Part shown: positions 1 through 64,000 of the stretch, in pieces
Layout: every line of letters starts with the position of its first letter
Position numbering within the stretch: position 1 is the first letter of the stretch
Source: Streptomyces sp. JB150
GTDB lineage: Bacteria > Actinomycetota > Actinomycetes > Streptomycetales > Streptomycetaceae
DNA length: 64,000 bases
NCBI RefSeq assembly: GCF_011193355.1
Contig: NZ_CP049780.1
Span: 5,499,803 to 5,563,802 of the forward strand
Direction of reading: 5' to 3'
Program-made: the position numbers and the translations under genes
The notes under the pieces: generated by a model
Database searches by the model: none
What the model was told of the DNA's origin: nothing
What the model saw: only the letters and a program-made list of their open reading frames with translations

Positions 1-201
1 CGCCCGTACCGGCTTGTCCAGCTCCCAGAGCCGTTCCAGCGTCTCGTCGTGCAGCAGCACCGGGACGCCGTCCCGCGTCAGCCGTACGTCGATCTCGACG
101 GCGTCCGCGCCCAGTTCGCGTGCGATACGCAGCGAACGCAGGGTGTTCTCGCGGGCGTGGTAGGGGGCGCCGCGGTGGGCGACGGCGGTCACGTTGCGCA
201 T
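1..201 (-). CDS. Glycerophosphodiester phosphodiesterase, N-terminal part (runs off the window)
   Basis: The 67 visible residues start MRNVTAVAHRGAPYHARENT and continue with a stretch containing VEIDVRLTRDG and LLHDETLERL. HRG, ENT and the E-x-D pair are the metal and substrate residues at the start of the GDPD TIM barrel, which hydrolyses glycerophosphodiesters to glycerol-3-phosphate and an alcohol. There is no signal peptide, so the enzyme is probably cytoplasmic. The ATG at 199-201 is chosen because the family motif begins only eight residues later. The gene is cut by the window edge, so its C-terminus cannot be judged. It lies downstream of, and on the same strand as, the deaminase gene. 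Confidence 0.9.
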   Translation of the reverse strand, partial: MRNVTAVAHRGAPYHARENTLRSLRIARELGADAVEIDVRLTRDGVPVLLHDETLERLWELDKPVRA

Positions 202-325
202 GGGCCCATTGTGTCGGGCCGGGCCCATGCGCGGGTGCGGGGCGGTTACGGGGGTGGGTGTGGCTTCGCGTGCGGGCTCGGGCTCGGGCGCGGGTGCGGG
301 GGCCGGGTGGGAAGGTCGGGTGCGG

Positions 326-1399
326 TCAGGGGGTGGGCCGGCCCGCGGTGTACGTGTCGGTGTACGCGTCGATCTCGGCGGCCAGGCGGGCCTTGCCGGC
401 CGGGTCGAGGAAGGACGCCTCGACGGCGTTCTTCGCCAGGTCGGCGATGCCTCGCTCGTCCAGGTCCAGCAGGCGCGCGGCGACCGCGTACTCGGTGTTC
501 AGGTCGGTGCCGAACATCGGCGGGTCGTCCGAGTTGATGGTGACGAGGACGCCGGCGCTGACGAACTCCCGGACCGGGTGCTCCTCCAGGGTGCGGACCG
601 CGCGGGTGGCGATGTTCGAGGTGGGGCAGACCTCCAGCGCGATGCGGTGCTCGGCGAGGTGCGCCAGCAGCTTCGGGTCCCGCGCCGAGCTGGTGCCGTG
701 GCCGATGCGCTCGGCGCGCAGATGGGTGAGGGCGTCCCAGACCGTCTCCGGGCCGGTGGTCTCGCCCGCGTGCGGCACGGACCGCAGGCCGGCGGCGATG
801 GCGCGGTCGAAGTACGGCTTGAACTGCGGGCGGGGTACGCCGATCTCCGGGCCGCCGAGTCCGAACGAGACCAGGCCCTCCGGGCGGACGCGGTCGTCGG
901 TCGCGAGCCGGGTCGTCTCCTCGGCGGCCTCCAGGCCCGCCTCGCCGGGGATGTCGAAGCACCAGCGCAGGACGGTCCCGAACTCGGCCTCGGCCGCCTT
1001 GCGGGCGTCCTCGATGGCGTCCATGAACGCCTTCTCGTCGATGCCGCGGCGGGTGGAGGAGAAGGGGGTGATCGTCAGCTCGGCGTAGCGGACCTGCTGG
1101 CGGGCGAGGTCGCGGGCGACCTCGTAGGTCAGGAGGCGGACGTCCTCCGGGGTGCGGATGAGGTCGACGACGGACAGGTAGACCTCGATGAAGTGCGCGA
1201 AGTCCGTGAAGGTGAAGTAGTCGACCAGGGCCTCGGGGTCCGTGGGGACCTTGGAGTCGGGGTGGCGGGCGGCGAGTTCGGCGACGATGCGGGGGGAGGC
1301 GGAGCCGACGTGGTGGACGTGGAGTTCGGCTTTCGGGAGGCCGGCGATGAAGTCGCCTGCGGCGGCTCGGGGGGTGGTGGTGAGGTGGCTGTCGGGCAC
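326..1399 (-). CDS. Adenosine deaminase-family enzyme, candidate 6-aminofutalosine deaminase
   Basis: A 357-residue amidohydrolase of the adenosine deaminase superfamily. Family landmarks are present: the metal-binding HxH in ELHVHHVGSA, the catalytic HAGE in RSVPHAGETTG, the conserved E/H pair in ERIGHGTS, and the metal Asp in INSDDPPMFG. The canonical HxHLEG is replaced by HVHHVGSA, which marks a subgroup distinct from classical adenosine deaminases. From memory, this actinobacterial subgroup includes an enzyme that deaminates 6-aminodeoxyfutalosine in the futalosine route to menaquinone; I could not verify this, and adenosine or adenine remain possible substrates. The GTG at 1399 is preferred because GGGGAGGA lies just upstream. 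It is a stand-alone minus-strand gene ahead of the GDPD gene. Confidence 0.88.
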   Translation of the reverse strand: MPDSHLTTTPRAAAGDFIAGLPKAELHVHHVGSASPRIVAELAARHPDSKVPTDPEALVDYFTFTDFAHFIEVYLSVVDLIRTPEDVRLLTYEVARDLARQQVRYAELTITPFSSTRRGIDEKAFMDAIEDARKAAEAEFGTVLRWCFDIPGEAGLEAAEETTRLATDDRVRPEGLVSFGLGGPEIGVPRPQFKPYFDRAIAAGLRSVPHAGETTGPETVWDALTHLRAERIGHGTSSARDPKLLAHLAEHRIALEVCPTSNIATRAVRTLEEHPVREFVSAGVLVTINSDDPPMFGTDLNTEYAVAARLLDLDERGIADLAKNAVEASFLDPAGKARLAAEIDAYTDTYTAGRPTP

Positions 1400-1540
1400 G
1401 GGTTCCTCCCCGGGAAGGCGGCCGCCCTCCGGGAGTGGGGGAGGGTGGGCGCGGTGATCGGCTGATCGGTGGGTCGGGGTCATCGTAGGACGGGAGGTGG
1501 GGGGTGTGGGGTGTGGGTGGGTGCGGGTTGTGGGTTTCCT

Positions 1541-1581
1541 GCGGGTCGGTGGGGGCTGGTCGCGCACTTCCCCGCGCCCCT
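1541..1581 (-). repeat. Dispersed GC-rich intergenic repeat, copy A
   Basis: Read on the minus strand it begins AGGGGCGCGGGGAAGTGCGC and continues GACCAGCCCCCACCGACC. The same core (GGGGCGCGGGGAA followed by GCGCGACCAGCC) recurs at 1614-1655 and 45584-45637, with a diverged form at 28873-28948. All copies are intergenic. Confidence 0.75.
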
Positions 1582-1613
1582 GGGGGAGGTGGGGCGTGAG
1601 GTCGTGGGGTCGT

Positions 1614-1655
1614 GCGGGTCGGTGGGGGTTGAGCGCGCAGTTCCCCGCGCCCCTT
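1614..1655 (-). repeat. Dispersed GC-rich intergenic repeat, copy B
   Basis: On the minus strand it reads AAGGGGCGCGGGGAACTGCG followed by CGCTCAACCCCCACCGACCC. It is a near-copy of 1541-1581, about 73 bases away in the same orientation, so the pair looks like a local duplication or double insertion of one repeat family. Confidence 0.75.
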
Positions 1656-1741
1656 CGGCGAAGTCGCGGGCCCCTGGATGGGAAGGGGGCGGCGGAGGGG
1701 TCGTAGCATGTCGGGACGTACGACCAGAGGGGGATCCGCGC

Positions 1742-2428
1742 ATGTCCGACGACAGGCAGCCGCCTGCGGCGCCGGAGCAGGGCTCCGCGGCGTCGCACGG
1801 TGAGGCCGTGCGGGATCCCTGGGCGCCGCCGGAGGAGCCGAAGGTGGGGCTGCGGAAGGACGTGGCGCCGCCGCCGGTGAGCGGGGCGGGGGACACGGTC
1901 GCCTCCGGGACCCCGGTGGCGCCGTCCGTGCACGAGCAGCAGACGATGACCTCGCTGCCCGCCGAGGGGTGGGCCGCGCCGACGGTGCCGCCGAGTCCCG
2001 GGGGGCCGCCGCCCGGTCTCGGCGATCCGTTCGCCCCGCCCGTCCCGCCCGTGCCGGAGGGGCAGGTTCCGCCGCCTCCGATCGGGCCGGAGGGGCCGGG
2101 GCACGTGCCGTACGGCTACCCGCAGGCGCCGGTGCCCGCGCCGGCCGGCGGTGGGTACTACGGGTGGCCCGGTGTGCCGCCGATGCCCGCCAACGGGATG
2201 GGGACGGCCGGGCTGGTGCTCGGGATCGTCGCGGCGGCGGTGTTCTGTCTGTGGCCGCTGGCGATCGTCCTCGGCGTGCTGGGCATCGTCTTCGGGGCGA
2301 TCGGCCGGGGGAAGGCGCTGCGGGGCGAGGCCACCAACGGCGGGCAGGCCCTGGCGGGGATCATCTGCGGCATCGGTGGCGTCGTGCTCGGGATCGCGAT
2401 GGGTGTGCTGGTGCTCGTGACCCGGTGA
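1742..2428 (+). CDS. DUF4190-type membrane protein with a long proline-rich N-terminus
   Basis: A 228-residue protein of unknown function. The first ~150 residues are a hydrophilic, Pro/Gly-rich tail (for example PPVPPVPEGQVPPPP) without a signal peptide. Two hydrophobic segments follow (about 155-187 and 200-226) joined by the short loop GRGKALRGEATNGGQ; this hairpin is the DUF4190 pattern common in actinobacteria. The tail is probably cytoplasmic with the hairpin anchoring it in the membrane, but topology is inferred. The ATG at 1742 follows AGAGGGGGAT at good spacing. The gene is convergent with the NADAR gene, and a 21-bp tandem repeat fills the gap between them. Confidence 0.85.
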   Translation: MSDDRQPPAAPEQGSAASHGEAVRDPWAPPEEPKVGLRKDVAPPPVSGAGDTVASGTPVAPSVHEQQTMTSLPAEGWAAPTVPPSPGGPPPGLGDPFAPPVPPVPEGQVPPPPIGPEGPGHVPYGYPQAPVPAPAGGGYYGWPGVPPMPANGMGTAGLVLGIVAAAVFCLWPLAIVLGVLGIVFGAIGRGKALRGEATNGGQALAGIICGIGGVVLGIAMGVLVLVTR

Positions 2429-2438
2429 CGCGGCGGGC

Positions 2439-2522
2439 GCGCCGCCTACGCCGCCGGCCGCGCCGCCTACGCCGCCGGCCGCGCCGCCTACGCCGCCGGC
2501 CGCGCCGCCTACGCCGCCGGCC
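2439..2522. repeat. 21-bp tandem repeat, four perfect copies
   Basis: Four head-to-tail copies of a 21-bp unit (2439-2459, 2460-2480, 2481-2501, 2502-2522); the unit starts GCGCCGCCTACG and ends CCGCCGGCC. It lies between two convergent stop codons and runs into the end of the NADAR gene. Each unit carries CTA, which reads TAG on the minus strand in the NADAR frame, so the first unit entered supplies the stop at 2509-2511. Confidence 0.95.
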
Positions 2523-3093
2523 GCGCGCCCGCGTCCGTGCCCGCGCGCAGCCGGTCCCGTGCCTCCATCAGCGCGAACCCCAGCAGATTCAGACCCCGCC
2601 ACCGCTCCGGATGAGCCGCGGCCTCGTCGTCCGCGGCGAGGCCGATGCCCCAGACCCGGTCCACCGGACTGGCCTCCACCAGCACCCGCTCGCCGGTGCC
2701 CAGCAGGTAGTGCCGCAGTTCCTCGCGCGCGGCGAACTTGCGGACGCTGCCCTCGACCACGATGCCGAACCGCTCCCGCTCCCACACGCCCTCGTCGAAC
2801 CCCCGCACCAGCCGCCCCGCCTTCTTCGCCTCCGCCGGGTGCGCCGCGGCCAGCACCCGCCGCTCCGCCTCCGCGTCCCCGAACAGGCGGGCCTTCGCGG
2901 CCATCATCCAGTGCTCGGCCGTCGCGTACTCCACCCCGTCGGCGGTGAAGGGGGCGGGCCACCACTGGCTCAGGCAGCTCGGACCGATCCGCCCGTCCGG
3001 CCGCGGCCGGTGCCCCCAGAAGTACAGGTACTTCACCCGGGAGCCCGCCCCGACCTGCTTGACCAGGGCTTCCCGCGAGTCGATCTTCTCCAT
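2509..3093 (-). CDS. NADAR domain protein (YbiA/DUF1768 type)
   Basis: A 194-residue single-domain protein. Family features are YFWGHRP near the N-terminus, LSQWWPAPF, the block ATAEHWMMAAKARLFGD, and the C-terminal VWGIGLAADD followed by GLNLLGFALMEARDRL. NADAR proteins are N-glycosidases acting on ADP-ribose linkages or on riboflavin-pathway and NAD-related metabolites; the substrate cannot be read from this sequence. The ATG at 3093 places the start just before the conserved region; an in-frame ATG at 3123 would add ten residues, and neither has a good ribosome site. The gene stands alone, divergent from the polyamine operon. Its stop codon lies inside the 21-bp tandem repeat. Confidence 0.88.
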   Translation of the reverse strand: MEKIDSREALVKQVGAGSRVKYLYFWGHRPRPDGRIGPSCLSQWWPAPFTADGVEYATAEHWMMAAKARLFGDAEAERRVLAAAHPAEAKKAGRLVRGFDEGVWERERFGIVVEGSVRKFAAREELRHYLLGTGERVLVEASPVDRVWGIGLAADDEAAAHPERWRGLNLLGFALMEARDRLRAGTDAGARPAA

Positions 3094-3165
3094 GCACGGC
3101 AGTGTCGCAGCCACCACGGACATTCCGTCCCCGGTTTTTCCCGTCGACTCGACACCTGGTCGACA

Positions 3166-3201
3166 GATTCCGTCGCGTAACCAAAAGGCAACAACGGAAT
3201 C
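3166..3201. promoter_or_regulatory. Inverted repeat upstream of the polyamine operon (candidate regulator site)
   Basis: GATTCCGT (3166-3173) and ACGGAATC (3194-3201) form perfect 8-bp arms around CGCGTAACCAAAAGGCAACA. The repeat ends just before a -35-like TTGTTG (3204-3209), a position where an activator or repressor would act. I do not recognise the regulator. Confidence 0.45.
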
Positions 3202-3203
3202 AC

Positions 3204-3232
3204 TTGTTGGAGTCCCATTGCTCTGTCAGGAT
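3204..3232 (+). promoter_or_regulatory. Putative promoter of the polyamine operon
   Basis: TTGTTG (3204-3209), a 17-base spacer and CAGGAT (3227-3232) resemble a vegetative promoter, about 80 bases before the first start codon. It is inferred only from spacing and similarity. Confidence 0.35.
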
Positions 3233-3313
3233 CGGCACTCAAATCGAGCTGGAGCTACGCCACCCACCCCCCTGGACAGCCTTGCCGGCGGGGCCTCGGC
3301 GGAGGAGAGCGAC

Positions 3314-4849
3314 ATGCACAACCCGGGCACCATCACCCCGGAACGATTTCCCGCACAGGACCGCTTCGCGGCGGGCGCCCAGTACATCGGCGGCAGACTC
3401 ACGGCAGGCACGTCCGGCCGTACGCACGCGGTCATCGACCCGGCGACCGGTGCGGAGGTCCTGACCTACGCCCTCGCGAGCACCGACGACGTGGACGCCG
3501 CCGTCGCCGCGGCCCGCGCCGCCTTCCCGGGCTGGGCCGGGGCCACCCCCGGCGAGCGGTCCGACGCGCTGCACCGGCTGGCCGGCGTCCTCGCCGACCG
3601 CGCCGAGGAGTTCGCCCGCGCGGAGTCCCTCCAGTGCGGCAAGCCGCTCAAGCTCACCCGTGAGTTCGACGTGCCGGGCACCATCGACAACACCGCCTTC
3701 TTCGCGGGCGCCGCCCGGCACCTCCAGGGGCAGTCGGCCGGCGAGTACTCCGGGGATCACACGTCGTACGTCCGCCGCGAGCCCATCGGTGTCGTCGGCT
3801 CCATCGCGCCCTGGAACTACCCCCTCCAGATGGCCGCCTGGAAGATCCTCCCGGCGATCGCCGCGGGCAACACCATCGTCCTGAAGCCCGCCGAGCTGAC
3901 CCCGCTGACCTCCCTGATGTTCGCCGAGGCGGTCACGGAGGCCGGGATCCCGGACGGGGTCGTCAACATCGTCACCGGCACCGGCAAGGAGGCGGGCGAG
4001 CATCTCGTCGGGCACCCCGACGTCGCCATGACCTCCTTCACCGGCTCCACCCCGGTCGGCAAGCGGGTCGCCGAGATCGCCACCGCCACCGTCAAACGGC
4101 TCCACCTGGAGCTGGGCGGCAAGGCCCCGTTCGTCGTCTTCGACGACGCCGACCTGGAGGCGGCCGTCCACGGCGCCGTCGCGGGCGCGCTCATCAACAC
4201 CGGGCAGGACTGCACGGCCGCCACGCGCGCGTACGTGCAGCGTTCGCTCTACGAAGAGTTCGTCACGCGGACCGCCGCCCTCATGGAGACCGTCCGGCTC
4301 GGCGACCCGTTCGCCGACGGCACGGACCTCGGCCCGCTGATCTCGCACCTCCAGCGGGACCGCGTCGCCGGGTTCGTCGACCGGGCGCGCGCCTACGCGC
4401 GCGTGGTCACCGGCGGCGAGGCCCCGCAGGGCGACCTGGCCAAGGGCGCCTACTACCGGCCCACGCTCGTCGCCGACGCGCCGCAGGACAGCGAGATCGT
4501 CCAGTCCGAGATCTTCGGCCCGGTCCTGGTCGTCTTGCCCTTCGACAGCGACGACGAGGGCATCGCGCTCGCCAACGACACGCCCTACGGTCTCGCCGCC
4601 TCCGCGTGGAGCCGGGACGTCTACCGGGCGAACCGCGCCACCCGCGAGATCAAGGCGGGCTGCGTGTGGGTCAACGACCACATCCCGATCATCAGCGAGA
4701 TGCCCCACGGCGGCTACCGGGCGTCCGGCTTCGGCAAGGACATGTCCGCGTACTCGTTCGAGGAGTACACGCAGATCAAGCACGTCATGTTCGACAACAC
4801 GGCGGTGGCCCGCAAGGACTGGCACCGCACGATCTTCGGGGACCGATAG
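3314..4849 (+). CDS. NAD(P)-dependent aldehyde dehydrogenase, probable 4-aminobutyraldehyde dehydrogenase
   Basis: A 511-residue class I/II aldehyde dehydrogenase. Visible landmarks are the Rossmann and active-site run IAPWNYPLQMAAWKILPA, the NAD-ribose loop FTGSTPVGKRV, the general base Glu in LELGGKAPFVV, the catalytic Cys in NTGQDCTAATRAY, and the late motif EIFGPVLVVLPF. Membership of the gamma-aminobutyraldehyde (PatD/PuuC-like) group is inferred mostly from position: it heads an operon with a polyamine importer and an amine oxidase, so it would oxidise the aldehyde that the oxidase makes. The ATG at 3314 follows GGAGGAGAGCGAC. A typical family length of about 480-510 residues supports this start; reading upstream in frame gives no family similarity. 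Confidence 0.92.
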   Translation: MHNPGTITPERFPAQDRFAAGAQYIGGRLTAGTSGRTHAVIDPATGAEVLTYALASTDDVDAAVAAARAAFPGWAGATPGERSDALHRLAGVLADRAEEFARAESLQCGKPLKLTREFDVPGTIDNTAFFAGAARHLQGQSAGEYSGDHTSYVRREPIGVVGSIAPWNYPLQMAAWKILPAIAAGNTIVLKPAELTPLTSLMFAEAVTEAGIPDGVVNIVTGTGKEAGEHLVGHPDVAMTSFTGSTPVGKRVAEIATATVKRLHLELGGKAPFVVFDDADLEAAVHGAVAGALINTGQDCTAATRAYVQRSLYEEFVTRTAALMETVRLGDPFADGTDLGPLISHLQRDRVAGFVDRARAYARVVTGGEAPQGDLAKGAYYRPTLVADAPQDSEIVQSEIFGPVLVVLPFDSDDEGIALANDTPYGLAASAWSRDVYRANRATREIKAGCVWVNDHIPIISEMPHGGYRASGFGKDMSAYSFEEYTQIKHVMFDNTAVARKDWHRTIFGDR

Positions 4850-4904
4850 CACCCAGGCCGCCTGACCCGCGGCCGCCCGACCTCCCGAAAGGGCACCAAC
4901 GCGC

Positions 4905-6149
4905 ATGGAGCAGTACGAGCCCGACCGCCTGTCCCCGGCCCAAGTGGCCGCCATGCGGCGCAGCTTGCGAAACGGCAGGGCCGCTCTCAGCCGCCGTTCC
5001 CTGCTGCGCGCCTCCGCCGGCGGCGCGCTCGCGGCCGGCGGTCTGGGGGCGCTCAGCGCCTGCGGCATCCCGCCGGCCGCGCAGACCTCCGGGGTCTCGT
5101 CCGAGGACCACTCGGCCAGGGAGAAGACCGTCCACTTCTCCAACTGGACCGAGTACATGGACGTCGACGACAGCGAGAAGCGCCACCCCACGCTCGACGA
5201 GTTCAGGCGGCGCACCGGCATCACGGTCAAGTACACCGAGGACATCAACGACAACGTCGAGTTCTTCGGCAAGATCAAGCCGCAGCTGGCCGCCGGCCAG
5301 CCCACCGGCCGCGACCTCATCTGCGTCACCGACTGGCTCGCCGCGCGCCTCATCCGCTTCGGGTGGGTCCAGAAACTGGACCCGTCCAACCTGCCCACCG
5401 CCTACGCCAACCTGTCCCAGCAGTTCCGCAGCCCGGACTGGGACCCGGGACGGGCGTACTCCTACCCCTGGACCGGCATCTCCACGGTCATCGCCTACAA
5501 CAAGAAGGCGCTCGACGGCGTCGAGGTCACGTCCGTCTCCGACCTGCTCGACAACCCCAAGCTGAAGGGCCGGGTCGGCTTCCTGTCCGAGATGCGCGAC
5601 AGCGTCGGCATGACCCTGCTCGACATGGGCAAGGACCCCGGCAGGTTCACCGACGACGACTTCGACGCGGCCATCGCGCGGATGCAGCGGGCCGTGGACA
5701 AGGGACAGATCCGCCGCTTCACGGGCAACGACTACACCTCGGACCTCACCAAGGGCGACCTCGCGGCCTGTCTCGCGTGGGCCGGTGACGTCGTCCAGCT
5801 CAAGGCGGACAGCCCGGACGTCGACTTCCTCATCCCCGACAGCGGCTACATGACGTCGACGGACAACCTGCTCGTGCCGAACAAGGCCCGGCACAAGACC
5901 AACGCCGAGCGCCTCATCGACTACTACTACGAGCCCCGCCCGGCCGCCCAGCTCGCCGCGTACATCAACTACGTGTGTCCCGTCGACGGGGTGAAGGAAG
6001 AACTGGCGAAGATCGACGAGGACGCGGCGAACAACCCGCTGATCCTCCCCGACCAGGACATGGCCGCCAAGTCCCGTGCCTTCCGCTCGCTCAGCGCGAA
6101 GGAAGAGACGGCCTACGAAGAGAAGTTCGCGAAGCTCACAGGGGCGTGA
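4905..6149 (+). CDS. potD: Polyamine ABC transporter substrate-binding lipoprotein (PotD-like)
   Basis: A 414-residue exported solute-binding protein. The N-terminus has a twin-arginine signal (SRRSLLRASA, RR at 30-31) and a lipobox LSAC with Cys53 as the lipid-anchored residue, so it should be displayed on the outer face of the membrane. The mature part opens with VHFSNWTEYMD, typical of spermidine/putrescine-binding proteins, and holds SYPWTGISTVIAYNKKA and SDSGYMT-like hinge segments near the ligand cleft. It lies 55 bases after the dehydrogenase and is followed at once by the ATPase gene. Putrescine or spermidine is the likely ligand; a related cation such as GABA or a guanidino compound cannot be excluded. 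Confidence 0.9.
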   Translation: MEQYEPDRLSPAQVAAMRRSLRNGRAALSRRSLLRASAGGALAAGGLGALSACGIPPAAQTSGVSSEDHSAREKTVHFSNWTEYMDVDDSEKRHPTLDEFRRRTGITVKYTEDINDNVEFFGKIKPQLAAGQPTGRDLICVTDWLAARLIRFGWVQKLDPSNLPTAYANLSQQFRSPDWDPGRAYSYPWTGISTVIAYNKKALDGVEVTSVSDLLDNPKLKGRVGFLSEMRDSVGMTLLDMGKDPGRFTDDDFDAAIARMQRAVDKGQIRRFTGNDYTSDLTKGDLAACLAWAGDVVQLKADSPDVDFLIPDSGYMTSTDNLLVPNKARHKTNAERLIDYYYEPRPAAQLAAYINYVCPVDGVKEELAKIDEDAANNPLILPDQDMAAKSRAFRSLSAKEETAYEEKFAKLTGA

Positions 6150-6154
6150 CGACG

Positions 6155-7318
6155 ATGACGACGACCAACGGCAGCGGCGACGTCCGCCTCACCGGAATCA
6201 GCAAGACCTACGGCTCCTTCACCGCCGTCCACCCGCTCGATCTGACCGTCCCCGAGGGCTCCTTCTTCGCCCTGCTCGGCGCGTCCGGCTGCGGCAAGAC
6301 CACCACCCTGCGGATGATCGCCGGCCTGGAGGAACCGACCGGCGGCACCGTCCACCTCGGCGACCAGGACGTGACCCGGCTGCCGCCCTACAAGCGGCCG
6401 GTGAACACGGTCTTCCAGTCCTACGCCCTCTTCCCGCACCTCGACATCTTCGAGAACGTCGCCTTCGGTCTGCGCCGGCGCGGCATCAAGAGCGTGAAGA
6501 AGCAGGTCGACGAGATGCTGGACCTGGTCCAGCTCGGCGAGCACGCGCGCAAGAAGCCGCACCAGCTCTCCGGCGGCCAGCAGCAGCGCGTCGCGGTCGC
6601 CCGCGCCCTGATCAACCACCCCAGGGTGCTGCTCCTCGACGAGCCGCTCGGCGCCCTCGATTTGAAGCTGCGCCGCCAGATGCAGCTGGAGCTCAAGCGC
6701 ATCCAGACCGAGGTCGGCATCACCTTCGTGCACGTCACGCACGACCAGGAGGAGGCCATGACCATGGCCGACACGGTCGCCGTGATGAACGCGGGCCGCG
6801 TCGAGCAACTGGGCGCCCCCGCCGACCTGTACGAGAACCCGAAGACCACCTTCGTCGCCAACTTCCTCGGCACCTCCAACCTCATCGAGGCCGAGGTCGA
6901 CGCCGCCGGCGGCGACGAGATCGTGCTGCGGGCGGGCGGCGGCAAGCTGTCCCTGCCCGCCCGGCGGTGCAGCGCCCCCACGGCGGCCGGCGGCCGGGTG
7001 CTGGTCGGCGTACGGCCCGAGAAGATCTCCCTCACGCACGCCGACGACGCGGGGGACATCCCGGACGGCCGCAACCGGGTCACCGGCAGGATCGCCGACG
7101 CCAGCTTCATCGGCGTCTCCACCCAGTACGTGGTCGACAGCCCGGCGGGCGCCGCGCTCCAGGTCTACGTCCAGAACGTCGACCGCGACGCCCGGCTCGC
7201 GCCCGGCGCCGAGGTCGTCCTGCACTGGAACCCGGCGCACACCTTCGGCCTGGACGCCGCCCAGGACATCGAGGCCGGCGTGGAGAAGGTCGAGCCGCAC
7301 GAGGGGGTGGCCGTCTGA
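6155..7318 (+). CDS. potA: Polyamine ABC transporter ATP-binding protein (PotA-like)
   Basis: A 387-residue ABC ATPase with every catalytic motif: Walker [11 protein letters not shown]-loop [11 protein letters not shown], signature [10 protein letters not shown], Walker [13 protein letters not shown] and the switch His in [10 protein letters not shown]. The C-terminal ~110 residues ([13 protein letters not shown] onwards) match the TOBE regulatory domain of PotA-type proteins. It powers import by the two adjacent permeases. The ATG at 6155 is favoured because AGGGGCG lies about ten bases upstream; an in-frame GTG at 6146 overlapping the previous stop would have no room for a ribosome site. 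The next gene overlaps this stop by one base. Confidence 0.93.
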
Positions 7319-8247
7319 TGGCCGCCGCCACCGAGGCGCCACCGCCCCTCGCGCCGCCGGGCGCCGAGAAGAAGCCCCCGCGCAGGCGGGGCCGCTGGAT
7401 GCCGTACCTGCTGCTGCTCCCCGGCATCCTCTGGCTGGTCGTCTTCTTCGCGCTGCCGATGGTCTACCAGGCCTCGACGTCCGTGCAGACGGGCTCCCTC
7501 GAAGAGGGTTACGAGGTCACCTGGCACTTCGCCACCTACTGGGACGCCCTGTCCGACTACTGGCCGCAGTTCCTGCGTTCGGTGCTGTACGCCGGTGCCG
7601 CGACGGTGCTGTGCCTGCTGCTCGGCTACCCGCTGGCGTATCTGATCGCCTTCCGCGCGGGCCGCTGGAAGCACCTGATCATGATCCTGGTGATCGCGCC
7701 GTTCTTCACCAGCTTCCTGATCCGCACGCTCGCCTGGAAGACGATCCTCGCCGACGGCGGCCCGGTCGTCGGCGCGCTCGACGCGCTGCACGTCCTGGAC
7801 GTCACCGGCTGGCTCGGCGTCACCTCCGGCGACCGGGTGCTGGCCACGCCGCTGGCGGTGGTGTGCGGTCTGACGTACAACTTCCTGCCGTTCATGATCC
7901 TGCCGCTGTACACCTCGCTGGAGCGGATCGACGGCCGGCTGCACGAGGCGGCGGGTGACCTGTACGCGAAGCCCTTCACCACTTTCCGCAAGGTGACCTT
8001 CCCGCTGTCGATGCCGGGCGTCGTCTCCGGCACGCTGCTGACCTTCATCCCGGCCGCCGGCGACTACGTCAACGCGGACCTGCTCGGCTCCACCGACACC
8101 CGCATGATCGGCAACGTCATCCAGTCGCAGTTCCTGCGCATCCTGGACTATCCGACGGCCGCCGCCCTGTCGTTCATCCTGATGTTCGCGATCCTCATCA
8201 TGGTCACGCTCTACATCCGCAGGTCCGGGACGGAGGATCTGGTCTGA
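7318..8247 (+). CDS. potB: Polyamine ABC transporter permease (PotB-like)
   Basis: A 309-residue inner-membrane permease. A basic, Pro-rich leader of about 30 residues precedes the first hydrophobic segment MPYLLLLPGILWLVVFF, and about six membrane spans follow. The cytoplasmic coupling helix is visible as AAGDLYAKPFTTFRKVTFPL followed by SMPGVVSG, the EAA motif of binding-protein-dependent importers. The start ATG overlaps the stop of the ATPase gene (TGATG at 7316-7320), showing translational coupling. It would pair with the next gene as the channel heterodimer. Confidence 0.93.
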   Translation: MAAATEAPPPLAPPGAEKKPPRRRGRWMPYLLLLPGILWLVVFFALPMVYQASTSVQTGSLEEGYEVTWHFATYWDALSDYWPQFLRSVLYAGAATVLCLLLGYPLAYLIAFRAGRWKHLIMILVIAPFFTSFLIRTLAWKTILADGGPVVGALDALHVLDVTGWLGVTSGDRVLATPLAVVCGLTYNFLPFMILPLYTSLERIDGRLHEAAGDLYAKPFTTFRKVTFPLSMPGVVSGTLLTFIPAAGDYVNADLLGSTDTRMIGNVIQSQFLRILDYPTAAALSFILMFAILIMVTLYIRRSGTEDLV

Positions 8248-9069
8248 ATGGCCTTCGTCGACTGGCTCAAGCGCCGTCTCGTCGTCATCGCGGGACTGTT
8301 CACGCTCGCCTATCTGCTGCTGCCGAACGTCGTCGTCACGGTGTTCTCCTTCAACGATCCGAAGGGGCGCTTCAACTACGAGTGGCAGAAGTTCTCCGCG
8401 GACGCCTGGACCGACCCGTGCGGGGTCGCCGACCTGTGCGGCTCGCTCTCGCTCAGCCTGCAGATCGCGTTCTGGGCGACGCTCGGCGCCACCGCGCTCG
8501 GCACGGCGATCGCGTTCGCGCTGGTGCGGTACCGCTTCCGCGCCCGCGGCGCCGTCAACTCGCTGATCTTCCTGCCCATGGCGATGCCCGAGGTGGTGAT
8601 GGCGGCCTCGCTGCTGACCCTCTTCCTCAACATGGGCGTCCAGCTGGGCTTCTGGACGATCCTCATCGCCCACATCATGTTCTGCCTCAGCTTCGTCGTG
8701 ACGGCCGTCAAGGCGCGCGTCATGTCGATGGACCCGAGGCTGGAGCAGGCCGCGCAGGACCTCTACGCCGGCCCGTTGCAGACCTTCCTGCGGGTCACCC
8801 TGCCGATCGCGGCACCCGGAATCGCCGCGGGCGCGCTGCTCGCCTTCGCGCTCTCCTTCGACGATTTCATCATCACCAATTTCAACGCGGGCTCCACCGT
8901 CACCTTCCCCATGTTCGTGTGGGGTTCGGCGCAGCGCGGCACGCCCGTGCAGATCAATGTCATCGGCACGGCCATGTTCGTCCTCGCCGTGCTGTTCGTT
9001 CTCGTCTCGATGCTCATCAGCAATCGCCGTACCAAGCAAAAGGCTCAGAGCCGCTCAGAACCCTTGTAG
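8248..9069 (+). CDS. potC: Polyamine ABC transporter permease (PotC-like)
   Basis: A 273-residue permease with six predicted membrane segments. The first is LVVIAGLFTLAYLLLPNVVV and the periplasmic loop after it starts FSFNDPKGRFNY, typical of PotC. The EAA coupling loop reads AAQDLYAGPLQTFLRVTLPI followed by AAPGIAAG. The ATG abuts the stop of the potB-like gene (TGA then ATG at 8248), so the two halves of the channel are made from adjacent reading frames. The tail is short and basic (NRRTKQKAQSR). The oxidoreductase gene starts 12 bases later. Confidence 0.93.
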   Translation: MAFVDWLKRRLVVIAGLFTLAYLLLPNVVVTVFSFNDPKGRFNYEWQKFSADAWTDPCGVADLCGSLSLSLQIAFWATLGATALGTAIAFALVRYRFRARGAVNSLIFLPMAMPEVVMAASLLTLFLNMGVQLGFWTILIAHIMFCLSFVVTAVKARVMSMDPRLEQAAQDLYAGPLQTFLRVTLPIAAPGIAAGALLAFALSFDDFIITNFNAGSTVTFPMFVWGSAQRGTPVQINVIGTAMFVLAVLFVLVSMLISNRRTKQKAQSRSEPL

Positions 9070-9081
9070 GGAGTTGAAATC

Positions 9082-10515
9082 ATGGCCCCAAGCGCCATGA
9101 GCCGTGGCAGTGACAACGACTGGACGAAGTCCCTTTCCGAAGCCCAGCCGGTCCCGTACTGGCTGGACGACCCCGGCAGGCCCCGCCCCGAGCCCGCGCT
9201 GACCGGCGCCGAGACCTGCGACCTGCTGGTCGTCGGCGGCGGCTACAGCGGGCTGTGGACCGCGCTCGTCGCCAAGGAGCGCGATCCGCGGCGGGACGTG
9301 GTGCTGCTGGAGGGCCGCGAGGTGGGCTGGGCCGCCTCGGGCCGCAACGGCGGCTTCTGCGCCGCCTCCCTCACCCACGGGCTGCCCAACGGGCTCACCC
9401 GCTGGCCGGACGAGATCCACAAGCTGCAGGAGCTGGGCGCCCGCAACCTCGACGAGATCGAGAAGGCGGTCGCCCGGCACGGCATCGACTGCGACTTCGA
9501 GCGCACCGGCGAGATCGACGTCGCCACCGAGACGTACCAGGCGTGGGAACTGCGCGACTGGTACGAGCGGATGGAGCGCGAGGGCCTGGCCGACGGCGTC
9601 GAGTACCTGGACGCCGACGCGGTCCGCGCGCAGGTGAACTCGCCCACCTTCCAGGCGGGCCTGTGGGACAAGCGCGGCGTGGCCATGCTGAACCCCGCCA
9701 AGCTCGCCTGGGGCCTGAAGCGGGCCTGCGTGAACCTCGGGGTGCGCGTCTACGAGCACACCCCCGCGCTCACCCTGAAGCCCTACGGCGCGGGCATGAC
9801 CGTACGCACCCCCTACGGCCGGGTCCGCGCCCGCAAGGTCGCGCTCGGCACCAACATCTTCCCCAGTCTGGTCAGACGGCTGCGGCACTACACGGTCCCC
9901 GTCTACGACTACGCCCTGATGACCGAGCCCCTGACGGACGCCCAGCTCGCCGGGATCGGCTGGCGCGGCCGGCAGGGCCTCGGCGACAGCGCCAACCAGT
10001 TCCACTACTTCCGGCTGTCCGCCGACAACCGCATCCTGTGGGGCGGCTACGACGCGATCTACCCGTACGGCGGCCGGGTGCGTGCCGAGTACGACGACCG
10101 GCCGGAGACCTACGCCAAGCTCGCCGGGCACTTCTTCACCTGCTTCCCGCAGCTGGAGGGCGTCCGCTTCACCCACGCCTGGGGCGGCGCCATCGACACC
10201 TGCTCCCGCTTCTCCGCGTTCTTCGGCACCGCCCACCAGGGCAAGGTGGCGTACGCGGCGGGCTACACGGGCCTCGGCGTCGGCGCGACCCGCTTCGGCG
10301 CCGAGGTGATGCTGGACCTGCTGGCGGGGGAGCGCACCGAGCGGACCGAGCTGGAGATGGTCCGCAAGAAGCCGCTGCCCTTCCCGCCGGAGCCGTTCGC
10401 CTGGACCGGCATCGCGCTCACCAAGTGGTCGCTGGCCCGGGCGGACGCCCACGGCGGGCGGCGCAATCTGTGGCTGCGCGCGATGGACCGGCTGGGGCTG
10501 GGCTTCGACAGCTGA
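9082..10515 (+). CDS. FAD-dependent amine oxidase (gamma-glutamylputrescine oxidase/PuuB-like)
   Basis: A 477-residue flavoprotein of the DAO family. The dinucleotide-binding motif DLLVVGGGYSGLWTALVAKE starts near residue 48, followed by the ribose-binding Glu in VVLLEGREVGWAASGRNGGF. The C-terminal FAD contact is seen in YAAGYTGLGVGATRFGAEVM. These are features of PuuB-like oxidases, which remove an amino group from glutamyl-putrescine or related amines to give an aldehyde, H2O2 and ammonia. As the last gene of the importer operon it would feed the aldehyde dehydrogenase at 3314. No gamma-glutamylputrescine synthetase gene is in the window, so the free amine may be the substrate instead. The ATG at 9082 follows AGGGAGTTGAAATC. 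Confidence 0.88.
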   Translation: MAPSAMSRGSDNDWTKSLSEAQPVPYWLDDPGRPRPEPALTGAETCDLLVVGGGYSGLWTALVAKERDPRRDVVLLEGREVGWAASGRNGGFCAASLTHGLPNGLTRWPDEIHKLQELGARNLDEIEKAVARHGIDCDFERTGEIDVATETYQAWELRDWYERMEREGLADGVEYLDADAVRAQVNSPTFQAGLWDKRGVAMLNPAKLAWGLKRACVNLGVRVYEHTPALTLKPYGAGMTVRTPYGRVRARKVALGTNIFPSLVRRLRHYTVPVYDYALMTEPLTDAQLAGIGWRGRQGLGDSANQFHYFRLSADNRILWGGYDAIYPYGGRVRAEYDDRPETYAKLAGHFFTCFPQLEGVRFTHAWGGAIDTCSRFSAFFGTAHQGKVAYAAGYTGLGVGATRFGAEVMLDLLAGERTERTELEMVRKKPLPFPPEPFAWTGIALTKWSLARADAHGGRRNLWLRAMDRLGLGFDS

Positions 10516-10524
10516 CCCCGGTCC

Positions 10525-10542
10525 GTGTGACGCGGGTCACAC
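10525..10542. promoter_or_regulatory. Candidate Crp/cAMP-receptor-type binding site
   Basis: GTGTGACGCGGGTCACAC contains TGTGA-N6-TCACA exactly and also fits GTG-N6-GNCAC, the form described for Streptomyces Crp. It lies just after the oxidase stop codon and about 100 bases before the next start codon. Confidence 0.5.
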
Positions 10543-10580
10543 GAAACGGCGGACCGAACTCGCGTAATGCTTGGGCCATG

Positions 10581-10632
10581 ACCTCCCTCTCCCTCGTGGA
10601 CGCACCGCGCGTCCACGAGAGAACAGGGAGGT
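10581..10632 (+). promoter_or_regulatory. Leader hairpin that pairs with the ribosome-binding site
   Basis: ACCTCCCT (10581-10588) is perfectly complementary to AGGGAGGT (10625-10632), which contains the Shine-Dalgarno sequence of the gene at 10640. Inside it sits a second perfect stem, CTCGTGGACGC (10593-10603) with GCGTCCACGAG (10609-10619), loop ACCGC. Together they form a long, interrupted hairpin that would mask the ribosome site. Confidence 0.6.
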
Positions 10633-10639
10633 CTTCTCC

Positions 10640-11095
10640 ATGACTGGGGCAAAGACGGCCGTCGACTGGCTGGCTTCCGTCGCACCGGACCCCGACGCCT
10701 GCCGCTGGGAGTGGGAGCGCAACCCGCTCGGGGTGACGCTGCTGCCCGCCGGCAAGGCCTGGGACGTCCTCATCCTGCCCGGCCGGCTGGGCCGTCCGAC
10801 GCTCGACGTGCTCACCCGCATCCTCGACCGGCCCGGCCCGGTGCTCGCCGACTCCGGCGACGCCCGGACGGGCTTCCTCGTGCCGCCGGGCACCGCCGCC
10901 CACTGGCTCGGCACGGGCATCCGTACGGCCGGGGCCGGCACCTGGATCGTCGTGCCGTACCCGGGCCGGCCGGCCGGCAAGGTGCGCTGGCTGGTGCCGC
11001 CGGACGGGTCCGGGACGCTCACCGGTCCCGCGCTGCTGGAACTCGCGATGCACGAGGCGGCGGCGAACCTGGCCACGAAGGAGGACCCGGCCTGA
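10640..11095 (+). CDS. Conserved actinobacterial protein of unknown function, 151 aa
   Basis: I do not recognise a characterised family, although similar short proteins opening with a W-L-A-S-x-A segment are, from memory, common in Streptomyces. The protein is soluble, lacks a signal peptide and is rich in Gly/Pro turns. Notable patches are VDWLASVAPDPDACRWEWER, GKAWDVLILPGRLGRPTLDV, GFLVPPGTAAHWLGTG and TWIVVPYPGR. The start at 10640 follows AGGGAGGTCTTCTCC. The gene stands apart from the polyamine operon: 124 bases separate them, holding a Crp-like palindrome and a hairpin that sequesters this ribosome site. Both suggest tight control. No function is proposed. Confidence 0.8.
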   Translation: MTGAKTAVDWLASVAPDPDACRWEWERNPLGVTLLPAGKAWDVLILPGRLGRPTLDVLTRILDRPGPVLADSGDARTGFLVPPGTAAHWLGTGIRTAGAGTWIVVPYPGRPAGKVRWLVPPDGSGTLTGPALLELAMHEAAANLATKEDPA

Positions 11096-11099
11096 CCCC

Positions 11100-11142
11100 T
11101 TGACACGATGATTGGTCTGGACCAAGTTGTGAGCGCTCCACC
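11100..11142 (+). promoter_or_regulatory. Chitinase promoter with a DasR-type (dre) box and a GAGCGCTC palindrome
   Basis: A -35-like TTGACA (11100-11105) is followed by TTGGTCTGGACCAA (11112-11125), a palindrome matching the DasR consensus TGGTCTAGACCA at all but one core base. GAGCGCTC (11131-11138) follows directly, within TGTGAGCGCTCCAC, which resembles LacI/CebR-type boxes. The dre lies between -35 and the probable start of transcription, so bound DasR should block the promoter until N-acetylglucosamine metabolites release it. Confidence 0.7.
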
Positions 11143-11172
11143 CCTCCAATTCCCCCGCCTACGGAGGCACTT

Positions 11173-12981
11173 GTGGACCGCGCACGCTTCGCCCGCCTCA
11201 GACCGCTCGCCCTGCTCACCGCCGCGGCACTGACCCTGCCCGGCCTCACCGCGCTCACGTCGGCCGCCCGTGCGGCCGACGCGGACCTCCTCGCCAACGG
11301 AGGCTTCGAAGCGGGCCTCGACGGCTGGACCTGCACGGCCGGCACGACCGTCACCAGCCCGGTGCGCAGCGGCGGCGCCGCCCTGCGCGCGACCCCCGCC
11401 GGCAGCGACAACGCCCGCTGCTCCCAGACCGTGACCGTCCAGCCCGACTCCGCGTACACGCTCACGGGCCACGTCCGCGGCTCCTACGTGTACCTCGGCG
11501 CGTCCGGCACCGGCACCACCGACGTCACCGCCTGGACCCAGTCCGCCACCGACTGGCAGCAGCTCACCACCACCTTCCGCACCGGCCCGGCCACCACCCG
11601 GGTCACCGTCTTCACCCACGGCTGGTACGGCACCGGCGCCTACCACGCCGACGACCTGACCCTGACCGGCCCCGGCACCGGCCCCGCCCGGCCGCCCGCC
11701 GTCCCGGCCGGCCTCGCCGCCGGCACCGTCACCGCCACCTCCGTCGACCTGTCCTGGACGGCCGTCCCCGGCGCGACCGGCTACGCCGTCTACCGCGACG
11801 GCACCAAGGTCCGGACGGTCACCGGCACCACGACGACCGTCACCGGCCTCGCGCCCTCGACGGCGTACTCCTTCCAGGTCACCGCAGTGAACGACGCGGG
11901 CGAGTCCGCGCGCTCGGCGACCGTCACCGCGACCACGGCCCCCGGCCCCGGCGGCCCCACCCCGGGCCTGCCGCCGCACGCCCTGGTCGGCTATCTGCAC
12001 GCCACCTTCGCCAACGGCTCCGGCTACACCCGCCTCGCCGACGTCCCCGACAGCTGGGACGTCATCGACCTCGCCTTCGGGGAGCCGACCTCCGTCACCT
12101 CCGGCGACATCCGCTTCACCCGCTGCCCCGTCACCGAGTGCCCGAACGTCGAGTCCGACGCCGAGTTCAAGGCGGCCGTCAAGGCCAAGCAGGCGGCCGG
12201 CAAGAAGGTGCTGATCTCCATCGGCGGCCAGAACGGTCAGGTGCGGCTGACGACGACGGCCGCCCGCGACACCTTCGTCGCGTCCGTCTCGAAGATCATC
12301 GACGAGTACGGTCTGGACGGCCTCGACATCGACTTCGAGGGCCACTCCCTCTCCCTCGACCCCGACGACACCGACTTCCGCACCCCGAAGACCCCGGTGA
12401 TCGTGAACCTGATCTCCGCCCTGAAGACCCTGAAGGCCAGGTACGGCGACGACTTCGTGCTGACGATGGCCCCCGAGACCTTCTTCGTCCAGCTCGGCTA
12501 CCAGTTCTACGGCACCGGCAAGTGGGGCGGCCAGGACCCGCGGGCCGGGGCCTACCTCCCGGTCATCCACGCCCTGCGCGACGACCTGACCCTGCTGCAC
12601 GTCCAGGACTACAACTCGGGCCCGGTCATGGGCCTCGACAACCAGTACCACTCCATGGGCGGCGCCGACTTCCACATCGCCATGACCGACATGCTGCTGA
12701 CCGGCTTCCCCGTCGCGGGCGACCCGGGCAAGGTCTTCCCGCCGCTGCGCCCCGACCAGGTCGCCATCGGCATGCCGGCCACCCCGAACGCGGGCAACGG
12801 ACACGTGCCCCCGGCCGAAGTGGTGAAGACCCTGGACTGCCTGACGAAGAAGGTGAGCTGCGGCTCGTACGCCACCCACGGCACCTGGCCGGGGCTGCGC
12901 GGTCTGATGACTTGGTCGGTCAACTGGGACCGGTTCGGCGGCTGGGAGTTCCAGCGGACGTTCGACGGCTACTTCCGCTGA
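11173..12981 (+). CDS. Secreted GH18 chitinase with N-terminal carbohydrate-binding and fibronectin III domains
   Basis: A 602-residue secreted enzyme. Residues 1-36 are a Sec signal peptide ending TSAARA. A jelly-roll carbohydrate-binding module follows (about 39-170, starting LLANGGFEAGLDGW), then a fibronectin III domain (about 176-258), then a GH18 catalytic barrel (about 266-602). The catalytic DxxDxDxE motif is intact as DGLDIDFEG, with Glu389 as proton donor. It should hydrolyse chitin to N-acetylglucosamine oligomers outside the cell. The GTG start at 11173 has ACGGAGGCAC just upstream. The promoter carries a DasR-type box, as expected for a chitinase. The 3' end overlaps the convergent PAP2 gene by 62 bases. 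Confidence 0.95.
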   Translation: MDRARFARLRPLALLTAAALTLPGLTALTSAARAADADLLANGGFEAGLDGWTCTAGTTVTSPVRSGGAALRATPAGSDNARCSQTVTVQPDSAYTLTGHVRGSYVYLGASGTGTTDVTAWTQSATDWQQLTTTFRTGPATTRVTVFTHGWYGTGAYHADDLTLTGPGTGPARPPAVPAGLAAGTVTATSVDLSWTAVPGATGYAVYRDGTKVRTVTGTTTTVTGLAPSTAYSFQVTAVNDAGESARSATVTATTAPGPGGPTPGLPPHALVGYLHATFANGSGYTRLADVPDSWDVIDLAFGEPTSVTSGDIRFTRCPVTECPNVESDAEFKAAVKAKQAAGKKVLISIGGQNGQVRLTTTAARDTFVASVSKIIDEYGLDGLDIDFEGHSLSLDPDDTDFRTPKTPVIVNLISALKTLKARYGDDFVLTMAPETFFVQLGYQFYGTGKWGGQDPRAGAYLPVIHALRDDLTLLHVQDYNSGPVMGLDNQYHSMGGADFHIAMTDMLLTGFPVAGDPGKVFPPLRPDQVAIGMPATPNAGNGHVPPAEVVKTLDCLTKKVSCGSYATHGTWPGLRGLMTWSVNWDRFGGWEFQRTFDGYFR

Positions 12982-13774
12982 GCGGCCGCCACAGCAGTCC
13001 CAGCAGCAGCGCGGACAGACACCAGCTCGCCACCACGTCCAGCGGCCAGTGATAGCCCCGCCGCACCAGCCCGAAGCTCACGCCGAGGACCAGCGCGGCG
13101 CACAGCGCGAGCACGGCGCGGCGGGCGGCGGCGCGGCGCAGCGACGGCAGCAGGAGCAGCGCCGCGCAGCCGTAGGCGACGGCGGCGGTGGCGGTGTGCC
13201 CGGAGGGGTAGTAGCCGGTGGCGGGCGGGACGGCCGGGGTGCCCGGGCGGTCGGTCAGCACCTTGAGCGGGACGACGAGCGCGGGGACCAGCGCCATGAG
13301 GACGGCCGCCGCGACACCCGGCCGCCACCAGTGGTCCGTACCGCCGGCGCGGGCCCGCCAGAGGGCACCGGCCGCCACCACCGCCAGGACCGGCACGGCC
13401 ACCGGCACGTTGCCGAGGTCCGCGAGGAGTTCGGAGACCCGGTCCGGGCGGACCAGCGCGCGGCTCAGCCGCTCGTCGAGGCGGATCAGCGGGCCGTCGG
13501 CGACGACCTGCCAGGTGATCAGCGCGAACAGGATCAGCGGCAGCAGGAGGAAGAGGGTCGGCCGCCCCGGAACAGGGGGGATGGTTCCGAGGCGGCCGAA
13601 CGGACCGGAATGCCGCGCGCCCCGGGGGGTCTGGGGCGGGCGACCGTCCGATCGGTGAGGAGATCCGGAGCCGGAGGCCCCGGTGGTGTGCGCGAGGGCA
13701 CGACCAGGTCGGAGCTGGGGAGGCCACGGCCTGGTGTCACCCACAGTCCCCTGTGGGCGGGGTGTATCTCTCAT
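12920..13774 (-). CDS. PAP2-family membrane phosphatase
   Basis: A 284-residue protein with about six membrane segments from residue 73 on. The three phosphatase motifs are complete: K171-x5-RP177 in KVLTDRP, PSGH (190-193) in YYPSGHTATA, and R239-x2-H242-x3-D246 in VRRGYHWPLDV. PAP2 enzymes remove phosphate from lipid phosphates or from undecaprenyl diphosphate; which applies here is unknown. The first ~70 residues are polar and low in conservation signals, so the real start may lie downstream of the ATG at 13774. Its last 62 coding bases overlap the end of the chitinase gene on the other strand. It lies downstream of gabT on the same strand. Confidence 0.85.
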   Translation of the reverse strand: MRDTPRPQGTVGDTRPWPPQLRPGRALAHTTGASGSGSPHRSDGRPPQTPRGARHSGPFGRLGTIPPVPGRPTLFLLLPLILFALITWQVVADGPLIRLDERLSRALVRPDRVSELLADLGNVPVAVPVLAVVAAGALWRARAGGTDHWWRPGVAAAVLMALVPALVVPLKVLTDRPGTPAVPPATGYYPSGHTATAAVAYGCAALLLLPSLRRAAARRAVLALCAALVLGVSFGLVRRGYHWPLDVVASWCLSALLLGLLWRPLSGSSRRTSAGTPSRRTGPS

Positions 13775-13895
13775 CTGCTGAGAACCTACGACAGGCGCGG
13801 CGAGGAGGACAGCCGGAACGGCGTCCTGTCATCCACCTCGCACACCTTCTTCACACGCTCTGCCGCAGGCTCCGTCAGACGCGCGGCGCGCCCGC

Positions 13896-15230
13896 TCAGA
13901 TGCGCGCGAACGCCTGCTCGATGATGTCGAGGCCCTCGTTCAGCAGGTCCTCGCCGATGACCAGCGGCGGCAGGAAGCGCAGCACGTTGCCGTAGGTGCC
14001 ACAGGTCAGGACCAGCAGGCCCTCGGCGTGGCAGGCCTTGGCGAGCGCGGCGGTCGCCTCCGGGTTCGGCTCCTTGGTGGCGCGGTCCTTGACCAGCTCG
14101 ATGGCGATCATGGCACCCCGGCCGCGGACGTCGCCGATGATGTCGAACTTCTCGGCCATGGCACCGAGACGCGACTTCATGACCGCCTCGATGTTCTTCG
14201 CCTTGGCGTTGAGGTCCAGCTCCTTCATCGTCTCGATCGCGCCGAGCGCACCCGCGCAGGCGACCGGGTTGCCGCCGTAGGTGCCGCCCAGGCCGCCGGC
14301 GTGCGCGGCGTCCATGATCTCGGCGCGGCCGGTCACCGCGGCCAGCGGCAGACCGCCGGCGATGCCCTTCGCGGTGGTGATCAGGTCCGGGACGATGCCC
14401 TCGTCCTCGCAGGCGAACCACTGGCCGGTGCGGCAGAAGCCGGACTGGATCTCGTCCGCGACGAAGACGATGCCGTTGTCGTTGGCGAACTTCACGATGG
14501 CCGGCAGGAAGCCCTTGGCCGGCTCGATGAAGCCGCCCTCGCCCAGCACCGGCTCGATGATGATCGCGGCGACGTTCTCGGCGCCGACCTGCTTGGTGAT
14601 CTGGTCGATGGCCTGCTTGGCGGCCTCCGGGCCGGCATTCTCCGGGCCGGTCGGCCAGCGGTAGCCGTAGGCGACCGGGACGCGGTAGACCTCGGGCGCG
14701 AACGGACCGAAGCCGTGCTTGTACGGCATGTTCTTCGCGGTCAGCGCCATCGTCAGGTTGGTGCGGCCGTGGTAGCCGTGGTCGAACACGACGACCGCCT
14801 GGCGCTTGGTGTACGCGCGGGCGATCTTGACGGCGTTCTCGACGGCCTCGGCGCCCGAGTTGAACAGCGCGCTCTTCTTGGCGTGGTCACCCGGGGTCAG
14901 CTCCGCGAGGGCCTCGGCGACCTCCACGTAGCCCTCGTACGGGGTGACCATGAAACAGGTGTGGGTGAAGTCGGCGAGCTGCGCGGAGGCGCGGCGGACG
15001 ACCGCCTCGGCGGAGGCGCCCACCGACGTCACGGCGATACCGGAGCCGAAGTCGATCAGACGGTTGCCGTCGACGTCCTCGATGATGCCGCCGCCGGCGC
15101 GCGCGGTGAACACCGGCAGCACGGAGCCCACACCCGCGGCGACCGCGGCGGTACGGCGGGCCTGAAGCTCCTGCGACTTCGGGCCGGGGATGGCGGTGAC
15201 GACGCGGCGCTCCTGCGGAACTGCGGTCAT
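13896..15230 (-). CDS. gabT: 4-aminobutyrate aminotransferase
   Basis: A 444-residue class III PLP aminotransferase. The cofactor-binding region is clear: NSGAEAVENAVKIAR, the stacking motif VVVFDHGYHGRTNLT, the Asp in VFVADEIQSGFCRTG, and the Schiff-base Lys288 in TTAKGIAGGLPLAAV. The closing motifs GGTYGGNPVACAGAL and IGDVRGRGAMIAIELV are those of GabT. It moves the amino group of GABA to 2-oxoglutarate, giving succinic semialdehyde and glutamate. The ATG at 15230 follows AGGAGCCCTC. In this neighbourhood it would take GABA made by the polyamine operon, and the aldehyde dehydrogenase at 20255 might act next. It is transcribed divergently from the membrane NTPase gene. Confidence 0.95.
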   Translation of the reverse strand: MTAVPQERRVVTAIPGPKSQELQARRTAAVAAGVGSVLPVFTARAGGGIIEDVDGNRLIDFGSGIAVTSVGASAEAVVRRASAQLADFTHTCFMVTPYEGYVEVAEALAELTPGDHAKKSALFNSGAEAVENAVKIARAYTKRQAVVVFDHGYHGRTNLTMALTAKNMPYKHGFGPFAPEVYRVPVAYGYRWPTGPENAGPEAAKQAIDQITKQVGAENVAAIIIEPVLGEGGFIEPAKGFLPAIVKFANDNGIVFVADEIQSGFCRTGQWFACEDEGIVPDLITTAKGIAGGLPLAAVTGRAEIMDAAHAGGLGGTYGGNPVACAGALGAIETMKELDLNAKAKNIEAVMKSRLGAMAEKFDIIGDVRGRGAMIAIELVKDRATKEPNPEATAALAKACHAEGLLVLTCGTYGNVLRFLPPLVIGEDLLNEGLDIIEQAFARI

Positions 15231-15440
15231 GAGGGCTCCTGGGGGTGTTTCCGGACGCTTGTCTTCTTTTCTCGCAGGTTAAGACGGGTGGGAGGGGGTG
15301 GGCATGCTCCATGTGGGCGTTGTCGGCGGGGCCGGTTGTCCGCCGTGGACATAGGCGGCGCGCGCCCGGCCCGGCTCGCCCGGACGGATACCGCCCGTGC
15401 GTGCCGCCGCGTCACCGGTGAACTCGCCCTGCCCGCGCGT

Positions 15441-15458
15441 TAGATTGACTCGCTGATG
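15441..15458 (+). promoter_or_regulatory. Possible leaderless promoter
   Basis: TAGATT (15441-15446) looks like a -10 element and lies only nine bases before the ATG at 15456. No ribosome site precedes that ATG, so the transcript may start at or near the start codon. A -35 element is not obvious. Confidence 0.35.
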
Positions 15459-17639
15459 GTGCACGGGACGGACGCGGACGCGGACACGGCGGCTGGTCAG
15501 GGGGCAAGGGCGATGGACAGCGACGGGACCCGGGAGGCGCGGGGCACGCATGCGGAACCGGTACCTCGTCCGGCGCAGCCGCCGGAGATGCCGTCCCTGC
15601 CCCCCCGCCCCGCGGCGGCACCACCCGTGCCGCCCCTCCCCGACGGCTCCGCCTTCCTGAGCTGGCTGCGCACCCCCCGGCCCGAGGCCGCGCCCGGCGT
15701 CTGGCGGTTCGGGCACAAGCCGCGGCCCGACGAGGAACCGGAGCTGGTGCCCGGCCGGCAGCTGGCCGCCGGGGCCCTGATCGCGTTCCTGGTCGGCTGG
15801 CTGATCTGGTCGCTGCTGTGGAACGGCTACCTCGGCGGCTGGTGGCTGCTGCCGCTGTACGCGATGATCCCGGACTCCTGGGCCGAGCCGCACAGCTTCG
15901 CCGCCGTCGTGGTCGTCTACGCCTACTACGCGATCGTCGCCCTGGTCATCCTGGTCGGTGTCGGCCGGCTGGGCCGCTGGGGCGAGCTGTGGCGCCGCTA
16001 CGGCCCGCCCGCCTGGCGGCGCTCCACCGCCCCGGAGAACCAGCGCCCGCCCGCCCTCGAGGAGGACCCCGCCGAGTTCCCCGCGCTGCGCGCCGCCGGC
16101 GCCTCCGACGCCGCCGACCGGCTCGCCACCGAGGCCCGCCAGGGCCTGATGCGGGACGTCGACCACGCCCGCATCACCCGCGCCTGGCAGGGCGTGCACA
16201 GCGGCCGGCACTCCCTCGCCACCTTCACCGGCGCCGTCCTGCGGGAGGGCTCCGCCGCCTGCCCGCACCCCTCCGGCGCCCGCGACCTGCCGGGCCGCCA
16301 GGCCCGGCACGACCTGCTCACCGGCCAGGTCCGGCTCGGCACCACCGCCGACGACCCGCGCAACCCCTACGCCTACCGCGGCACCGGCCTCGCCCTCGGC
16401 CCCGAACTGCTCGGCACCTCCCTGCTCGCCGTCGGCCCGGCCGGCTCCGGCAAGACCGGCACCCTGGTGCGTCCGCTCGCCGAGTCGCTGTGCCTGCACG
16501 CGCTGACCGGGCGGGCCGCCGTCGTGGTCGTCGGCGCGGCGGGCGCCGGACTGGGTCCGGCCGAGGCCTACGACGTCGTCGTGCGCATCGGCAACCCCGA
16601 GTCGATGTACGACCTCGACCTGTACGGCGGCAACACCGACCCCGACGAGGCCGCCGCCATACTGGCCGAAGCCCTGGTGGGCGACCTCGCCGACCCGCAC
16701 CCCGGCAGCGACAGCCGCCGCTCCACCACCGTCCTCGCCCAGCTCCTCGGCCCCTATCGCGCCGTCCACGGCCGCTTCCCGTCCGTCCCCGAGCTGCGCG
16801 CGCTGCTCGACGGCGCGCCCGGCCCGCTCGCCGAGCTGCGCGCCGGTCTCGTCGAGGCCGGGCAGGAGTCGCTGCTGCGCGAACTGGACGCGCGCGAGCG
16901 GCAGATGGCCCACCCGGGGGACGTCAGCGGGGTCCTGGCCGACCGGATCGCCCTGCTCGACCGCCCGGCGTTCGCGGGCTTCTTCGACACCTCCGGCCAG
17001 TCCCGGCCGTTCTCCCTCAAGGCCCTCGACCACCCGGTCCGGGTCCGCATCGACCTGCCCGCGCGCGGCCACGCGGACGCCTCCCGGATCCTGGCCCGGC
17101 TGGTGCTCGCCCAGTTCACGGCGAGCGTGGCGGTGCGGGAGGACCGCTCGCTGTTCGCCTGCCTGATCCTCGACGACGCGACCGGCGTGGTGACCCCGGA
17201 GTCGGTGCGCGGCATCCAGCGCCTGCGCTCCGCCAACGCGGGCGCCGTCCTCACACTGCGCACCCTCGACGACGTACCGCGCCCGCTGCGCGGCCCGCTC
17301 CTCGGCGCCACCGGATGCCGGATCGCCCTGTCCGGCCTCACCCCCTGGGACGGGCAGGACTTCGCCGAGGTGTGGGGCAAGGAGTGGACCGAGGCCCGCG
17401 ACGTCACCGACCGGCAGATCATCGCCGAGACCCCCGCCGGGAAGGCCGTGCACATGCTGCGCCGGGTCATCACCGGCAAGGCGCCGACCGCGCGCGCGGT
17501 GACCGTACGGCAGGTGGAGCGGGAACGCTGGTCCGCGTCGGAGCTGGCGCACGCGGTGCCGCCCGGCCACGCGGTGCTCTCCCTCACGAACGTCAAGGGC
17601 GAGCACGCGCCGCCGCTGCTGGTGGACCTGCGGGGCTGA
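15456..17639 (+). CDS. Membrane-anchored P-loop NTPase (VirD4/TraG-like ATP/GTP-binding protein)
   Basis: A 727-residue protein. After a Pro-rich cytoplasmic leader (1-100) come two membrane segments (about 108-130 and 145-172, including AAVVVVYAYYAIVALVILVG). The cytoplasmic part carries Walker A GPAGSGKT (about 327-334) and a likely Walker B, FACLILDDATG (about 568). The arrangement of two membrane helices followed by a large NTPase domain resembles coupling or DNA/protein-pumping ATPases of the VirD4/TraG kind, but no relaxase or conjugation gene is nearby, and related proteins appear to be chromosomal in Streptomyces. Function is unknown. The ATG at 15456 may be leaderless; an in-frame ATG at 15513 after GGGGGCAAGGGCG is the alternative start. 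Confidence 0.82.
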   Translation: MVHGTDADADTAAGQGARAMDSDGTREARGTHAEPVPRPAQPPEMPSLPPRPAAAPPVPPLPDGSAFLSWLRTPRPEAAPGVWRFGHKPRPDEEPELVPGRQLAAGALIAFLVGWLIWSLLWNGYLGGWWLLPLYAMIPDSWAEPHSFAAVVVVYAYYAIVALVILVGVGRLGRWGELWRRYGPPAWRRSTAPENQRPPALEEDPAEFPALRAAGASDAADRLATEARQGLMRDVDHARITRAWQGVHSGRHSLATFTGAVLREGSAACPHPSGARDLPGRQARHDLLTGQVRLGTTADDPRNPYAYRGTGLALGPELLGTSLLAVGPAGSGKTGTLVRPLAESLCLHALTGRAAVVVVGAAGAGLGPAEAYDVVVRIGNPESMYDLDLYGGNTDPDEAAAILAEALVGDLADPHPGSDSRRSTTVLAQLLGPYRAVHGRFPSVPELRALLDGAPGPLAELRAGLVEAGQESLLRELDARERQMAHPGDVSGVLADRIALLDRPAFAGFFDTSGQSRPFSLKALDHPVRVRIDLPARGHADASRILARLVLAQFTASVAVREDRSLFACLILDDATGVVTPESVRGIQRLRSANAGAVLTLRTLDDVPRPLRGPLLGATGCRIALSGLTPWDGQDFAEVWGKEWTEARDVTDRQIIAETPAGKAVHMLRRVITGKAPTARAVTVRQVERERWSASELAHAVPPGHAVLSLTNVKGEHAPPLLVDLRG

Positions 17640-17746
17640 AGCGGCGTCTCGCGGTCATACGGTGAGGCAGAATCGGTACCGGTCGTTCATACGCGACGGC
17701 CAAAAGATCACCCCGATTCCCCCTCCTCGAAGGCTCTGAAGGCCCC

Positions 17747-19324
17747 ATGCCTCCCACGCTCGCCTCCCTCGTCCACCACTCGGCGCTCAAGCTGACCGTC
17801 CGGGCGGGCGCGGACCGGCTGGACGTGCCCGTCCGCTGGGCGCACGTCAGCGAGCTGGCCGACCCCGTGCCGTACATGGAGGGCGGGGAACTGCTCCTGA
17901 TCACCGCGCTGAAGCTGGACGCGGAGGATCCGGAGGCCATGCGGCGCTATGTGCGGCGGCTGGCCGGCGCGGGCGTCGTCGGCCTCGGCTTCGCGATCGG
18001 GGTGAACTACGAGGAGATCCCGCAGGCACTGGTCGACGCGGCCGAGGAAGAGGGCCTGCCGCTCCTCGAAGTGCCCCGCCGCACCCCCTTCCTGGCGATC
18101 ACGAAGGCGGTCTCGGCGGCCATCGCGGCCGACCAGTACCGCGCGGTCACGGCCGGCTTCGCGGCCCAGCGCGAACTGACGAAACAGGCCCTGAACGACG
18201 GCCCCGAAGGGCTGCTCGGCGCGCTCGCCGCCCAGGTCGACGGCTGGGCGGCGCTCTACGACGCGTCCGGCGCCGTCGTCGCCGCGGCCCCCGAGTGGGC
18301 GGGCCGCCGCGCCGCCCGCCTCACCGCCGACGTCGAACGCCTGCGCGACCGGCCGGCCCCGGCCAGCTCGGTGGTCGGCGGCCCCGACCACGAGGACCGC
18401 GTCGAACTGCACTCCCTCGGCACCGGCCGCCGCCCGCGCGCCGCCCTCGCCGTCGGCACGGAAGCCGCCCTCGGCACCGCCGAGCGCTACGCCGTCCACT
18501 CCGCCATCGCCCTGCTCACCCTCACCACCGAACGCTCCCGCTCCCTGCACGAGGCCGAGCAGCGCATCGGTGCGGCGGTGCTGCGGATGCTCCTCGCGGG
18601 CGAACCGGACCACGCCCGCGCCGTCGCCGGAGACCTCTACGGCGGCCTCCTCGACGCCCCCTTCCGCGTGATCGTCGCCGAGGGCGACGCGGGCGGGGGC
18701 GGCCTGGCCGAGGCGGTCGAGGCGGCCGGCGCCCGGGCCGGCGAGGCGGTGCTGGCCGTGCCCGAGGGCGACCGCCTGATCGTCCTCGCCGCGGACGGCG
18801 GCGCGGCGGCCCACGCCTGCGCCGAGTACGCGGCGGCCCTGGAGGCGGCCCGCGGCACGCCGTCCTCCGTCCGCGAACCCTCCCCGGCGGAGGGCGACGA
18901 CCTGGTGATCGGCCTCTCCGCCCCCGCGGGCCCCATCACCGCCGCGGCCGCCTACAAACAGGCCGAACAGGCGCTGTCGGTGGCCCGCCGCCGCGGCCGC
19001 ATTCTCGTCGAACACGAACAGCTGGCGTCGGGCTCGGTGCTGCCGCTCCTGGCCGACGACGCGGTCAAGGCCTTCGCCGACGGCCTCCTGCGCGCCCTGC
19101 GCGAACACGACGCCACCGGCCGCGGCGACCTCGTCGCCTCGCTGCGCGCCTGGCTCTCCCGCCACGGCCAGTGGGACGCCGCAGCCGCCGACCTCGGCGT
19201 CCACCGCCACACCCTCCGCTACCGGATGCGGCGGGTCGAGGAGATCCTGGGGCGCTCCCTGGACGACCCGGACGTCCGGATGGAACTGTGGCTGGCGTTG
19301 AAGGCCACGGCGGCGGAGCAGTAG
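17747..19324 (+). CDS. PucR-family transcriptional regulator
   Basis: A 525-residue regulator with the three-part PucR layout. The N-terminal PucR domain (about 5-125) has HVSELADPVPYMEGGELLLI, a sensor fold linked to purine or amine catabolism. A degenerate GGDEF-like middle section follows (about 290-430). The C-terminus (about 455-515) is the PucR helix-turn-helix, with WDAAAADLGVHRHTLRYRMR followed by RVEEILGRSLDDP. The ATG at 17747 follows GAAGGCCCC. Regulators of this group control purine, GABA or polyamine use; placed between gabT and an aldehyde dehydrogenase, GABA or polyamine catabolism is a reasonable target, but this is inference. The next gene starts immediately after the stop. 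Confidence 0.9.
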   Translation: MPPTLASLVHHSALKLTVRAGADRLDVPVRWAHVSELADPVPYMEGGELLLITALKLDAEDPEAMRRYVRRLAGAGVVGLGFAIGVNYEEIPQALVDAAEEEGLPLLEVPRRTPFLAITKAVSAAIAADQYRAVTAGFAAQRELTKQALNDGPEGLLGALAAQVDGWAALYDASGAVVAAAPEWAGRRAARLTADVERLRDRPAPASSVVGGPDHEDRVELHSLGTGRRPRAALAVGTEAALGTAERYAVHSAIALLTLTTERSRSLHEAEQRIGAAVLRMLLAGEPDHARAVAGDLYGGLLDAPFRVIVAEGDAGGGGLAEAVEAAGARAGEAVLAVPEGDRLIVLAADGGAAAHACAEYAAALEAARGTPSSVREPSPAEGDDLVIGLSAPAGPITAAAAYKQAEQALSVARRRGRILVEHEQLASGSVLPLLADDAVKAFADGLLRALREHDATGRGDLVASLRAWLSRHGQWDAAAADLGVHRHTLRYRMRRVEEILGRSLDDPDVRMELWLALKATAAEQ

Positions 19325-20017
19325 ATGCCCGGCGAGCCGCCGGCCTTCCTGATGACGGTGGAGGACGTCTTCGTCCTCGACCAGGGCAGGCTCGCCATGG
19401 CGGCGGGCCGGATCGAGCGCGGCCGTGTCCGCCGGGGCGACGAGGTGGCGATCGTCGGCTTCGGCACCGAGGAGAACGTCCGGGTGACGGGCATCCGCGA
19501 CGGCGGGCGCGAGACCGACGAGCCCGGCGCGTGCGCCAACGTCGCCCTGCTGCTCCCGGGCGCGGTGGCCGCCGTACTCGAACGCGGACAGGTACTCGCG
19601 GCGCCGGGCTCCATCCGCGCGTACGGCGCCCTCACCGCCGACCTCGCGGTGCTGGCGGAGGACGAGGGCGGCGCCGAGGTGCGCACCGGTGACACCCTGG
19701 ACTGCTACCTGCGCGGCGCCGCAGTCGTGGGCACGGTGACCCTGCCCCCCGGCCTGGACGCACTCCGACCGCTCCACCGGGCCACCGTCCGGATCGACCT
19801 CGACCGGCCCGTCCCGCTGGAGTCCGGCCACCGTTTCGCCTTCCGCCGACACGGCCGCGCCGCGGGTTCCGGCACCGTGACCCGGCTGCTCGGGTCAGCC
19901 CCGGCCGCGGGCTCCGAACCGCCGGATGACGGCCTTCAGCAGATCGGTCCGGTCGACCTGCAGCGCGCAGCCGCCGTCCCCGCCGACCGCCGCCGGCACC
20001 GCATCTCGGGGGCATAG
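19325..20017 (+). CDS. Orphan protein resembling EF-Tu domains II and III, without a GTPase domain
   Basis: A 230-residue protein. Residues 8-45 (FLMTVEDVFVLDQGRLAMAA then GRIERGRVRRGDEVAIVGFG) follow EF-Tu domain II (FLMPIEDVF...GRVERGTIKVGEEVEIVG). Residues ~65-100 (ACANVALLLPGAVAAVLERG then QVLAAPGSIRAY) match the domain II-III junction (DNVGLLLRG...ERGQVLAKPG). Residues ~150-190 resemble the end of domain III. There is no P-loop, DxxG or NKxD, so it cannot bind GTP as EF-Tu does. The last ~40 residues match nothing I know. The ATG directly follows the pucR stop (TAGATG) with GGAG eight bases before it, so it is translated together with the regulator. Confidence 0.82.
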   Translation: MPGEPPAFLMTVEDVFVLDQGRLAMAAGRIERGRVRRGDEVAIVGFGTEENVRVTGIRDGGRETDEPGACANVALLLPGAVAAVLERGQVLAAPGSIRAYGALTADLAVLAEDEGGAEVRTGDTLDCYLRGAAVVGTVTLPPGLDALRPLHRATVRIDLDRPVPLESGHRFAFRRHGRAAGSGTVTRLLGSAPAAGSEPPDDGLQQIGPVDLQRAAAVPADRRRHRISGA

Positions 20018-20254
20018 CCAAGGGCAGTGTGAAGCCCCTGAACCGCTGGCGTGCGAGATCGGAGTCCTCGCGAGATCACCTACGGTGGACGAACCTTCGT
20101 CGCGCGGCGACCCCCGAGCGGCCGGACGGTCCAAACCGGCGCACCCCCACCCCCCACCACTACACTCTGGACAAGCCCCCCACCGCCCCTCCGCCCCTAC
20201 CGTGGAGCCGACAGGCAACACCACCCCCAACGCGGAAGGGCACGGGCTTCGACC

Positions 20255-21700
20255 ATGACCTCCACCCACGCCTTCTGGCTCGCCGGCCGTCCGGTCACCG
20301 GTGAGAGCACCTTCGATGTCACCAACCCGTGGGACGGTCGGCTCGTCGGGCAGGTCAGCCTGCCGACCGACGCGCAGGTCGAGGAGGCCGTGGCCGCCGC
20401 GTACGCCGTGCGGGACGAGTTCGCCGCGACGCCCGCGCACGTGCGTGCCGCCGCGCTCGACCACGTCAGCAAGCGGCTCGCCGAGCGCACCGAGGAGATC
20501 GCGCGGCTGATCTCCGCCGAGAACGGCAAGCCGATCAAGTGGGCCCGCGGCGAGGTGGGCCGCGCGGTGTCCGTGTTCCGGTTCGCGGCCGAGGAGGCCC
20601 GGCGGTTCAACGGCGGCGAGGCGCAGCGCCTCGACACCGACCTCGGCGGCCAGGGCCGGCTCGCGCTCACGCGGCGGTTCCCCAAGGGCGTCGTGCTCGG
20701 CATCGCGCCGTTCAACTTCCCGCTGAACCTGTGCGCCCACAAGGTCGCCCCGGCGATCGCGGTCGGCGCGCCGATCATCCTCAAGCCCGCCCCGGCCACC
20801 CCCCTCTCCGGCCTGATCCTCGGTGAGCTGCTGGCCGAGACCGAGCTGCCCGCCGGCTCCTGGAGCATCCTCCCGGTGGAGAACGACCGGATGCCCGCCC
20901 TCGTGCAGGACGAGCGGCTGCCGGTCATCTCCTTCACCGGTTCCGACAAGGTCGGTTACGCGATCATGGACTCGGCGCCGCGCAAGCACTGCACCCTGGA
21001 GCTGGGCGGCAACGGCGCCGCGGTCGTCCTCGCCGACTGGGCGAGCGACGAGGACCTGGACTGGGCGGCGAACCGCATCGCCACCTTCTCCAACTACCAG
21101 GGCGGCCAGTCCTGCATCTCCGTGCAGCGGGTCATCGCCGACGCCGCCGTCTACGACCGGCTGCTGCCGCGCATCGTCGCCGCCGTCGAGGCCCAGGTCA
21201 CCGGTGACCCGAGCGACGACGCCACCGACGTCGGCCCGCTGGTCAGCGAGGACGCCGCCAAGCGCGTCGAGTCCTGGGTGGACGAGGCCGTCGCCGCGGG
21301 CGCCAAGCTGCTCGCCGGCGGCAAGCGCGACGGCGCCTCCTACGCCCCGACCGTCCTCGCCGAGGTCCCGGCCGACGTGACGATCGCCTGCGAGGAGGTC
21401 TTCGGGCCGGTCCTCACCGTGCAGAAGGTGGACGGCGAGGCCGAGGCCTTCGCCGCCGTGAACGACTCCAAGTTCGGTCTCCAGGCCGGCGTCTTCACGC
21501 ACGACCTCCAGACCGCCTTCCGCGCCCACCGCGCCCTGGAGGTCGGCGGCGTGGTCATCGGCGACGTGCCGTCCTACCGCGCCGACCAGATGCCGTACGG
21601 CGGTGTCAAGCAGTCCGGCGTGGGCCGCGAGGGCGTGCGGTACGCCATGGACGACTACACCTACGAGCGGGTGCTCGTCCTCACCGGTCTCGCTCTCTGA
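20255..21700 (+). CDS. NAD(P)-dependent aldehyde dehydrogenase (possible succinic-semialdehyde dehydrogenase)
   Basis: A 481-residue aldehyde dehydrogenase. Landmarks are IAPFNFPLNLCAHKVAPAIA, the cofactor loop FTGSDKVGYAI, general base Glu in LELGGNGAAVV, catalytic Cys in GGQSCISVQRV and CEEVFGPVLTV. FNFP and the QSC form of the cysteine motif place it nearer the lactaldehyde / non-phosphorylating glyceraldehyde-3-phosphate group than the gene at 3314, so the two are not recent duplicates. Its proximity to gabT and the PucR-type gene makes succinic semialdehyde a plausible substrate, but sequence alone does not settle this. The ATG at 20255 is chosen by alignment to the family start; the 237-base gap before it contains no gene. 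A strong terminator follows. Confidence 0.9.
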   Translation: MTSTHAFWLAGRPVTGESTFDVTNPWDGRLVGQVSLPTDAQVEEAVAAAYAVRDEFAATPAHVRAAALDHVSKRLAERTEEIARLISAENGKPIKWARGEVGRAVSVFRFAAEEARRFNGGEAQRLDTDLGGQGRLALTRRFPKGVVLGIAPFNFPLNLCAHKVAPAIAVGAPIILKPAPATPLSGLILGELLAETELPAGSWSILPVENDRMPALVQDERLPVISFTGSDKVGYAIMDSAPRKHCTLELGGNGAAVVLADWASDEDLDWAANRIATFSNYQGGQSCISVQRVIADAAVYDRLLPRIVAAVEAQVTGDPSDDATDVGPLVSEDAAKRVESWVDEAVAAGAKLLAGGKRDGASYAPTVLAEVPADVTIACEEVFGPVLTVQKVDGEAEAFAAVNDSKFGLQAGVFTHDLQTAFRAHRALEVGGVVIGDVPSYRADQMPYGGVKQSGVGREGVRYAMDDYTYERVLVLTGLAL

Positions 21701-21716
21701 GGCGGCCGACAGGCCG

Positions 21717-21752
21717 ACGGCCGGAGCCCGACTGTGCGGGGGCTCCGGCCGT
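21717..21752 (+). terminator. Intrinsic-type terminator after the aldehyde dehydrogenase gene
   Basis: ACGGCCGGAGCCC (21717-21729) pairs perfectly with GGGCTCCGGCCGT (21740-21752) across a ten-base loop, then TGTCATG. It begins 17 bases after the stop codon. Confidence 0.8.
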
Positions 21753-21874
21753 TGTCATGCACGGCGGTTGTCGTCCACGGCAGTCAGGTGTCGTCCACCG
21801 GGCGGGCGGCGCCCCCTCTGGCTCATGGGAACCATTTTCAGGTAAGCTCTTCTCGACGCGAGCTCGCCGTCCCG

Positions 21875-21914
21875 AAGGGGCCCGGCACCGATGCCTTCCG
21901 GTGCCGGGCCCCTT
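21875..21914 (-). terminator. Terminator of the GH3 gene
   Basis: AAGGGGCCCGGCACC (21875-21889) and GGTGCCGGGCCCCTT (21900-21914) form a perfect 15-bp stem with a ten-base loop, 25 bases past the GH3 stop on the minus strand. With the hairpin at 21717 it separates two convergent units. Confidence 0.8.
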
Positions 21915-21939
21915 CCCCGCGCCGGCCTGGTCCGGACCC

Positions 21940-24786
21940 TCAACCGGAGAAGCCGACGTGCGCGAGCCGCAGCGGGCCGCGCAGTCTGACGCGGACGTCG
22001 CGCACGCCGTCCGCGGTGAAGGCGGCGGTCAGACGCGTGTAGTCGTACGGGCCGGACGTCGGGGCGTCGAGCGTCAGGGTCGCCGGCGCGGCGCCCGGGG
22101 CCGGCCACACCTCCACCGTGCCGCCCCCGCCCGCCACCTCGACGCTCACCTGACGGACGCCCGTGCCGAAGTCGCAGGCGCGGTAGAGGAGTTCGGCGAC
22201 GTCCGCCGACGGGGTCACCGCGTCGCCCGACACCTTCGTACGGTCCACGATCCGCGTGCCGCTCTGCTCGTCGAAGTCCACCGCGTCCAGACCGCGGGAC
22301 GCGACCGGGCGCGGCGTCGCGGGCTCGCCGTCCAGGGTCACCGTGGTCCGCAGCCGGATGTCCTCGGAGGACGCCCCGGCCAGCAGCTCGTACGGGCCGG
22401 GCTCCACGCGCCAGTCGCCGCGCGCGACGTCCCAGAACGCGAAGGCGGACAGCGGGACGTCGAAGGACAGCTCCCTGGTCTCGCCCGGCGCCAGGGTGAT
22501 CCGCGCGTGGTCCAGCAGCTGGCGGCGCGGGCGGATCACCGACGGGTCCGCCGCCCGGGCGTAGAGCTGCGCGACCTCGTCCGCCCGGACCGCGCCGGTG
22601 TTGGTGACCCAGAACGTGACGCGCACCGCGCCGTCCGCCGCCCGCGCGGTCAGGTCCGTGTAGGTGAAGCGGGTGTACGACAGGCCGTGGCCGAACGGGA
22701 ACAGCGGCGTGCCCTCGAAGTAGAGGTAGGTCTGGCGGCTGCCGATGACGTCGTAGTCGAGGAGGTCGGGCAGGTCCGCGTCGTCCGCGTACCAGGTCTG
22801 CGGGAGGCGGCCGGCCGGTGAGACGTCGCCGGCCAGGACCCGGGCCAGGGCGGTGCCGGCCGCCTGGCCGCCGTGCGCGGTCCACAGCATCGCGGGCAGC
22901 GCGGCGGGTGCCACCGTGTAGGGGTACGCCGACACCAGCGCCAGCACCGTGCGCGGGTTGGCGGCGCGGGCGGCGCGCAGCAGGCGCTGCTGGTGGCCGG
23001 GGAGCCGCAGCGTCGTACGGTCCTCGGTCTCGCGGCCGTTGAGGTGCGGGTCGTTGCCCGCGACCACCACGACCACGTCCGCGCCGGCGGCGGCCCGCGC
23101 CACCGCGTCCTCGCCGTGCTCGGTGACCTCCAGCGCGAAGACCGCCGGCTCGTCCGGGGAGCCGGGCGCGGCAACCTTCACGCCGTCCGCGGCGACACAG
23201 ACGTGCCGGCCCGTCCCCAGGTGGAGCAGGAGGTGACCGTTCTCGTGGGGTTCCAGGCGGAACGTCTCCTGCACGACCCAGCCGCCGGGCTGGTCCGCGG
23301 AGGCGCGGACGTAACCGTCCTCGGCGACGGAGAGATAGCGGCCGTCGGGGGCGCGCAGCGTCAGCACGTCCTCGCCCCAGTCGATCAGGGCCAGTTCGGT
23401 GCCGTCGGCACCGGTGGTCAGCGGCGGCAGGTCGGTGCGGCCGGCGAGCAGCGCCGGGTCGAGCGCGCCCTCGGCGCCGCGCGCCGGGCCGTCCGCCCGC
23501 TCGGCCGGCGGTACGCGCAGATACGTGCCCTCGGCCGTCCTGAGCCGGATCCGGTCCACGCCTTCCGCGAAGCTCACCCGGTCGGCGCCGAACCGTTCCA
23601 GCAGACCCTCCAGCGGGGTGGAGCGGTGGATCAGCGTGCCGCTGTACCAGTCGAGCTTGCACTCGTCGGCGAGCAGGCCCACGACGGCGATCCGGGTGTC
23701 CGGGGCCAGCGGGAGGAGACCGTCGTTCTTCAGCAGGACGATGGCCTGCTCGGCCGCCTCCTGAGCGAGCGCCCGGTGCTCGGGGGTGTCGAAGGCGCCC
23801 GGGGCGGCGTACGCGCCGGGGCCGTCGAACTCGCCGAGCCGGAAGCGCACCGAGAGCTGGCGGCGGACCGCCGTGTCGATGTCCGCCTCGGTGAGCAGGC
23901 CCTTCGCCAGGGCGCCCCGCAGCCGGGCGGTGATCTTCGATCCGTCCGTGCCGTGGTCGGTGAAGCTGTCCACGCCGGCCAGCAGCGCCGCCGCCGTCGC
24001 CTCCTCGTGGGTGTCGAAGTAGTGCTCGGAGTCGACCAGGTTGGACGGCGCGCCCGCGTCCGAGCAGACCAGCAGCTCCTGGTCGGTCCAGGTGCGCAAC
24101 TGCTCGCGCAGGTACGGGGAGACGTGGTTGGGGCGGCCGTTGACCAGGTTGTACGCCGGCATCACCCCGGCGACCGCGCCCGCCTCGACGGTGTCGCGGA
24201 AGGCCCGCAGGTCGTACTCGTGCAGCACGCGCGGGCGGACCGAGGCCGAGCAGGTGTCCCGGTCCGTCTCGTTGTTGTGGGCGAGCCAGTGCTTGAGGAC
24301 GGGGGCCGTGCGCCAGTACACCGGGTGGTCGCCGCGCAGCCCGCGGGTGTAGGCGGTGGCGATGGCCGAGGTGAGCCGGGGGTCCTCCGAGTAGCCCTCC
24401 TCGTTGCGGCCCCACAGCGGATGGCGCAGCAGGTTCACCGTCGGCGCCCACACGTTGAGCCCGACCCGCTCGTCGCGGGCGCGCATCGCGCGCACCTCCT
24501 GCGAGACCGCCTCGCCGATCCGGCGCACCAGCTCCGGGTTCCATGTCGCGCCGATCCCCACGGCCTGCGGGAACACCGTCGCCGGGCCCATCCAGGCCAC
24601 CCCGTGCAGGGCCTCCTGGCCGGTGCGGAAGGCGGCGATGCCCAGGCGGTCCACGGCGGGCGCGAACTGGTGCAGGAAGGAGATCTTCTCGTCGAGGGTG
24701 AGCCGCGACAGCAGGTCGTCGATGCGCTTCGCGAACGGCAGGTGCCGGTCACGAAAAGGCGGTGCGGGCGGCGTTCGTTCGGTCAC
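21940..24786 (-). CDS. GH3 beta-glucosidase/xylosidase with an inserted fascin-like beta-trefoil domain (cytoplasmic)
   Basis: A 948-residue enzyme without a signal peptide. The GH3 N-terminal barrel (about 20-320) has KHWLAHNNETDRD and the nucleophile Asp243 in LLVCSDAGAP. The second GH3 domain (about 345-720) is interrupted at ~410-555 by a segment with DRIRLRTAEGTYLRV and LTLRAPDGRYLSVAEDGYVR, the repeat pattern of fascin-like beta-trefoils. The second half resumes with VVVAGNDPHLNGRETEDR, where the acid/base Glu is expected. A fibronectin III-like domain (about 740-810) and a C-terminal CBM-like sandwich follow. It probably removes glucose from xyloglucan-derived oligosaccharides inside the cell. 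The GTG at 24786 follows GAGGGGAACCCCAC. The operator at 24823 overlaps its promoter. Confidence 0.9.
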   Translation of the reverse strand: MTERTPPAPPFRDRHLPFAKRIDDLLSRLTLDEKISFLHQFAPAVDRLGIAAFRTGQEALHGVAWMGPATVFPQAVGIGATWNPELVRRIGEAVSQEVRAMRARDERVGLNVWAPTVNLLRHPLWGRNEEGYSEDPRLTSAIATAYTRGLRGDHPVYWRTAPVLKHWLAHNNETDRDTCSASVRPRVLHEYDLRAFRDTVEAGAVAGVMPAYNLVNGRPNHVSPYLREQLRTWTDQELLVCSDAGAPSNLVDSEHYFDTHEEATAAALLAGVDSFTDHGTDGSKITARLRGALAKGLLTEADIDTAVRRQLSVRFRLGEFDGPGAYAAPGAFDTPEHRALAQEAAEQAIVLLKNDGLLPLAPDTRIAVVGLLADECKLDWYSGTLIHRSTPLEGLLERFGADRVSFAEGVDRIRLRTAEGTYLRVPPAERADGPARGAEGALDPALLAGRTDLPPLTTGADGTELALIDWGEDVLTLRAPDGRYLSVAEDGYVRASADQPGGWVVQETFRLEPHENGHLLLHLGTGRHVCVAADGVKVAAPGSPDEPAVFALEVTEHGEDAVARAAAGADVVVVVAGNDPHLNGRETEDRTTLRLPGHQQRLLRAARAANPRTVLALVSAYPYTVAPAALPAMLWTAHGGQAAGTALARVLAGDVSPAGRLPQTWYADDADLPDLLDYDVIGSRQTYLYFEGTPLFPFGHGLSYTRFTYTDLTARAADGAVRVTFWVTNTGAVRADEVAQLYARAADPSVIRPRRQLLDHARITLAPGETRELSFDVPLSAFAFWDVARGDWRVEPGPYELLAGASSEDIRLRTTVTLDGEPATPRPVASRGLDAVDFDEQSGTRIVDRTKVSGDAVTPSADVAELLYRACDFGTGVRQVSVEVAGGGGTVEVWPAPGAAPATLTLDAPTSGPYDYTRLTAAFTADGVRDVRVRLRGPLRLAHVGFSG

Positions 24787-24822
24787 GTGGGGTTCCCCTC
24801 GGAATGGAGCGACGAGGCGCTT

Positions 24823-24836
24823 TCGAAGCGCTTCGA
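24823..24836. promoter_or_regulatory. LacI-type operator before the GH3 gene
   Basis: TCGAAGCGCTTCGA, a perfect 14-bp palindrome 37 bases upstream of the GH3 start. It overlaps the presumed -10 and transcription start, where a repressor would block initiation. Confidence 0.8.
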
Positions 24837-24865
24837 TGCTCAGTGGGAGCAGGGTCGGGTGTCAA
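24836..24865 (-). promoter_or_regulatory. Putative GH3 promoter
   Basis: On the minus strand TTGACA (24865-24860), an 18-base spacer and GAGCAT (24841-24836) make a plausible promoter whose downstream end overlaps the operator at 24823-24836. Confidence 0.5.
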
Positions 24866-24978
24866 GACATCGCGGCGCACCAACTCCCGGGTGCCGCCGA
24901 CATTTCAAGGTGTGTACGGGGGAGCACCGGGGACCCGGATGCCGGGTCCGCGCCTTTGAGGAATCTTGGAAACGACCC

Positions 24979-25007
24979 TTGTGCACCCCCGGGGGTTCAC
25001 TTAACCT
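24979..25007 (+). promoter_or_regulatory. Putative promoter of the xyloglucan import and degradation operon
   Basis: TTGTGC (24979-24984), a 17-base spacer and TAACCT (25002-25007). The operator at 25018 lies right after it, at about +4 to +17, a position that lets a bound repressor block the polymerase. Confidence 0.5.
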
Positions 25008-25017
25008 CGCAGCAACA

Positions 25018-25031
25018 TCGAAGCGCTTCGA
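25018..25031. promoter_or_regulatory. LacI-type operator before the sugar-import operon
   Basis: TCGAAGCGCTTCGA, identical to the site at 24823, 114 bases before the binding-protein start codon. Confidence 0.8.
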
Positions 25032-25145
25032 CGCACCGACCTTCAGAAGTCGAAGGAACGCTTCGGCTCAGCCAGTTCCACTGAAGACACCGCAGCCGAC
25101 GGCCCCACCGCCGGGTGTCCTGGTGCGCCACGAAGGGTTGACGCA

Positions 25146-26834
25146 ATGACGCCGAACGCCGCTTCCGTCTCCTCCGGCCCGAGCCGGAGAAGCTTCCTCG
25201 CCTCCACGGCGGTCGCCACCGCAGCGGTGGCCGGGGGCATGCCGCTGCTCGCCGCCTGTGGCGGCTCGGCGGACGGCGACTCCCGCGAGGGCACCACGTC
25301 GGGCAAGAAGGCGCGCAAGCTGCTGCCGGCGTACGTCGCCAGCAACGTGGTGACCCCGGACATCCCGGCGAAGAACGGCTCCGCCGTCGGCTTCACCCGC
25401 GAGGTCGTGGTCGCCGACCTGAAGACGTCCGTGCCGAAGAAGCTCGGCAAGGGCGGCTCCATCAGGATCATGTCGCCGTTCTGGGGCACCCCGCCGAAGG
25501 GGAACAACGCCTACTACGCGGCGATGAACGACCTGATCGGCGTCGACATCACCTGGCAGAACCAGGACGGCATCACCTACGACGAGAAGCTGGGCGCGGT
25601 CCTCGCCTCCAGTGACATGCCGGACGTCGTGGTCATCCCCAGCTGGAACATGGGCGGCAAGATACCCAGCGCCATCATCAGCAAGTTCGCCGACCTCGGC
25701 CCGTACCTGTCGGGCGACGCGGTGAAGAAGTACCCCAACCTGGCCGCCATCCCCACCGAGGCCTGGCAGTACTCCATCTTCGGCGGCAAGCTGCGCGGCC
25801 TGCCCCAGCCGGCGCCCTCCGTCACCGGCATCGTGCCCTTCTACCGCAAGGACGTCTTCGACAAGGAGGGCTGGCAGCCCCCGCGTTCCGCCGCCGAGTT
25901 CCTGTCCTTCGCCAAGGACGTCACCAACGCCCGCGCGAAGGTGTGGGCCTGCGACGACATGAAGTGGACCGCCTTCAACATCTTCGGCGTGCTGTCCGGC
26001 AGCGAGAAGCCGCTCGGCTGGAACCAGGTCGACGGCAAGCTGGTCTACCGCGTCGAGACCGAGGAGTTCCTCGAGGCGCTGGAGTGGACCCGCAAGCTGT
26101 ACGCCGCGGGCGTGGTCCACCCCGACGCGAAGGCGGCCACCCAGGGCACCGCGGGCGACCGGTTCACCGCCGGCCAGGTCCTGATGTACAACAACAACAT
26201 CTCGGACTGGTGGGGCAAGATGTCCGAACAGGCCGCCCAGAACCCCGAGTTCCGGATCGCCGGCATGGACATCTTCGGCCACGACGGCGGCCAGCCGCGG
26301 CTGTGGGCCGGATCGCCCGCCGGCATCTTCGCCTTCGTCAACAAGAAGGCGTCCAAGGCCGTCATCGAGGACGTGCTCGCCGCCGCGAACGTCACCGCCG
26401 CCCCGTACGGCACCAGGGAGTACATGCTCACCAACTACGGGGTCGAGGGCACGCACTACAGCGTCAAGGACGGCATGCCGCTCAAGAACGACAAGGGCAA
26501 CGCCGAAGTCGTCAACGCCTACGTGATGCTCGCCAGCCCCGCCCCCACCATCGCCCACCCGGAGTTCCCGGACATCACCCGCGAGCAGGTGGAGTGGCAG
26601 CAGCGGATGGGCGCCTTCACCAGCAGGTCCGCCTTCTGGGGCATGCAGATCACCGAGCCCGCCCGCTACACCAACCTCTCCAACGACTTCGAGCAGCTGG
26701 AGGACGACATCGTCCGCGGCCGCAAGAAGATCGGCGACATGCAGCAGGCCGTCTCCGACTGGCGCAAGCAGGGCGGCGACAAGCTGCGGGACTGGTACCA
26801 GAAGCTGCTCGACGACAACGGTTCCGCGCAGTGA
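25146..26834 (+). CDS. Sugar ABC transporter substrate-binding lipoprotein (LplA-like), probably for xyloglucan oligosaccharides
   Basis: A 562-residue exported binding protein. A twin-arginine signal (SRRSFLAS, RR at 14-15) leads to a lipobox LAAC with Cys38 as the anchor. The mature part is the long (over 500 residues) extracellular solute-binding type seen with LplB/YtcP-like permeases, which usually bind larger oligosaccharides. Recognisable pieces are GGSIRIMSPFWGTPPKGNNA and AVLASSDMPDVVVIP. Ligand identity is inferred: every enzyme gene in this operon acts on xyloglucan linkages. The ATG at 25146 is preceded by AAGGGTTGACGCA. It is the first gene of a plus-strand run that continues to 36189 with no terminator visible. 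Confidence 0.9.
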   Translation: MTPNAASVSSGPSRRSFLASTAVATAAVAGGMPLLAACGGSADGDSREGTTSGKKARKLLPAYVASNVVTPDIPAKNGSAVGFTREVVVADLKTSVPKKLGKGGSIRIMSPFWGTPPKGNNAYYAAMNDLIGVDITWQNQDGITYDEKLGAVLASSDMPDVVVIPSWNMGGKIPSAIISKFADLGPYLSGDAVKKYPNLAAIPTEAWQYSIFGGKLRGLPQPAPSVTGIVPFYRKDVFDKEGWQPPRSAAEFLSFAKDVTNARAKVWACDDMKWTAFNIFGVLSGSEKPLGWNQVDGKLVYRVETEEFLEALEWTRKLYAAGVVHPDAKAATQGTAGDRFTAGQVLMYNNNISDWWGKMSEQAAQNPEFRIAGMDIFGHDGGQPRLWAGSPAGIFAFVNKKASKAVIEDVLAAANVTAAPYGTREYMLTNYGVEGTHYSVKDGMPLKNDKGNAEVVNAYVMLASPAPTIAHPEFPDITREQVEWQQRMGAFTSRSAFWGMQITEPARYTNLSNDFEQLEDDIVRGRKKIGDMQQAVSDWRKQGGDKLRDWYQKLLDDNGSAQ

Positions 26835-26860
26835 CCCGGCGCTGAGGCAAGGAGACGGCC

Positions 26861-27895
26861 GTGTCCCACAGCACGGTGCCTCGCAGCAGGGACGAGGCGC
26901 ACACGAGGAAGGCCGCGGCGCGGACGCCGGACACCCGCTCCGGGCGGCGCCCCGCGCGACGGCCCGGCAAGCTGAGCCTGCGGCTCAGGCTGCGCCGCGA
27001 CCGCACGCTGATCCTGATGACCCTGCCGGCCGTCGCGCTGGTCCTGGTCTTCAACTACGTACCGATCCTGGGCAACGTCGTCGCCTTCCAGGAGTACGAC
27101 CCGTACATCAGCGACAACGGGTTCGCCGCCATGCTGGAGAGCCCCTGGGTGGGCCTGGAGCAGTTCCAGCGGATCTTCGAGGACTCGGCGTTCTGGGACG
27201 CCGTACGGAACACGCTGGTGCTGTTCTTCCTCCAGCTCGTGCTGTTCTTCCCCATCCCGATCGCGCTCGCGCTGCTCATCAACAGCGTGATCAGGCCCCG
27301 GGTGCGGGCGGTGTCGCAGGCCATCCTCTACCTGCCGCACTTCTTCTCCTGGGTGCTGGTCATCACCGTCTTCCAGCAGATCTTCGGCGGCGCCGGCATC
27401 ATCGCGCAGACCCTGCGCCGGCACGGGTACGAGGGCTTCGACCTCATGACCGACCCCGGGATCTTCAAGTTCCTGGTGACGGCGGAGGGCGTCTGGAAGG
27501 ACGCGGGCTGGGGCATCATCGTCTTCCTCGCCGCACTCGCCTCCGTCAGCCCGGACCTGTACGAGGCGGCGGCCATGGACGGCGCGGGGCGCTGGCGGCG
27601 CCTGTGGCACGTCACGCTGCCCGCGCTGCGGCCGGTGATCGCGCTGCTGCTGGTGCTGCGGGTCGGCGACGCGCTCACCGTCGGCTTCGAACAGATCCTG
27701 CTGCAGCGCGACGCGGTCGGGCCGGGCGCGGCGGAGGTGCTCGACACCTATGTGTGGTGGAACGGCGTGCGCAACCAGGACTTCAGCTTCGCCGCGGCCG
27801 CGGGCCTGATCAAGGGGCTGGTCAGCGTGGCGCTGGTGCTCGCCGCGAACAAGGTGGCCCACATGATGGGCGAGCAGGGGGTGTACAAGAAGTGA
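26861..27895 (+). CDS. Sugar ABC transporter permease (LplB-like)
   Basis: A 344-residue membrane permease. A basic N-terminal tail of about 45 residues precedes the first span (LILMTLPAVALVLVFNYVPI). The periplasmic loop holds VGLEQFQRIFEDSAFWDAVR, typical of LplB/UgpA-type proteins. The EAA coupling loop is EAAAMDGAGRWRRLWHVTLP, needed to contact the ATPase. The GTG at 26861 follows AAGGAGACGGCC. It would form the channel with the next gene. No ATPase gene lies in the locus; in Streptomyces such importers often share the ATPase MsiK encoded elsewhere. Confidence 0.92.
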   Translation: MSHSTVPRSRDEAHTRKAAARTPDTRSGRRPARRPGKLSLRLRLRRDRTLILMTLPAVALVLVFNYVPILGNVVAFQEYDPYISDNGFAAMLESPWVGLEQFQRIFEDSAFWDAVRNTLVLFFLQLVLFFPIPIALALLINSVIRPRVRAVSQAILYLPHFFSWVLVITVFQQIFGGAGIIAQTLRRHGYEGFDLMTDPGIFKFLVTAEGVWKDAGWGIIVFLAALASVSPDLYEAAAMDGAGRWRRLWHVTLPALRPVIALLLVLRVGDALTVGFEQILLQRDAVGPGAAEVLDTYVWWNGVRNQDFSFAAAAGLIKGLVSVALVLAANKVAHMMGEQGVYKK

Positions 27896-27924
27896 CCGCC
27901 GTCCTGGACCGGAGGCACGAACCC

Positions 27925-28842
27925 GTGGCGGAGAAGGCGCCCCGCTGGTGGCAGGCCCCGCCGCGGCCCGTCTGGGAGGAGCCGCCCGGACGGGCCGGGC
28001 TCGCCGGCAAGGGGATCGTCCTCGCCGGTGCCTGCCTCGCCGTGCTGTTCCCGCTGTGGATCGTCATCGTCACCAGCCTGTCGTCCAAGAAGACCATCAC
28101 CGAGGCCGGCGGTCTGGTGCTGATCCCGAGGGACATCACCTTCGTCGCCTACCAGGAGCTGCTGAGCGGCGGGCAGGTCACCCGCGCCACCCTCGTCAGC
28201 CTGGGCGTCACGCTCGTCGGCACGCTGTTCTCGATGACGGTGTCCGTGCTCGCCGCCTACGGGCTGTCGCGCAGCGGGTCGCTCGGGCACCGCTGGATGC
28301 TGATGACGCTGCTCGCGACGATGTTCTTCGGCGCGGGGCTGATCCCCACGTACCTGCTGGTGCAGTCCCTGGGGCTGACGGACACGTATCTCGCGCTGAT
28401 CCTGCCGAGCGCGGTGAGCGTCTTCAACATCCTGGTGCTGCGCGGGTTCTTCATGAACATCTCGCCCGAACTGATCGACAGCGCGCGGATCGACGGGGCG
28501 GGGGACTGGCGGATCCTGTGGAAGATCGTGCTGCCGCTGTCGCGGGCCGTGGTCGCGGTGATCACGCTGTTCTACGCGGTGGGGTACTGGAGCGCCTGGT
28601 TCAACGCGTCGATCTACCTCACCGACCAGGACATGATGCCGCTGCAGAACGTCATGATCCAGCTGGTGCAGAAGCAGGAGCAGCCGGTGGGGATGAGCCA
28701 GGCCATCAAGACCGGGCAGATCTCGGCGCTGGCCGTGCAGATGGCGGTGATGGTGCTGGCGCTGCTGCCGGTGGCGGTGGTGTCGCCGTTCGTCCAGAAG
28801 CACTTCAAGAAGGGGATGCTGACGGGGGCGGTGAAGGGGTGA
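27925..28842 (+). CDS. Sugar ABC transporter permease (LplC/YtcP-like)
   Basis: A 305-residue permease with six membrane segments, beginning GIVLAGACLAVLFPLWIVIV. Typical features are LSSKKTITEAGGLVLIPRDI in the first external loop and the EAA-type loop ELIDSARIDGAGDWRILWKI followed by VLPLS. The C-terminus SPFVQKHFKKGMLTGAVKG is characteristic of this group. Two starts compete: the GTG at 27925 with GGAGG nine bases upstream, chosen here, and a GTG at 27892 that overlaps the previous stop (GTGA) and would add 11 residues by coupled translation. It completes the importer with the preceding permease and lipoprotein. Confidence 0.92.
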   Translation: MAEKAPRWWQAPPRPVWEEPPGRAGLAGKGIVLAGACLAVLFPLWIVIVTSLSSKKTITEAGGLVLIPRDITFVAYQELLSGGQVTRATLVSLGVTLVGTLFSMTVSVLAAYGLSRSGSLGHRWMLMTLLATMFFGAGLIPTYLLVQSLGLTDTYLALILPSAVSVFNILVLRGFFMNISPELIDSARIDGAGDWRILWKIVLPLSRAVVAVITLFYAVGYWSAWFNASIYLTDQDMMPLQNVMIQLVQKQEQPVGMSQAIKTGQISALAVQMAVMVLALLPVAVVSPFVQKHFKKGMLTGAVKG

Positions 28843-28872
28843 GGTCCTTCTCGCCGTAGGGGTGCGGGTCGT

Positions 28873-28948
28873 CCGGCGGCTGCGGCTTCGTCGTGGTCGG
28901 TCGCGCCCGCGCGGCGGAGCCGCATGTCGAAACAGCCCCGCGCCCCTG
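28873..28948 (+). repeat. Diverged copy of the dispersed GC-rich repeat
   Basis: The segment runs from CCGGCGGCTGCGGCTTCGTC to CAGCCCCGCGCCCCTG and contains GCGCGGCGGAGCCGC in the middle. Its last part matches the repeats at 1541 and 1614 read on the plus strand. It sits between the permease and GH74 genes within the presumed operon. Confidence 0.55.
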
Positions 28949-28992
28949 AGCACGTCTCCGTGCCCCCCGTTCCACAGAAACCGGAGTGTGTC

Positions 28993-31203
28993 ATGCCCAT
29001 GCCTCTGCCGCGTCGGCGTACCGTCCTCGCCGGTGCCGTCACCGCTGCCGCGGTCACCGCGCTGCCCGCCGTCCCCGCCCAGGCCGCGCAGGCCGCCCAA
29101 GCCGCCCAGGCCGCCGGAGCATCCGCCTACCGCTGGCGCAACGTCGTCATCGGCGGCACCGGATTCATCACCGGCGTGCTGTTCCACCCCGCCGTCCGCG
29201 GGCTCGCCTACGCCCGCACCGACATCGGCGGCGCCTACCGCTGGGACGACCGGGCGGCCCGCTGGATCCCGCTGACCGACCACCTCGGCTGGGACGACTG
29301 GAACCTGCTCGGCGTGGAGGCGATGGCGGTCGACCCCGCGCACCCGGACCGGCTCTACCTCGCCCTCGGCACCTACACCCAGCCCTGGTCGGGCAACGGG
29401 GCGGTGCTGCGGTCCGAGGACCGGGGCGCCACCTGGCGGCGCACCGACCTCACCGTGAAGCTCGGCGCCAACGAGGACGGGCGGGGAACGGGCGAGCGGC
29501 TGCTGGTCGACCCGCGCGACAGCGACACGCTCTGGCTCGGCACCCGGCACGACGGACTGCTCAAGTCGACCGACCGGGGCGCCACCTGGGCGCCCGCGAC
29601 CGGCTTCCCGGTCACCCCCAGCCCCTCCGGGCAGGGCGTCACCCTGCTCGTCGCGGCCGGCCGCGACGTCTACGCCGGCTGGGGCGACGGTGACGGCACC
29701 GCGCCGAACCTGTTCCGCACCACGGACGGCGACCGCTGGCAGCCCGTCCCCGGACAGCCGTCCGGCACCGCCGCCAAGGTCCCGGTGCGCGCCGCGTACG
29801 ACCGCCACGCCCGCGAGCTGTACGTGACGTACGCCGACGCGCCCGGCCCCAACGGGCAGACGGACGGCAGCGTCCACAAGCTGGCCTGCGCCAGCGGCAC
29901 GTGGACCGAGGTGACCCCGGCGAAGCCGGACGGCGCCGCCGACACCTTCGGATACGGCGGGGTCGCCGTCGACGCCCGCCGCCCGGGCACCGTCGTCGTG
30001 TCCACCAACAACCGCTGGGCCGCCGTCGACACGCTGTACCGCTCCACGGACGGCGGACGCTCCTGGACCTCGCTGAAGGAGTCGGCCGTCCTCGACGTGT
30101 CCGAGACCCCGTACCTGAAGTGGGGGCAGGACAAGCCCAAGTTCGGCTGGTGGATCCAGGCGCTCGCCGTCGACCCCCACGACGCGCGCCACATCGTCTA
30201 CGGCACCGGCGCCACCCTCTACGGCACCCGCGACCTCAGGCACTGGGCGCCGGAAATCCGCGGGCTGGAGGAGGCGTCCGTGCGGCAGCTCATCTCGCCC
30301 CCGGAAGGGGAGGCGCACCTGATCAGCGGGCTCGGGGACATCGGCGTGATGTACCACGAGCGGCTCACCGCGTCCCCCTCGCGGGGCATGGCCGCCAACC
30401 CGGTGTTCGGCACCGCGACGGGGCTCGCGCAGGCCGCGCGCAAACCGTCGTACGTCGTCCGCACCGGCTGGGGCGACCACGGCAACGGCGCCCACTCGCA
30501 CGACGGCGGCCGCACCTGGGCACCCTTCGCCACCCAGCCCGGCCTCGCCAAGGACGCGCCGGGGCCGATCGCCGTCAGCGCCGACGGGAGCGTGCTGCTG
30601 TGGACGTTCGTGCACTGGGACGGCACCCGGTACCCCGCCCACCGCTCCGCGGACCACGGGGCGACCTGGTCCGAGGTCGCCACCTTCCCCAAGGGCGCCA
30701 CACCGGTCGCCGACCCGGTCGACCCATCGCTGTTCTACGCCTACGACACCGCGTCGGGAACGGTGTTCGCCAGCACCGACGGCGGCCGCACCTTCACCGC
30801 GCGGGCGACCGGACTGCCCGCCGGAGACACCCAGTTCAAGCTCGTCGCGGCCCCCGGACGCGCCGGTGACCTGTGGCTGTCCGCCAAGGAGAACGGGCTG
30901 TACCGGTCCACCGACGGCGGGGCCGCCTTCACCGAGGTCGGCAGCTGCCGGGCCTCGTACGCCCTCGGCTTCGGCAAGGCCGCCGACGGCGCGGACTACC
31001 CGGCCGTCTACCAGGTCGGCACGGTCGGCACCCTCACCGCCGTGTACCGCTCCGACGACCGGGCCCGCACCTGGGTGCGGATCAACGATAACCGGCACCA
31101 GTGGGGCTGGACCGGCGAGACGATCACCGGCGACCCGCGCGTGTACGGCCGGGTCTACGTCGCCACCAACGGCCGCGGAATCCAGTACGGAGAGCCCGTC
31201 TGA
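28993..31203 (+). CDS. Secreted GH74 xyloglucanase (endo-beta-1,4-glucanase on xyloglucan)
   Basis: A 736-residue exported enzyme. The N-terminus is a Tat-type signal (PRRRTVLAG) with cleavage near residue 30 and a short AAQAAQAAQAAG repeat. The rest is two seven-bladed propellers built from BNR/Asp-box repeats, seen as SEDRGATWRRT, STDRGATWAPA, STDGGRSWTSL and SADHGATWSEV. The catalytic Asp77 lies in LAYARTDIGGAYRWD, the diagnostic GH74 sequence. GH74 enzymes cut the glucan backbone of xyloglucan. There is no carbohydrate-binding module, unlike many secreted homologues. The ATG at 28993 is preferred over 28924 because CCGGAG lies just upstream and the signal peptide starts there. The next gene overlaps its stop codon (TGATG). 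Confidence 0.93.
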   Translation: MPMPLPRRRTVLAGAVTAAAVTALPAVPAQAAQAAQAAQAAGASAYRWRNVVIGGTGFITGVLFHPAVRGLAYARTDIGGAYRWDDRAARWIPLTDHLGWDDWNLLGVEAMAVDPAHPDRLYLALGTYTQPWSGNGAVLRSEDRGATWRRTDLTVKLGANEDGRGTGERLLVDPRDSDTLWLGTRHDGLLKSTDRGATWAPATGFPVTPSPSGQGVTLLVAAGRDVYAGWGDGDGTAPNLFRTTDGDRWQPVPGQPSGTAAKVPVRAAYDRHARELYVTYADAPGPNGQTDGSVHKLACASGTWTEVTPAKPDGAADTFGYGGVAVDARRPGTVVVSTNNRWAAVDTLYRSTDGGRSWTSLKESAVLDVSETPYLKWGQDKPKFGWWIQALAVDPHDARHIVYGTGATLYGTRDLRHWAPEIRGLEEASVRQLISPPEGEAHLISGLGDIGVMYHERLTASPSRGMAANPVFGTATGLAQAARKPSYVVRTGWGDHGNGAHSHDGGRTWAPFATQPGLAKDAPGPIAVSADGSVLLWTFVHWDGTRYPAHRSADHGATWSEVATFPKGATPVADPVDPSLFYAYDTASGTVFASTDGGRTFTARATGLPAGDTQFKLVAAPGRAGDLWLSAKENGLYRSTDGGAAFTEVGSCRASYALGFGKAADGADYPAVYQVGTVGTLTAVYRSDDRARTWVRINDNRHQWGWTGETITGDPRVYGRVYVATNGRGIQYGEPV

Positions 31204-33167
31204 TGCCCCACCTGAACGATGTCACCCGCGGCCGGATCCTCTTCGGCGGCGACTACAACCCCGAGCAGTGGCCCGAGGAGACCTGGCACGAGGACGTCCG
31301 GCTGATGAAGGACGCCGGCGTCAACTCCGTCACCCTCGGCGTCTTCTCCTGGTCCACGCTCGAACCCGAGCCGGGCGCACGGGAGTTCGGCCGGCTGGAC
31401 ACGCTGATGGACCTGATGCACGCGCACGGCATCGGCGTCGTCCTGGCCACCCCCACCGCCTCGCCCCCGCCCTGGATGGGCCGGCTGTACCCCGAGACGC
31501 TGCCCCGCGACGCCGACGGGCACACCGAACACTGGGGCGGGCGCCAGCACTTCTCCCACTCCAGCGCCGTCTACCGGCGCTTCGCCGCCGCCATCACCGA
31601 GGACCTCGCCGCCCGCTACGCCGGCCACCCCGCCCTCACCCTGTGGCACATCAACAACGAGTACTGCACCTTCGACTACGGCGACGAGGCCGCCGAGCGC
31701 TTCCGCCGGTGGCTGCGGGACCGGTACGGCACCCTCGACGCCCTCAACACCGCCTGGGGCACCGCCTTCTGGAGCCAGGGCTACGACACCTGGGACAGCG
31801 TCATCCCGCCCCGCCGTGCCCACTACCTGCACAACCCCGCGCAGGTGCTGGACTTCCGGCGCTTCACCTCCGACATGCTCCTGGAGTGTTACACCGCCGA
31901 GCGGGACATCGTGCGCCGGCACACCCCGCACCTCCCGGTCACCTCCAACTTCATGCCGCTGTGGATCGGCCAGGACGCCTGGCGCTGGGCCGAGGAGGAG
32001 GACGTCGTCTCCGTCGACCTCTATCCGGACCCGCGCGACCCGCTCGGCGCCCAGCACGGCGCCCTCGTCCAGGACCTGACCCGCTCGCAGGCGCGCGGCC
32101 CCTGGATGCTGATGGAACAGGCGGCCGGCCCGGTCAACTGGCGCGGCGTGAACCACCCCAAGCCACGCGGGCTGAACCGGCTCTGGACCCTCCAGGCCGT
32201 GGCCCGCGGCGCGGACGCCGTCTGCTACTTCCAGTGGCGCCAGTCCCGGCAGGGCGCGGAGAAGTTCCACTCCGGCATGGTCAGCCACGCGGGGGAGGAG
32301 GGCCGTACCTTCCAGGAGGTCAAGCGGATCGGCGCGGACCTGCAACGGCTCACCGAGGTCACCGGCACCGACCTCGTGGCCGACGTCGCGATCCTGCACG
32401 ACTGGCACGCCTGGTGGGCCGGCGCGCAGGAGGGCCGGCCGTCCACCCTGGTCGACCACCCGGCCGTGCTGCACGCCTGGCACCGCGCCCTGTGGGAGGC
32501 CCACCTCACCACCGACTTCGCCCACCCCGGGCATGACCTGAGCCGCTACCGCCTGGTCGTCGTCCCGCAGCTGTACCTCCTCACCGACGCCGCGATCGAG
32601 AACCTGCTCGGCTACGTCCGCGCGGGCGGCACCCTCGTGAGCGGCTTCCTCACCGGGATCGCCGACGAGGACGACCGGGTTCGCGCGGGCGGCATGGACG
32701 CCCGGCTGCGCGAGCTGTTCGGCATCCGCGTGCTGCACGAGTGGTGGCCCCTGGACGCGGGGGAGAGCGTCGCGTGCGACGGCTTCCGGGGCACGCTGTG
32801 GTCGGAGGAGATCGAGGCCGCAGACGACGTCACCGAGACCGTCCCCTACCGGGGCGGCGAGCTGGACGGACTGCCCGCCGTGCTGCGCCGGGGCCGCGCC
32901 TGGTACGTCTCCACCCTCCCCGGACCGGACGCCCTGCGCGGCCTGCTCGCCCGCGCCGCCGAAGAGGCCGGCGTCCGCCCGGTCCTGGCGGACCTTCCGG
33001 CCACGGTCGAGGCGGTGCGCCGCGGCGCGCTGCTGTTCGTGCTCAACCACGGCCGCGAGCCGGTGACCGTACCGGTGCCGGGCCGCCACCACGACCTGCT
33101 CACCGGAGCGACGGTGACGGACGAGGTCCGCCTGGACCGCTACGGCGTGGCGGTGCTGCGGCCATGA
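31203..33167 (+). CDS. GH42 beta-galactosidase (cytoplasmic)
   Basis: A 654-residue glycosidase without a signal peptide. GH42 signatures are FGGDYNPEQWPEETWHEDVR at the N-terminus, the acid/base Glu153 in WHINNEYCTF and the nucleophile Glu305 in WMLMEQAAGP. The trimerisation domain (about 395-600) and a C-terminal beta domain follow, giving the usual family length. It should remove terminal beta-galactose, as found on the side chains of xyloglucan oligosaccharides. Its ATG overlaps the GH74 stop (TGATG) and its own stop overlaps the next start (ATGA), so translation of GH74, GH42 and GH95 is coupled. Confidence 0.94.
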   Translation: MPHLNDVTRGRILFGGDYNPEQWPEETWHEDVRLMKDAGVNSVTLGVFSWSTLEPEPGAREFGRLDTLMDLMHAHGIGVVLATPTASPPPWMGRLYPETLPRDADGHTEHWGGRQHFSHSSAVYRRFAAAITEDLAARYAGHPALTLWHINNEYCTFDYGDEAAERFRRWLRDRYGTLDALNTAWGTAFWSQGYDTWDSVIPPRRAHYLHNPAQVLDFRRFTSDMLLECYTAERDIVRRHTPHLPVTSNFMPLWIGQDAWRWAEEEDVVSVDLYPDPRDPLGAQHGALVQDLTRSQARGPWMLMEQAAGPVNWRGVNHPKPRGLNRLWTLQAVARGADAVCYFQWRQSRQGAEKFHSGMVSHAGEEGRTFQEVKRIGADLQRLTEVTGTDLVADVAILHDWHAWWAGAQEGRPSTLVDHPAVLHAWHRALWEAHLTTDFAHPGHDLSRYRLVVVPQLYLLTDAAIENLLGYVRAGGTLVSGFLTGIADEDDRVRAGGMDARLRELFGIRVLHEWWPLDAGESVACDGFRGTLWSEEIEAADDVTETVPYRGGELDGLPAVLRRGRAWYVSTLPGPDALRGLLARAAEEAGVRPVLADLPATVEAVRRGALLFVLNHGREPVTVPVPGRHHDLLTGATVTDEVRLDRYGVAVLRP

Positions 33168-35440
33168 ACGGTACGCCCGTGAACCCGCACCCGGCCGGGG
33201 CCGCCCCGGCCGTGGGCGGCACGCATCCCCGTAACGAGGCCCCCGCCACCGGCCCCGTGCACGGCACCTGGGAGCCCCGGCCCGCCGGCCGCTGGGAGGA
33301 CGCCTTCCTCAGCGGCAACGGCCGTCACGGCGCCCTCGTGTTCGGCGACTCGAACGACGACCGGGTCATCGTCACCCACCACACCCTCGTCCGCCCCGCC
33401 GGAGACGAACGCCACCGCCGCCCGCCCCGGCTCGCCGCCGCCCTCCCCGCCCTCCAGGACCGGCTGCTCGCGGGCGACCTCACCGCCGCCGAGACCTTCA
33501 CCGACGGCCGCCCGCTGCACTGGGTGCGCTCCTTCCACCCGGCCTTCCAGACCCGCCTGCGCGCCGCCACCGCCCCGGACGGCCCCTACCGGCGGTCCGT
33601 CGACTTCACCACCGGCGAGGTCACCGCCGTCCACGGCGAGCGGACCAGCCGCGTCTTCGTCTCCCGCGCCGACGACGTCATCGTCCAGCGCGTCACCGCC
33701 CCCCACCTCACACTCGGCCTCTCCCTCGACCCCCGCCTCCCCGGCGCCCCGCACGGGCTCGGGGTCGGGGAGGGCGCCGTGCTCACCGCCGACGGCGCCC
33801 TGCTCGGCCTGCGCGTGCGCTACCCGGGCAGCGACCTCGCGTACACCGGGGTCACCCTGGCCGTCGTCGAGGGCGGCACGACCCGGCTGGCGCCGCCCGG
33901 CGCGCGCATCGAGGGCGCGACGGCACTGACGCTCCTCACCCGGGTGCGCCGGCACACCGGAGAGCTGGACCTGGTCGCCGTGGGCCGCGCCCTGCGGGAA
34001 CTCCTCGACGGCAGGTCGTACGACGACCTCCTCGCCCGGCACACCGCCGGGCACCGCACCGCCTACACCCGCGTCACCCTCGACCTCGCCGCCGACCCGG
34101 CCGAGCGCGCCCTGCCCGGCTCCGAGCTGCTGAGCCGCCCGCGCAGCACCGCCCTCCTGGAGCGGCTGTTCGCCGCGGGCCGCTATCACCTGCTGTCCGC
34201 GAGCGGCATGTTCCCGCCCCGCCTGACCGGCCTGTGGACCGGCGACTGGGACACCGCCTGGGCGGGCGCCTTCACCAACGACGCCAACCTCAACCTCCAG
34301 ACCGCCTCCGCCGCGGCGGGCGCCCTGCCCGAAGTGACCGAGGCCCACGCTGCGCTGGTCCACGGGCAGCTCGCCGACTGGCGGGACAACGCCCGCGCCG
34401 TCTTCGGCACCCGCGGCGCCGTCGCCCCCGCGCACACCGACGGCGAGTCCGGGCACGCCTACCACTTCAGCCGCGCATACCCCCTGCACCTGTGGACCGC
34501 CGGCGCCGACTGGCTGCTCAAACCGCTCGTCGACCACGACGAGACCCACGGCACCCGCGACCCGCGCACCGCCGCCGCGCTCGCCGAAGTCGCCCGCTTC
34601 TACGAGGACTTCCTCACCCGCACCGACGCCGACGGCCACCTGGTGATCGTCCCCTCCTACTCACCGGAGAACCGCCCCGCCAACGGCAGCTGGGGCGCCC
34701 TCAACGCGGCCATGGACCTCTCCGCCGCCCGGCACGCCCTGCGCACCGCGGCCGCCTACCACCCGGGACCCGACGCCGACCGCTGGCGCGCCCTCGCCGA
34801 CCGGCTCCCGCCCCACCGGATCAACGCCGACGGCGCCCTCGCCGAATGGGCCTGGCCCGGCCTCACGGACTCCTACGACCACCGCCACCTCAGCCACCTC
34901 TACGGCGTGTGGCCCCTGGACGAGATCAACCCCTACGACACCCCCGCCCTGGCCGAGGCCGCCCACCGGGCGCTCGAACTGCGCGGCGCCGAGAACGACT
35001 CCGCGCACGGCCATCTGCACCACGCCCTGGTCGCCGCCCGCCTGCGGGACGCCGGCCGGGTCGCGCACGCGCTCGACCAGGTCCTCGACGGCGACTTCTT
35101 CCACACCTCCCTGATGAGCGCCCACTACCCCCGCCGCGACGTCTACAACGCGGACGCCGCGCACACCCTGCCCGCCGTGCTAATCGAGATGCTCGTCCAG
35201 TCGACGCCCGGCCGGCTCGTGCTGCTCCCCGCCCTCCCGGACCGGCTCGGCGAGGGCGCGCTGCGCGGTGTGCGCACCCGGTTCGGCGCGCGGATCGACC
35301 TCACGTGGGGCCGCACCGGGACGACCGCCGTCGTACGGCCCTCCCGCACCACCCGCGTGGAACTCAGGACCCCCTCCGGCACCGGTCACCTCGACCTGAC
35401 CGCCGGAGAGGACCGCGTCCTCGACCTGGGGACGCGGTGA
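33164..35440 (+). CDS. GH95 alpha-L-fucosidase or alpha-L-galactosidase (cytoplasmic)
   Basis: A 758-residue protein without a signal peptide. GH95 landmarks are RWEDAFLSGNGRHGALVFG near the start, FTNDANLNLQTA where the catalytic Asn pair lies in related enzymes, the acid Glu in VPSYSPENRPANGSWG, SHLYGVWPLDEINPY, and the closing NADAAHTLPAVLIEMLVQST followed by LLPALPDRLGEG. GH95 enzymes remove alpha-1,2-linked L-fucose or L-galactose from beta-galactose, which caps fucosylated xyloglucan side chains. Several positions differ from the classical fucosidase consensus (DGNFGGT is here ADAAHTL), so the exact sugar is uncertain. The start codon overlaps the GH42 stop (ATGA at 33164). Confidence 0.88.
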   Translation: MNGTPVNPHPAGAAPAVGGTHPRNEAPATGPVHGTWEPRPAGRWEDAFLSGNGRHGALVFGDSNDDRVIVTHHTLVRPAGDERHRRPPRLAAALPALQDRLLAGDLTAAETFTDGRPLHWVRSFHPAFQTRLRAATAPDGPYRRSVDFTTGEVTAVHGERTSRVFVSRADDVIVQRVTAPHLTLGLSLDPRLPGAPHGLGVGEGAVLTADGALLGLRVRYPGSDLAYTGVTLAVVEGGTTRLAPPGARIEGATALTLLTRVRRHTGELDLVAVGRALRELLDGRSYDDLLARHTAGHRTAYTRVTLDLAADPAERALPGSELLSRPRSTALLERLFAAGRYHLLSASGMFPPRLTGLWTGDWDTAWAGAFTNDANLNLQTASAAAGALPEVTEAHAALVHGQLADWRDNARAVFGTRGAVAPAHTDGESGHAYHFSRAYPLHLWTAGADWLLKPLVDHDETHGTRDPRTAAALAEVARFYEDFLTRTDADGHLVIVPSYSPENRPANGSWGALNAAMDLSAARHALRTAAAYHPGPDADRWRALADRLPPHRINADGALAEWAWPGLTDSYDHRHLSHLYGVWPLDEINPYDTPALAEAAHRALELRGAENDSAHGHLHHALVAARLRDAGRVAHALDQVLDGDFFHTSLMSAHYPRRDVYNADAAHTLPAVLIEMLVQSTPGRLVLLPALPDRLGEGALRGVRTRFGARIDLTWGRTGTTAVVRPSRTTRVELRTPSGTGHLDLTAGEDRVLDLGTR

Positions 35441-35475
35441 CCCCCACATTTCCCCCACCCATGGAAGGGACACCC

Positions 35476-36189
35476 ATGGAAGCACGCACCCTGAGCAGGA
35501 TCACCAAGGCCCTGCTGGCCCCGGCCCTCGCCCTCGGCGCCACCGTCGGCCTCGCCTCCGCCCCCGCGCACGCCGCGGTCTGGAACTCCTGCGACCAGTG
35601 GGGCAACACCACGCTGAACGGCTACACCCTGTACAACAACATCTGGGGCTCCGGCGCCGGCAGCCAGTGCGTCTGGGCCAACTCCGGCACCAACTGGGGC
35701 GTCTGGGCCGACCACCCCAACACCGGGGGCATCAAGTCGTACCCCAACGCCAAGAAGGTGATCAACAAGCCGATCACCTCCATCACCTCGCTGACCAGCA
35801 GCTACAACGTCACCGTCCCGTCGTCCGGCGCGTACAACACGTCGTACGACATCTGGGACACCGACTACGACTACGAGATCATGCTGTGGGTCAACCACAA
35901 CGGCGCCGTCGGCCCGCTCGGCACCTCCCAGGGCACCGTCACCCTCGGCGGCCACACCTGGAACGTCTACAAGGGCAGCAACGGCCACAACGAGGTCTTC
36001 TCGTTCCTGCGCACCTCGGACTCCAGCTCCGGCACGGTGAACATCCTGCCGATCCTGAAGTGGATCAAGGACACCAAGAAGTGGATGGGCAACGAGACCA
36101 TCGGTGACGTCCAGTTCGGCTACGAGATCACCTCGTCCGCGGGCGGCCTGAACTTCACCACCAACAACCTCACCGTCAGCGGCGGCTGA
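35476..36189 (+). CDS. Secreted GH12 endoglucanase/xyloglucanase
   Basis: A 237-residue secreted enzyme. Residues 1-33 form a Sec signal peptide ending ASAPAHA. The mature protein is a single GH12 beta-jelly-roll, opening WNSCDQWGNTTLNGYTLYNN, with the nucleophile Glu134 in YDYEIMLWVNH and the acid/base Glu217 in VQFGYEITSSAG. Many GH12 enzymes cut the xyloglucan backbone, and the genes around it favour that over plain cellulose. There is no binding module or linker. The ATG at 35476 has GAAGGG six bases upstream; an in-frame ATG at 35461 would place that ribosome site inside the gene. It is last in the plus-strand operon, followed by a terminator. Confidence 0.94.
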   Translation: MEARTLSRITKALLAPALALGATVGLASAPAHAAVWNSCDQWGNTTLNGYTLYNNIWGSGAGSQCVWANSGTNWGVWADHPNTGGIKSYPNAKKVINKPITSITSLTSSYNVTVPSSGAYNTSYDIWDTDYDYEIMLWVNHNGAVGPLGTSQGTVTLGGHTWNVYKGSNGHNEVFSFLRTSDSSSGTVNILPILKWIKDTKKWMGNETIGDVQFGYEITSSAGGLNFTTNNLTVSGG

Positions 36190-36195
36190 CCGGCG

Positions 36196-36235
36196 GGGCG
36201 GGGGCAGCCGGTCGCCTCTCCGGCCGCCCCCGCCC
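36196..36235. terminator. Bidirectional terminator between the GH12 and GH31 genes
   Basis: GGGCGGGGGCAGCCGG (36196-36211) pairs with CCGGCCGCCCCCGCCC (36220-36235) with one mismatch and an eight-base loop, inside the 53-base gap between two convergent stops. Confidence 0.75.
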
Positions 36236-36242
36236 GACGCGG

Positions 36243-38285
36243 CTACTCCGCCACGGGCAGCCGCGCCCCGTCCCGCAGGAACAGCGGGATGCGGTCCAGC
36301 GGGGCCTCGACCGTCACGGCCGTACCCCCCTCGTACGTCGCACCGGTCCACGCGTCCGTCCAGACGGCGCCCGCCGGCAGGTAGGCCGTGCGGGCCGTGG
36401 CGCCCGCGGTCAGCACCGGGGCGACCAGCAGATCCCCGCCCAGGAGATAGGCGTCGTCCACCGACCACGCCGTCTGGTCCTGCGGGAACTCCAGGAACAG
36501 CGGCCGCATCACCGGCAGCCCTTCCTCGTGGGCCTCGCGCATCACCTCCAGCACATACGGCTTCAGCCGCTCGCGCAGCCGCAGATAGCGCTCCATGATC
36601 GCGCCGGCCTCCTCGCCGTACGACCACACCTCGTTCGGGCCGCCGGTCATCTCCGGGCCGAGCGGCATCCCCGGGTCGCGGAAGCCGTGCAGCCGCATCA
36701 GCGGGGACAGCGCGCCGAACTGGAACCAGCGGACCATCACCTCGCGGTACGCCGCGTCGTCCGGGTCGCCGCCGTGGAAGCCGCCGATGTCGGTGTTCCA
36801 CCACGGGATGCCCGACAGGGCCGTGTTGAGCCCGGCGGCGATCTGGCGGCGCAGGGTGGCGAAGTCGGTGCCGATGTCACCGGACCACAGGGCCGCGCCG
36901 TAGCGCTGACTGCCCGCCCACGCCGAGCGGTTGAGGGTGATGATCTCGTCCTCGCCGGCCGCCGTCAGGCCCTCGTGGAAGGCGCGGGCGTTCTCCGCCG
37001 GATAGATGTTGCCGACCTCGAGGCCCGGCCCCGCCCAGTACCGCAGGTTCTCCTGGAAGCCCGGCTTCAGCTCCGGCTCGCAGGCGTCCAGCCAGAACGC
37101 CTTGATGCCGTACGGCACCACGTAGTTGTCGCGGATCCGGGACCACACGAACTCGCGCGCCTCGGGGTTGGTCGCGTCGTAGAAGGCCACCTGGACCGTG
37201 GAGGCGACCTCCTTGTCCGGCCAGTCGGCGTGCGCCAGCGGGCCGTACTGGGTGCCGATGAAGTAGCCGCGCTGCTCCATCGGCGCGTGGTTCTCGCTCA
37301 GCGGGGACACCGACGGCCACACCGAGACGACCAGCTTGATGCCCAGCTCGTCCAGCTCGCGCACCATCGCCGCCGGGTCCGGCCACTCCTTCGGGTCGAA
37401 CTTCCACTCGCCGAGGTGCGTCCAGTGGAAGAAGTCGCACACGATCACGTCGATCGGCAGGTTGCGGCGCTTGTACTCCCGCGCCACGGCGAGCAGTTCG
37501 TCCTGCGTGCGGTAGCGCAGCTTGCACTGCCAGAAGCCCGCCGCCCACGCGGGCAGCATCGGGGTGCGGCCGGTGACCGCGCTGTAGCGGCGCTGGGCGT
37601 CGGCCGGGGCGCCCGCGGTGATCCAGTAGTCGATCTGGCGGGCCGAGTCCGCCACCCAGCGGGTGCCGTTGTGCGCCAGCTCCACCCGGCCGATCGCCGG
37701 GTTGTTCCACAGCAGGGTGTAGCCGCGGCTGGAGGTCAGGACCGGGACGGAGACCTCGGCGTTGCGCTGGACCAGGTCCAGCACCAGGCCCTTCTGGTCG
37801 AGCCGGCCGTGCTGGTGCTGGCCGAGGCCGTAGAGCTTCTCGTCGTCGTACGCGGCGAACCGCTGCTCCAGCCGGTGGTAGCCGTTGCCGACCGCCGTGT
37901 ACAGCCGCGGGCCCGGCCACCAGAAGTGGGCGCGCTCCTCGGCGAGCAGTTCCCCGCCGTCGCCGGTGCGCTCGAAGCGGACCTGGCCCTCGGCGCTCAC
38001 CCGCACGGTCAGCGCGCCCACCGTCAGCCGGCCCTCGCCGTCACCGGTCTTGACGGTGGACTCGGTGGGCGGGGCCTCGGGGAGCAGGGCGCCCGGCAGC
38101 CCGTCGAGGACCGGGCCGCCCAGCCGGGCGCGCACCCGGACCGCGTCCGGACCCCACGGCTCGATCCGCAGCGTCTCCTGACGGCCGCTCCACTCCAGCG
38201 CGCCGCCCTGCTCGCGGAACGTGCCGACGGTGGGGGAGGACTGCGCGAGGCTGACCTTGGGCTGTATTTCGGCGGGCTGAATCAC
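36243..38285 (-). CDS. GH31 alpha-glycosidase, probable alpha-xylosidase (cytoplasmic)
   Basis: A 680-residue GH31 enzyme without a signal peptide. The nucleophile Asp400 is in IKAFWLDACEPEL and the acid/base Asp470 in LWSGDIGTDF. KLYGLGQHQHGRLDQKG, WQCKLRYRTQDELLAV and FFHWTHLGEWKFD are close to bacterial alpha-xylosidases, which release xylose from the non-reducing end of xyloglucan oligosaccharides. This is usually the first exo step before beta-glucosidase can act. The GTG at 38285 is chosen because AGGAG lies eight bases upstream; an ATG at 38306 would add seven residues. It is separated from the lacI-type gene by 95 bases with no operator or terminator, so the two are probably one transcript. 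Confidence 0.92.
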   Translation of the reverse strand: MIQPAEIQPKVSLAQSSPTVGTFREQGGALEWSGRQETLRIEPWGPDAVRVRARLGGPVLDGLPGALLPEAPPTESTVKTGDGEGRLTVGALTVRVSAEGQVRFERTGDGGELLAEERAHFWWPGPRLYTAVGNGYHRLEQRFAAYDDEKLYGLGQHQHGRLDQKGLVLDLVQRNAEVSVPVLTSSRGYTLLWNNPAIGRVELAHNGTRWVADSARQIDYWITAGAPADAQRRYSAVTGRTPMLPAWAAGFWQCKLRYRTQDELLAVAREYKRRNLPIDVIVCDFFHWTHLGEWKFDPKEWPDPAAMVRELDELGIKLVVSVWPSVSPLSENHAPMEQRGYFIGTQYGPLAHADWPDKEVASTVQVAFYDATNPEAREFVWSRIRDNYVVPYGIKAFWLDACEPELKPGFQENLRYWAGPGLEVGNIYPAENARAFHEGLTAAGEDEIITLNRSAWAGSQRYGAALWSGDIGTDFATLRRQIAAGLNTALSGIPWWNTDIGGFHGGDPDDAAYREVMVRWFQFGALSPLMRLHGFRDPGMPLGPEMTGGPNEVWSYGEEAGAIMERYLRLRERLKPYVLEVMREAHEEGLPVMRPLFLEFPQDQTAWSVDDAYLLGGDLLVAPVLTAGATARTAYLPAGAVWTDAWTGATYEGGTAVTVEAPLDRIPLFLRDGARLPVAE

Positions 38286-38380
38286 GTGGCGTGCTCCTGA
38301 AGACATGGGGGTGCCCCGGGAAGGGCCAGGACGAGGTGGTCCGCGCAGGACCGGGCGGGTGGGGCCGGGGTGAGGAGGCG

Positions 38381-39394
38381 TCAGGAGAGGGCGGGCGCCG
38401 GTCCCGTGCTCGCGCGGACCGTCAGCTCGGGCGCGATCAGCACGACCTCGTCGCTGCCGCGCCCGTCCAGCTTGGCGACCAGGTGCTCCACGGCGTACCG
38501 GCCCATCTCCTGGGCCGGGATGGCGACCGAGGTCAGCCGCACCGAGGCCTGCACGGCGACCTGGTCCGGGCAGATCGCCACCACCGAGACGTCCTCCGGC
38601 ACCGCCCGGCCCTGCTGGCGCAGCAGGGCGAGCAGCGGTTCGACCGCCGACTCGTTCTGCACCACGAACCCGGTGGTCGCCGGACGCTCGTCGAAGATGC
38701 GGGCGAGCGTCGCCGCCATCGCGTCGTACCCGCCCTCGCACGGGCGGTGCAGCACCCGCAGCCCCAGCTCGCGGGCGCGGCCGCGCAGCCCCTGCAGGGT
38801 GCGTTCGGCGAAGCCGGTGTGCCGTTCGTAGACCGCCGGGGCCTCGCCGATGACGGCGATGTCCCGGTGCCCGAGCGAGGCCAGATGCTCCACGCACAGC
38901 GCGCCCGTCGCCGTGAAATCGAGGTCCACGCAGGTCAGACCGGTGGTGTCGGAGGGCAGACCGATCAGCACCGACGGCTGGCCGGCGCCGCGCAGCAGCG
39001 GCAGCCGCTCGTCCTCCAGCTCGACGTCCATGAGGATCATCGCGTCGGCGAGCCCGCTGCCGGTGACCCGGCGCACCGCGTCGGGGCCCTCCTCGCCGGT
39101 GAGCAGCAGGACGTCGTAGCCGTGGACGCGGGCGGTGGTGGCCACCGCGATGGCGATCTCCATCATCACCGGCACGTACATGTCGGTGCGCAGCGGGATC
39201 ATCAGCGCGATGATGTTCGACCGGCTGCTGGCCAGGGCGCGGGCACCGGCGTTCGGGTGGTACCCCAGCTCCCGGATGCTCTGCTCGACCCGCTGCCGGG
39301 TGGTCGCCGAGATGGACCGCTTGCCGCTGAGGACATAGCTCACCGTGCTCGCCGAGACTCCGGCGTGCTGGGCGACCTCGGCGAGGGTGACCAT
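38381..39394 (-). CDS. LacI-family transcriptional repressor, probable regulator of the xyloglucan locus
   Basis: A 337-residue LacI/GalR protein. The DNA-binding head (1-55) reads VTLAEVAQHAGVSASTVSYV then LSGKRSIS, with the hinge NAGARALAS. The periplasmic-binding-protein-like core shows SNIIALMIPL, RRVTGSGLADAMILMD, ASLGHRDIAVIGE and VPEDVSVVAICP, as expected for a sugar-responsive repressor. The ATG at 39394 follows TTGGAGAGCGG. One imperfect operator lies 17 bases upstream and a perfect 20-bp one about 100 bases upstream, implying control of its own gene. Identical boxes stand before the GH3 gene and the importer operon. The inducer is probably a xyloglucan breakdown product, which is inference. 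Confidence 0.93.
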   Translation of the reverse strand: MVTLAEVAQHAGVSASTVSYVLSGKRSISATTRQRVEQSIRELGYHPNAGARALASSRSNIIALMIPLRTDMYVPVMMEIAIAVATTARVHGYDVLLLTGEEGPDAVRRVTGSGLADAMILMDVELEDERLPLLRGAGQPSVLIGLPSDTTGLTCVDLDFTATGALCVEHLASLGHRDIAVIGEAPAVYERHTGFAERTLQGLRGRARELGLRVLHRPCEGGYDAMAATLARIFDERPATTGFVVQNESAVEPLLALLRQQGRAVPEDVSVVAICPDQVAVQASVRLTSVAIPAQEMGRYAVEHLVAKLDGRGSDEVVLIAPELTVRASTGPAPALS

Positions 39395-39410
39395 CCGCTC
39401 TCCAAGCTTT

Positions 39411-39424
39411 GTGAAGCGCTTCGA
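39411..39424. promoter_or_regulatory. LacI-type operator, imperfect, close to the lacI start
   Basis: GTGAAGCGCTTCGA keeps the GAAGCGCTTC core of the locus operator with two mismatches at one end. It lies 17 bases upstream of the regulator's start codon. Confidence 0.65.
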
Positions 39425-39496
39425 CACAGCGCACTGCGAACAACGGCGGGTGAGGGTGGTTCGACAGTAGCCCCAGCGCGAGTGGGTGTCCATAGG

Positions 39497-39516
39497 CTGT
39501 CGAAGCGCTTCGACAG
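39497..39516. promoter_or_regulatory. LacI-type operator, perfect 20-bp palindrome
   Basis: CTGTCGAAGCGCTTCGACAG contains TCGAAGCGCTTCGA at 39500-39513 with three more matching bases on each side. It lies between the divergent lacI and acyl-CoA dehydrogenase genes, 89 bases centre to centre from the imperfect box. It probably serves lacI; the dehydrogenase starts 160 bases away. Confidence 0.8.
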
Positions 39517-39676
39517 CTTTCTTTCCGCGCCCGTCCCGCAGCCAGTGAACACCACGGCTGGGCCGAACGGCCCCGCGGAGGCTGGTGCGACCGTCCGTTA
39601 TCGGGTACATACGATCGCGTAGCACCCGTCGGTAACCAATTGGACCCTGATCCCGATTCGCGGCGAGGTGAGCCTC

Positions 39677-41617
39677 ATGTCCGCCACTCCCACCACCCGA
39701 CCCGTCGTCACCGAACGTGAGGCCCGCCAGGTGGCGGAGGCGGCCCGGGAACAGCACTGGCGCAAGCCCAGCTTCGCCAAGGAGCTGTTCCTCGGCCGCT
39801 TCCGCCTCGACCTCATCCACCCCCACCCGCTCCCGGCCGACGAGGACGTGCGCCGCGGCGAGGAGTTCCTGACCCGACTGCGCGCCTTCTGCGAGACGGA
39901 GATCGACTCCGCCCGCATCGAACGCGAGGCCCGCATCCCCGACGAGACCATCAACGGGCTGAAGGAACTCGGCGCGCTCGGCATGAAGATCGACCCCGAG
40001 TACGGCGGCCTCGGCCTCACCCAGGTCTACTACAACAAGGCCCTCGCCCTGGCCGGCTCCGCCAGCCCCGCCGTCGGCGCCCTGCTCAGCGCCCACCAGT
40101 CCATCGGCGTCCCGCAGCCGCTGAAGATGTTCGGCACGCCCGAGCAGAAGGAACGCTTCCTGCCGCGCTGCGCCCGCACGGACATCTCCGCCTTCCTCCT
40201 CACCGAGCCCGACGTCGGCTCCGACCCGGCCCGCCTCGCCACCACCGCCGTGCCGGACGGCGACGACTACGTCCTCGACGGAGTGAAACTCTGGACCACC
40301 AACGGCGTGGTCGCCGGCCTGCTCGTCGTCATGGCCCGCGTCCCGCAGACCGAGGGCCACAAGGGCGGCATCACCGCGTTCGTCGTCGAGGCGTCCTCCC
40401 CGGGCATCACCGTCGAGAACCGCAACGCGTTCATGGGCCTGCGCGGCCTCGAGAACGGCGTCACCCGCTTCCAGGGCGTGCGCGTCCCCGCCGCGAACCG
40501 CATCGGCCCCGAGGGCGCCGGCCTGAAGATCGCCCTCACCACGCTGAACACCGGCCGCCTGTCCCTGCCCGCGATGTGCGCCGGCGCCGGCAAGTGGTGC
40601 CTGAAGATCGCCCGTGAATGGGCCGGGGTGCGCGAGCAGTGGGGCAAGCCGGTCGCCCTGCACGAGGCCGTCGGCTCGAAGATCGCCTTCATCGCCGCGA
40701 CGACGTTCGCCCTCGAAGCCGTCCTCGACCTGTCGTCCCAGATGGCCGACGAGGACCGCAACGACATCCGCATCGAGGCCGCCCTCGCCAAGCTGTACGG
40801 CTCGGAGATGGCCTGGCTCATGGCCGACGAACTCGTCCAGATCCGCGGCGGCCGCGGCTTCGAGACCGCCGAGTCGCTCAAGGCGCGCGGCGAGCGGGCC
40901 GTACCGGCCGAGCAGATCCTGCGCGACCTGCGCATCAACCGCATCTTCGAGGGCTCGACGGAGATCATGCACCTCCTCATCGCCCGCGAGGCGGTCGACG
41001 CCCACCTCTCCGTCGCCGGCGACCTCATCGACCCCGACAAGTCCCTCCAGGACAAGGCGAGGGCGGGCGCCCAGGCGGGCGTCTTCTACGCCAAGTGGCT
41101 GCCCAGGCTCATCGCGGGCCCCGGCCAGCTGCCCCGCTCCTACGCCGAGTTCCGGCACGGCGGCGCCGACCTCTCCCCGCACCTGCGCTACATCGAGCGC
41201 ACCGCCCGCAAGCTCGCCCGCTCCACCTTCTACGCCATGTCCCGCTGGCAGGGCCGCATGGAGACCAAGCAGGGCTTCCTCGGCCGGATCGTCGACATCG
41301 GCGCCGAACTCTTCGCCATGAGCGCCGCCTGCGTCCGCGCCGAACTCCTCCGCTCCCGGGGCGAGAACGGCCGTGAGGCCTACCAGCTCGCCGACGCCTT
41401 CTGCCACCAGGCCCGCCTGCGCGTCGACGCCCTCTTCACCCGCCTGTGGAGCAACACCGACGCCCTCGACCGCAAGCTGGTCAAGGGCGTCCTGTCCGGC
41501 ACCTACGCATGGCTCGAAGAGGGCGTGGTCGACCCCTCCGACGACGGCCCCTGGATCGCCGACACCCACACCCCCGCCACCCCCCGCCCCGACGTACGCC
41601 GCACCGTCCCCGAGTGA
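39677..41617 (+). CDS. Acyl-CoA dehydrogenase (FadE-like, with C-terminal extension)
   Basis: A 646-residue flavoprotein. The acyl-CoA dehydrogenase core spans about residues 75-445: [17 protein letters not shown] is the FAD/substrate loop, [19 protein letters not shown] the beta domain, and [15 protein letters not shown] and [19 protein letters not shown] the C-terminal helical domain. About 75 residues precede the core and some 200 follow it; the tail resembles the extra helical domain of longer acyl-CoA dehydrogenases that act on bulky acyl-CoAs. It introduces the trans-2 double bond in fatty acid or related acyl-CoA breakdown. The ATG at 39677 is preceded by GAGGTGAGCCTC; a GTG at 39668 is the alternative. 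No link to the xyloglucan genes is evident. Confidence 0.92.
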
Positions 41618-41681
41618 GCGGCGACACCCACCCGAGGGACGCGCTGTCCTGACGGTCCTCCCGTACGGCCACAATGGGGGG

Positions 41682-42938
41682 ATGAGCGACAGTCCATCCC
41701 CCCTCGCCGACCCTCACCTCGTCTACGACCCGGTGACGGAAGACGGCCCGAAGGACGTGGTGATCCTCGGCTCCACCGGGTCGATCGGCACCCAGGCCAT
41801 CGATCTCGTGCTGCGCAACCCGGACCGCTTCCGGGTGACCGGCCTGTCCGCCAACGGCGGGCGGGTCGCCCTCCTCGCCGAGCAGGCGCGGCGGCTGCGG
41901 GTGCGGACCGTGGCGGTCGCCCGCGAGGACGTGGTGCCCGCGCTGCGCGAGGCCCTGAGCGCCGAGTACGGCCCGGGGGAGCCGCTGCCCGAGATCCTGG
42001 CCGGCCCGGACGCGGCCACCCGGCTCGCCGGCTCCGACTGCCACACCGTGCTGAACGGCATCACCGGCTCCATCGGCCTCGCCCCCACCCTCGCCGCCCT
42101 GGAGGCGGGCCGCACCCTCGCGCTGGCCAACAAGGAGTCGCTCATCGTCGGCGGCCCGCTGGTCAAGGCGCTCGCCAAGCCCGGCCAGATCATCCCGGTC
42201 GACTCCGAGCACGCCGCCCTCTTCCAGGCCCTCGCCGCGGGCACCCGCGCCGACGTGCGCAAACTCGTCGTCACCGCCTCCGGCGGCCCGTTCCGGGGCC
42301 GCACCAGGGACGAGCTGGCCTCCGTCACCGTCGAGGACGCCCTCGCCCACCCCACCTGGGCGATGGGCCCGGTCATCACCATCAACTCCGCGACCCTCGT
42401 CAACAAGGGCCTGGAGGTCATCGAGGCGCACCTGCTCTACGACATTCCCTTCGACCGCATTGAGGTCGTCGTGCACCCGCAGTCGTATGTCCACTCGATG
42501 GTGGAGTTCACGGACGGATCGACCCTCGCGCAGGCGACGCCCCCCGACATGCGGGGCCCGATCGCCATCGGTCTCGGCTGGCCCGAGCGCGTCCCCGACG
42601 CCGCCCCGACGTTCGACTGGAGCAAGGCCTCCACCTGGGAGTTCTTCCCGCTCGACAACGAGGCCTTCCCCTCGGTGAACCTCGCCCGCCACGTCGGTGA
42701 GCTCGCGGGCACCGCCCCGGCGGTGTTCAATGCGGCAAACGAGGAGTGCGTGGAGGCCTTCCGCGCCGGCGCGCTGCCGTTCAACGGGATCATCGAGACC
42801 GTGACCCGGGTGGTCGAGGAGCACGGGACCCCGCGCACGGGAACCTCGCTCACCGTGGCGGACGTCCTCGAAGCGGAGACCTGGGCGCGCACCCGGGCCC
42901 GGGAACTGACGGCGATGACGGCGGAGGCCCGTGCATGA
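41682..42938 (+). CDS. dxr: 1-deoxy-D-xylulose 5-phosphate reductoisomerase
   Basis: A 418-residue enzyme of the MEP isoprenoid pathway, converting 1-deoxy-D-xylulose 5-phosphate to 2-C-methyl-D-erythritol 4-phosphate with NADPH. Diagnostic segments are the NADPH-binding [28 protein letters not shown], the metal site [10 protein letters not shown], the flexible active-site loop around [20 protein letters not shown], and [13 protein letters not shown]. The N-terminal ~20 residues before PKDVVILG are an unstructured extension. The ATG at 41682 fits the family start. Its stop overlaps the start of the protease gene (ATGA), so the two are translated together; ispG of the same pathway lies just downstream. 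Confidence 0.97.
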
Positions 42939-44239
42939 CGATCCTGATGATGATCCTCGGCATAGTCGTCTTCGCGGTCGGCCTGCTGTTCTCGATCGCC
43001 TGGCACGAGCTGGGTCATCTCTCCACGGCCAAGATGTTCGGCATCCGCGTGCCGCAGTACATGGTCGGCTTCGGCCCGACCCTGTGGTCGCGCACGAAGG
43101 GCGAGACCGAGTACGGCGTCAAGGCCATCCCGCTCGGCGGCTACATCCGCATGATCGGCATGTTCCCGCCCGGCCCCGACGGCCGGGTGGAGGCCCGCTC
43201 CACCTCCCCGTGGCGCGGCATGATCGAGGACGCCCGCTCCGCCGCCTTCGAGGAACTGCGCCCCGGCGACGAGACCCGCCTCTTCTACACCCGCAAGCCG
43301 TGGAAGCGGGTCATCGTGATGTTCGCGGGCCCCTTCATGAACCTGGTCCTCGCCATCGCCCTGTTCTTCATCGTGCTCATGGGCTTCGGCGTCACCCAGC
43401 AGACCACCGCGGTCAGCGAGGTCCAGAAGTGCGTCGTCCCGCAGAGCCAGAACCGCGACACCTGCAAGGACTCCGACCCCGCCTCCCCGGCCGCCGCGGC
43501 CGGCCTGCGGGCCGGCGACAGAATCGTCGCCTTCGACGGCGTCCGCACCGACGACTGGAACCAGCTCTCCGACCTGATCCGCTCCAGCCCCGGCGAGAAG
43601 GTCGCGATCGTCGTCGACCGCAAGGGCGAGGAAGTCACCCTGCACGCCACGATCGCCACCAACCAGGTCCTGAAGAAGGACGGCAACGGCCAGGTCGTCG
43701 AGGGCGAGTACGTCACCGCCGGCTTCCTCGGCTTCAGTGCCGCCACCGGCGTGGTCAAGCAGGACTTCGGCGACTCGGTGACCTGGATGACCGACCGGGT
43801 CGGCGACGCCGTCGACTCCCTCGCCGCACTGCCCGGCAAGATCCCCGCCCTGTGGAACGCGGCCTTCGACGGCGCCCCCCGCGAACCCGACTCCCCGATG
43901 GGCGTGGTCGGCGCGGCCCGCGTCGGCGGCGAGATCTTCACCCTCGACATCCCGGCCACCCAGCAGCTCGGCATGGCCCTGATGCTGGTCGGGATGTTCA
44001 ACCTGTCCCTGTTCCTGTTCAACATGCTCCCGCTGCTCCCGCTCGACGGCGGGCACATCGCGGGCGCCCTGTGGGAGTCGCTGCGCCGGCACACCGCCCG
44101 GCTGCTGCGCCGCCCCGACCCGGGACCGTTCGACGTGGCGAAGCTGATGCCGGTGGCCTACGTGGTGGCCGGGATCTTCGTCTGCTTCACGATCCTGGTG
44201 CTGATCGCGGACGTCGTTAACCCGGTCAGAATCTCGTAG
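42935..44239 (+). CDS. Site-2-type intramembrane zinc protease (RseP/Rip1 family, M50)
   Basis: A 434-residue membrane protease. The first helix carries the zinc motif HELGH (in [18 protein letters not shown]), and the third zinc ligand is in [24 protein letters not shown] domain (about 165-260) is visible as [20 protein letters not shown]. Four membrane helices are apparent. Family members cut membrane-bound anti-sigma factors and other single-pass proteins after a first cut by another protease. The ATG overlaps the dxr stop (ATGA at 42935), an arrangement shared by many bacteria. A perfect hairpin terminator follows before ispG. Confidence 0.95.
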
Positions 44240-44254
44240 CCACACGGCGTTCCC

Positions 44255-44286
44255 GGCGGCCCGGCGGCACCACCCGCCGGGCCGCC
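44255..44286 (+). terminator. Terminator after dxr and the S2P protease gene
   Basis: GGCGGCCCGGCGG (44255-44267) and CCGCCGGGCCGCC (44274-44286) make a perfect 13-bp stem with loop CACCAC, starting 15 bases after the stop codon. Confidence 0.8.
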
Positions 44287-44409
44287 TCCCGTTCGAGTGG
44301 TTCTCGGGTGTGATGTGCTTAGGTTCTGGCCGGTGCCGTAATCTCGAAGGCCGGAGCCCGCCGCTGAACGGGACCGGACCTTGATCCACGACTTGGGGTT
44401 GCACAGCAG

Positions 44410-45567
<1,158 letters not shown>

Positions 45568-45583
45568 GCAACGTCAGTGGTGC

Positions 45584-45637
45584 CGCGCCCCCCGGAGGGG
45601 CGCGGGGAACCGCGCGACCAGCCACGAACGGCCCGCA
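45584..45637 (+). terminator. Hairpin terminator within a copy of the dispersed repeat, after ispG
   Basis: CGCGCCCC (45584-45591) pairs with GGGGCGCG (45597-45604), loop CCGGA, followed by GGGAACCGCGCGACCAGCC. It is the third full copy of the repeat at 1541 and 1614, here with a complete hairpin 16 bases after the ispG stop. Confidence 0.65.
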
Positions 45638-45749
45638 CACGCGCGACCACAGAACCCTCCGAGCTCTCAGGCGCCCTCCGCCCGAGCAAGCGCAGCGCTT
45701 CCGCGGGTACAGTGCGGAGACCAGCAGCTGACCCCGGAGGGCCCCGCAC

Positions 45750-46598
45750 GTGCTGACCCAGACCACCTCCCGGGTCCTCGAACCGAGCGACCTGGACGCC
45801 GCGCTCGCCGTCCTGAACCGCGAGCCGGTCGCCAACGCCTTCGTGACCTCCCGGGTCCAGGTCGCCGGCCTGGACCCCTGGCGCCTCGGCGGCGAGATGT
45901 GGGGCTGGTACGAGGACGGCATACTCACGTCGCTGTGCTACGCGGGCGCCAACCTCGTCCCCATCTGCGCCACCCCGCGCGCCGTGCGCGCCTTCGCCGA
46001 CCGCGCCCGCCGGGCCGGCCGCCGCTGCTCCTCCATCGTCGGCCCCGCCGAACCCACCGCCGAGCTGTGGCGGCTGCTGGAGCCGCACTGGGGCCCGGCC
46101 CGCGAGGTCCGCGCCCGCCAGCCGCTGATGGTCACCGACCGGATGCCCGACGACATCGAGCCGGACCCGTACGTCCGCCGCGTCCGCAAGGACGAGATGG
46201 AAACGATCATGCCGGCGTGCGTGGCGATGTTCACCGAGGAGGTCGGCGTCTCCCCGCTGGCCGGCGACGGCGGCCTGCTCTACCAGGCCCGGGTCGCCGA
46301 ACTCGTCGGCTCCGGCCGCTCCTTCGCCCGCCTCGACGAACACGGCAACGTCATGTTCAAGGCGGAGATCGGCGCCGCGACCCCCCAGGCCTGCCAGGTC
46401 CAGGGCGTCTGGGTCGCCCCCGAGTACCGCGGCCGGGGCCTCGCCGCCCCCGGCATGGCCGCGGTGCTGCGCTACGCCCTCGCCGACGTCGCCCCCGTGG
46501 TCAGCCTGTACGTCAACGACTACAACACGGCCGCGCGCCGGACGTACCGCCGCGTCGGCTTCCGCGAGGCCGGTGCCTTCATGAGCGTGCTGTTCTGA
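45750..46598 (+). CDS. GNAT-family N-acetyltransferase with N-terminal DUF4081-like domain
   Basis: A 282-residue protein. The N-terminal half (about 1-140) resembles the DUF4081 half found fused to GNAT domains in actinobacteria, with NAFVTSRVQVAGLDPWRLGG. The C-terminal half (about 145-282) is a GNAT fold, with the acetyl-CoA loop in VQGVWVAPEYRGRGLAAPGM and the closing motif LYVNDYNTAARRTYRRVGFR. It should move an acetyl group to an amine; the substrate is unknown. The GTG at 45750 follows GGAGGGCCCCGCAC. It lies between ispG and a second, shorter GNAT gene. Confidence 0.88.
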   Translation: MLTQTTSRVLEPSDLDAALAVLNREPVANAFVTSRVQVAGLDPWRLGGEMWGWYEDGILTSLCYAGANLVPICATPRAVRAFADRARRAGRRCSSIVGPAEPTAELWRLLEPHWGPAREVRARQPLMVTDRMPDDIEPDPYVRRVRKDEMETIMPACVAMFTEEVGVSPLAGDGGLLYQARVAELVGSGRSFARLDEHGNVMFKAEIGAATPQACQVQGVWVAPEYRGRGLAAPGMAAVLRYALADVAPVVSLYVNDYNTAARRTYRRVGFREAGAFMSVLF

Positions 46599-46628
46599 GA
46601 GCGCTTCGCCCGCTGTAGGCTCGCCGAC

Positions 46629-47168
46629 ATGCTTCGCGACATCACGATCGCCCCCCTCGACCTCCCCGCCCACGTCGACGAAGCGCTGGCCGTCCAAGCC
46701 CTCGCCTTCGGCCTCGGCCCGGACGAGGTGGCCGTACGCCGCCAGATCGTGCTGCGCCACATGACCTACCCGGGCGCCCGCGCCCTCGGCGCCACCACCG
46801 CCGACGGCCGCCTGGCCGGCTTCGTCTACGGCATGCCCAACAGCCGCACCCACTGGTGGTCGACGATCGTCGAACCGTATCTGCGCGCGCAGGGCAACGA
46901 CGCCTGGCTCGACGACTCCTTCGTCATCACCGAGCTGCACGTCCACCCCCGCTACCAGAACCGCGGCATCGGCCGCGCCCTGATCACCACGATCACCGAC
47001 AGCGCCACCGAGCCCCGCTCGATCCTCTCCGCGATCGACACCGACAGCCCCGCCCGCGGCCTCTACCACTCGCTCGGCTACCAGGACCTGGCCCGCCGCG
47101 TCCTCTTCCCCAGCGCCCCCCGCCCGTACGCCGTCATGGGCGCCCCGCTCCCACTGCGCCGCCGCTAG
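46629..47168 (+). CDS. GNAT-family N-acetyltransferase
   Basis: A 179-residue single-domain acetyltransferase. The acetyl-CoA-binding motif is in ITELHVHPRYQNRGIGRALI (R-x2-x-G-x-G/A pattern RYQNRGIG), followed by the beta5-alpha4 end DTDSPARGLYHSLGYQDLAR. There is no signal peptide. It is unrelated in detail to the longer GNAT gene 30 bases upstream, which lacks this N-terminus, so the pair is not an obvious tandem duplicate. The substrate cannot be deduced. The ATG at 46629 is the only start before the conserved domain. Confidence 0.88.
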   Translation: MLRDITIAPLDLPAHVDEALAVQALAFGLGPDEVAVRRQIVLRHMTYPGARALGATTADGRLAGFVYGMPNSRTHWWSTIVEPYLRAQGNDAWLDDSFVITELHVHPRYQNRGIGRALITTITDSATEPRSILSAIDTDSPARGLYHSLGYQDLARRVLFPSAPRPYAVMGAPLPLRRR

Positions 47169-47263
47169 CGGCCCGTCCGGCAGGCATCAATCGATTTCCG
47201 CGGGCCCCCGCCCCCCGGCTAACCTCCTAGCCACCACCCTTTCGCAGCAGGAGTACGAGAACC

Positions 47264-48964
47264 ATGGCCAACGCACCGGTCCAGCGCATGTCCCAGTTGA
47301 TGGCGAAGACCCTGCGCGACGACCCGGCGGACGCCGAGGTCCTCAGCCACAAGCTGCTCGTCCGCGCCGGCTACGTACGCCGGACCGCGGCGGGCGTGTG
47401 GACCTGGCTGCCGCTCGGCAAGAAGGTCCTCGCCAACGTGGAGCGCGTCGTCCGCGAGGAGATGGACGCCATCGGCGCCCAGGAAGTGCTGCTCCCCGCC
47501 CTGCTGCCGCGCGAGCCCTACGAGGCGACCGGCCGCTGGAACGAGTACGGCGCCGAGCTGTTCCGCCTCCAGGACCGCAAGGGCGGCGACTACCTGCTCG
47601 GCCCCACCCACGAGGAGATCTTCACCCTGCTGGTGAAGGACCAGGCGTCCTCCTACAAGGACCTGCCGGTCATCCTCTACCAGATCCAGACCAAGTTCCG
47701 CGACGAGGCCCGCCCCCGGGCCGGCATCCTGCGCGGCCGTGAGTTCCTGATGAAGGACTCGTACTCCTTCGACCTGGAGGACGAGGGCCTCGCCCACTCC
47801 TACGCCCTGCACCGCCAGGCCTACCAGAAGATCTTCGAGCGCCTCGGCCTCGACTACCGGATCTGTGCCGCCACCGCCGGCGCCATGGGCGGCTCCAAGT
47901 CCGAGGAGTTCCTGGCCCCCGCCGAGGCCGGCGAGGACACCTTCGCGGACTGCCCGAACTGTGACTTCGCCGCCAACACCGAGGCGGTCACCTACGAGCT
48001 GAAGCCGGTCGACGCCTCCGGCGTTCCGGCCGCCGAGGACATCCCCACCCCGGACACCCCCACCATCGAGACCCTTGCCGCCTCCCTCGGCGTCCCCGCC
48101 TCCGCCACCCTGAAGAACCTCCTGGTGAAGGTCGACGGCGAGATCGTCGCCGTGGGCGTGCCCGGCGACCGCGAGGTCGACCTGGACAAGGTCGAGGCGC
48201 ACTTCGCCCCGGCCACCGTCGAGATGGTCACCGAGGCGGACTTCGCGGCCCGCCCCGACCTGGTCCGCGGCTACGTCGGCCCGCAGGGCCTGGGCAAGGT
48301 GAAGTACATCGCCGACCCGCGCGTGGCCCCCGGCACCGCATGGATCACCGGCGCCAACAAGCCCGGCACGCACACCAAGAACGTCGTCGCGGGCCGCGAC
48401 TTCGAGGTCGACGAGTACGTCGACGTCGTGGTCGTCCAGGAGGGCGATCCCTGCCCCCAGTGCGGCACCGGCCTGAAGCTGGACCGCGCCATCGAGATCG
48501 GCCACATCTTCCAGCTGGGCCGCAAGTACACCGACGCGCTCAAGCTCGACGTGCTCGGCCAGAACGGCAAGCCGGTCCGCGTCACCATGGGCTCCTACGG
48601 CATCGGCGTCTCCCGCGCGGTCGCCGCGCTCGCCGAGCAGACCGCCGACGACAAGGGCCTGTGCTGGCCCAAGGAGATCGCCCCCGCCGACGTCCACGTC
48701 GTCGCCGCAGGCAAGGCACTGCAGACCGAACTGGCCCTCGACATCTCCGAGAAGCTGGCGGCGGCCGGCGTGCGCGTCCTGGTCGACGACCGCGCGGGCG
48801 TCTCCCCGGGCGTGAAGTTCACCGACTCCGAGCTGATCGGTGTCCCCCAGATCCTCGTCGCCGGCCGCCGCGCCGCCGACGGCGTGGTCGAGCTGAAGGA
48901 CCGCAGGACCGGCGAGCGCGAGGAACTCACGGTCGAGGAGGCCATCGCCCGCCTCACGGCGTGA
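47264..48964 (+). CDS. proS: Prolyl-tRNA synthetase (bacterial type with editing domain)
   Basis: A 566-residue class II synthetase that charges tRNA-Pro. Class II motif 1 lies in [20 protein letters not shown], motif 2 in [20 protein letters not shown], and motif 3 in [19 protein letters not shown]. Between motifs 2 and 3 sits the INS editing domain (about 225-400), including [20 protein letters not shown] and [20 protein letters not shown], which removes mischarged alanine. The C-terminal anticodon-binding domain (about 470-566) ends the protein. The ATG at 47264 follows AGCAGGAGTACGAGAACC. A near-perfect 17-bp hairpin follows the stop. Confidence 0.97.
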
Positions 48965-48988
48965 GCGGCGGCCACGGCAGACACCTGT

Positions 48989-49025
48989 GAACGCCGGGCG
49001 GGCCGAACCGGCCCGTCCGGCGTTC
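48989..49025. terminator. Terminator after proS
   Basis: GAACGCCGGGCGGGCCG (48989-49005) pairs with CGGCCCGTCCGGCGTTC (49009-49025) with one mismatch and loop AAC. It stands between proS and the convergent minus-strand trio and may serve both. Confidence 0.75.
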
Positions 49026-49097
49026 GGGGACGAGGCCCGTTCAGGGCCGAAGCGGGGGCGCGGGGGCGGCAGCCCCCGGAGGCCGGCGGGACACCCC

Positions 49098-49997
49098 CTA
49101 AAGCCAGCCGGCGAACTCCAGCAGCAGCTCCGCGTCCCGCGCCCGGCCCACCCTGCGCGCCCGCACCCCCGACTCCACGGCCCGGAACAGCGTCCAGCCG
49201 CGCAGCCGTTCCTGGTCCACGTCCAGCGACTCCGCGAGCCGCTTCACCCGCCGCCGCGTCGTCGCCGCCCCCGACGGCTGCGCGATCAGATCCTCCACCC
49301 GGTCCCGGACCAGCCGCGCCAGATCGAACGCGCACTCCCCGACCACCGGGTCCGGCCCCACGGCCAGCCACGGCATCCGGTCCCCGGCCAGCACCTTGCT
49401 CTGCCGGAACGTGCCGTGCAGCAGCCGCTCCTCCGGCGGCGCCGCCAGCAGCTCCTCGCGGGCCGCCAGCGCCACCTCCACCAGCGGCGCGACCTCCGCG
49501 TCCGCCTCCGCGCTCGCCCGCATCGCCGCGGCCTGCCGCCCCGTGCGCCCGGCGACCGTCTCGAAGGTGTGGCCCTGCGGCGGCGCCACCCACAGCCGGC
49601 GCAGCGTGCCCGCCGCCTCCAGCAGCGCCTTCGCCTCCGGCAGCGACCGCACCGACACATCCGGGTGGAGCCGCTCCAGCAGCAGCGCCCCGTCGGGCGC
49701 GTCGTCCTCCAGCAGCTGGACGGCGCCCCGCCCGGCCCACTGCGCGAGCGCGGCCCGCTCGCTCTCCGGACGGGCCCGGGGCGGCGCCAGCTTCAGCACG
49801 GCCGGGGTGCCGTCGGGACGCCGTACGAGCACCACGAGACTGCTGCGGCCACCCGGCACCTGCACCCGCTCGACGGTCAACTCGCGCAGCGCGACGGCCT
49901 GCCGTACCGTCCCGGGCAGCTTCTCGAGCCAGTCGCCACCGTCCGGTGCCGTCTCACCGAGCGCCCTCACCAGACGCCGCGGCGGTTCGAAAGCCAT
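49098..49997 (-). CDS. Aminoglycoside phosphotransferase-fold protein, probable pseudokinase
   Basis: A 299-residue protein with an APH-like kinase fold. The N-lobe has PAVLKLAPPRARPESERAAL, with a Lys and acidic partner in the ATP-site position, and LLLERLHPDVSVRSL leads into the C-lobe. The catalytic loop, normally HGDxHxxN, reads HGTFRQSKVL (194-203): the catalytic Asp is Thr196 and the Asn is Lys201. The metal-binding Asp survives in GPDPVVGECAFDLARL (Asp216). A protein with this loop is unlikely to phosphorylate efficiently. The ATG at 49997 has GGAAGGGA upstream. It lies 27 bases downstream of the ferritin-like gene on the same strand and looks co-transcribed with it. Confidence 0.8.
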   Translation of the reverse strand: MAFEPPRRLVRALGETAPDGGDWLEKLPGTVRQAVALRELTVERVQVPGGRSSLVVLVRRPDGTPAVLKLAPPRARPESERAALAQWAGRGAVQLLEDDAPDGALLLERLHPDVSVRSLPEAKALLEAAGTLRRLWVAPPQGHTFETVAGRTGRQAAAMRASAEADAEVAPLVEVALAAREELLAAPPEERLLHGTFRQSKVLAGDRMPWLAVGPDPVVGECAFDLARLVRDRVEDLIAQPSGAATTRRRVKRLAESLDVDQERLRGWTLFRAVESGVRARRVGRARDAELLLEFAGWL

Positions 49998-50024
49998 ACG
50001 CGAGTCGTTCCCTTCCGGTGCGGT

Positions 50025-50485
50025 TCACGTCGTGGGCGTCGCGGACGCCGACGCGGTGCCCGCCCGTTCGGCGAGCCCAGGGAAGGCTACGCTCCCGCCC
50101 CGCCAGCGCACCGCCCGCACCGCCGCCTCCCGCAGCGCGGCGGCCGCCGTGCCCCGGCGCTGCCCCTCGGCTGCCCGCACCAGATCGGAGTAGACCCCGG
50201 CCACCCGTTCCTCCAGTTCGGCGGCGAGCCGGGCGGCGGACTCGGAGTCGGTCACCGCGAACGGCAGCGCGTACCCGGCCGCCGCGGCCACCGGCCTGCC
50301 GCCGAGATCCCGCACCTCACGCGCGAGCGCGTCCCGCCGCGCCCGGTGCGCGTCGTACGCCGCCCGCGCCTCGCCGCGCCGCTCCTGCCGGATCCGCCCG
50401 CCGACGACCCCGTACCCGTACACCGCCGCGTGCTCCGCCGCCAGCGCCGCCTGCAGCGCGCCCAGTTCCCGCTCGGTCACCTCGC

Positions 50486-50489
<4 letters not shown>
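50025..50489 (-). CDS. Ferritin-like (DUF4439) protein
   Basis: A 154-residue helical protein with the DUF4439 pattern: ELGALQAALAAEHAAVYGYG in helix 1 and RARRDALAREV, SAARLAAELEERVAGVYSDL and AALREAAVRAVRWRGG in later helices. The family has a ferritin-like four-helix fold. The E-H pair in LAAEHAAVYGYG could belong to a metal site, but a full di-iron set is not evident. It lacks a signal peptide. The GTG at 50489 overlaps the stop of the lipoprotein gene by four bases (GTGA), so both are translated together; in related genomes these two features also occur as neighbours, from memory. Confidence 0.82.
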
Positions 50490-51046
<557 letters not shown>

Positions 51047-51274
51047 GGCTGGCGTCCTCGGAGGCTCGTACGAACGTCATGGGCGGCACCCGGTGGCCCG
51101 CCCGTGATCACGGTACCCGCGCACGTGTCCGACACCACTCATCGGCACCGGCACCCGCAGCGCACCGGCACCGCCCGGAGGCCGGTGGACGGCAACACTC
51201 CCCGGGACCAGATAACCTTTGACCTGACACACGACCCATCACACAACAGCACACGCGGCCGAGGAGTCACCCGG

Positions 51275-51784
51275 ATGAGCACCACCCAGAGCGAGAGGCT
51301 GCGAGAACTGCTGGAACCGCTCGTCAGCTCCCAGGGCCTGGATCTGGAAGAGATCGCGGTGGACTCGGTCGGACGCAAGCGGGTGCTGCGCGTCGTCGTC
51401 GACTCCGACACCGGAGCGGACCTGGACCAGATCGCCGATGTGAGCCGCGCGCTCTCGGCGAAGCTCGACGAGACGGACGCGATGGGCGAGGGCGAGTACA
51501 CCCTCGAGGTCGGCACCCCGGGCGCGGAACGCCTCCTCACGGAACACCGGCACTATGTGCGCGCCACGGGCCGCCTGGCGAGGTTCCAGCTGACCGAGGG
51601 CGGCGAACTGGTCGCCAGGATCCTCGGGGTCGACGACGAGGGCGTCGAGCTGGAGGTGCCCGGAGTCAAGGGCCGCAAGGCCACCGCGCGCCGGCTGGCC
51701 TTCCCGGAGATCGCCAGGGCACGTGTCCAGGTCGAGTTCAACCGCAAGGACGAGAAGTCCCACAAGAAGGAAGAGGAGGCGTAG
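51275..51784 (+). CDS. rimP: Ribosome maturation factor RimP
   Basis: A 169-residue protein needed for 30S subunit maturation. The N-terminal alpha/beta domain has [20 protein letters not shown] then [20 protein letters not shown], and [20 protein letters not shown] is the strongly conserved RimP segment (usually EVSSPGxxRPL). A C-terminal SH3-like domain (about 95-150) and a charged tail [12 protein letters not shown] follow. The ATG at 51275 follows GAGGAGTCACCCGG. It heads the rimP-nusA-ylxR-infB translation/transcription cluster; nusA starts two bases after its stop. Confidence 0.96.
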
Positions 51785-51786
51785 CC

Positions 51787-52785
51787 GTGGACATCGACAT
51801 GAGTGCCCTGCGGGGCTTGGTACGGGAGAAGGAGATCTCCTTCTCCCTGCTGGTCGAGGCCATCGAATCGGCCCTCCTCATCGCCTACCACCGCACCGAG
51901 GGAAGCCGCCGGCACGCGCGCGTGGAGCTCAACCGCGAGACCGGTCACGTGACCGTGTGGGCGAAGGAGGACCCCGAGGACCTCGAGCCGGGGCAGGAGC
52001 CCCGCGAGTTCGACGACACCCCGTCCGGCTTCGGCCGTATCGCCGCCACCACCGCCAAGCAGGTCATCCTGCAGCGGCTGCGCGACGCCGAGGACGACGC
52101 GACGCTCGGCGAGTACGCCGGCCGCGAGGGCGACATCGTCACCGGCGTGGTCCAGCAGGGCCGCGACCCGAAGAACGTGCTCGTCGACATCGGCAAGCTG
52201 GAGGCCATCCTGCCGGTGCAGGAGCAGGTGCCCGGCGAGACCTACCCGCACGGCATGCGCCTGCGGTCGTACGTCGTCCGGGTGGCGAAGGGTGTCCGCG
52301 GCCCGTCCGTGACCCTGTCGCGCACGCACCCCAATCTGGTGAAGAAGCTCTTCGCGCTGGAGGTGCCGGAAATCGCCGACGGCTCCGTCGAGATCGCCGC
52401 CATCGCGCGGGAGGCCGGTCACCGGACGAAGATCGCGGTCCGCTCCACCCGTTCGGGTCTGAACGCCAAGGGCGCCTGCATCGGCCCCATGGGCGGCCGT
52501 GTGCGCAACGTCATGGGCGAGCTGAACGGTGAGAAGATCGACATCGTCGACTGGTCGGACGACCCGGCGGAGATGGTGGCGAACGCCCTGTCCCCGGCCC
52601 GCGTCACGAAGGTCGAGGTCGTGGACCTGGCCGCCCGGTCCGCCCGGGTCACGGTGCCCGACTACCAGCTGTCCCTGGCCATCGGCAAGGAGGGCCAGAA
52701 CGCCCGCCTCGCCGCCCGGCTCACCGGCTGGCGGATCGACATCCGGCCCGACACCGAGCAGGGCGCGGACCGGTCCGGGGAATAG
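51787..52785 (+). CDS. nusA: Transcription termination/antitermination factor NusA
   Basis: A 332-residue RNA polymerase-binding factor. The N-terminal domain (1-125) contacts polymerase; an S1 domain (about 130-200) has [20 protein letters not shown] and two KH domains follow, with the first in [20 protein letters not shown] and the second in [20 protein letters not shown]. The C-terminal acidic repeats of E. coli NusA are absent, as usual in actinobacteria. The GTG at 51787 comes two bases after the rimP stop, with the ribosome site (AAGGAAGAGGAGG) inside the end of rimP. It is the second gene of the conserved cluster. Confidence 0.97.
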
Positions 52786-52887
52786 ATCCCGGCCGCGCAA
52801 CGCTGAGATCACGACAGGTTGCCGCGCTGCAACTGTTCGAATCCCGCCCCACAGGAGTGAGGTGCGTACGGGGAGGTAGACTTAGGA

Positions 52888-53184
52888 GTGTCTGGCCGGA
52901 CGCGGGTCCGCGCTTGCCCTGAACGCACCTGTGTGGGGTGCCGGGAACGAGCGGCCAAGACGGAGCTGCTGCGCATCGTGGCGATCGAGGACGAATGCGT
53001 CCCCGATCCTCGCGGTACGCTGCCCGGCCGGGGTGCGTACGTACACCCCGCCCTGGTCTGTCTCGATCAGGCGGTTCGCCGCCGGGCGTTCCCGCGGGCA
53101 CTGCGCGCCCCGGGAGCGCTCGACACAAAGGCGTTGCGCCAGTACGTCGAGCGGACGACAGTTGTCGACCAGGCAACACGGTAA
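52888..53184 (+). CDS. ylxR: YlxR/RnpM-family RNA-binding protein
   Basis: A 98-residue protein of the DUF448 family. The diagnostic RTCVGCRERAAKTELLRIV is at the N-terminus, followed by GRGAYVHPALVCLDQAVRRR (canonical GRGAYxC). In Bacillus the family member binds RNase P RNA and lowers its activity; a similar role here is inferred. The GTG at 52888 follows GGGGAGGTAGACTTAGGA. A -10-like TAGACT (52877-52882) only six bases before the start hints at an additional, possibly leaderless, transcript. It sits between nusA and infB as in most bacteria. Confidence 0.94.
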   Translation: MSGRTRVRACPERTCVGCRERAAKTELLRIVAIEDECVPDPRGTLPGRGAYVHPALVCLDQAVRRRAFPRALRAPGALDTKALRQYVERTTVVDQATR

Positions 53185-53331
53185 GAAACGTGCCGTACGG
53201 AACCCCGTGCGGCTTGGTACCTCGCGAGTCGAAAGCAGGTCGAGATTGCGATGAGCACTCGATGAGTACGCGATGAGTACGCCCATGAACTAGCGACGGT
53301 CCGGCCGCAACCCGGACCTCAAAGGAGCGAA

Positions 53332-56406
<3,075 letters not shown>

Positions 56407-56421
56407 CGCTCACGGTCCGTG

Positions 56422-56453
56422 CCGGCCGACGGGAGTCCGCTCCCGTCGGCCGG
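56422..56453 (+). terminator. Terminator after infB
   Basis: CCGGCCGACGGGAG (56422-56435) pairs perfectly with CTCCCGTCGGCCGG (56440-56453), loop TCCG, starting 15 bases after the stop. Confidence 0.85.
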
Positions 56454-56648
56454 TGCGCCGTTTCGCGGCCCCGGGGCCTGCCCGGCAGGCCGCGCCGGCC
56501 GACCCGCACGGGCCGGCCCGCACGGGGCTGCGCAGCGTAATATCCGTCGATGGTCCCGCCCCCTTCGTTGTACGGTTCTGGGGGAGTCCCTGGCCGCACG
56601 GCCGGCAGGACCATCGATCCCGTACCGGCGGGTGAACCGGTTACACAG

Positions 56649-56942
56649 ATGTATGTGGGGACGCTGTCCTTCGACCTGCTCCTCGGCGACGTACGGTCGC
56701 TGAAGGAGAAGCGCTCCGTCGTCCGCCCGATCGTCGCCGAGCTCCAGCGCAAGTACGCGGTGAGCGCGGCCGAGGTGGACCATATGGACCTCCACCGGCG
56801 GGCCGTCGTCGGCCTGGCCGTGGTGTCCGGCGACGCGGGGCACCTCACCGACGTACTGGACCGGTGCGAACGGCTGGTCGCCGGCCGCCCCGAGGTGGAC
56901 CTGCTGTCGGTACGCCGGCGCATCCACGGCGAAGACGACTGA
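56649..56942 (+). CDS. DUF503 protein (YlxP-like)
   Basis: A 97-residue protein of the DUF503 family, a small alpha/beta protein usually encoded between infB and rbfA. Characteristic pieces are MYVGTLSFDLLLGDVRSLKE and KRSVVRPIVAELQRKYAVSA. Its biochemical role is unsettled; its constant position in the ribosome-assembly cluster suggests a link to 30S maturation. The ATG at 56649 is chosen because the family always starts here; the open frame extends upstream to 56550 without similarity. About 240 bases separate it from infB, including a terminator. Confidence 0.92.
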   Translation: MYVGTLSFDLLLGDVRSLKEKRSVVRPIVAELQRKYAVSAAEVDHMDLHRRAVVGLAVVSGDAGHLTDVLDRCERLVAGRPEVDLLSVRRRIHGEDD

Positions 56943-56992
56943 CGACGACCCCAGCCCAAGAACGCAAGAGAGAAAGAACGGGAGACGGACCA

Positions 56993-57439
56993 GTGGCCGA
57001 CAACGCGCGGGCTAAGAGGCTGGCGGACCTCATCCGAGAGGTGGTGGCCCAGAAGCTGCAGCGCGGGATCAAGGACCCGCGGCTCGGCTCGCACGTCACC
57101 ATCACCGACACCCGGGTGACGGGCGACCTGCGGGAGGCGACCGTCTTCTACACCGTGTACGGGGACGAGGAGGACCGGAAGGCCGCCGCGGCCGGACTGG
57201 AGAGCGCCAAGGGCGTCCTGCGCTCCGAGGTCGGCAGGGCGGCCGGGGTGAAGTTCACCCCGACCCTCACCTTCGTCGCCGACGCCCTGCCGGACACCGC
57301 CCGCACCATCGAGGACCTCCTCGACAAGGCGCGGCAGTCCGACGAGGCGGTGCGCGAGGCCGCCGCCAAGGCGCAGTACGCCGCCGGGGCGGACCCGTAC
57401 AAGAAGCCGGGCGAGGACGAGGACGACGCCGCCGAATGA
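56993..57439 (+). CDS. rbfA: Ribosome-binding factor A
   Basis: A 148-residue 30S assembly factor with a KH-like fold. The family segments ARAKRLADLIREVVAQKLQR then GIKDPRL, and VTITDTRVTGDLREATVFYT, are well kept, as is the RTPxLxF-type KFTPTLTFVADALPD. A charged, disordered tail (KKPGEDEDDAAE) ends the protein. RbfA helps 16S rRNA 5'-end processing. The GTG at 56993 follows GGGAGACGGACCA. Its stop overlaps the truB start by four bases (ATGA at 57436). Confidence 0.96.
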   Translation: MADNARAKRLADLIREVVAQKLQRGIKDPRLGSHVTITDTRVTGDLREATVFYTVYGDEEDRKAAAAGLESAKGVLRSEVGRAAGVKFTPTLTFVADALPDTARTIEDLLDKARQSDEAVREAAAKAQYAAGADPYKKPGEDEDDAAE

Positions 57440-58341
57440 ACCGCAAGCCCACCCCGCCCGACGGCCTGGTCATCGTGGACAAGCCGTCGGGCTTCACTTC
57501 GCACGACGTCGTGGCCAAGATGCGCGGCATCGCGAAGACCCGGCGCGTCGGACACGCCGGCACGCTCGACCCCATGGCGACGGGCGTGCTCGTCCTCGGC
57601 GTGGAGCGCGCCACCAAGCTCCTCGGGCACCTGGCACTGACCGAGAAGGAGTACCTGGGCACCATCCGCCTGGGTCAGACCACCGTCACGGACGACGCCG
57701 AGGGCGAGATCACGTCCGTCACCGACGCCTCCGGGGTCACCCGGGACGCCATCGACACCGGCATCGCCAAGCTGACCGGCGACATCATGCAGGTGCCGTC
57801 CAAGGTCAGCGCCATCAAGATCAACGGCGTGCGGTCCTACAAGCGGGCCCGCGAGGGCGAGGAGTTCGACATCCCCGCCCGCCCGGTCACCGTGAAGTCG
57901 TTCGCGGTGTACGACGTCCGGGACGCCGTCGCCGAGGACGGCACCCCCGTGCTCGACCTGGTGGTGTCCGTCGTCTGCTCCTCCGGCACCTACATCCGGG
58001 CCCTCGCCCGCGATCTGGGCGCCGGCCTCGGCGTCGGCGGCCACCTCACCGCGCTGCGCCGCACCCGCGTCGGGCCGTACAAGCTGGACGCCGCCAGGAC
58101 GCTCGACCAGCTCCAGCAGGAGCTGACCGTGATGCCGATCGCCGAGGCCGCCGCGGCCGCGTTCCCGCGCTGGGACGTCGACGCCAAGCGGGCCCGGCTG
58201 CTCGTCAACGGCGTCCGGCTGGAGATGCCCGAGACGTACGCGGGCGCGGGCGCGGTCGCCGTCTTCGACCCCGAGGGCCGCTTCCTCGCGCTCGTCGAGG
58301 AGCAGCGGGGCAAGGCCAAGAGCCTCGCCGTCTTCGGCTGA
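57436..58341 (+). CDS. truB: tRNA pseudouridine-55 synthase
   Basis: A 301-residue pseudouridine synthase that modifies U55 in the T-loop of tRNAs. The N-terminal GLVIVDKPSGFTSHDVVAKM and the catalytic Asp45 in GHAGTLDPMATGVLVLG are intact, as is SKVSAIKINGVRSYKRAREG. A C-terminal PUA-like domain (about 240-301) is present. The ATG overlaps the rbfA stop, so the two are translated together. The last 35 bases, including the stop, are copied directly downstream at 58344-58378 with one mismatch. Confidence 0.97.
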   Translation: MNRKPTPPDGLVIVDKPSGFTSHDVVAKMRGIAKTRRVGHAGTLDPMATGVLVLGVERATKLLGHLALTEKEYLGTIRLGQTTVTDDAEGEITSVTDASGVTRDAIDTGIAKLTGDIMQVPSKVSAIKINGVRSYKRAREGEEFDIPARPVTVKSFAVYDVRDAVAEDGTPVLDLVVSVVCSSGTYIRALARDLGAGLGVGGHLTALRRTRVGPYKLDAARTLDQLQQELTVMPIAEAAAAAFPRWDVDAKRARLLVNGVRLEMPETYAGAGAVAVFDPEGRFLALVEEQRGKAKSLAVFG

Positions 58342-58378
58342 CGGGGGCAAGGCCAGGAGCCTCGCCGTCTTCGGCTGA
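58307..58378. repeat. Direct repeat of the truB 3' end
   Basis: The 35 bases at 58307-58341 (from GGGGCAAGGCCAAGAGCC to CTTCGGCTGA) recur at 58344-58378 with a single A-to-G change and a two-base spacer. The second copy lies beyond the truB stop and has no coding role that I can see. Confidence 0.95.
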
Positions 58379-58383
58379 GCCAG

Positions 58384-58455
58384 GCTCCACGGGCGTTGTG
58401 CGGCCTGCCCGTGGAGCGGCGGCGGTCACGGGGTGTGGCGCTGCCGCCGCTCCAC
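58384..58455 (+). promoter_or_regulatory. Two mutually exclusive hairpins after truB (terminator or attenuator-like)
   Basis: Arm 1 GCTCCACGGGC (58384-58394) pairs perfectly with GCCCGTGGAGC (58407-58417). Its second arm also begins GTGGAGCGGCGGC (58411-58423), which pairs perfectly with GCCGCCGCTCCAC (58443-58455). The two stems share bases, so only one can form at a time. The first could end truB transcripts. From 58456 to the next gene at 58642 I see only a ribosome site. Confidence 0.55.
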
Positions 58456-58641
58456 GGTCCCCCCCTCGGTTCCCCCACCCCTAGGGTTATCCAGCGGTCC
58501 GCGTCCGTTCACCCGTCCGGGCAGGCGCTCGGAGTGAACCGAAGGAGCACAAGGGGGCGCGTTCGTCCCGAGAGCTGTCCCGCTGATCATCGGGCCCCTA
58601 CCGTCGGACCGAGGGGCAGGCGAGCACGGCGGGGAGGTCCG

Positions 58642-61600
58642 ATGGGGGAACGGGGCCGACAGGACGACCACGCACCGCGCGAACACACTCCGCGCGGCCG
58701 TCACACGGCACGCCCGCACCCCCCGCACGAACCGCCACCGCCGCCCGGCGACGGCCTCGTCCACATCCACGACCTCGCCGGACGCCTGCGCGGCCTCGGC
58801 TTCGTCGCCGACCACCACGGCACGGTCGTCACCAGCCACGAGACCGTCGACGGCCTGCCCCGGCTCGTCCTCCGCACCGCCACCGGCGACCGCAGCCACG
58901 TCGTCGGCGCCGACGCGGTCATCCCGCTGCCCGAACGGGACCTGGCTCTCGTCCACGCCGACGGCCTCGGCGTGGACCCCCTGCCGCTCACCGTGCGCGA
59001 CCGCGTCGAGACCGGCGCCTACGTCCGGATCACCGCCGGCTGTCCGCGCGAGGCGCGGGTCCTCGGCGCCACCGAGGTGACGTACACCGCCACCGACCGC
59101 TGCCACCGGATCGACGACGCCCTGGAGCTGGCCATCGGCACCGCCGGCCGGGACGCGCTGCGGCTGGGCGGCGGCGCGGCCGGGGGACCGGTGCGGGACG
59201 CCGGGACCGGCGCGGTCGTCGCCGTCGTCGGCACCGCCCTGCGGTCCGGGCAGCGCGAGTGCGGCTTCGCCGTGTCCCTGCGGCCGGCCGGCGACGGCCC
59301 GCTGGCCGGACTGCTGGCCCGCAACGCGGCGACCGTGCCCGCGTACGGGGCCGATCTCAACCTCGCCGGGGTCCTGGAGCTGGCGGCGACCTCCGTGGGA
59401 CAGGACGGGCCGCGCGGGGTGCTGGAGGGCACGGGCGGCGGCGCGCCCGACGGGCGTCCCGGCTGGGCGGCCGGCGTCCGGGCGCCCGGCGAGGCGGAGC
59501 CCGTCGAGCGCGAGGCGGTGCTGTGGCACCTCACCGCCTTCGAGCGCGGCCCGGCCGCGGTGCTCGCCCTGGTCGGCCCGCCGGGCAGCGGCCGTACGAC
59601 ACAGCTCGCGGCACTCGCCGCACGCCGACACCGGGGGGTCGCGGTGGCGGGCGACGCCGGGCGGGTGCCGTGTGCGCCCGAGGCGGGGGAGGGCCGCACC
59701 TCGGTGGTGGACGCGGGGGCGGTGGGGGTGTCGGCGTCGTGGCTGCGCGGTGCGGGTCCGGGAGGGGGACTGGGGGAGGGACTCGGACTCGGAGCGGGGC
59801 CGGACCCCTGCCCGGGGTCGGACGTGGCAGGGGACGTGAGCGCGGTGGGCGGGAGCGCGGCTGTCCTGGGAGGCGGCGGGGCCGGTGTGGGGGGTGTCGG
59901 GGCTGGCGTCAGGGGTGCCGGGGTCGGCGCGGGTGGTGTCCGGGCCGGTGTGGGGGGCGTGGGGGGTGCCGTGGCCGGTGCGGGCAGTGTCCGGGCCGGT
60001 GTGGGGGGCGTCGCGGCTGTGGTGGGTGGTGGGCCGGCGCCCACGTTGTGGCTGCGGGGGGCGGATCTGCGGGAGGACGACGGTTCGATCGCGGACGCCG
60101 TGCGCCGGGCCGTGGAGCGGGCGGCGCGGATCGTCGCCGCGGCCGGGTCCCGGTCGGCCCCGCCGGACGATCTCACCCCCGAGCGCCTGGCCCGTGTCGC
60201 CCGCGAGGCGGGACGGCCGCTGCTGCTCCTGCTCGACGGCCCCGAGGAGATGCCCCCCGTCCTCACCCACCGGCTGCGCGCCTGGACCGAGCGGACGGCC
60301 GCCTGGCTGCGGGAGACGGACACGCGGCTGGTGGTCGCGTGCCGGGCCGAGTACTGGGAGTCGGCCGGCGCCGAGTTCCCCGCCGAGCTGCTGTACAGGC
60401 CCGCGGTGGAGGAAACCCCGTGGCCCGGCGGCCCGCCCTGCGTGCCCCTCGGTGACCTCACCGAGGCGGAGGCCCGCCTCGTCCGCGCCCGCCACCGCAT
60501 CCCCGACGGCGCCCTCGCCGAGGCCGACGCCCGGCATCCGCTCACCCTCCGCCTGATCGCCGAGGTCCGCGCCGCGATCCCCGGCGCGCCCTGCCCGTCC
60601 CCACTCGACCACCACGACGTGTTCTCCGCCCACCTGGACCTGATGTGCCTGCGCGTCGCGGTCCGGCTGGCCGCCGAGAACGGCCTGCGCGGCACCGCCG
60701 TACGCCGTCTGGCGGCCCGCGTCGCCGGGCAGGTCCACGAGGCCGCCCGCCGCAACCTCGGCCCCGCCCAGGGCGAACTCGACCGCACCGCCTTCGAGAC
60801 GGTCTTCCCCTGGGGTCCCGCGCCCGGCCGGCTCGGCGGCGGCACCGGCTGGGCGTCCGCCGTCCTCGCCGAGGGCCTGTTCGTGCCCGCGGGCGACGGC
60901 TACCGCTTCGCCCACGAGGAGTTCGCCGACTGGATCCAGGGCCTGCACCTCGACCTCGACGAGGCCCTGCGCGCCCTCGTCCACCGCCCCCGCACCGCCG
61001 GACCGGCCCACCCCCCGCCCGTCCCGCACCACCGGATCGGCCCGGTCGTCCAGTCCCTGCTGTGCGTCGCCCGCCAGCAGGGCACAGCGGAACTCGCCGC
61101 ACGGCTCGGTGAGTTGGCACAGGCACTGGACGCCGACCCGCACTCCTGGTGGGCCGCCCGGCTGCTGCGCGAGGTCCTGCTGCGCGTGCCGGACGCCACC
61201 CCCTACCTGGCCGTACTGCGCCGGCTCGCCGACAGCGTCGTCGACCGACGGCGCCAACAGCCGTACGTGCCGGGCGACTTCGGCCCCGGCTTCTGGACCG
61301 GGCTGCGGCTCCCGGAGGCCGAACGCCTCGACCTCCTGCGCCGCCTGGTCCTCGCCGACCCCGCCCCCCAGGCCGCGCCGGGCCCCCGCTACCTGGACGC
61401 CGTCGCCGGCCTGCTCGCCGCCGCCCCGACCGCCGTACAGCCGTACCTCGTCCGCTGGTTCGACGACGAGCGGCCGCTGCCCGCGACCCCGCACGCCACC
61501 GTCGCCGCCGCCGCGCAGGCGCTGCTGCACACCCACCGCCACCACGCGGTGGACGACCTCACCGAGCTGCTGGCCGACAGCGCGCACGGCCGCGCCGGTG

Positions 61601-62577
61601 AACTCCTCGCCGTGCTCGCCGAGGAGGAACCGTCCGCGATCTGCCGGGCCGTGGACCGCTGGGTGCACGACGAACGGCCCGACCGGCGCGCCACCGCGCT
61701 GGCGTACGGCCTGCGCGCCGCGCCGCACGTCCGCAGCGAGGCCGACCGCGAGCTGTTGCGCTACGCCGCGCTCGCGCTGCTCGCCCGCCCCGCCGACACC
61801 GCCCTGCACGGCGGAGCCCTCGGACTGCTCGTACGGGACCCCCGCACCCGCGCCCACCACCTCCCACGGGCTCTCGACCACTTCCGGGCGGGCGACCCGC
61901 ACCTCCCGCCGAGCGCCCTGGCCGCCGCCCTCCCCACCCACCCCGAGCCGGTGCTCGACGCCTTCCGCGCCCGGCTGCACCTCACCCCCGACGCCGGCGG
62001 CCTGCTGAGCACCCTCGCCGACGTCACCACCCCCGCCCTCGTCCCGCGCGTCGCCGCCCTGATCCGTGAGGCGGTGGCCCTGCGCCCGGACCTCGCCGGG
62101 GCCGTCGCCGAGTACGCCGACCGCCGCCTGGATCACGGGCCCGCCGCTCGCGCCGTACTGTTCCCGCTGGTCACCGATCTGCTCGACGGCGGACCGAGCC
62201 CGGCGCCGACTGCGCTGCGCGCCGCCCTGGCCGGCGTACTGGCCGCCCCAGGAGCCCTCCGCCGGGAGCTGCGCGAGGTACTGCTGAGCGTCGAGCGGGA
62301 CCCGGCCGTACTGGAGGCGCTGCTGCGCGCCGCCGCCCGCAAGGCCCCCGACGATCTGCGGGAGCTGGTCCACGGCCTGGGCGGGCTCCTCGTACGCACC
62401 CCCGACGGGGCGACCCGTTTCGACCGGATCCTGGTCGAGCTGGGCCGTGAGGTGCCCGGATTCGCCGCGCGGGTGGCCGGCTGGCTTGCCGAGGCGCCCG
62501 GCGACTGGGCGGCGGTGATCGGGCCGAGCAGCCGGCGGATGCTGGAGAATCTGGCGGGTGCGCGGGTTCCCGCGTGA
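58642..62577 (+). CDS. Trypsin-like (inactive-looking) domain fused to a STAND-like P-loop NTPase with helical-repeat C-terminus
   Basis: A 1311-residue cytoplasmic protein. Residues ~38-215 follow a trypsin-like fold: GLGFVADHHGTVVTSHETV supplies His66, ERDLALVHADG supplies Asp100, but the GxSGGP site reads GAAGGPV, with Ala180 in place of the catalytic Ser. A P-loop NTPase follows: Walker A GPPGSGRTT (312-320) and Walker B RPLLLLLDGPEE (about 527-536), then RLVVACRAEYWES. About 100 Gly/Val/Ala residues (roughly 370-465) are inserted between the two Walker motifs. From ~700 to 1311 it is Ala/Leu/Arg-rich alpha-helical repeats. This resembles STAND/NACHT signalling proteins, but the role is unknown. 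The ATG at 58642 follows GGGGAGGTCCG. Confidence 0.82.
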   Translation: MGERGRQDDHAPREHTPRGRHTARPHPPHEPPPPPGDGLVHIHDLAGRLRGLGFVADHHGTVVTSHETVDGLPRLVLRTATGDRSHVVGADAVIPLPERDLALVHADGLGVDPLPLTVRDRVETGAYVRITAGCPREARVLGATEVTYTATDRCHRIDDALELAIGTAGRDALRLGGGAAGGPVRDAGTGAVVAVVGTALRSGQRECGFAVSLRPAGDGPLAGLLARNAATVPAYGADLNLAGVLELAATSVGQDGPRGVLEGTGGGAPDGRPGWAAGVRAPGEAEPVEREAVLWHLTAFERGPAAVLALVGPPGSGRTTQLAALAARRHRGVAVAGDAGRVPCAPEAGEGRTSVVDAGAVGVSASWLRGAGPGGGLGEGLGLGAGPDPCPGSDVAGDVSAVGGSAAVLGGGGAGVGGVGAGVRGAGVGAGGVRAGVGGVGGAVAGAGSVRAGVGGVAAVVGGGPAPTLWLRGADLREDDGSIADAVRRAVERAARIVAAAGSRSAPPDDLTPERLARVAREAGRPLLLLLDGPEEMPPVLTHRLRAWTERTAAWLRETDTRLVVACRAEYWESAGAEFPAELLYRPAVEETPWPGGPPCVPLGDLTEAEARLVRARHRIPDGALAEADARHPLTLRLIAEVRAAIPGAPCPSPLDHHDVFSAHLDLMCLRVAVRLAAENGLRGTAVRRLAARVAGQVHEAARRNLGPAQGELDRTAFETVFPWGPAPGRLGGGTGWASAVLAEGLFVPAGDGYRFAHEEFADWIQGLHLDLDEALRALVHRPRTAGPAHPPPVPHHRIGPVVQSLLCVARQQGTAELAARLGELAQALDADPHSWWAARLLREVLLRVPDATPYLAVLRRLADSVVDRRRQQPYVPGDFGPGFWTGLRLPEAERLDLLRRLVLADPAPQAAPGPRYLDAVAGLLAAAPTAVQPYLVRWFDDERPLPATPHATVAAAAQALLHTHRHHAVDDLTELLADSAHGRAGELLAVLAEEEPSAICRAVDRWVHDERPDRRATALAYGLRAAPHVRSEADRELLRYAALALLARPADTALHGGALGLLVRDPRTRAHHLPRALDHFRAGDPHLPPSALAAALPTHPEPVLDAFRARLHLTPDAGGLLSTLADVTTPALVPRVAALIREAVALRPDLAGAVAEYADRRLDHGPAARAVLFPLVTDLLDGGPSPAPTALRAALAGVLAAPGALRRELREVLLSVERDPAVLEALLRAAARKAPDDLRELVHGLGGLLVRTPDGATRFDRILVELGREVPGFAARVAGWLAEAPGDWAAVIGPSSRRMLENLAGARVPA
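59936..60011. repeat. In-frame minisatellite inside the STAND-like gene
   Basis: The 25 bases at 59936-59960 (GTGTCCGGGCCGGTGTGG then GGGGCGT) recur exactly at 59987-60011, 51 bases or 17 codons later. Looser copies of GCCGGTGTGGGGGG extend the pattern from about 59880. It encodes the Gly/Val-rich insert. Confidence 0.85.
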
Positions 62578-62747
62578 CCCTGAGGTGAGGGTGGTCCCGG
62601 CTCCGCGCGAGGAGCGGGACGGCCGCCGTGGGTGCGACGGGTCACAGCGTCCATGCCGATGCGGGCGGGGAGCACCCGGCATGGCACCCTTAGACCTGCA
62701 TAAGAGGCAGCCGTAAGAGTCAGACACGGGTTCGAGGAGCGGTCACA

Positions 62748-63701
62748 GTGCAGCGCTGGCGTGGCTTGGAGGACATCCCCCAGGACTGGGGGCGCAGCGT
62801 CGTCACCATCGGCTCCTACGACGGAGTCCACCGCGGGCACCAGCTGATCATCCGGCACGCCGTGGACCGCGCCCGTCAGCTGGGCGTCCCCGCCGTCGTG
62901 GTCACCTTCGACCCGCACCCGAGCGAGGTCGTCCGCCCCGGCAGCCACCCGCCGCTGCTCGCCCCGCACCACCGCCGCTGCGAACTGATGGCGGAGCTGG
63001 GCGTGGACGCGGTGCTGATCCTGCCGTTCACCACCGAGTTCTCGAAGCTGACCGCGGCCGACTTCGTGGTCAAGGTCCTGGTCGACAAGCTGCACGCCAA
63101 GGCGGTCGTCGAGGGCCCCAACTTCCGCTTCGGGCACCGCGCGGCGGGCAATGTCGACTTCCTCGCCGAGCAGGGCGAGATCTACGACTTCGAGGTCGAG
63201 GTCGTCGACCTGTACGTCACCGGTGAGGCGGGCGGCGGCGAACCGTTCTCCTCCACCCTGACCCGGCGGCTCGTCGCCGAGGGCGACGTGGCCGGCGCCG
63301 CCGAGATCCTCGGCCGGCCGCACCGCGTGGAGGGCGTCGTCGTGCGCGGCGCCCAGCGCGGGCGCGCACTCGGCTTCCCGACCGCCAACGTCGAGACGCT
63401 GCCGCACACCGCGATCCCCGCCGACGGCGTCTACGCCGGCTGGCTGCACGCTCAGGGCGAGGCGATGCCGGCCGCGATCTCCGTCGGCACCAATCCGCAG
63501 TTCGACGGCACCGAGCGCACGGTGGAGGCGTACGCCATCGACCGCGTCGGCCTCGATCTGTACGGCCTGCACGTCGCCGTCGACTTCCTCGCGTTCGTGC
63601 GCGGGCAGGCGAGGTTCGAGACGCTGGACGCGCTGCTGGAGCAGATGGCGAAGGACGTGCAGCGTTGCAGGGAGCTGGTGGCGGCGGCGGAGGCCGAGTA
63701 G
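62748..63701 (+). CDS. ribF: Bifunctional riboflavin kinase / FAD synthetase
   Basis: A 317-residue enzyme making FMN and then FAD. The N-terminal FMN adenylyltransferase domain (about 1-185) has VVTIGSYDGVHRGHQLIIRH with the HxGH nucleotidyl-transfer motif, and GPNFRFGHRAAGNVDFL. The C-terminal riboflavin kinase domain (about 190-310) has RGRALGFPTANVETLPHTAI then PADGVYAG, and GTNPQFDGTERTVEAYAID. The GTG at 62748 follows CGAGGAGCGGTCACA. It follows truB and the STAND-like gene in the conserved cluster, and ends in a perfect terminator hairpin. Confidence 0.97.
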   Translation: MQRWRGLEDIPQDWGRSVVTIGSYDGVHRGHQLIIRHAVDRARQLGVPAVVVTFDPHPSEVVRPGSHPPLLAPHHRRCELMAELGVDAVLILPFTTEFSKLTAADFVVKVLVDKLHAKAVVEGPNFRFGHRAAGNVDFLAEQGEIYDFEVEVVDLYVTGEAGGGEPFSSTLTRRLVAEGDVAGAAEILGRPHRVEGVVVRGAQRGRALGFPTANVETLPHTAIPADGVYAGWLHAQGEAMPAAISVGTNPQFDGTERTVEAYAIDRVGLDLYGLHVAVDFLAFVRGQARFETLDALLEQMAKDVQRCRELVAAAEAE

Positions 63702-63717
63702 GCGCTTTCGTGACGTG

Positions 63718-63751
63718 AAGGCGGCCGGTGCCTTGGGGCACCGGCCGCCTT
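63718..63751. terminator. Terminator after ribF
   Basis: AAGGCGGCCGGTGCC (63718-63732) pairs perfectly with GGCACCGGCCGCCTT (63737-63751), loop TTGG, followed by TGTCA. It lies between convergent genes, though the next stop is 86 bases on, in a GT-rich stretch. Confidence 0.85.
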
Positions 63752-63836
63752 TGTCATGCGCAGGGGTGTGGGGGTGGGGGGTGCGCGTGCGGGGGTGTGT
63801 GGGCGCGCGCGGGTGTGTGGGGGTGCGCGTGAGGTG

Positions 63837-64000
63837 TTACTGCTGGGGCGGCTGGGCCTGGCTGCCGCCCTGGCCCGGCTGTTCCTGCTGGGGCGGGTAC
63901 GGGTGGCCGGGCTGCTGGGGCGGGTAGGGCTGCTGGCCGGGCTGTGGCGGGTAGGGCTGCTGGCCCGGCTGGGCGTAGGGCTGGGCCGGGGGTGCGTACG
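63837..64000 (-). CDS. C-terminal end of a Pro/Gln/Tyr-rich protein (runs off the window)
   Basis: The last 54 codons read in the minus strand give a tail of repeats such as PGQQPYPPQ and QPGHPYPPQQEQPG, ending QAQPPQQ and TAA. Such tails are common at one end of actinobacterial membrane proteins with DUF4190-like or similar domains, but the rest of the gene is outside the window, so the family cannot be named. It is convergent with ribF. The coding assignment rests on the regular repeat and the lack of stops. Confidence 0.65.
   Translation of the reverse strand, partial: YAPPAQPYAQPGQQPYPPQPGQQPYPPQQPGHPYPPQQEQPGQGGSQAQPPQQ

What the first reader, a model, noticed from the sequence alone, without database searches (positions are those of the whole stretch)
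21940..39394. A complete candidate xyloglucan-utilisation locus
Seen: GH74 and GH12 with signal peptides, a lipoprotein and two permeases, and GH31, GH42, GH95 and GH3 without signal peptides, all between 21940 and 38285, with a lacI-type gene at the end. Known: GH74 and GH12 enzymes cut the xyloglucan backbone, and alpha-xylosidase (GH31), beta-galactosidase (GH42), alpha-fucosidase/galactosidase (GH95) and beta-glucosidase (GH3) match each linkage of its oligosaccharides. Inference: secreted enzymes cut the polymer, the importer takes up the oligosaccharides, and the cytoplasm finishes them. Such loci are well known in Bacteroides and Cellvibrio; a Gram-positive, importer-based version of this make-up is much less described. 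From memory, a GH74 from a related Streptomyces region has been characterised, but not, to my knowledge, the whole locus.
Basis: partly seen in the sequence, partly recalled or inferred. Interest (0 to 1): 0.85.

Follow-up and report, generated by a model that had tools for sequence, protein, structure and literature searches.

The report
Streptomyces xyloglucan uptake locus and regulon
A soil Streptomyces carries one coherent gene set that looks built to cut, import and digest the plant-wall polymer xyloglucan, and a DNA switch sequence shared with related species appears to tie it to other xyloglucan-type genes; the plan is known from other Gram-positive bacteria, but this version and its switch look new.

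Summary
The genes are as described, and the xyloglucan reading is well supported but inferred. GH74 and GH12 carry export signals; a lipoprotein and two permeases form a CUT1 importer; GH42, GH95, GH31 and GH3 lack signals. In 58 Streptomyces loci holding both GH3 and lacI, order and strands match in 58, and all ten genes are present in 52.

New here: a perfect 14-bp palindrome, TCGAAGCGCTTCGA, lies twice between GH3 and the lipoprotein gene and once upstream of lacI, with a variant beside lacI. It recurs in 77 of 77 and 57 of 57 measurable relatives. In the window genome its only other perfect copy precedes a lone, 50%-identical lacI paralogue; in relatives that paralogue follows an alpha-xylosidase gene, with or without an ABC importer, starting at the same palindrome. 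In six fully searched genomes, 34 of 40 sites off the main locus precede sugar genes or further copies of the locus.

This is a new variant: locus-encoded secreted enzymes, GH95, and a LacI switch in place of a two-component system. GH3 and GH95 specificities are the weakest links.

The parts
21940..24786 (-). GH3 exo-beta-glycosidase (proposed beta-glucosidase), no signal peptide, inserted Fascin-type domain and C-terminal CBM6
   Evidence: Pfam; candidate catalytic motifs SDAGAP D243 and GRETEDR E586/E588 invariant in 77 of 77 rows (roles recalled); own operator at 24823
24823..24836 (.). operator 1, TCGAAGCGCTTCGA, 36 bp from the GH3 start codon
   Evidence: 5 matches at up to 2 mismatches in the window, 0 of 100 shuffles reach 5; two perfect sites in 77 of 77 measurable relatives
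25018..25031 (.). operator 2, TCGAAGCGCTTCGA, 114 bp upstream of the lipoprotein gene
25146..26834 (+). lipoprotein solute-binding protein of a CUT1 importer, large oligosaccharide-binding type
26861..27895 (+). ABC permease 1
   Evidence: PF00528
27892..28842 (+). ABC permease 2
   Evidence: PF00528
28924..31203 (+). GH74 endo-xyloglucanase, exported (Tat-like signal by eye)
   Evidence: 17 distinct PDB sequences at E <= 5e-95, 12 of them with xyloglucan in the molecule name; N-terminus
31203..33167 (+). GH42 beta-galactosidase, no signal peptide
   Evidence: E153 and E305 motifs invariant in 78 of 78 rows (roles recalled)
33164..35440 (+). GH95, proposed alpha-L-fucosidase (alpha-L-galactosidase not excluded), no signal peptide
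35476..36189 (+). GH12 endoglucanase/xyloglucanase, exported (Sec-like signal by eye)
   Evidence: PF01670; E134 and E217 invariant in 75 of 75 rows
36190..36242 (.). strong hairpin between convergent GH12 and GH31, possible two-way terminator without a T tail
   Evidence: (window 36175-36250), z -3.1 and -3.5
36243..38306 (-). GH31 alpha-xylosidase (MeXyl31 type), no signal peptide
   Evidence: best PDB match MeXyl31 5zn6, E 1.7e-204; D407 and D477 motifs invariant in 55 of 55 rows (roles recalled)
38381..39394 (-). LacI-family repressor gene; with GH31 it probably forms a second operon
   Evidence: PF00356 and PF13377
39411..39424 (.). operator 3, variant GTGAAGCGCTTCGA, 16 bp upstream of lacI
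   Evidence: same variant in 57 of 57 measurable relatives
39500..39513 (.). operator 4, TCGAAGCGCTTCGA, 105 bp upstream of lacI

Best explanation
It is a LacI-controlled xyloglucan utilisation locus of Streptomyces that works by extracellular cutting, import of large oligosaccharides and cytoplasmic digestion. Proposed steps: secreted GH74 and GH12 cut the backbone; the lipoprotein and two permeases, powered by a shared MsiK/UgpC-type ATPase encoded elsewhere, import XXXG-type oligosaccharides; inside, GH95 and GH42 strip fucose (or L-galactose) and galactose, and GH31 and GH3 then alternate to remove xylose and glucose. The locus LacI binds four palindromes at the two promoter regions and shuts off three transcripts (GH3; SBP to GH12; lacI-GH31) until an imported sugar releases it. 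Shown by computation: gene families, order, conservation, operator distribution, SBP fold neighbours. Inferred: substrates, order of reactions, repression, inducer, ATPase.
For: Families and best structural relatives point to xyloglucan: GH31 to alpha-xylosidase MeXyl31, GH74 to enzymes mostly named xyloglucanases (12 of 17), GH95 best to 7kmq, taken to be the Xanthomonas enzyme of PMC8245568 (entry-to-enzyme link recalled). Ten genes in fixed order and strand: 58 of 58 loci with both end genes; all ten in 52 of 58. Two perfect operators between GH3 and SBP in 77 of 77 measurable loci of 80, although that region varies from 270 to 401 bp; a perfect plus a variant site before lacI in 57 of 57 measurable loci of 80; one site with at most 1 mismatch elsewhere in 1.64 Mb, itself upstream of a truncated SBP gene. 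The reversed 14-mer, as control, occurs once in those 80 loci. In 200 Streptomyces genomes (window genome included) the palindrome occurs at least twice in 96 of 96 genomes with the SBP and not at all in 80 of 104 without it. In six genomes searched fully (55 sites; reversed control 0 in each), 34 of the 40 sites off the main locus precede sugar genes or further copies of the locus (Pfam). Four genomes whose locus lacks GH31 each carry a YicI-type GH31 outside the fetched stretch, with operator variants at the 5' end of one such gene in 4 of 4. The YicI-type GH31 of a relative's operator-linked operon passes NCBI's alpha-xylosidase equivalog cut-off, 1251 vs 606 bits. The SBP's nearest folds are those that PMC12710961 lists for the A. 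bescii xyloglucan SBP. One UgpC-subfamily ATPase passes its cut-off in the genome.
Confidence: 0.87

Rival explanations
1. The locus serves a broader set of beta-glucans or cello-oligosaccharides, with xyloglucan as one of several substrates, and the LacI senses cellobiose like CebR.
For: R. cellulolyticum GH74 also acts on carboxymethylcellulose (PMC4780118), and A. bescii Athe_2052 also binds cellotriose and cellotetraose (PMC12710961). Relatives place a GH5-CBM46 gene under the same operator.
Against: The locus holds side-chain enzymes (GH31, GH42, GH95) with no use on cellulose. The CebR box TGGGAGCGCTCCCA is absent from the window even with 2 mismatches. The operator tracks alpha-xylosidase genes across genomes.
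Confidence: 0.08
2. The locus serves another xylose/galactose/fucose-bearing plant glycan, such as highly substituted xylan, with GH95 as an alpha-L-galactosidase and GH3 as a beta-xylosidase.
For: A GH95 alpha-L-galactosidase and a GH31 alpha-xylosidase act on corn xylan in Bacteroides ovatus (PMC4491172, passages). The top NCBIfam hits of GH3 are beta-xylosidase models, all below cut-off.
Against: No xylanase family was found among the ten locus proteins; the only backbone enzymes are GH74 and GH12, and 12 of the 17 close PDB relatives of the GH74 carry xyloglucan in their names.
Confidence: 0.04

Closest known systems
Ruminiclostridium cellulolyticum xyloglucan-oligosaccharide locus Ccel_2451-2458 (PMC4780118; abstract, Results, Discussion and passages read)
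   Same: CUT1 SBP and two permeases without a local ATPase; cytoplasmic GH42, GH31 and GH3; GH74 cuts outside; oligosaccharides imported whole
   Different: Two-component sensor plus AraC-like regulator in the cluster, here LacI; xyloglucanases are cellulosomal, GH74 at a separate locus (Ccel_1207), here GH74 and GH12 are in the locus; GH95 is in the operon here
Anaerocellum bescii Athe_2052-2054 xyloglucan importer (PMC12710961, preprint; abstract, Results part 1 of 2 and Discussion read)
   Same: SBP with AlgQ/FusA-like fold, two permeases, no ATPase nearby, GH31 in the locus
   Different: GH74 and GH42 lie elsewhere and the fucosidase candidate only near; no LacI circuit described in the parts read
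Xanthomonas XyGUL (PMC8245568, passages read)
   Same: GH74, GH31 and GH95 together in one locus
   Different: TonB-dependent transporters, GH35 in place of GH42, a CE20 acetylesterase; no ABC importer
CebR cellulose regulon of Streptomyces (PMC4898821, PMC5332605, passages read)
   Same: LacI-family repressor with a 14-bp palindrome sharing the AGCGCT core, controlling dispersed plant-wall enzymes
   Different: Different outer bases (TGGGAGCGCTCCCA against TCGAAGCGCTTCGA); CebR box absent from this window

Membership tests
Importer-based Gram-positive xyloglucan utilisation locus | SBP plus two CUT1 permeases, no ATPase in the locus | tested here: met
   UgpC-type ATPase elsewhere in the genome
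Importer-based Gram-positive xyloglucan utilisation locus | cytoplasmic GH31, beta-galactosidase and GH3 encoded with the importer | tested here: met
   families; no signal peptide by inspection; location itself untested
Importer-based Gram-positive xyloglucan utilisation locus | SBP in the fold group of the A. bescii xyloglucan SBP (AlgQ1/2, FusA) | tested here: inconclusive
Importer-based Gram-positive xyloglucan utilisation locus | SBP binds XXXG-type oligosaccharides; locus induced by xyloglucan | not testable with these tools
   needs calorimetry and transcripts
R. cellulolyticum Xyg-type cluster in the strict sense | sensor plus AraC-like two-component regulator in the cluster | tested here: not met
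   the only regulator gene among the ten in 21940-39394 is LacI-type
XyGUL of Bacteroidetes/Xanthomonas | SusC/SusD or TonB-dependent outer-membrane import | tested here: not met
   no such Pfam family among the ten locus proteins; ABC importer instead
GH95 alpha-1,2-L-fucosidase | catalytic Asn pair, acid Glu and Asp of the GH95 site (XacAfc95 N397/N399, D690; PMC8245568, PMC4491172) | tested here: inconclusive
   positions mapped by me on the alignment: E502 and N375 invariant in 68 of 68 rows, D664 in 67 of 68; the first Asn is Asp (D373) in 59 of 68 and Asn in 9; 56 Asp, 63 Asn and 1 unread among the 120 listed of 1583 homologues
GH31 alpha-xylosidase | full-length similarity to a characterised alpha-xylosidase with catalytic Asp motifs kept | tested here: met
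   MeXyl31 E 1.7e-204; WLDACEPE and WSGDI motifs in 55 of 55 rows. Below the YicI-type equivalog cut-off, 255 vs 606: a different GH31 branch
LacI-family repressor with operator | N-terminal LacI HTH, C-terminal sugar-binding domain, palindromic sites at its own and target promoters | tested here: met
   DNA binding itself untested
CebR regulon | TGGGAGCGCTCCCA box | tested here: not met
   0 matches in the window with up to 2 mismatches

The most novel reading that the evidence does not exclude
Two LacI paralogues that read one operator (TCGAAGCGCTTCGA) run a Streptomyces xyloglucan regulon of two layers: the large-oligosaccharide importer locus seen here, and in many relatives an alpha-xyloside operon (YicI-type alpha-xylosidase, LacI-B, often a second importer), plus dispersed GH74, GH5-CBM46, GH12, GH42, GH36, GH43/GH51, GH3 and esterase genes. 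The window genome appears to have lost the second operon but keeps LacI-B and its operator as a stand-alone regulator.
Probability: 0.6. Interest if true: 0.62.

Novelty: new variant of a known kind. Interest (0 to 1): 0.5.

Why it matters
Streptomycetes are major aerobic plant-litter degraders, yet I found no account of their xyloglucan locus, importer and regulator as a whole in my searches of the held library, which lacks most subscription journals. One 14-bp operator predicts much of the xyloglucan gene set genome by genome, including esterases and arabinofuranosidases that would fit acetylated and arabinosylated xyloglucan. That makes substrate range, inducer and two-repressor control directly testable, and gives a sequence marker for likely xyloglucan use in soil genomes.

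Tried and rejected
CebR control was considered and dropped: no CebR box in the window or within 1.5 kb of the second GH74. A second GH74 as a regulon member in this genome was rejected: no operator there. The idea that Asp at GH95 position 373 defines a new subfamily was weakened when 63 of 120 listed homologues kept Asn. Sigma-70-type promoter scans of both operator regions found nothing, which is not informative for Streptomyces. Sequence search of the SBP alone against PDB found nothing; profile and fold searches did. No row named as A. bescii Athe_2052 appeared in the parts that were shown, so no direct comparison was made. Sites inside a DHDPS-like gene (7 regions by tblastn; Pfam checked for one) look like coding coincidence and count against a perfect regulon call. 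Genes inserted between GH12 and GH31 or lacI in many relatives were listed but not identified, apart from GH36-like hits in 11 of 80 loci.
Full report
WHAT IS THERE. The window lies at 5,499,803-5,563,802 of a 7.32-Mb single-contig genome; the 80 relatives kept by the GH74 scan (80 of 188 confirmed) are all labelled Streptomyces. Ten genes span 21940-39394. GH3 (24786-21940, minus) stands divergent to an operon-like run: lipoprotein SBP, two permeases, GH74, GH42, GH95, GH12 (25146-36189, plus; three of the joints overlap). GH31 and lacI (39394-36243, minus) close the locus, convergent with GH12 across a strong hairpin. GH74 and the SBP have RR-type N-termini, the SBP with a lipobox, GH12 a Sec-like one; GH3, GH42, GH95 and GH31 have none. 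This was judged by eye; no signal-peptide program was run.

CONSERVATION. Of the 80 relatives, 58 held both end genes GH3 and lacI; the others run off contig or stretch ends or have long insertions. All 58 keep the order and strands, 52 of 58 have all ten genes, 4 lack GH31, 1 lacks GH95 and 1 lacks GH12. GH95 is absent between GH42 and GH12 in 10 of 75 loci where both are present. In wider samples the SBP was found at E <= 1e-20 in 15 of 396 genomes of the phylum, from 3 of 245 genera, and at E <= 1e-150 in 96 of 200 Streptomyces genomes. SBP homologues in three genomes of other genera (31-36% identity by tblastn) sit with permeases but with none of the locus enzymes and no operator within the 20 kb read. 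So the full locus was seen only in Streptomyces.

THE SWITCH. A perfect palindrome, TCGAAGCGCTTCGA, occurs at 24823, 25018 and 39500, with a variant GTGAAGCGCTTCGA at 39411; the window has 5 matches at up to 2 mismatches (the fifth, at 24719, is inside GH3) and no shuffle of 100 reached 5. In relatives, 77 of 77 GH3/SBP regions that could be measured have exactly two perfect sites, although the region varies from 270 to 401 bp, and 57 of 57 measurable lacI upstream regions have one perfect and one variant site. One site with at most one mismatch was found elsewhere in 1.64 Mb, and it lies upstream of a truncated SBP gene (L086). The reversed 14-mer occurs once in the same 80 loci. In the whole window genome the form KYGAAGCGCTTCRM occurs at five places, four in the locus and one before another lacI gene, its first base 48 bp before the start codon (reversed control 1). 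A search with one mismatch adds one site at 966,060 near genes of no sugar role (reversed control 2). That other lacI gene is the nearest paralogue of the locus lacI, 50% identical; the next are 38% or less. In 200 genomes, the window genome included, 96 of 96 with the SBP have two or more perfect sites (mean 4.3), while 80 of 104 without it have none; the reversed control gives 0 or 1 per listed genome.

WHAT ELSE CARRIES THE SWITCH. I fetched ten regions in relatives that hold both the palindrome and this paralogue, here LacI-B. In all ten the palindrome is followed by a YicI-type GH31 and then lacI-B; in five of them an SBP and a permease come first, and in one (L153) the GH31 is only a short remnant (in L196 lacI-B lies just past the stretch, placed). 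In two, a GH3 follows lacI-B. With the window genome, where only lacI-B is left, this reads as stepwise loss. Against this, genome G524 has GH31 and lacI-B with no perfect site on that contig, and 26 of 30 LacI-B loci show none within 1.5 kb, as expected if it lies further upstream but not checked for all. The GH31 passes the NCBI alpha-xylosidase equivalog cut-off, 1251 against 606 bits. LacI-B at E < 1e-100 is present in 51 of 200 genomes, 42 of them with the locus SBP; the association (Fisher odds ratio 8.2) is not corrected for relatedness.

For six genomes with many sites I listed all 55 perfect sites. Fifteen belong to the main locus. Of the other 40, 34 precede sugar genes: 13 are further or split copies of this locus, and 21 stand before GH3, GH74, GH5-CBM46, GH12, GH42, YicI-type GH31, GH36, GH43, GH51, esterase or ABC genes. 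Three of these 21 are weak: two distant GH12-like hits (32-33%, more than 500 bp away; Pfam found no family in the gene called there) and one PHB-type esterase; a GH43 lies 643 bp away. Four sites lie inside a DHDPS-like gene and two had no sugar target, one beside a transpeptidase/transglycosylase gene and one beside a BTAD-type regulator (Pfam). Reference proteins for one search came partly from the same regions; their families rest on Pfam. A further 21 sites in 20 regions picked by me gave 16 before sugar genes, 3 in DHDPS-like genes and 2 without a sugar target.

A NATURAL TEST. Four relatives lack GH31 in the locus (L012, L029, L059, L080). All four carry a YicI-type GH31 (62-66% to the reference) outside the stretch I hold, and in all four one such gene has two operator variants at its 5' end; one of the four has a second YicI-type gene without them. 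In another genome the YicI-type gene sits beside the locus GH3 (L204). The window genome has no YicI-type GH31, its two hits being the locus GH31 and a distant one at 29-32%. So the two GH31 types seem to stand in for each other under the same switch, which argues that the alpha-xylosidase step is what the regulon needs.

WEAK POINTS. The GH3 has a Fascin-type insert and a CBM6, odd for a cytoplasmic beta-glucosidase; no NCBIfam equivalog fits and its best PDB matches are split between beta-glucosidase and beta-xylosidase. In GH95 one of the two Asn residues held to activate water (PMC8245568, PMC4491172, passages) is Asp here and in 58 of 67 locus relatives, but Asn in 63 of 120 listed database homologues.

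PRIOR WORK. The importer-based plan is published (PMC4780118; PMC12710961). A Streptomyces avermitilis GH74 has been characterised (recalled; not seen in the library, and one search listed only five other papers holding that phrase, not opened for it). I found no account of the whole Streptomyces locus, its SBP or its operator in searches. The text search for the operator core found 27 papers, 20 listed; the two Streptomyces papers among the 20 hold a CebR-box variant (PMC5332605) and a predicted Rex site before a sugar permease gene (PMC5355995), neither about xyloglucan. Subscription journals are mostly missing from that library.

Noticed in passing
L006:7669-8736 (G000:C1:2971668-2972735): Lone lacI paralogue (LacI-B) with the locus operator before it, near smpB; its hinge (PHA-ARSAYGGRTN) departs from the PHAGARALASSRSN-like form of relatives, so it may be decaying after loss of its alpha-xylosidase operon.
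   Followed up: partly
L014, L015, L054, L077, L081 among ten loci: GH95 is missing between GH42 and GH12 in 10 of 75 loci, several of them from potato-scab species or their kin; phylogeny not controlled.
   Followed up: no
L175, L176, L177, L185: Some relatives hold a second copy of the importer locus or part of it with its own operator pair, the SBP about 65% identical to the window's where it was scored.
   Followed up: partly
L157, L194: Operator pairs near GH3, GH43 and GH51 genes, which would fit arabinosylated xyloglucan.
   Followed up: no
L165:2950-4062, L189:4228-5007: BTAD (SARP-type) regulator genes at the operator in two genomes.
   Followed up: no
L163, L166, L167, L170, L173, L181, L183: The same 14-mer inside a DHDPS-like coding sequence; probably coding coincidence, but recurrent (Pfam for L166).
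   Followed up: partly
window 21940-24786; L177, L184, L190: GH3 with CBM6, an inserted domain and no signal peptide in the window; operator-linked GH3 genes of relatives show GH3, Fn3-like and CBM6 too, with a similarly long GH3_C match; their inserts were not examined.
   Followed up: partly
11 of 80 loci, between GH12 and GH31/lacI: GH36-like genes in the insertion downstream of GH12, in loci where GH31 was not reached.
   Followed up: no
window 47842-47929: ARAGORN tRNA-Gly call inside a long reading frame (47264-48964), probably false.
   Followed up: no
window 15456-17639: 727-aa reading frame with no Pfam match at 1e-3.
   Followed up: no
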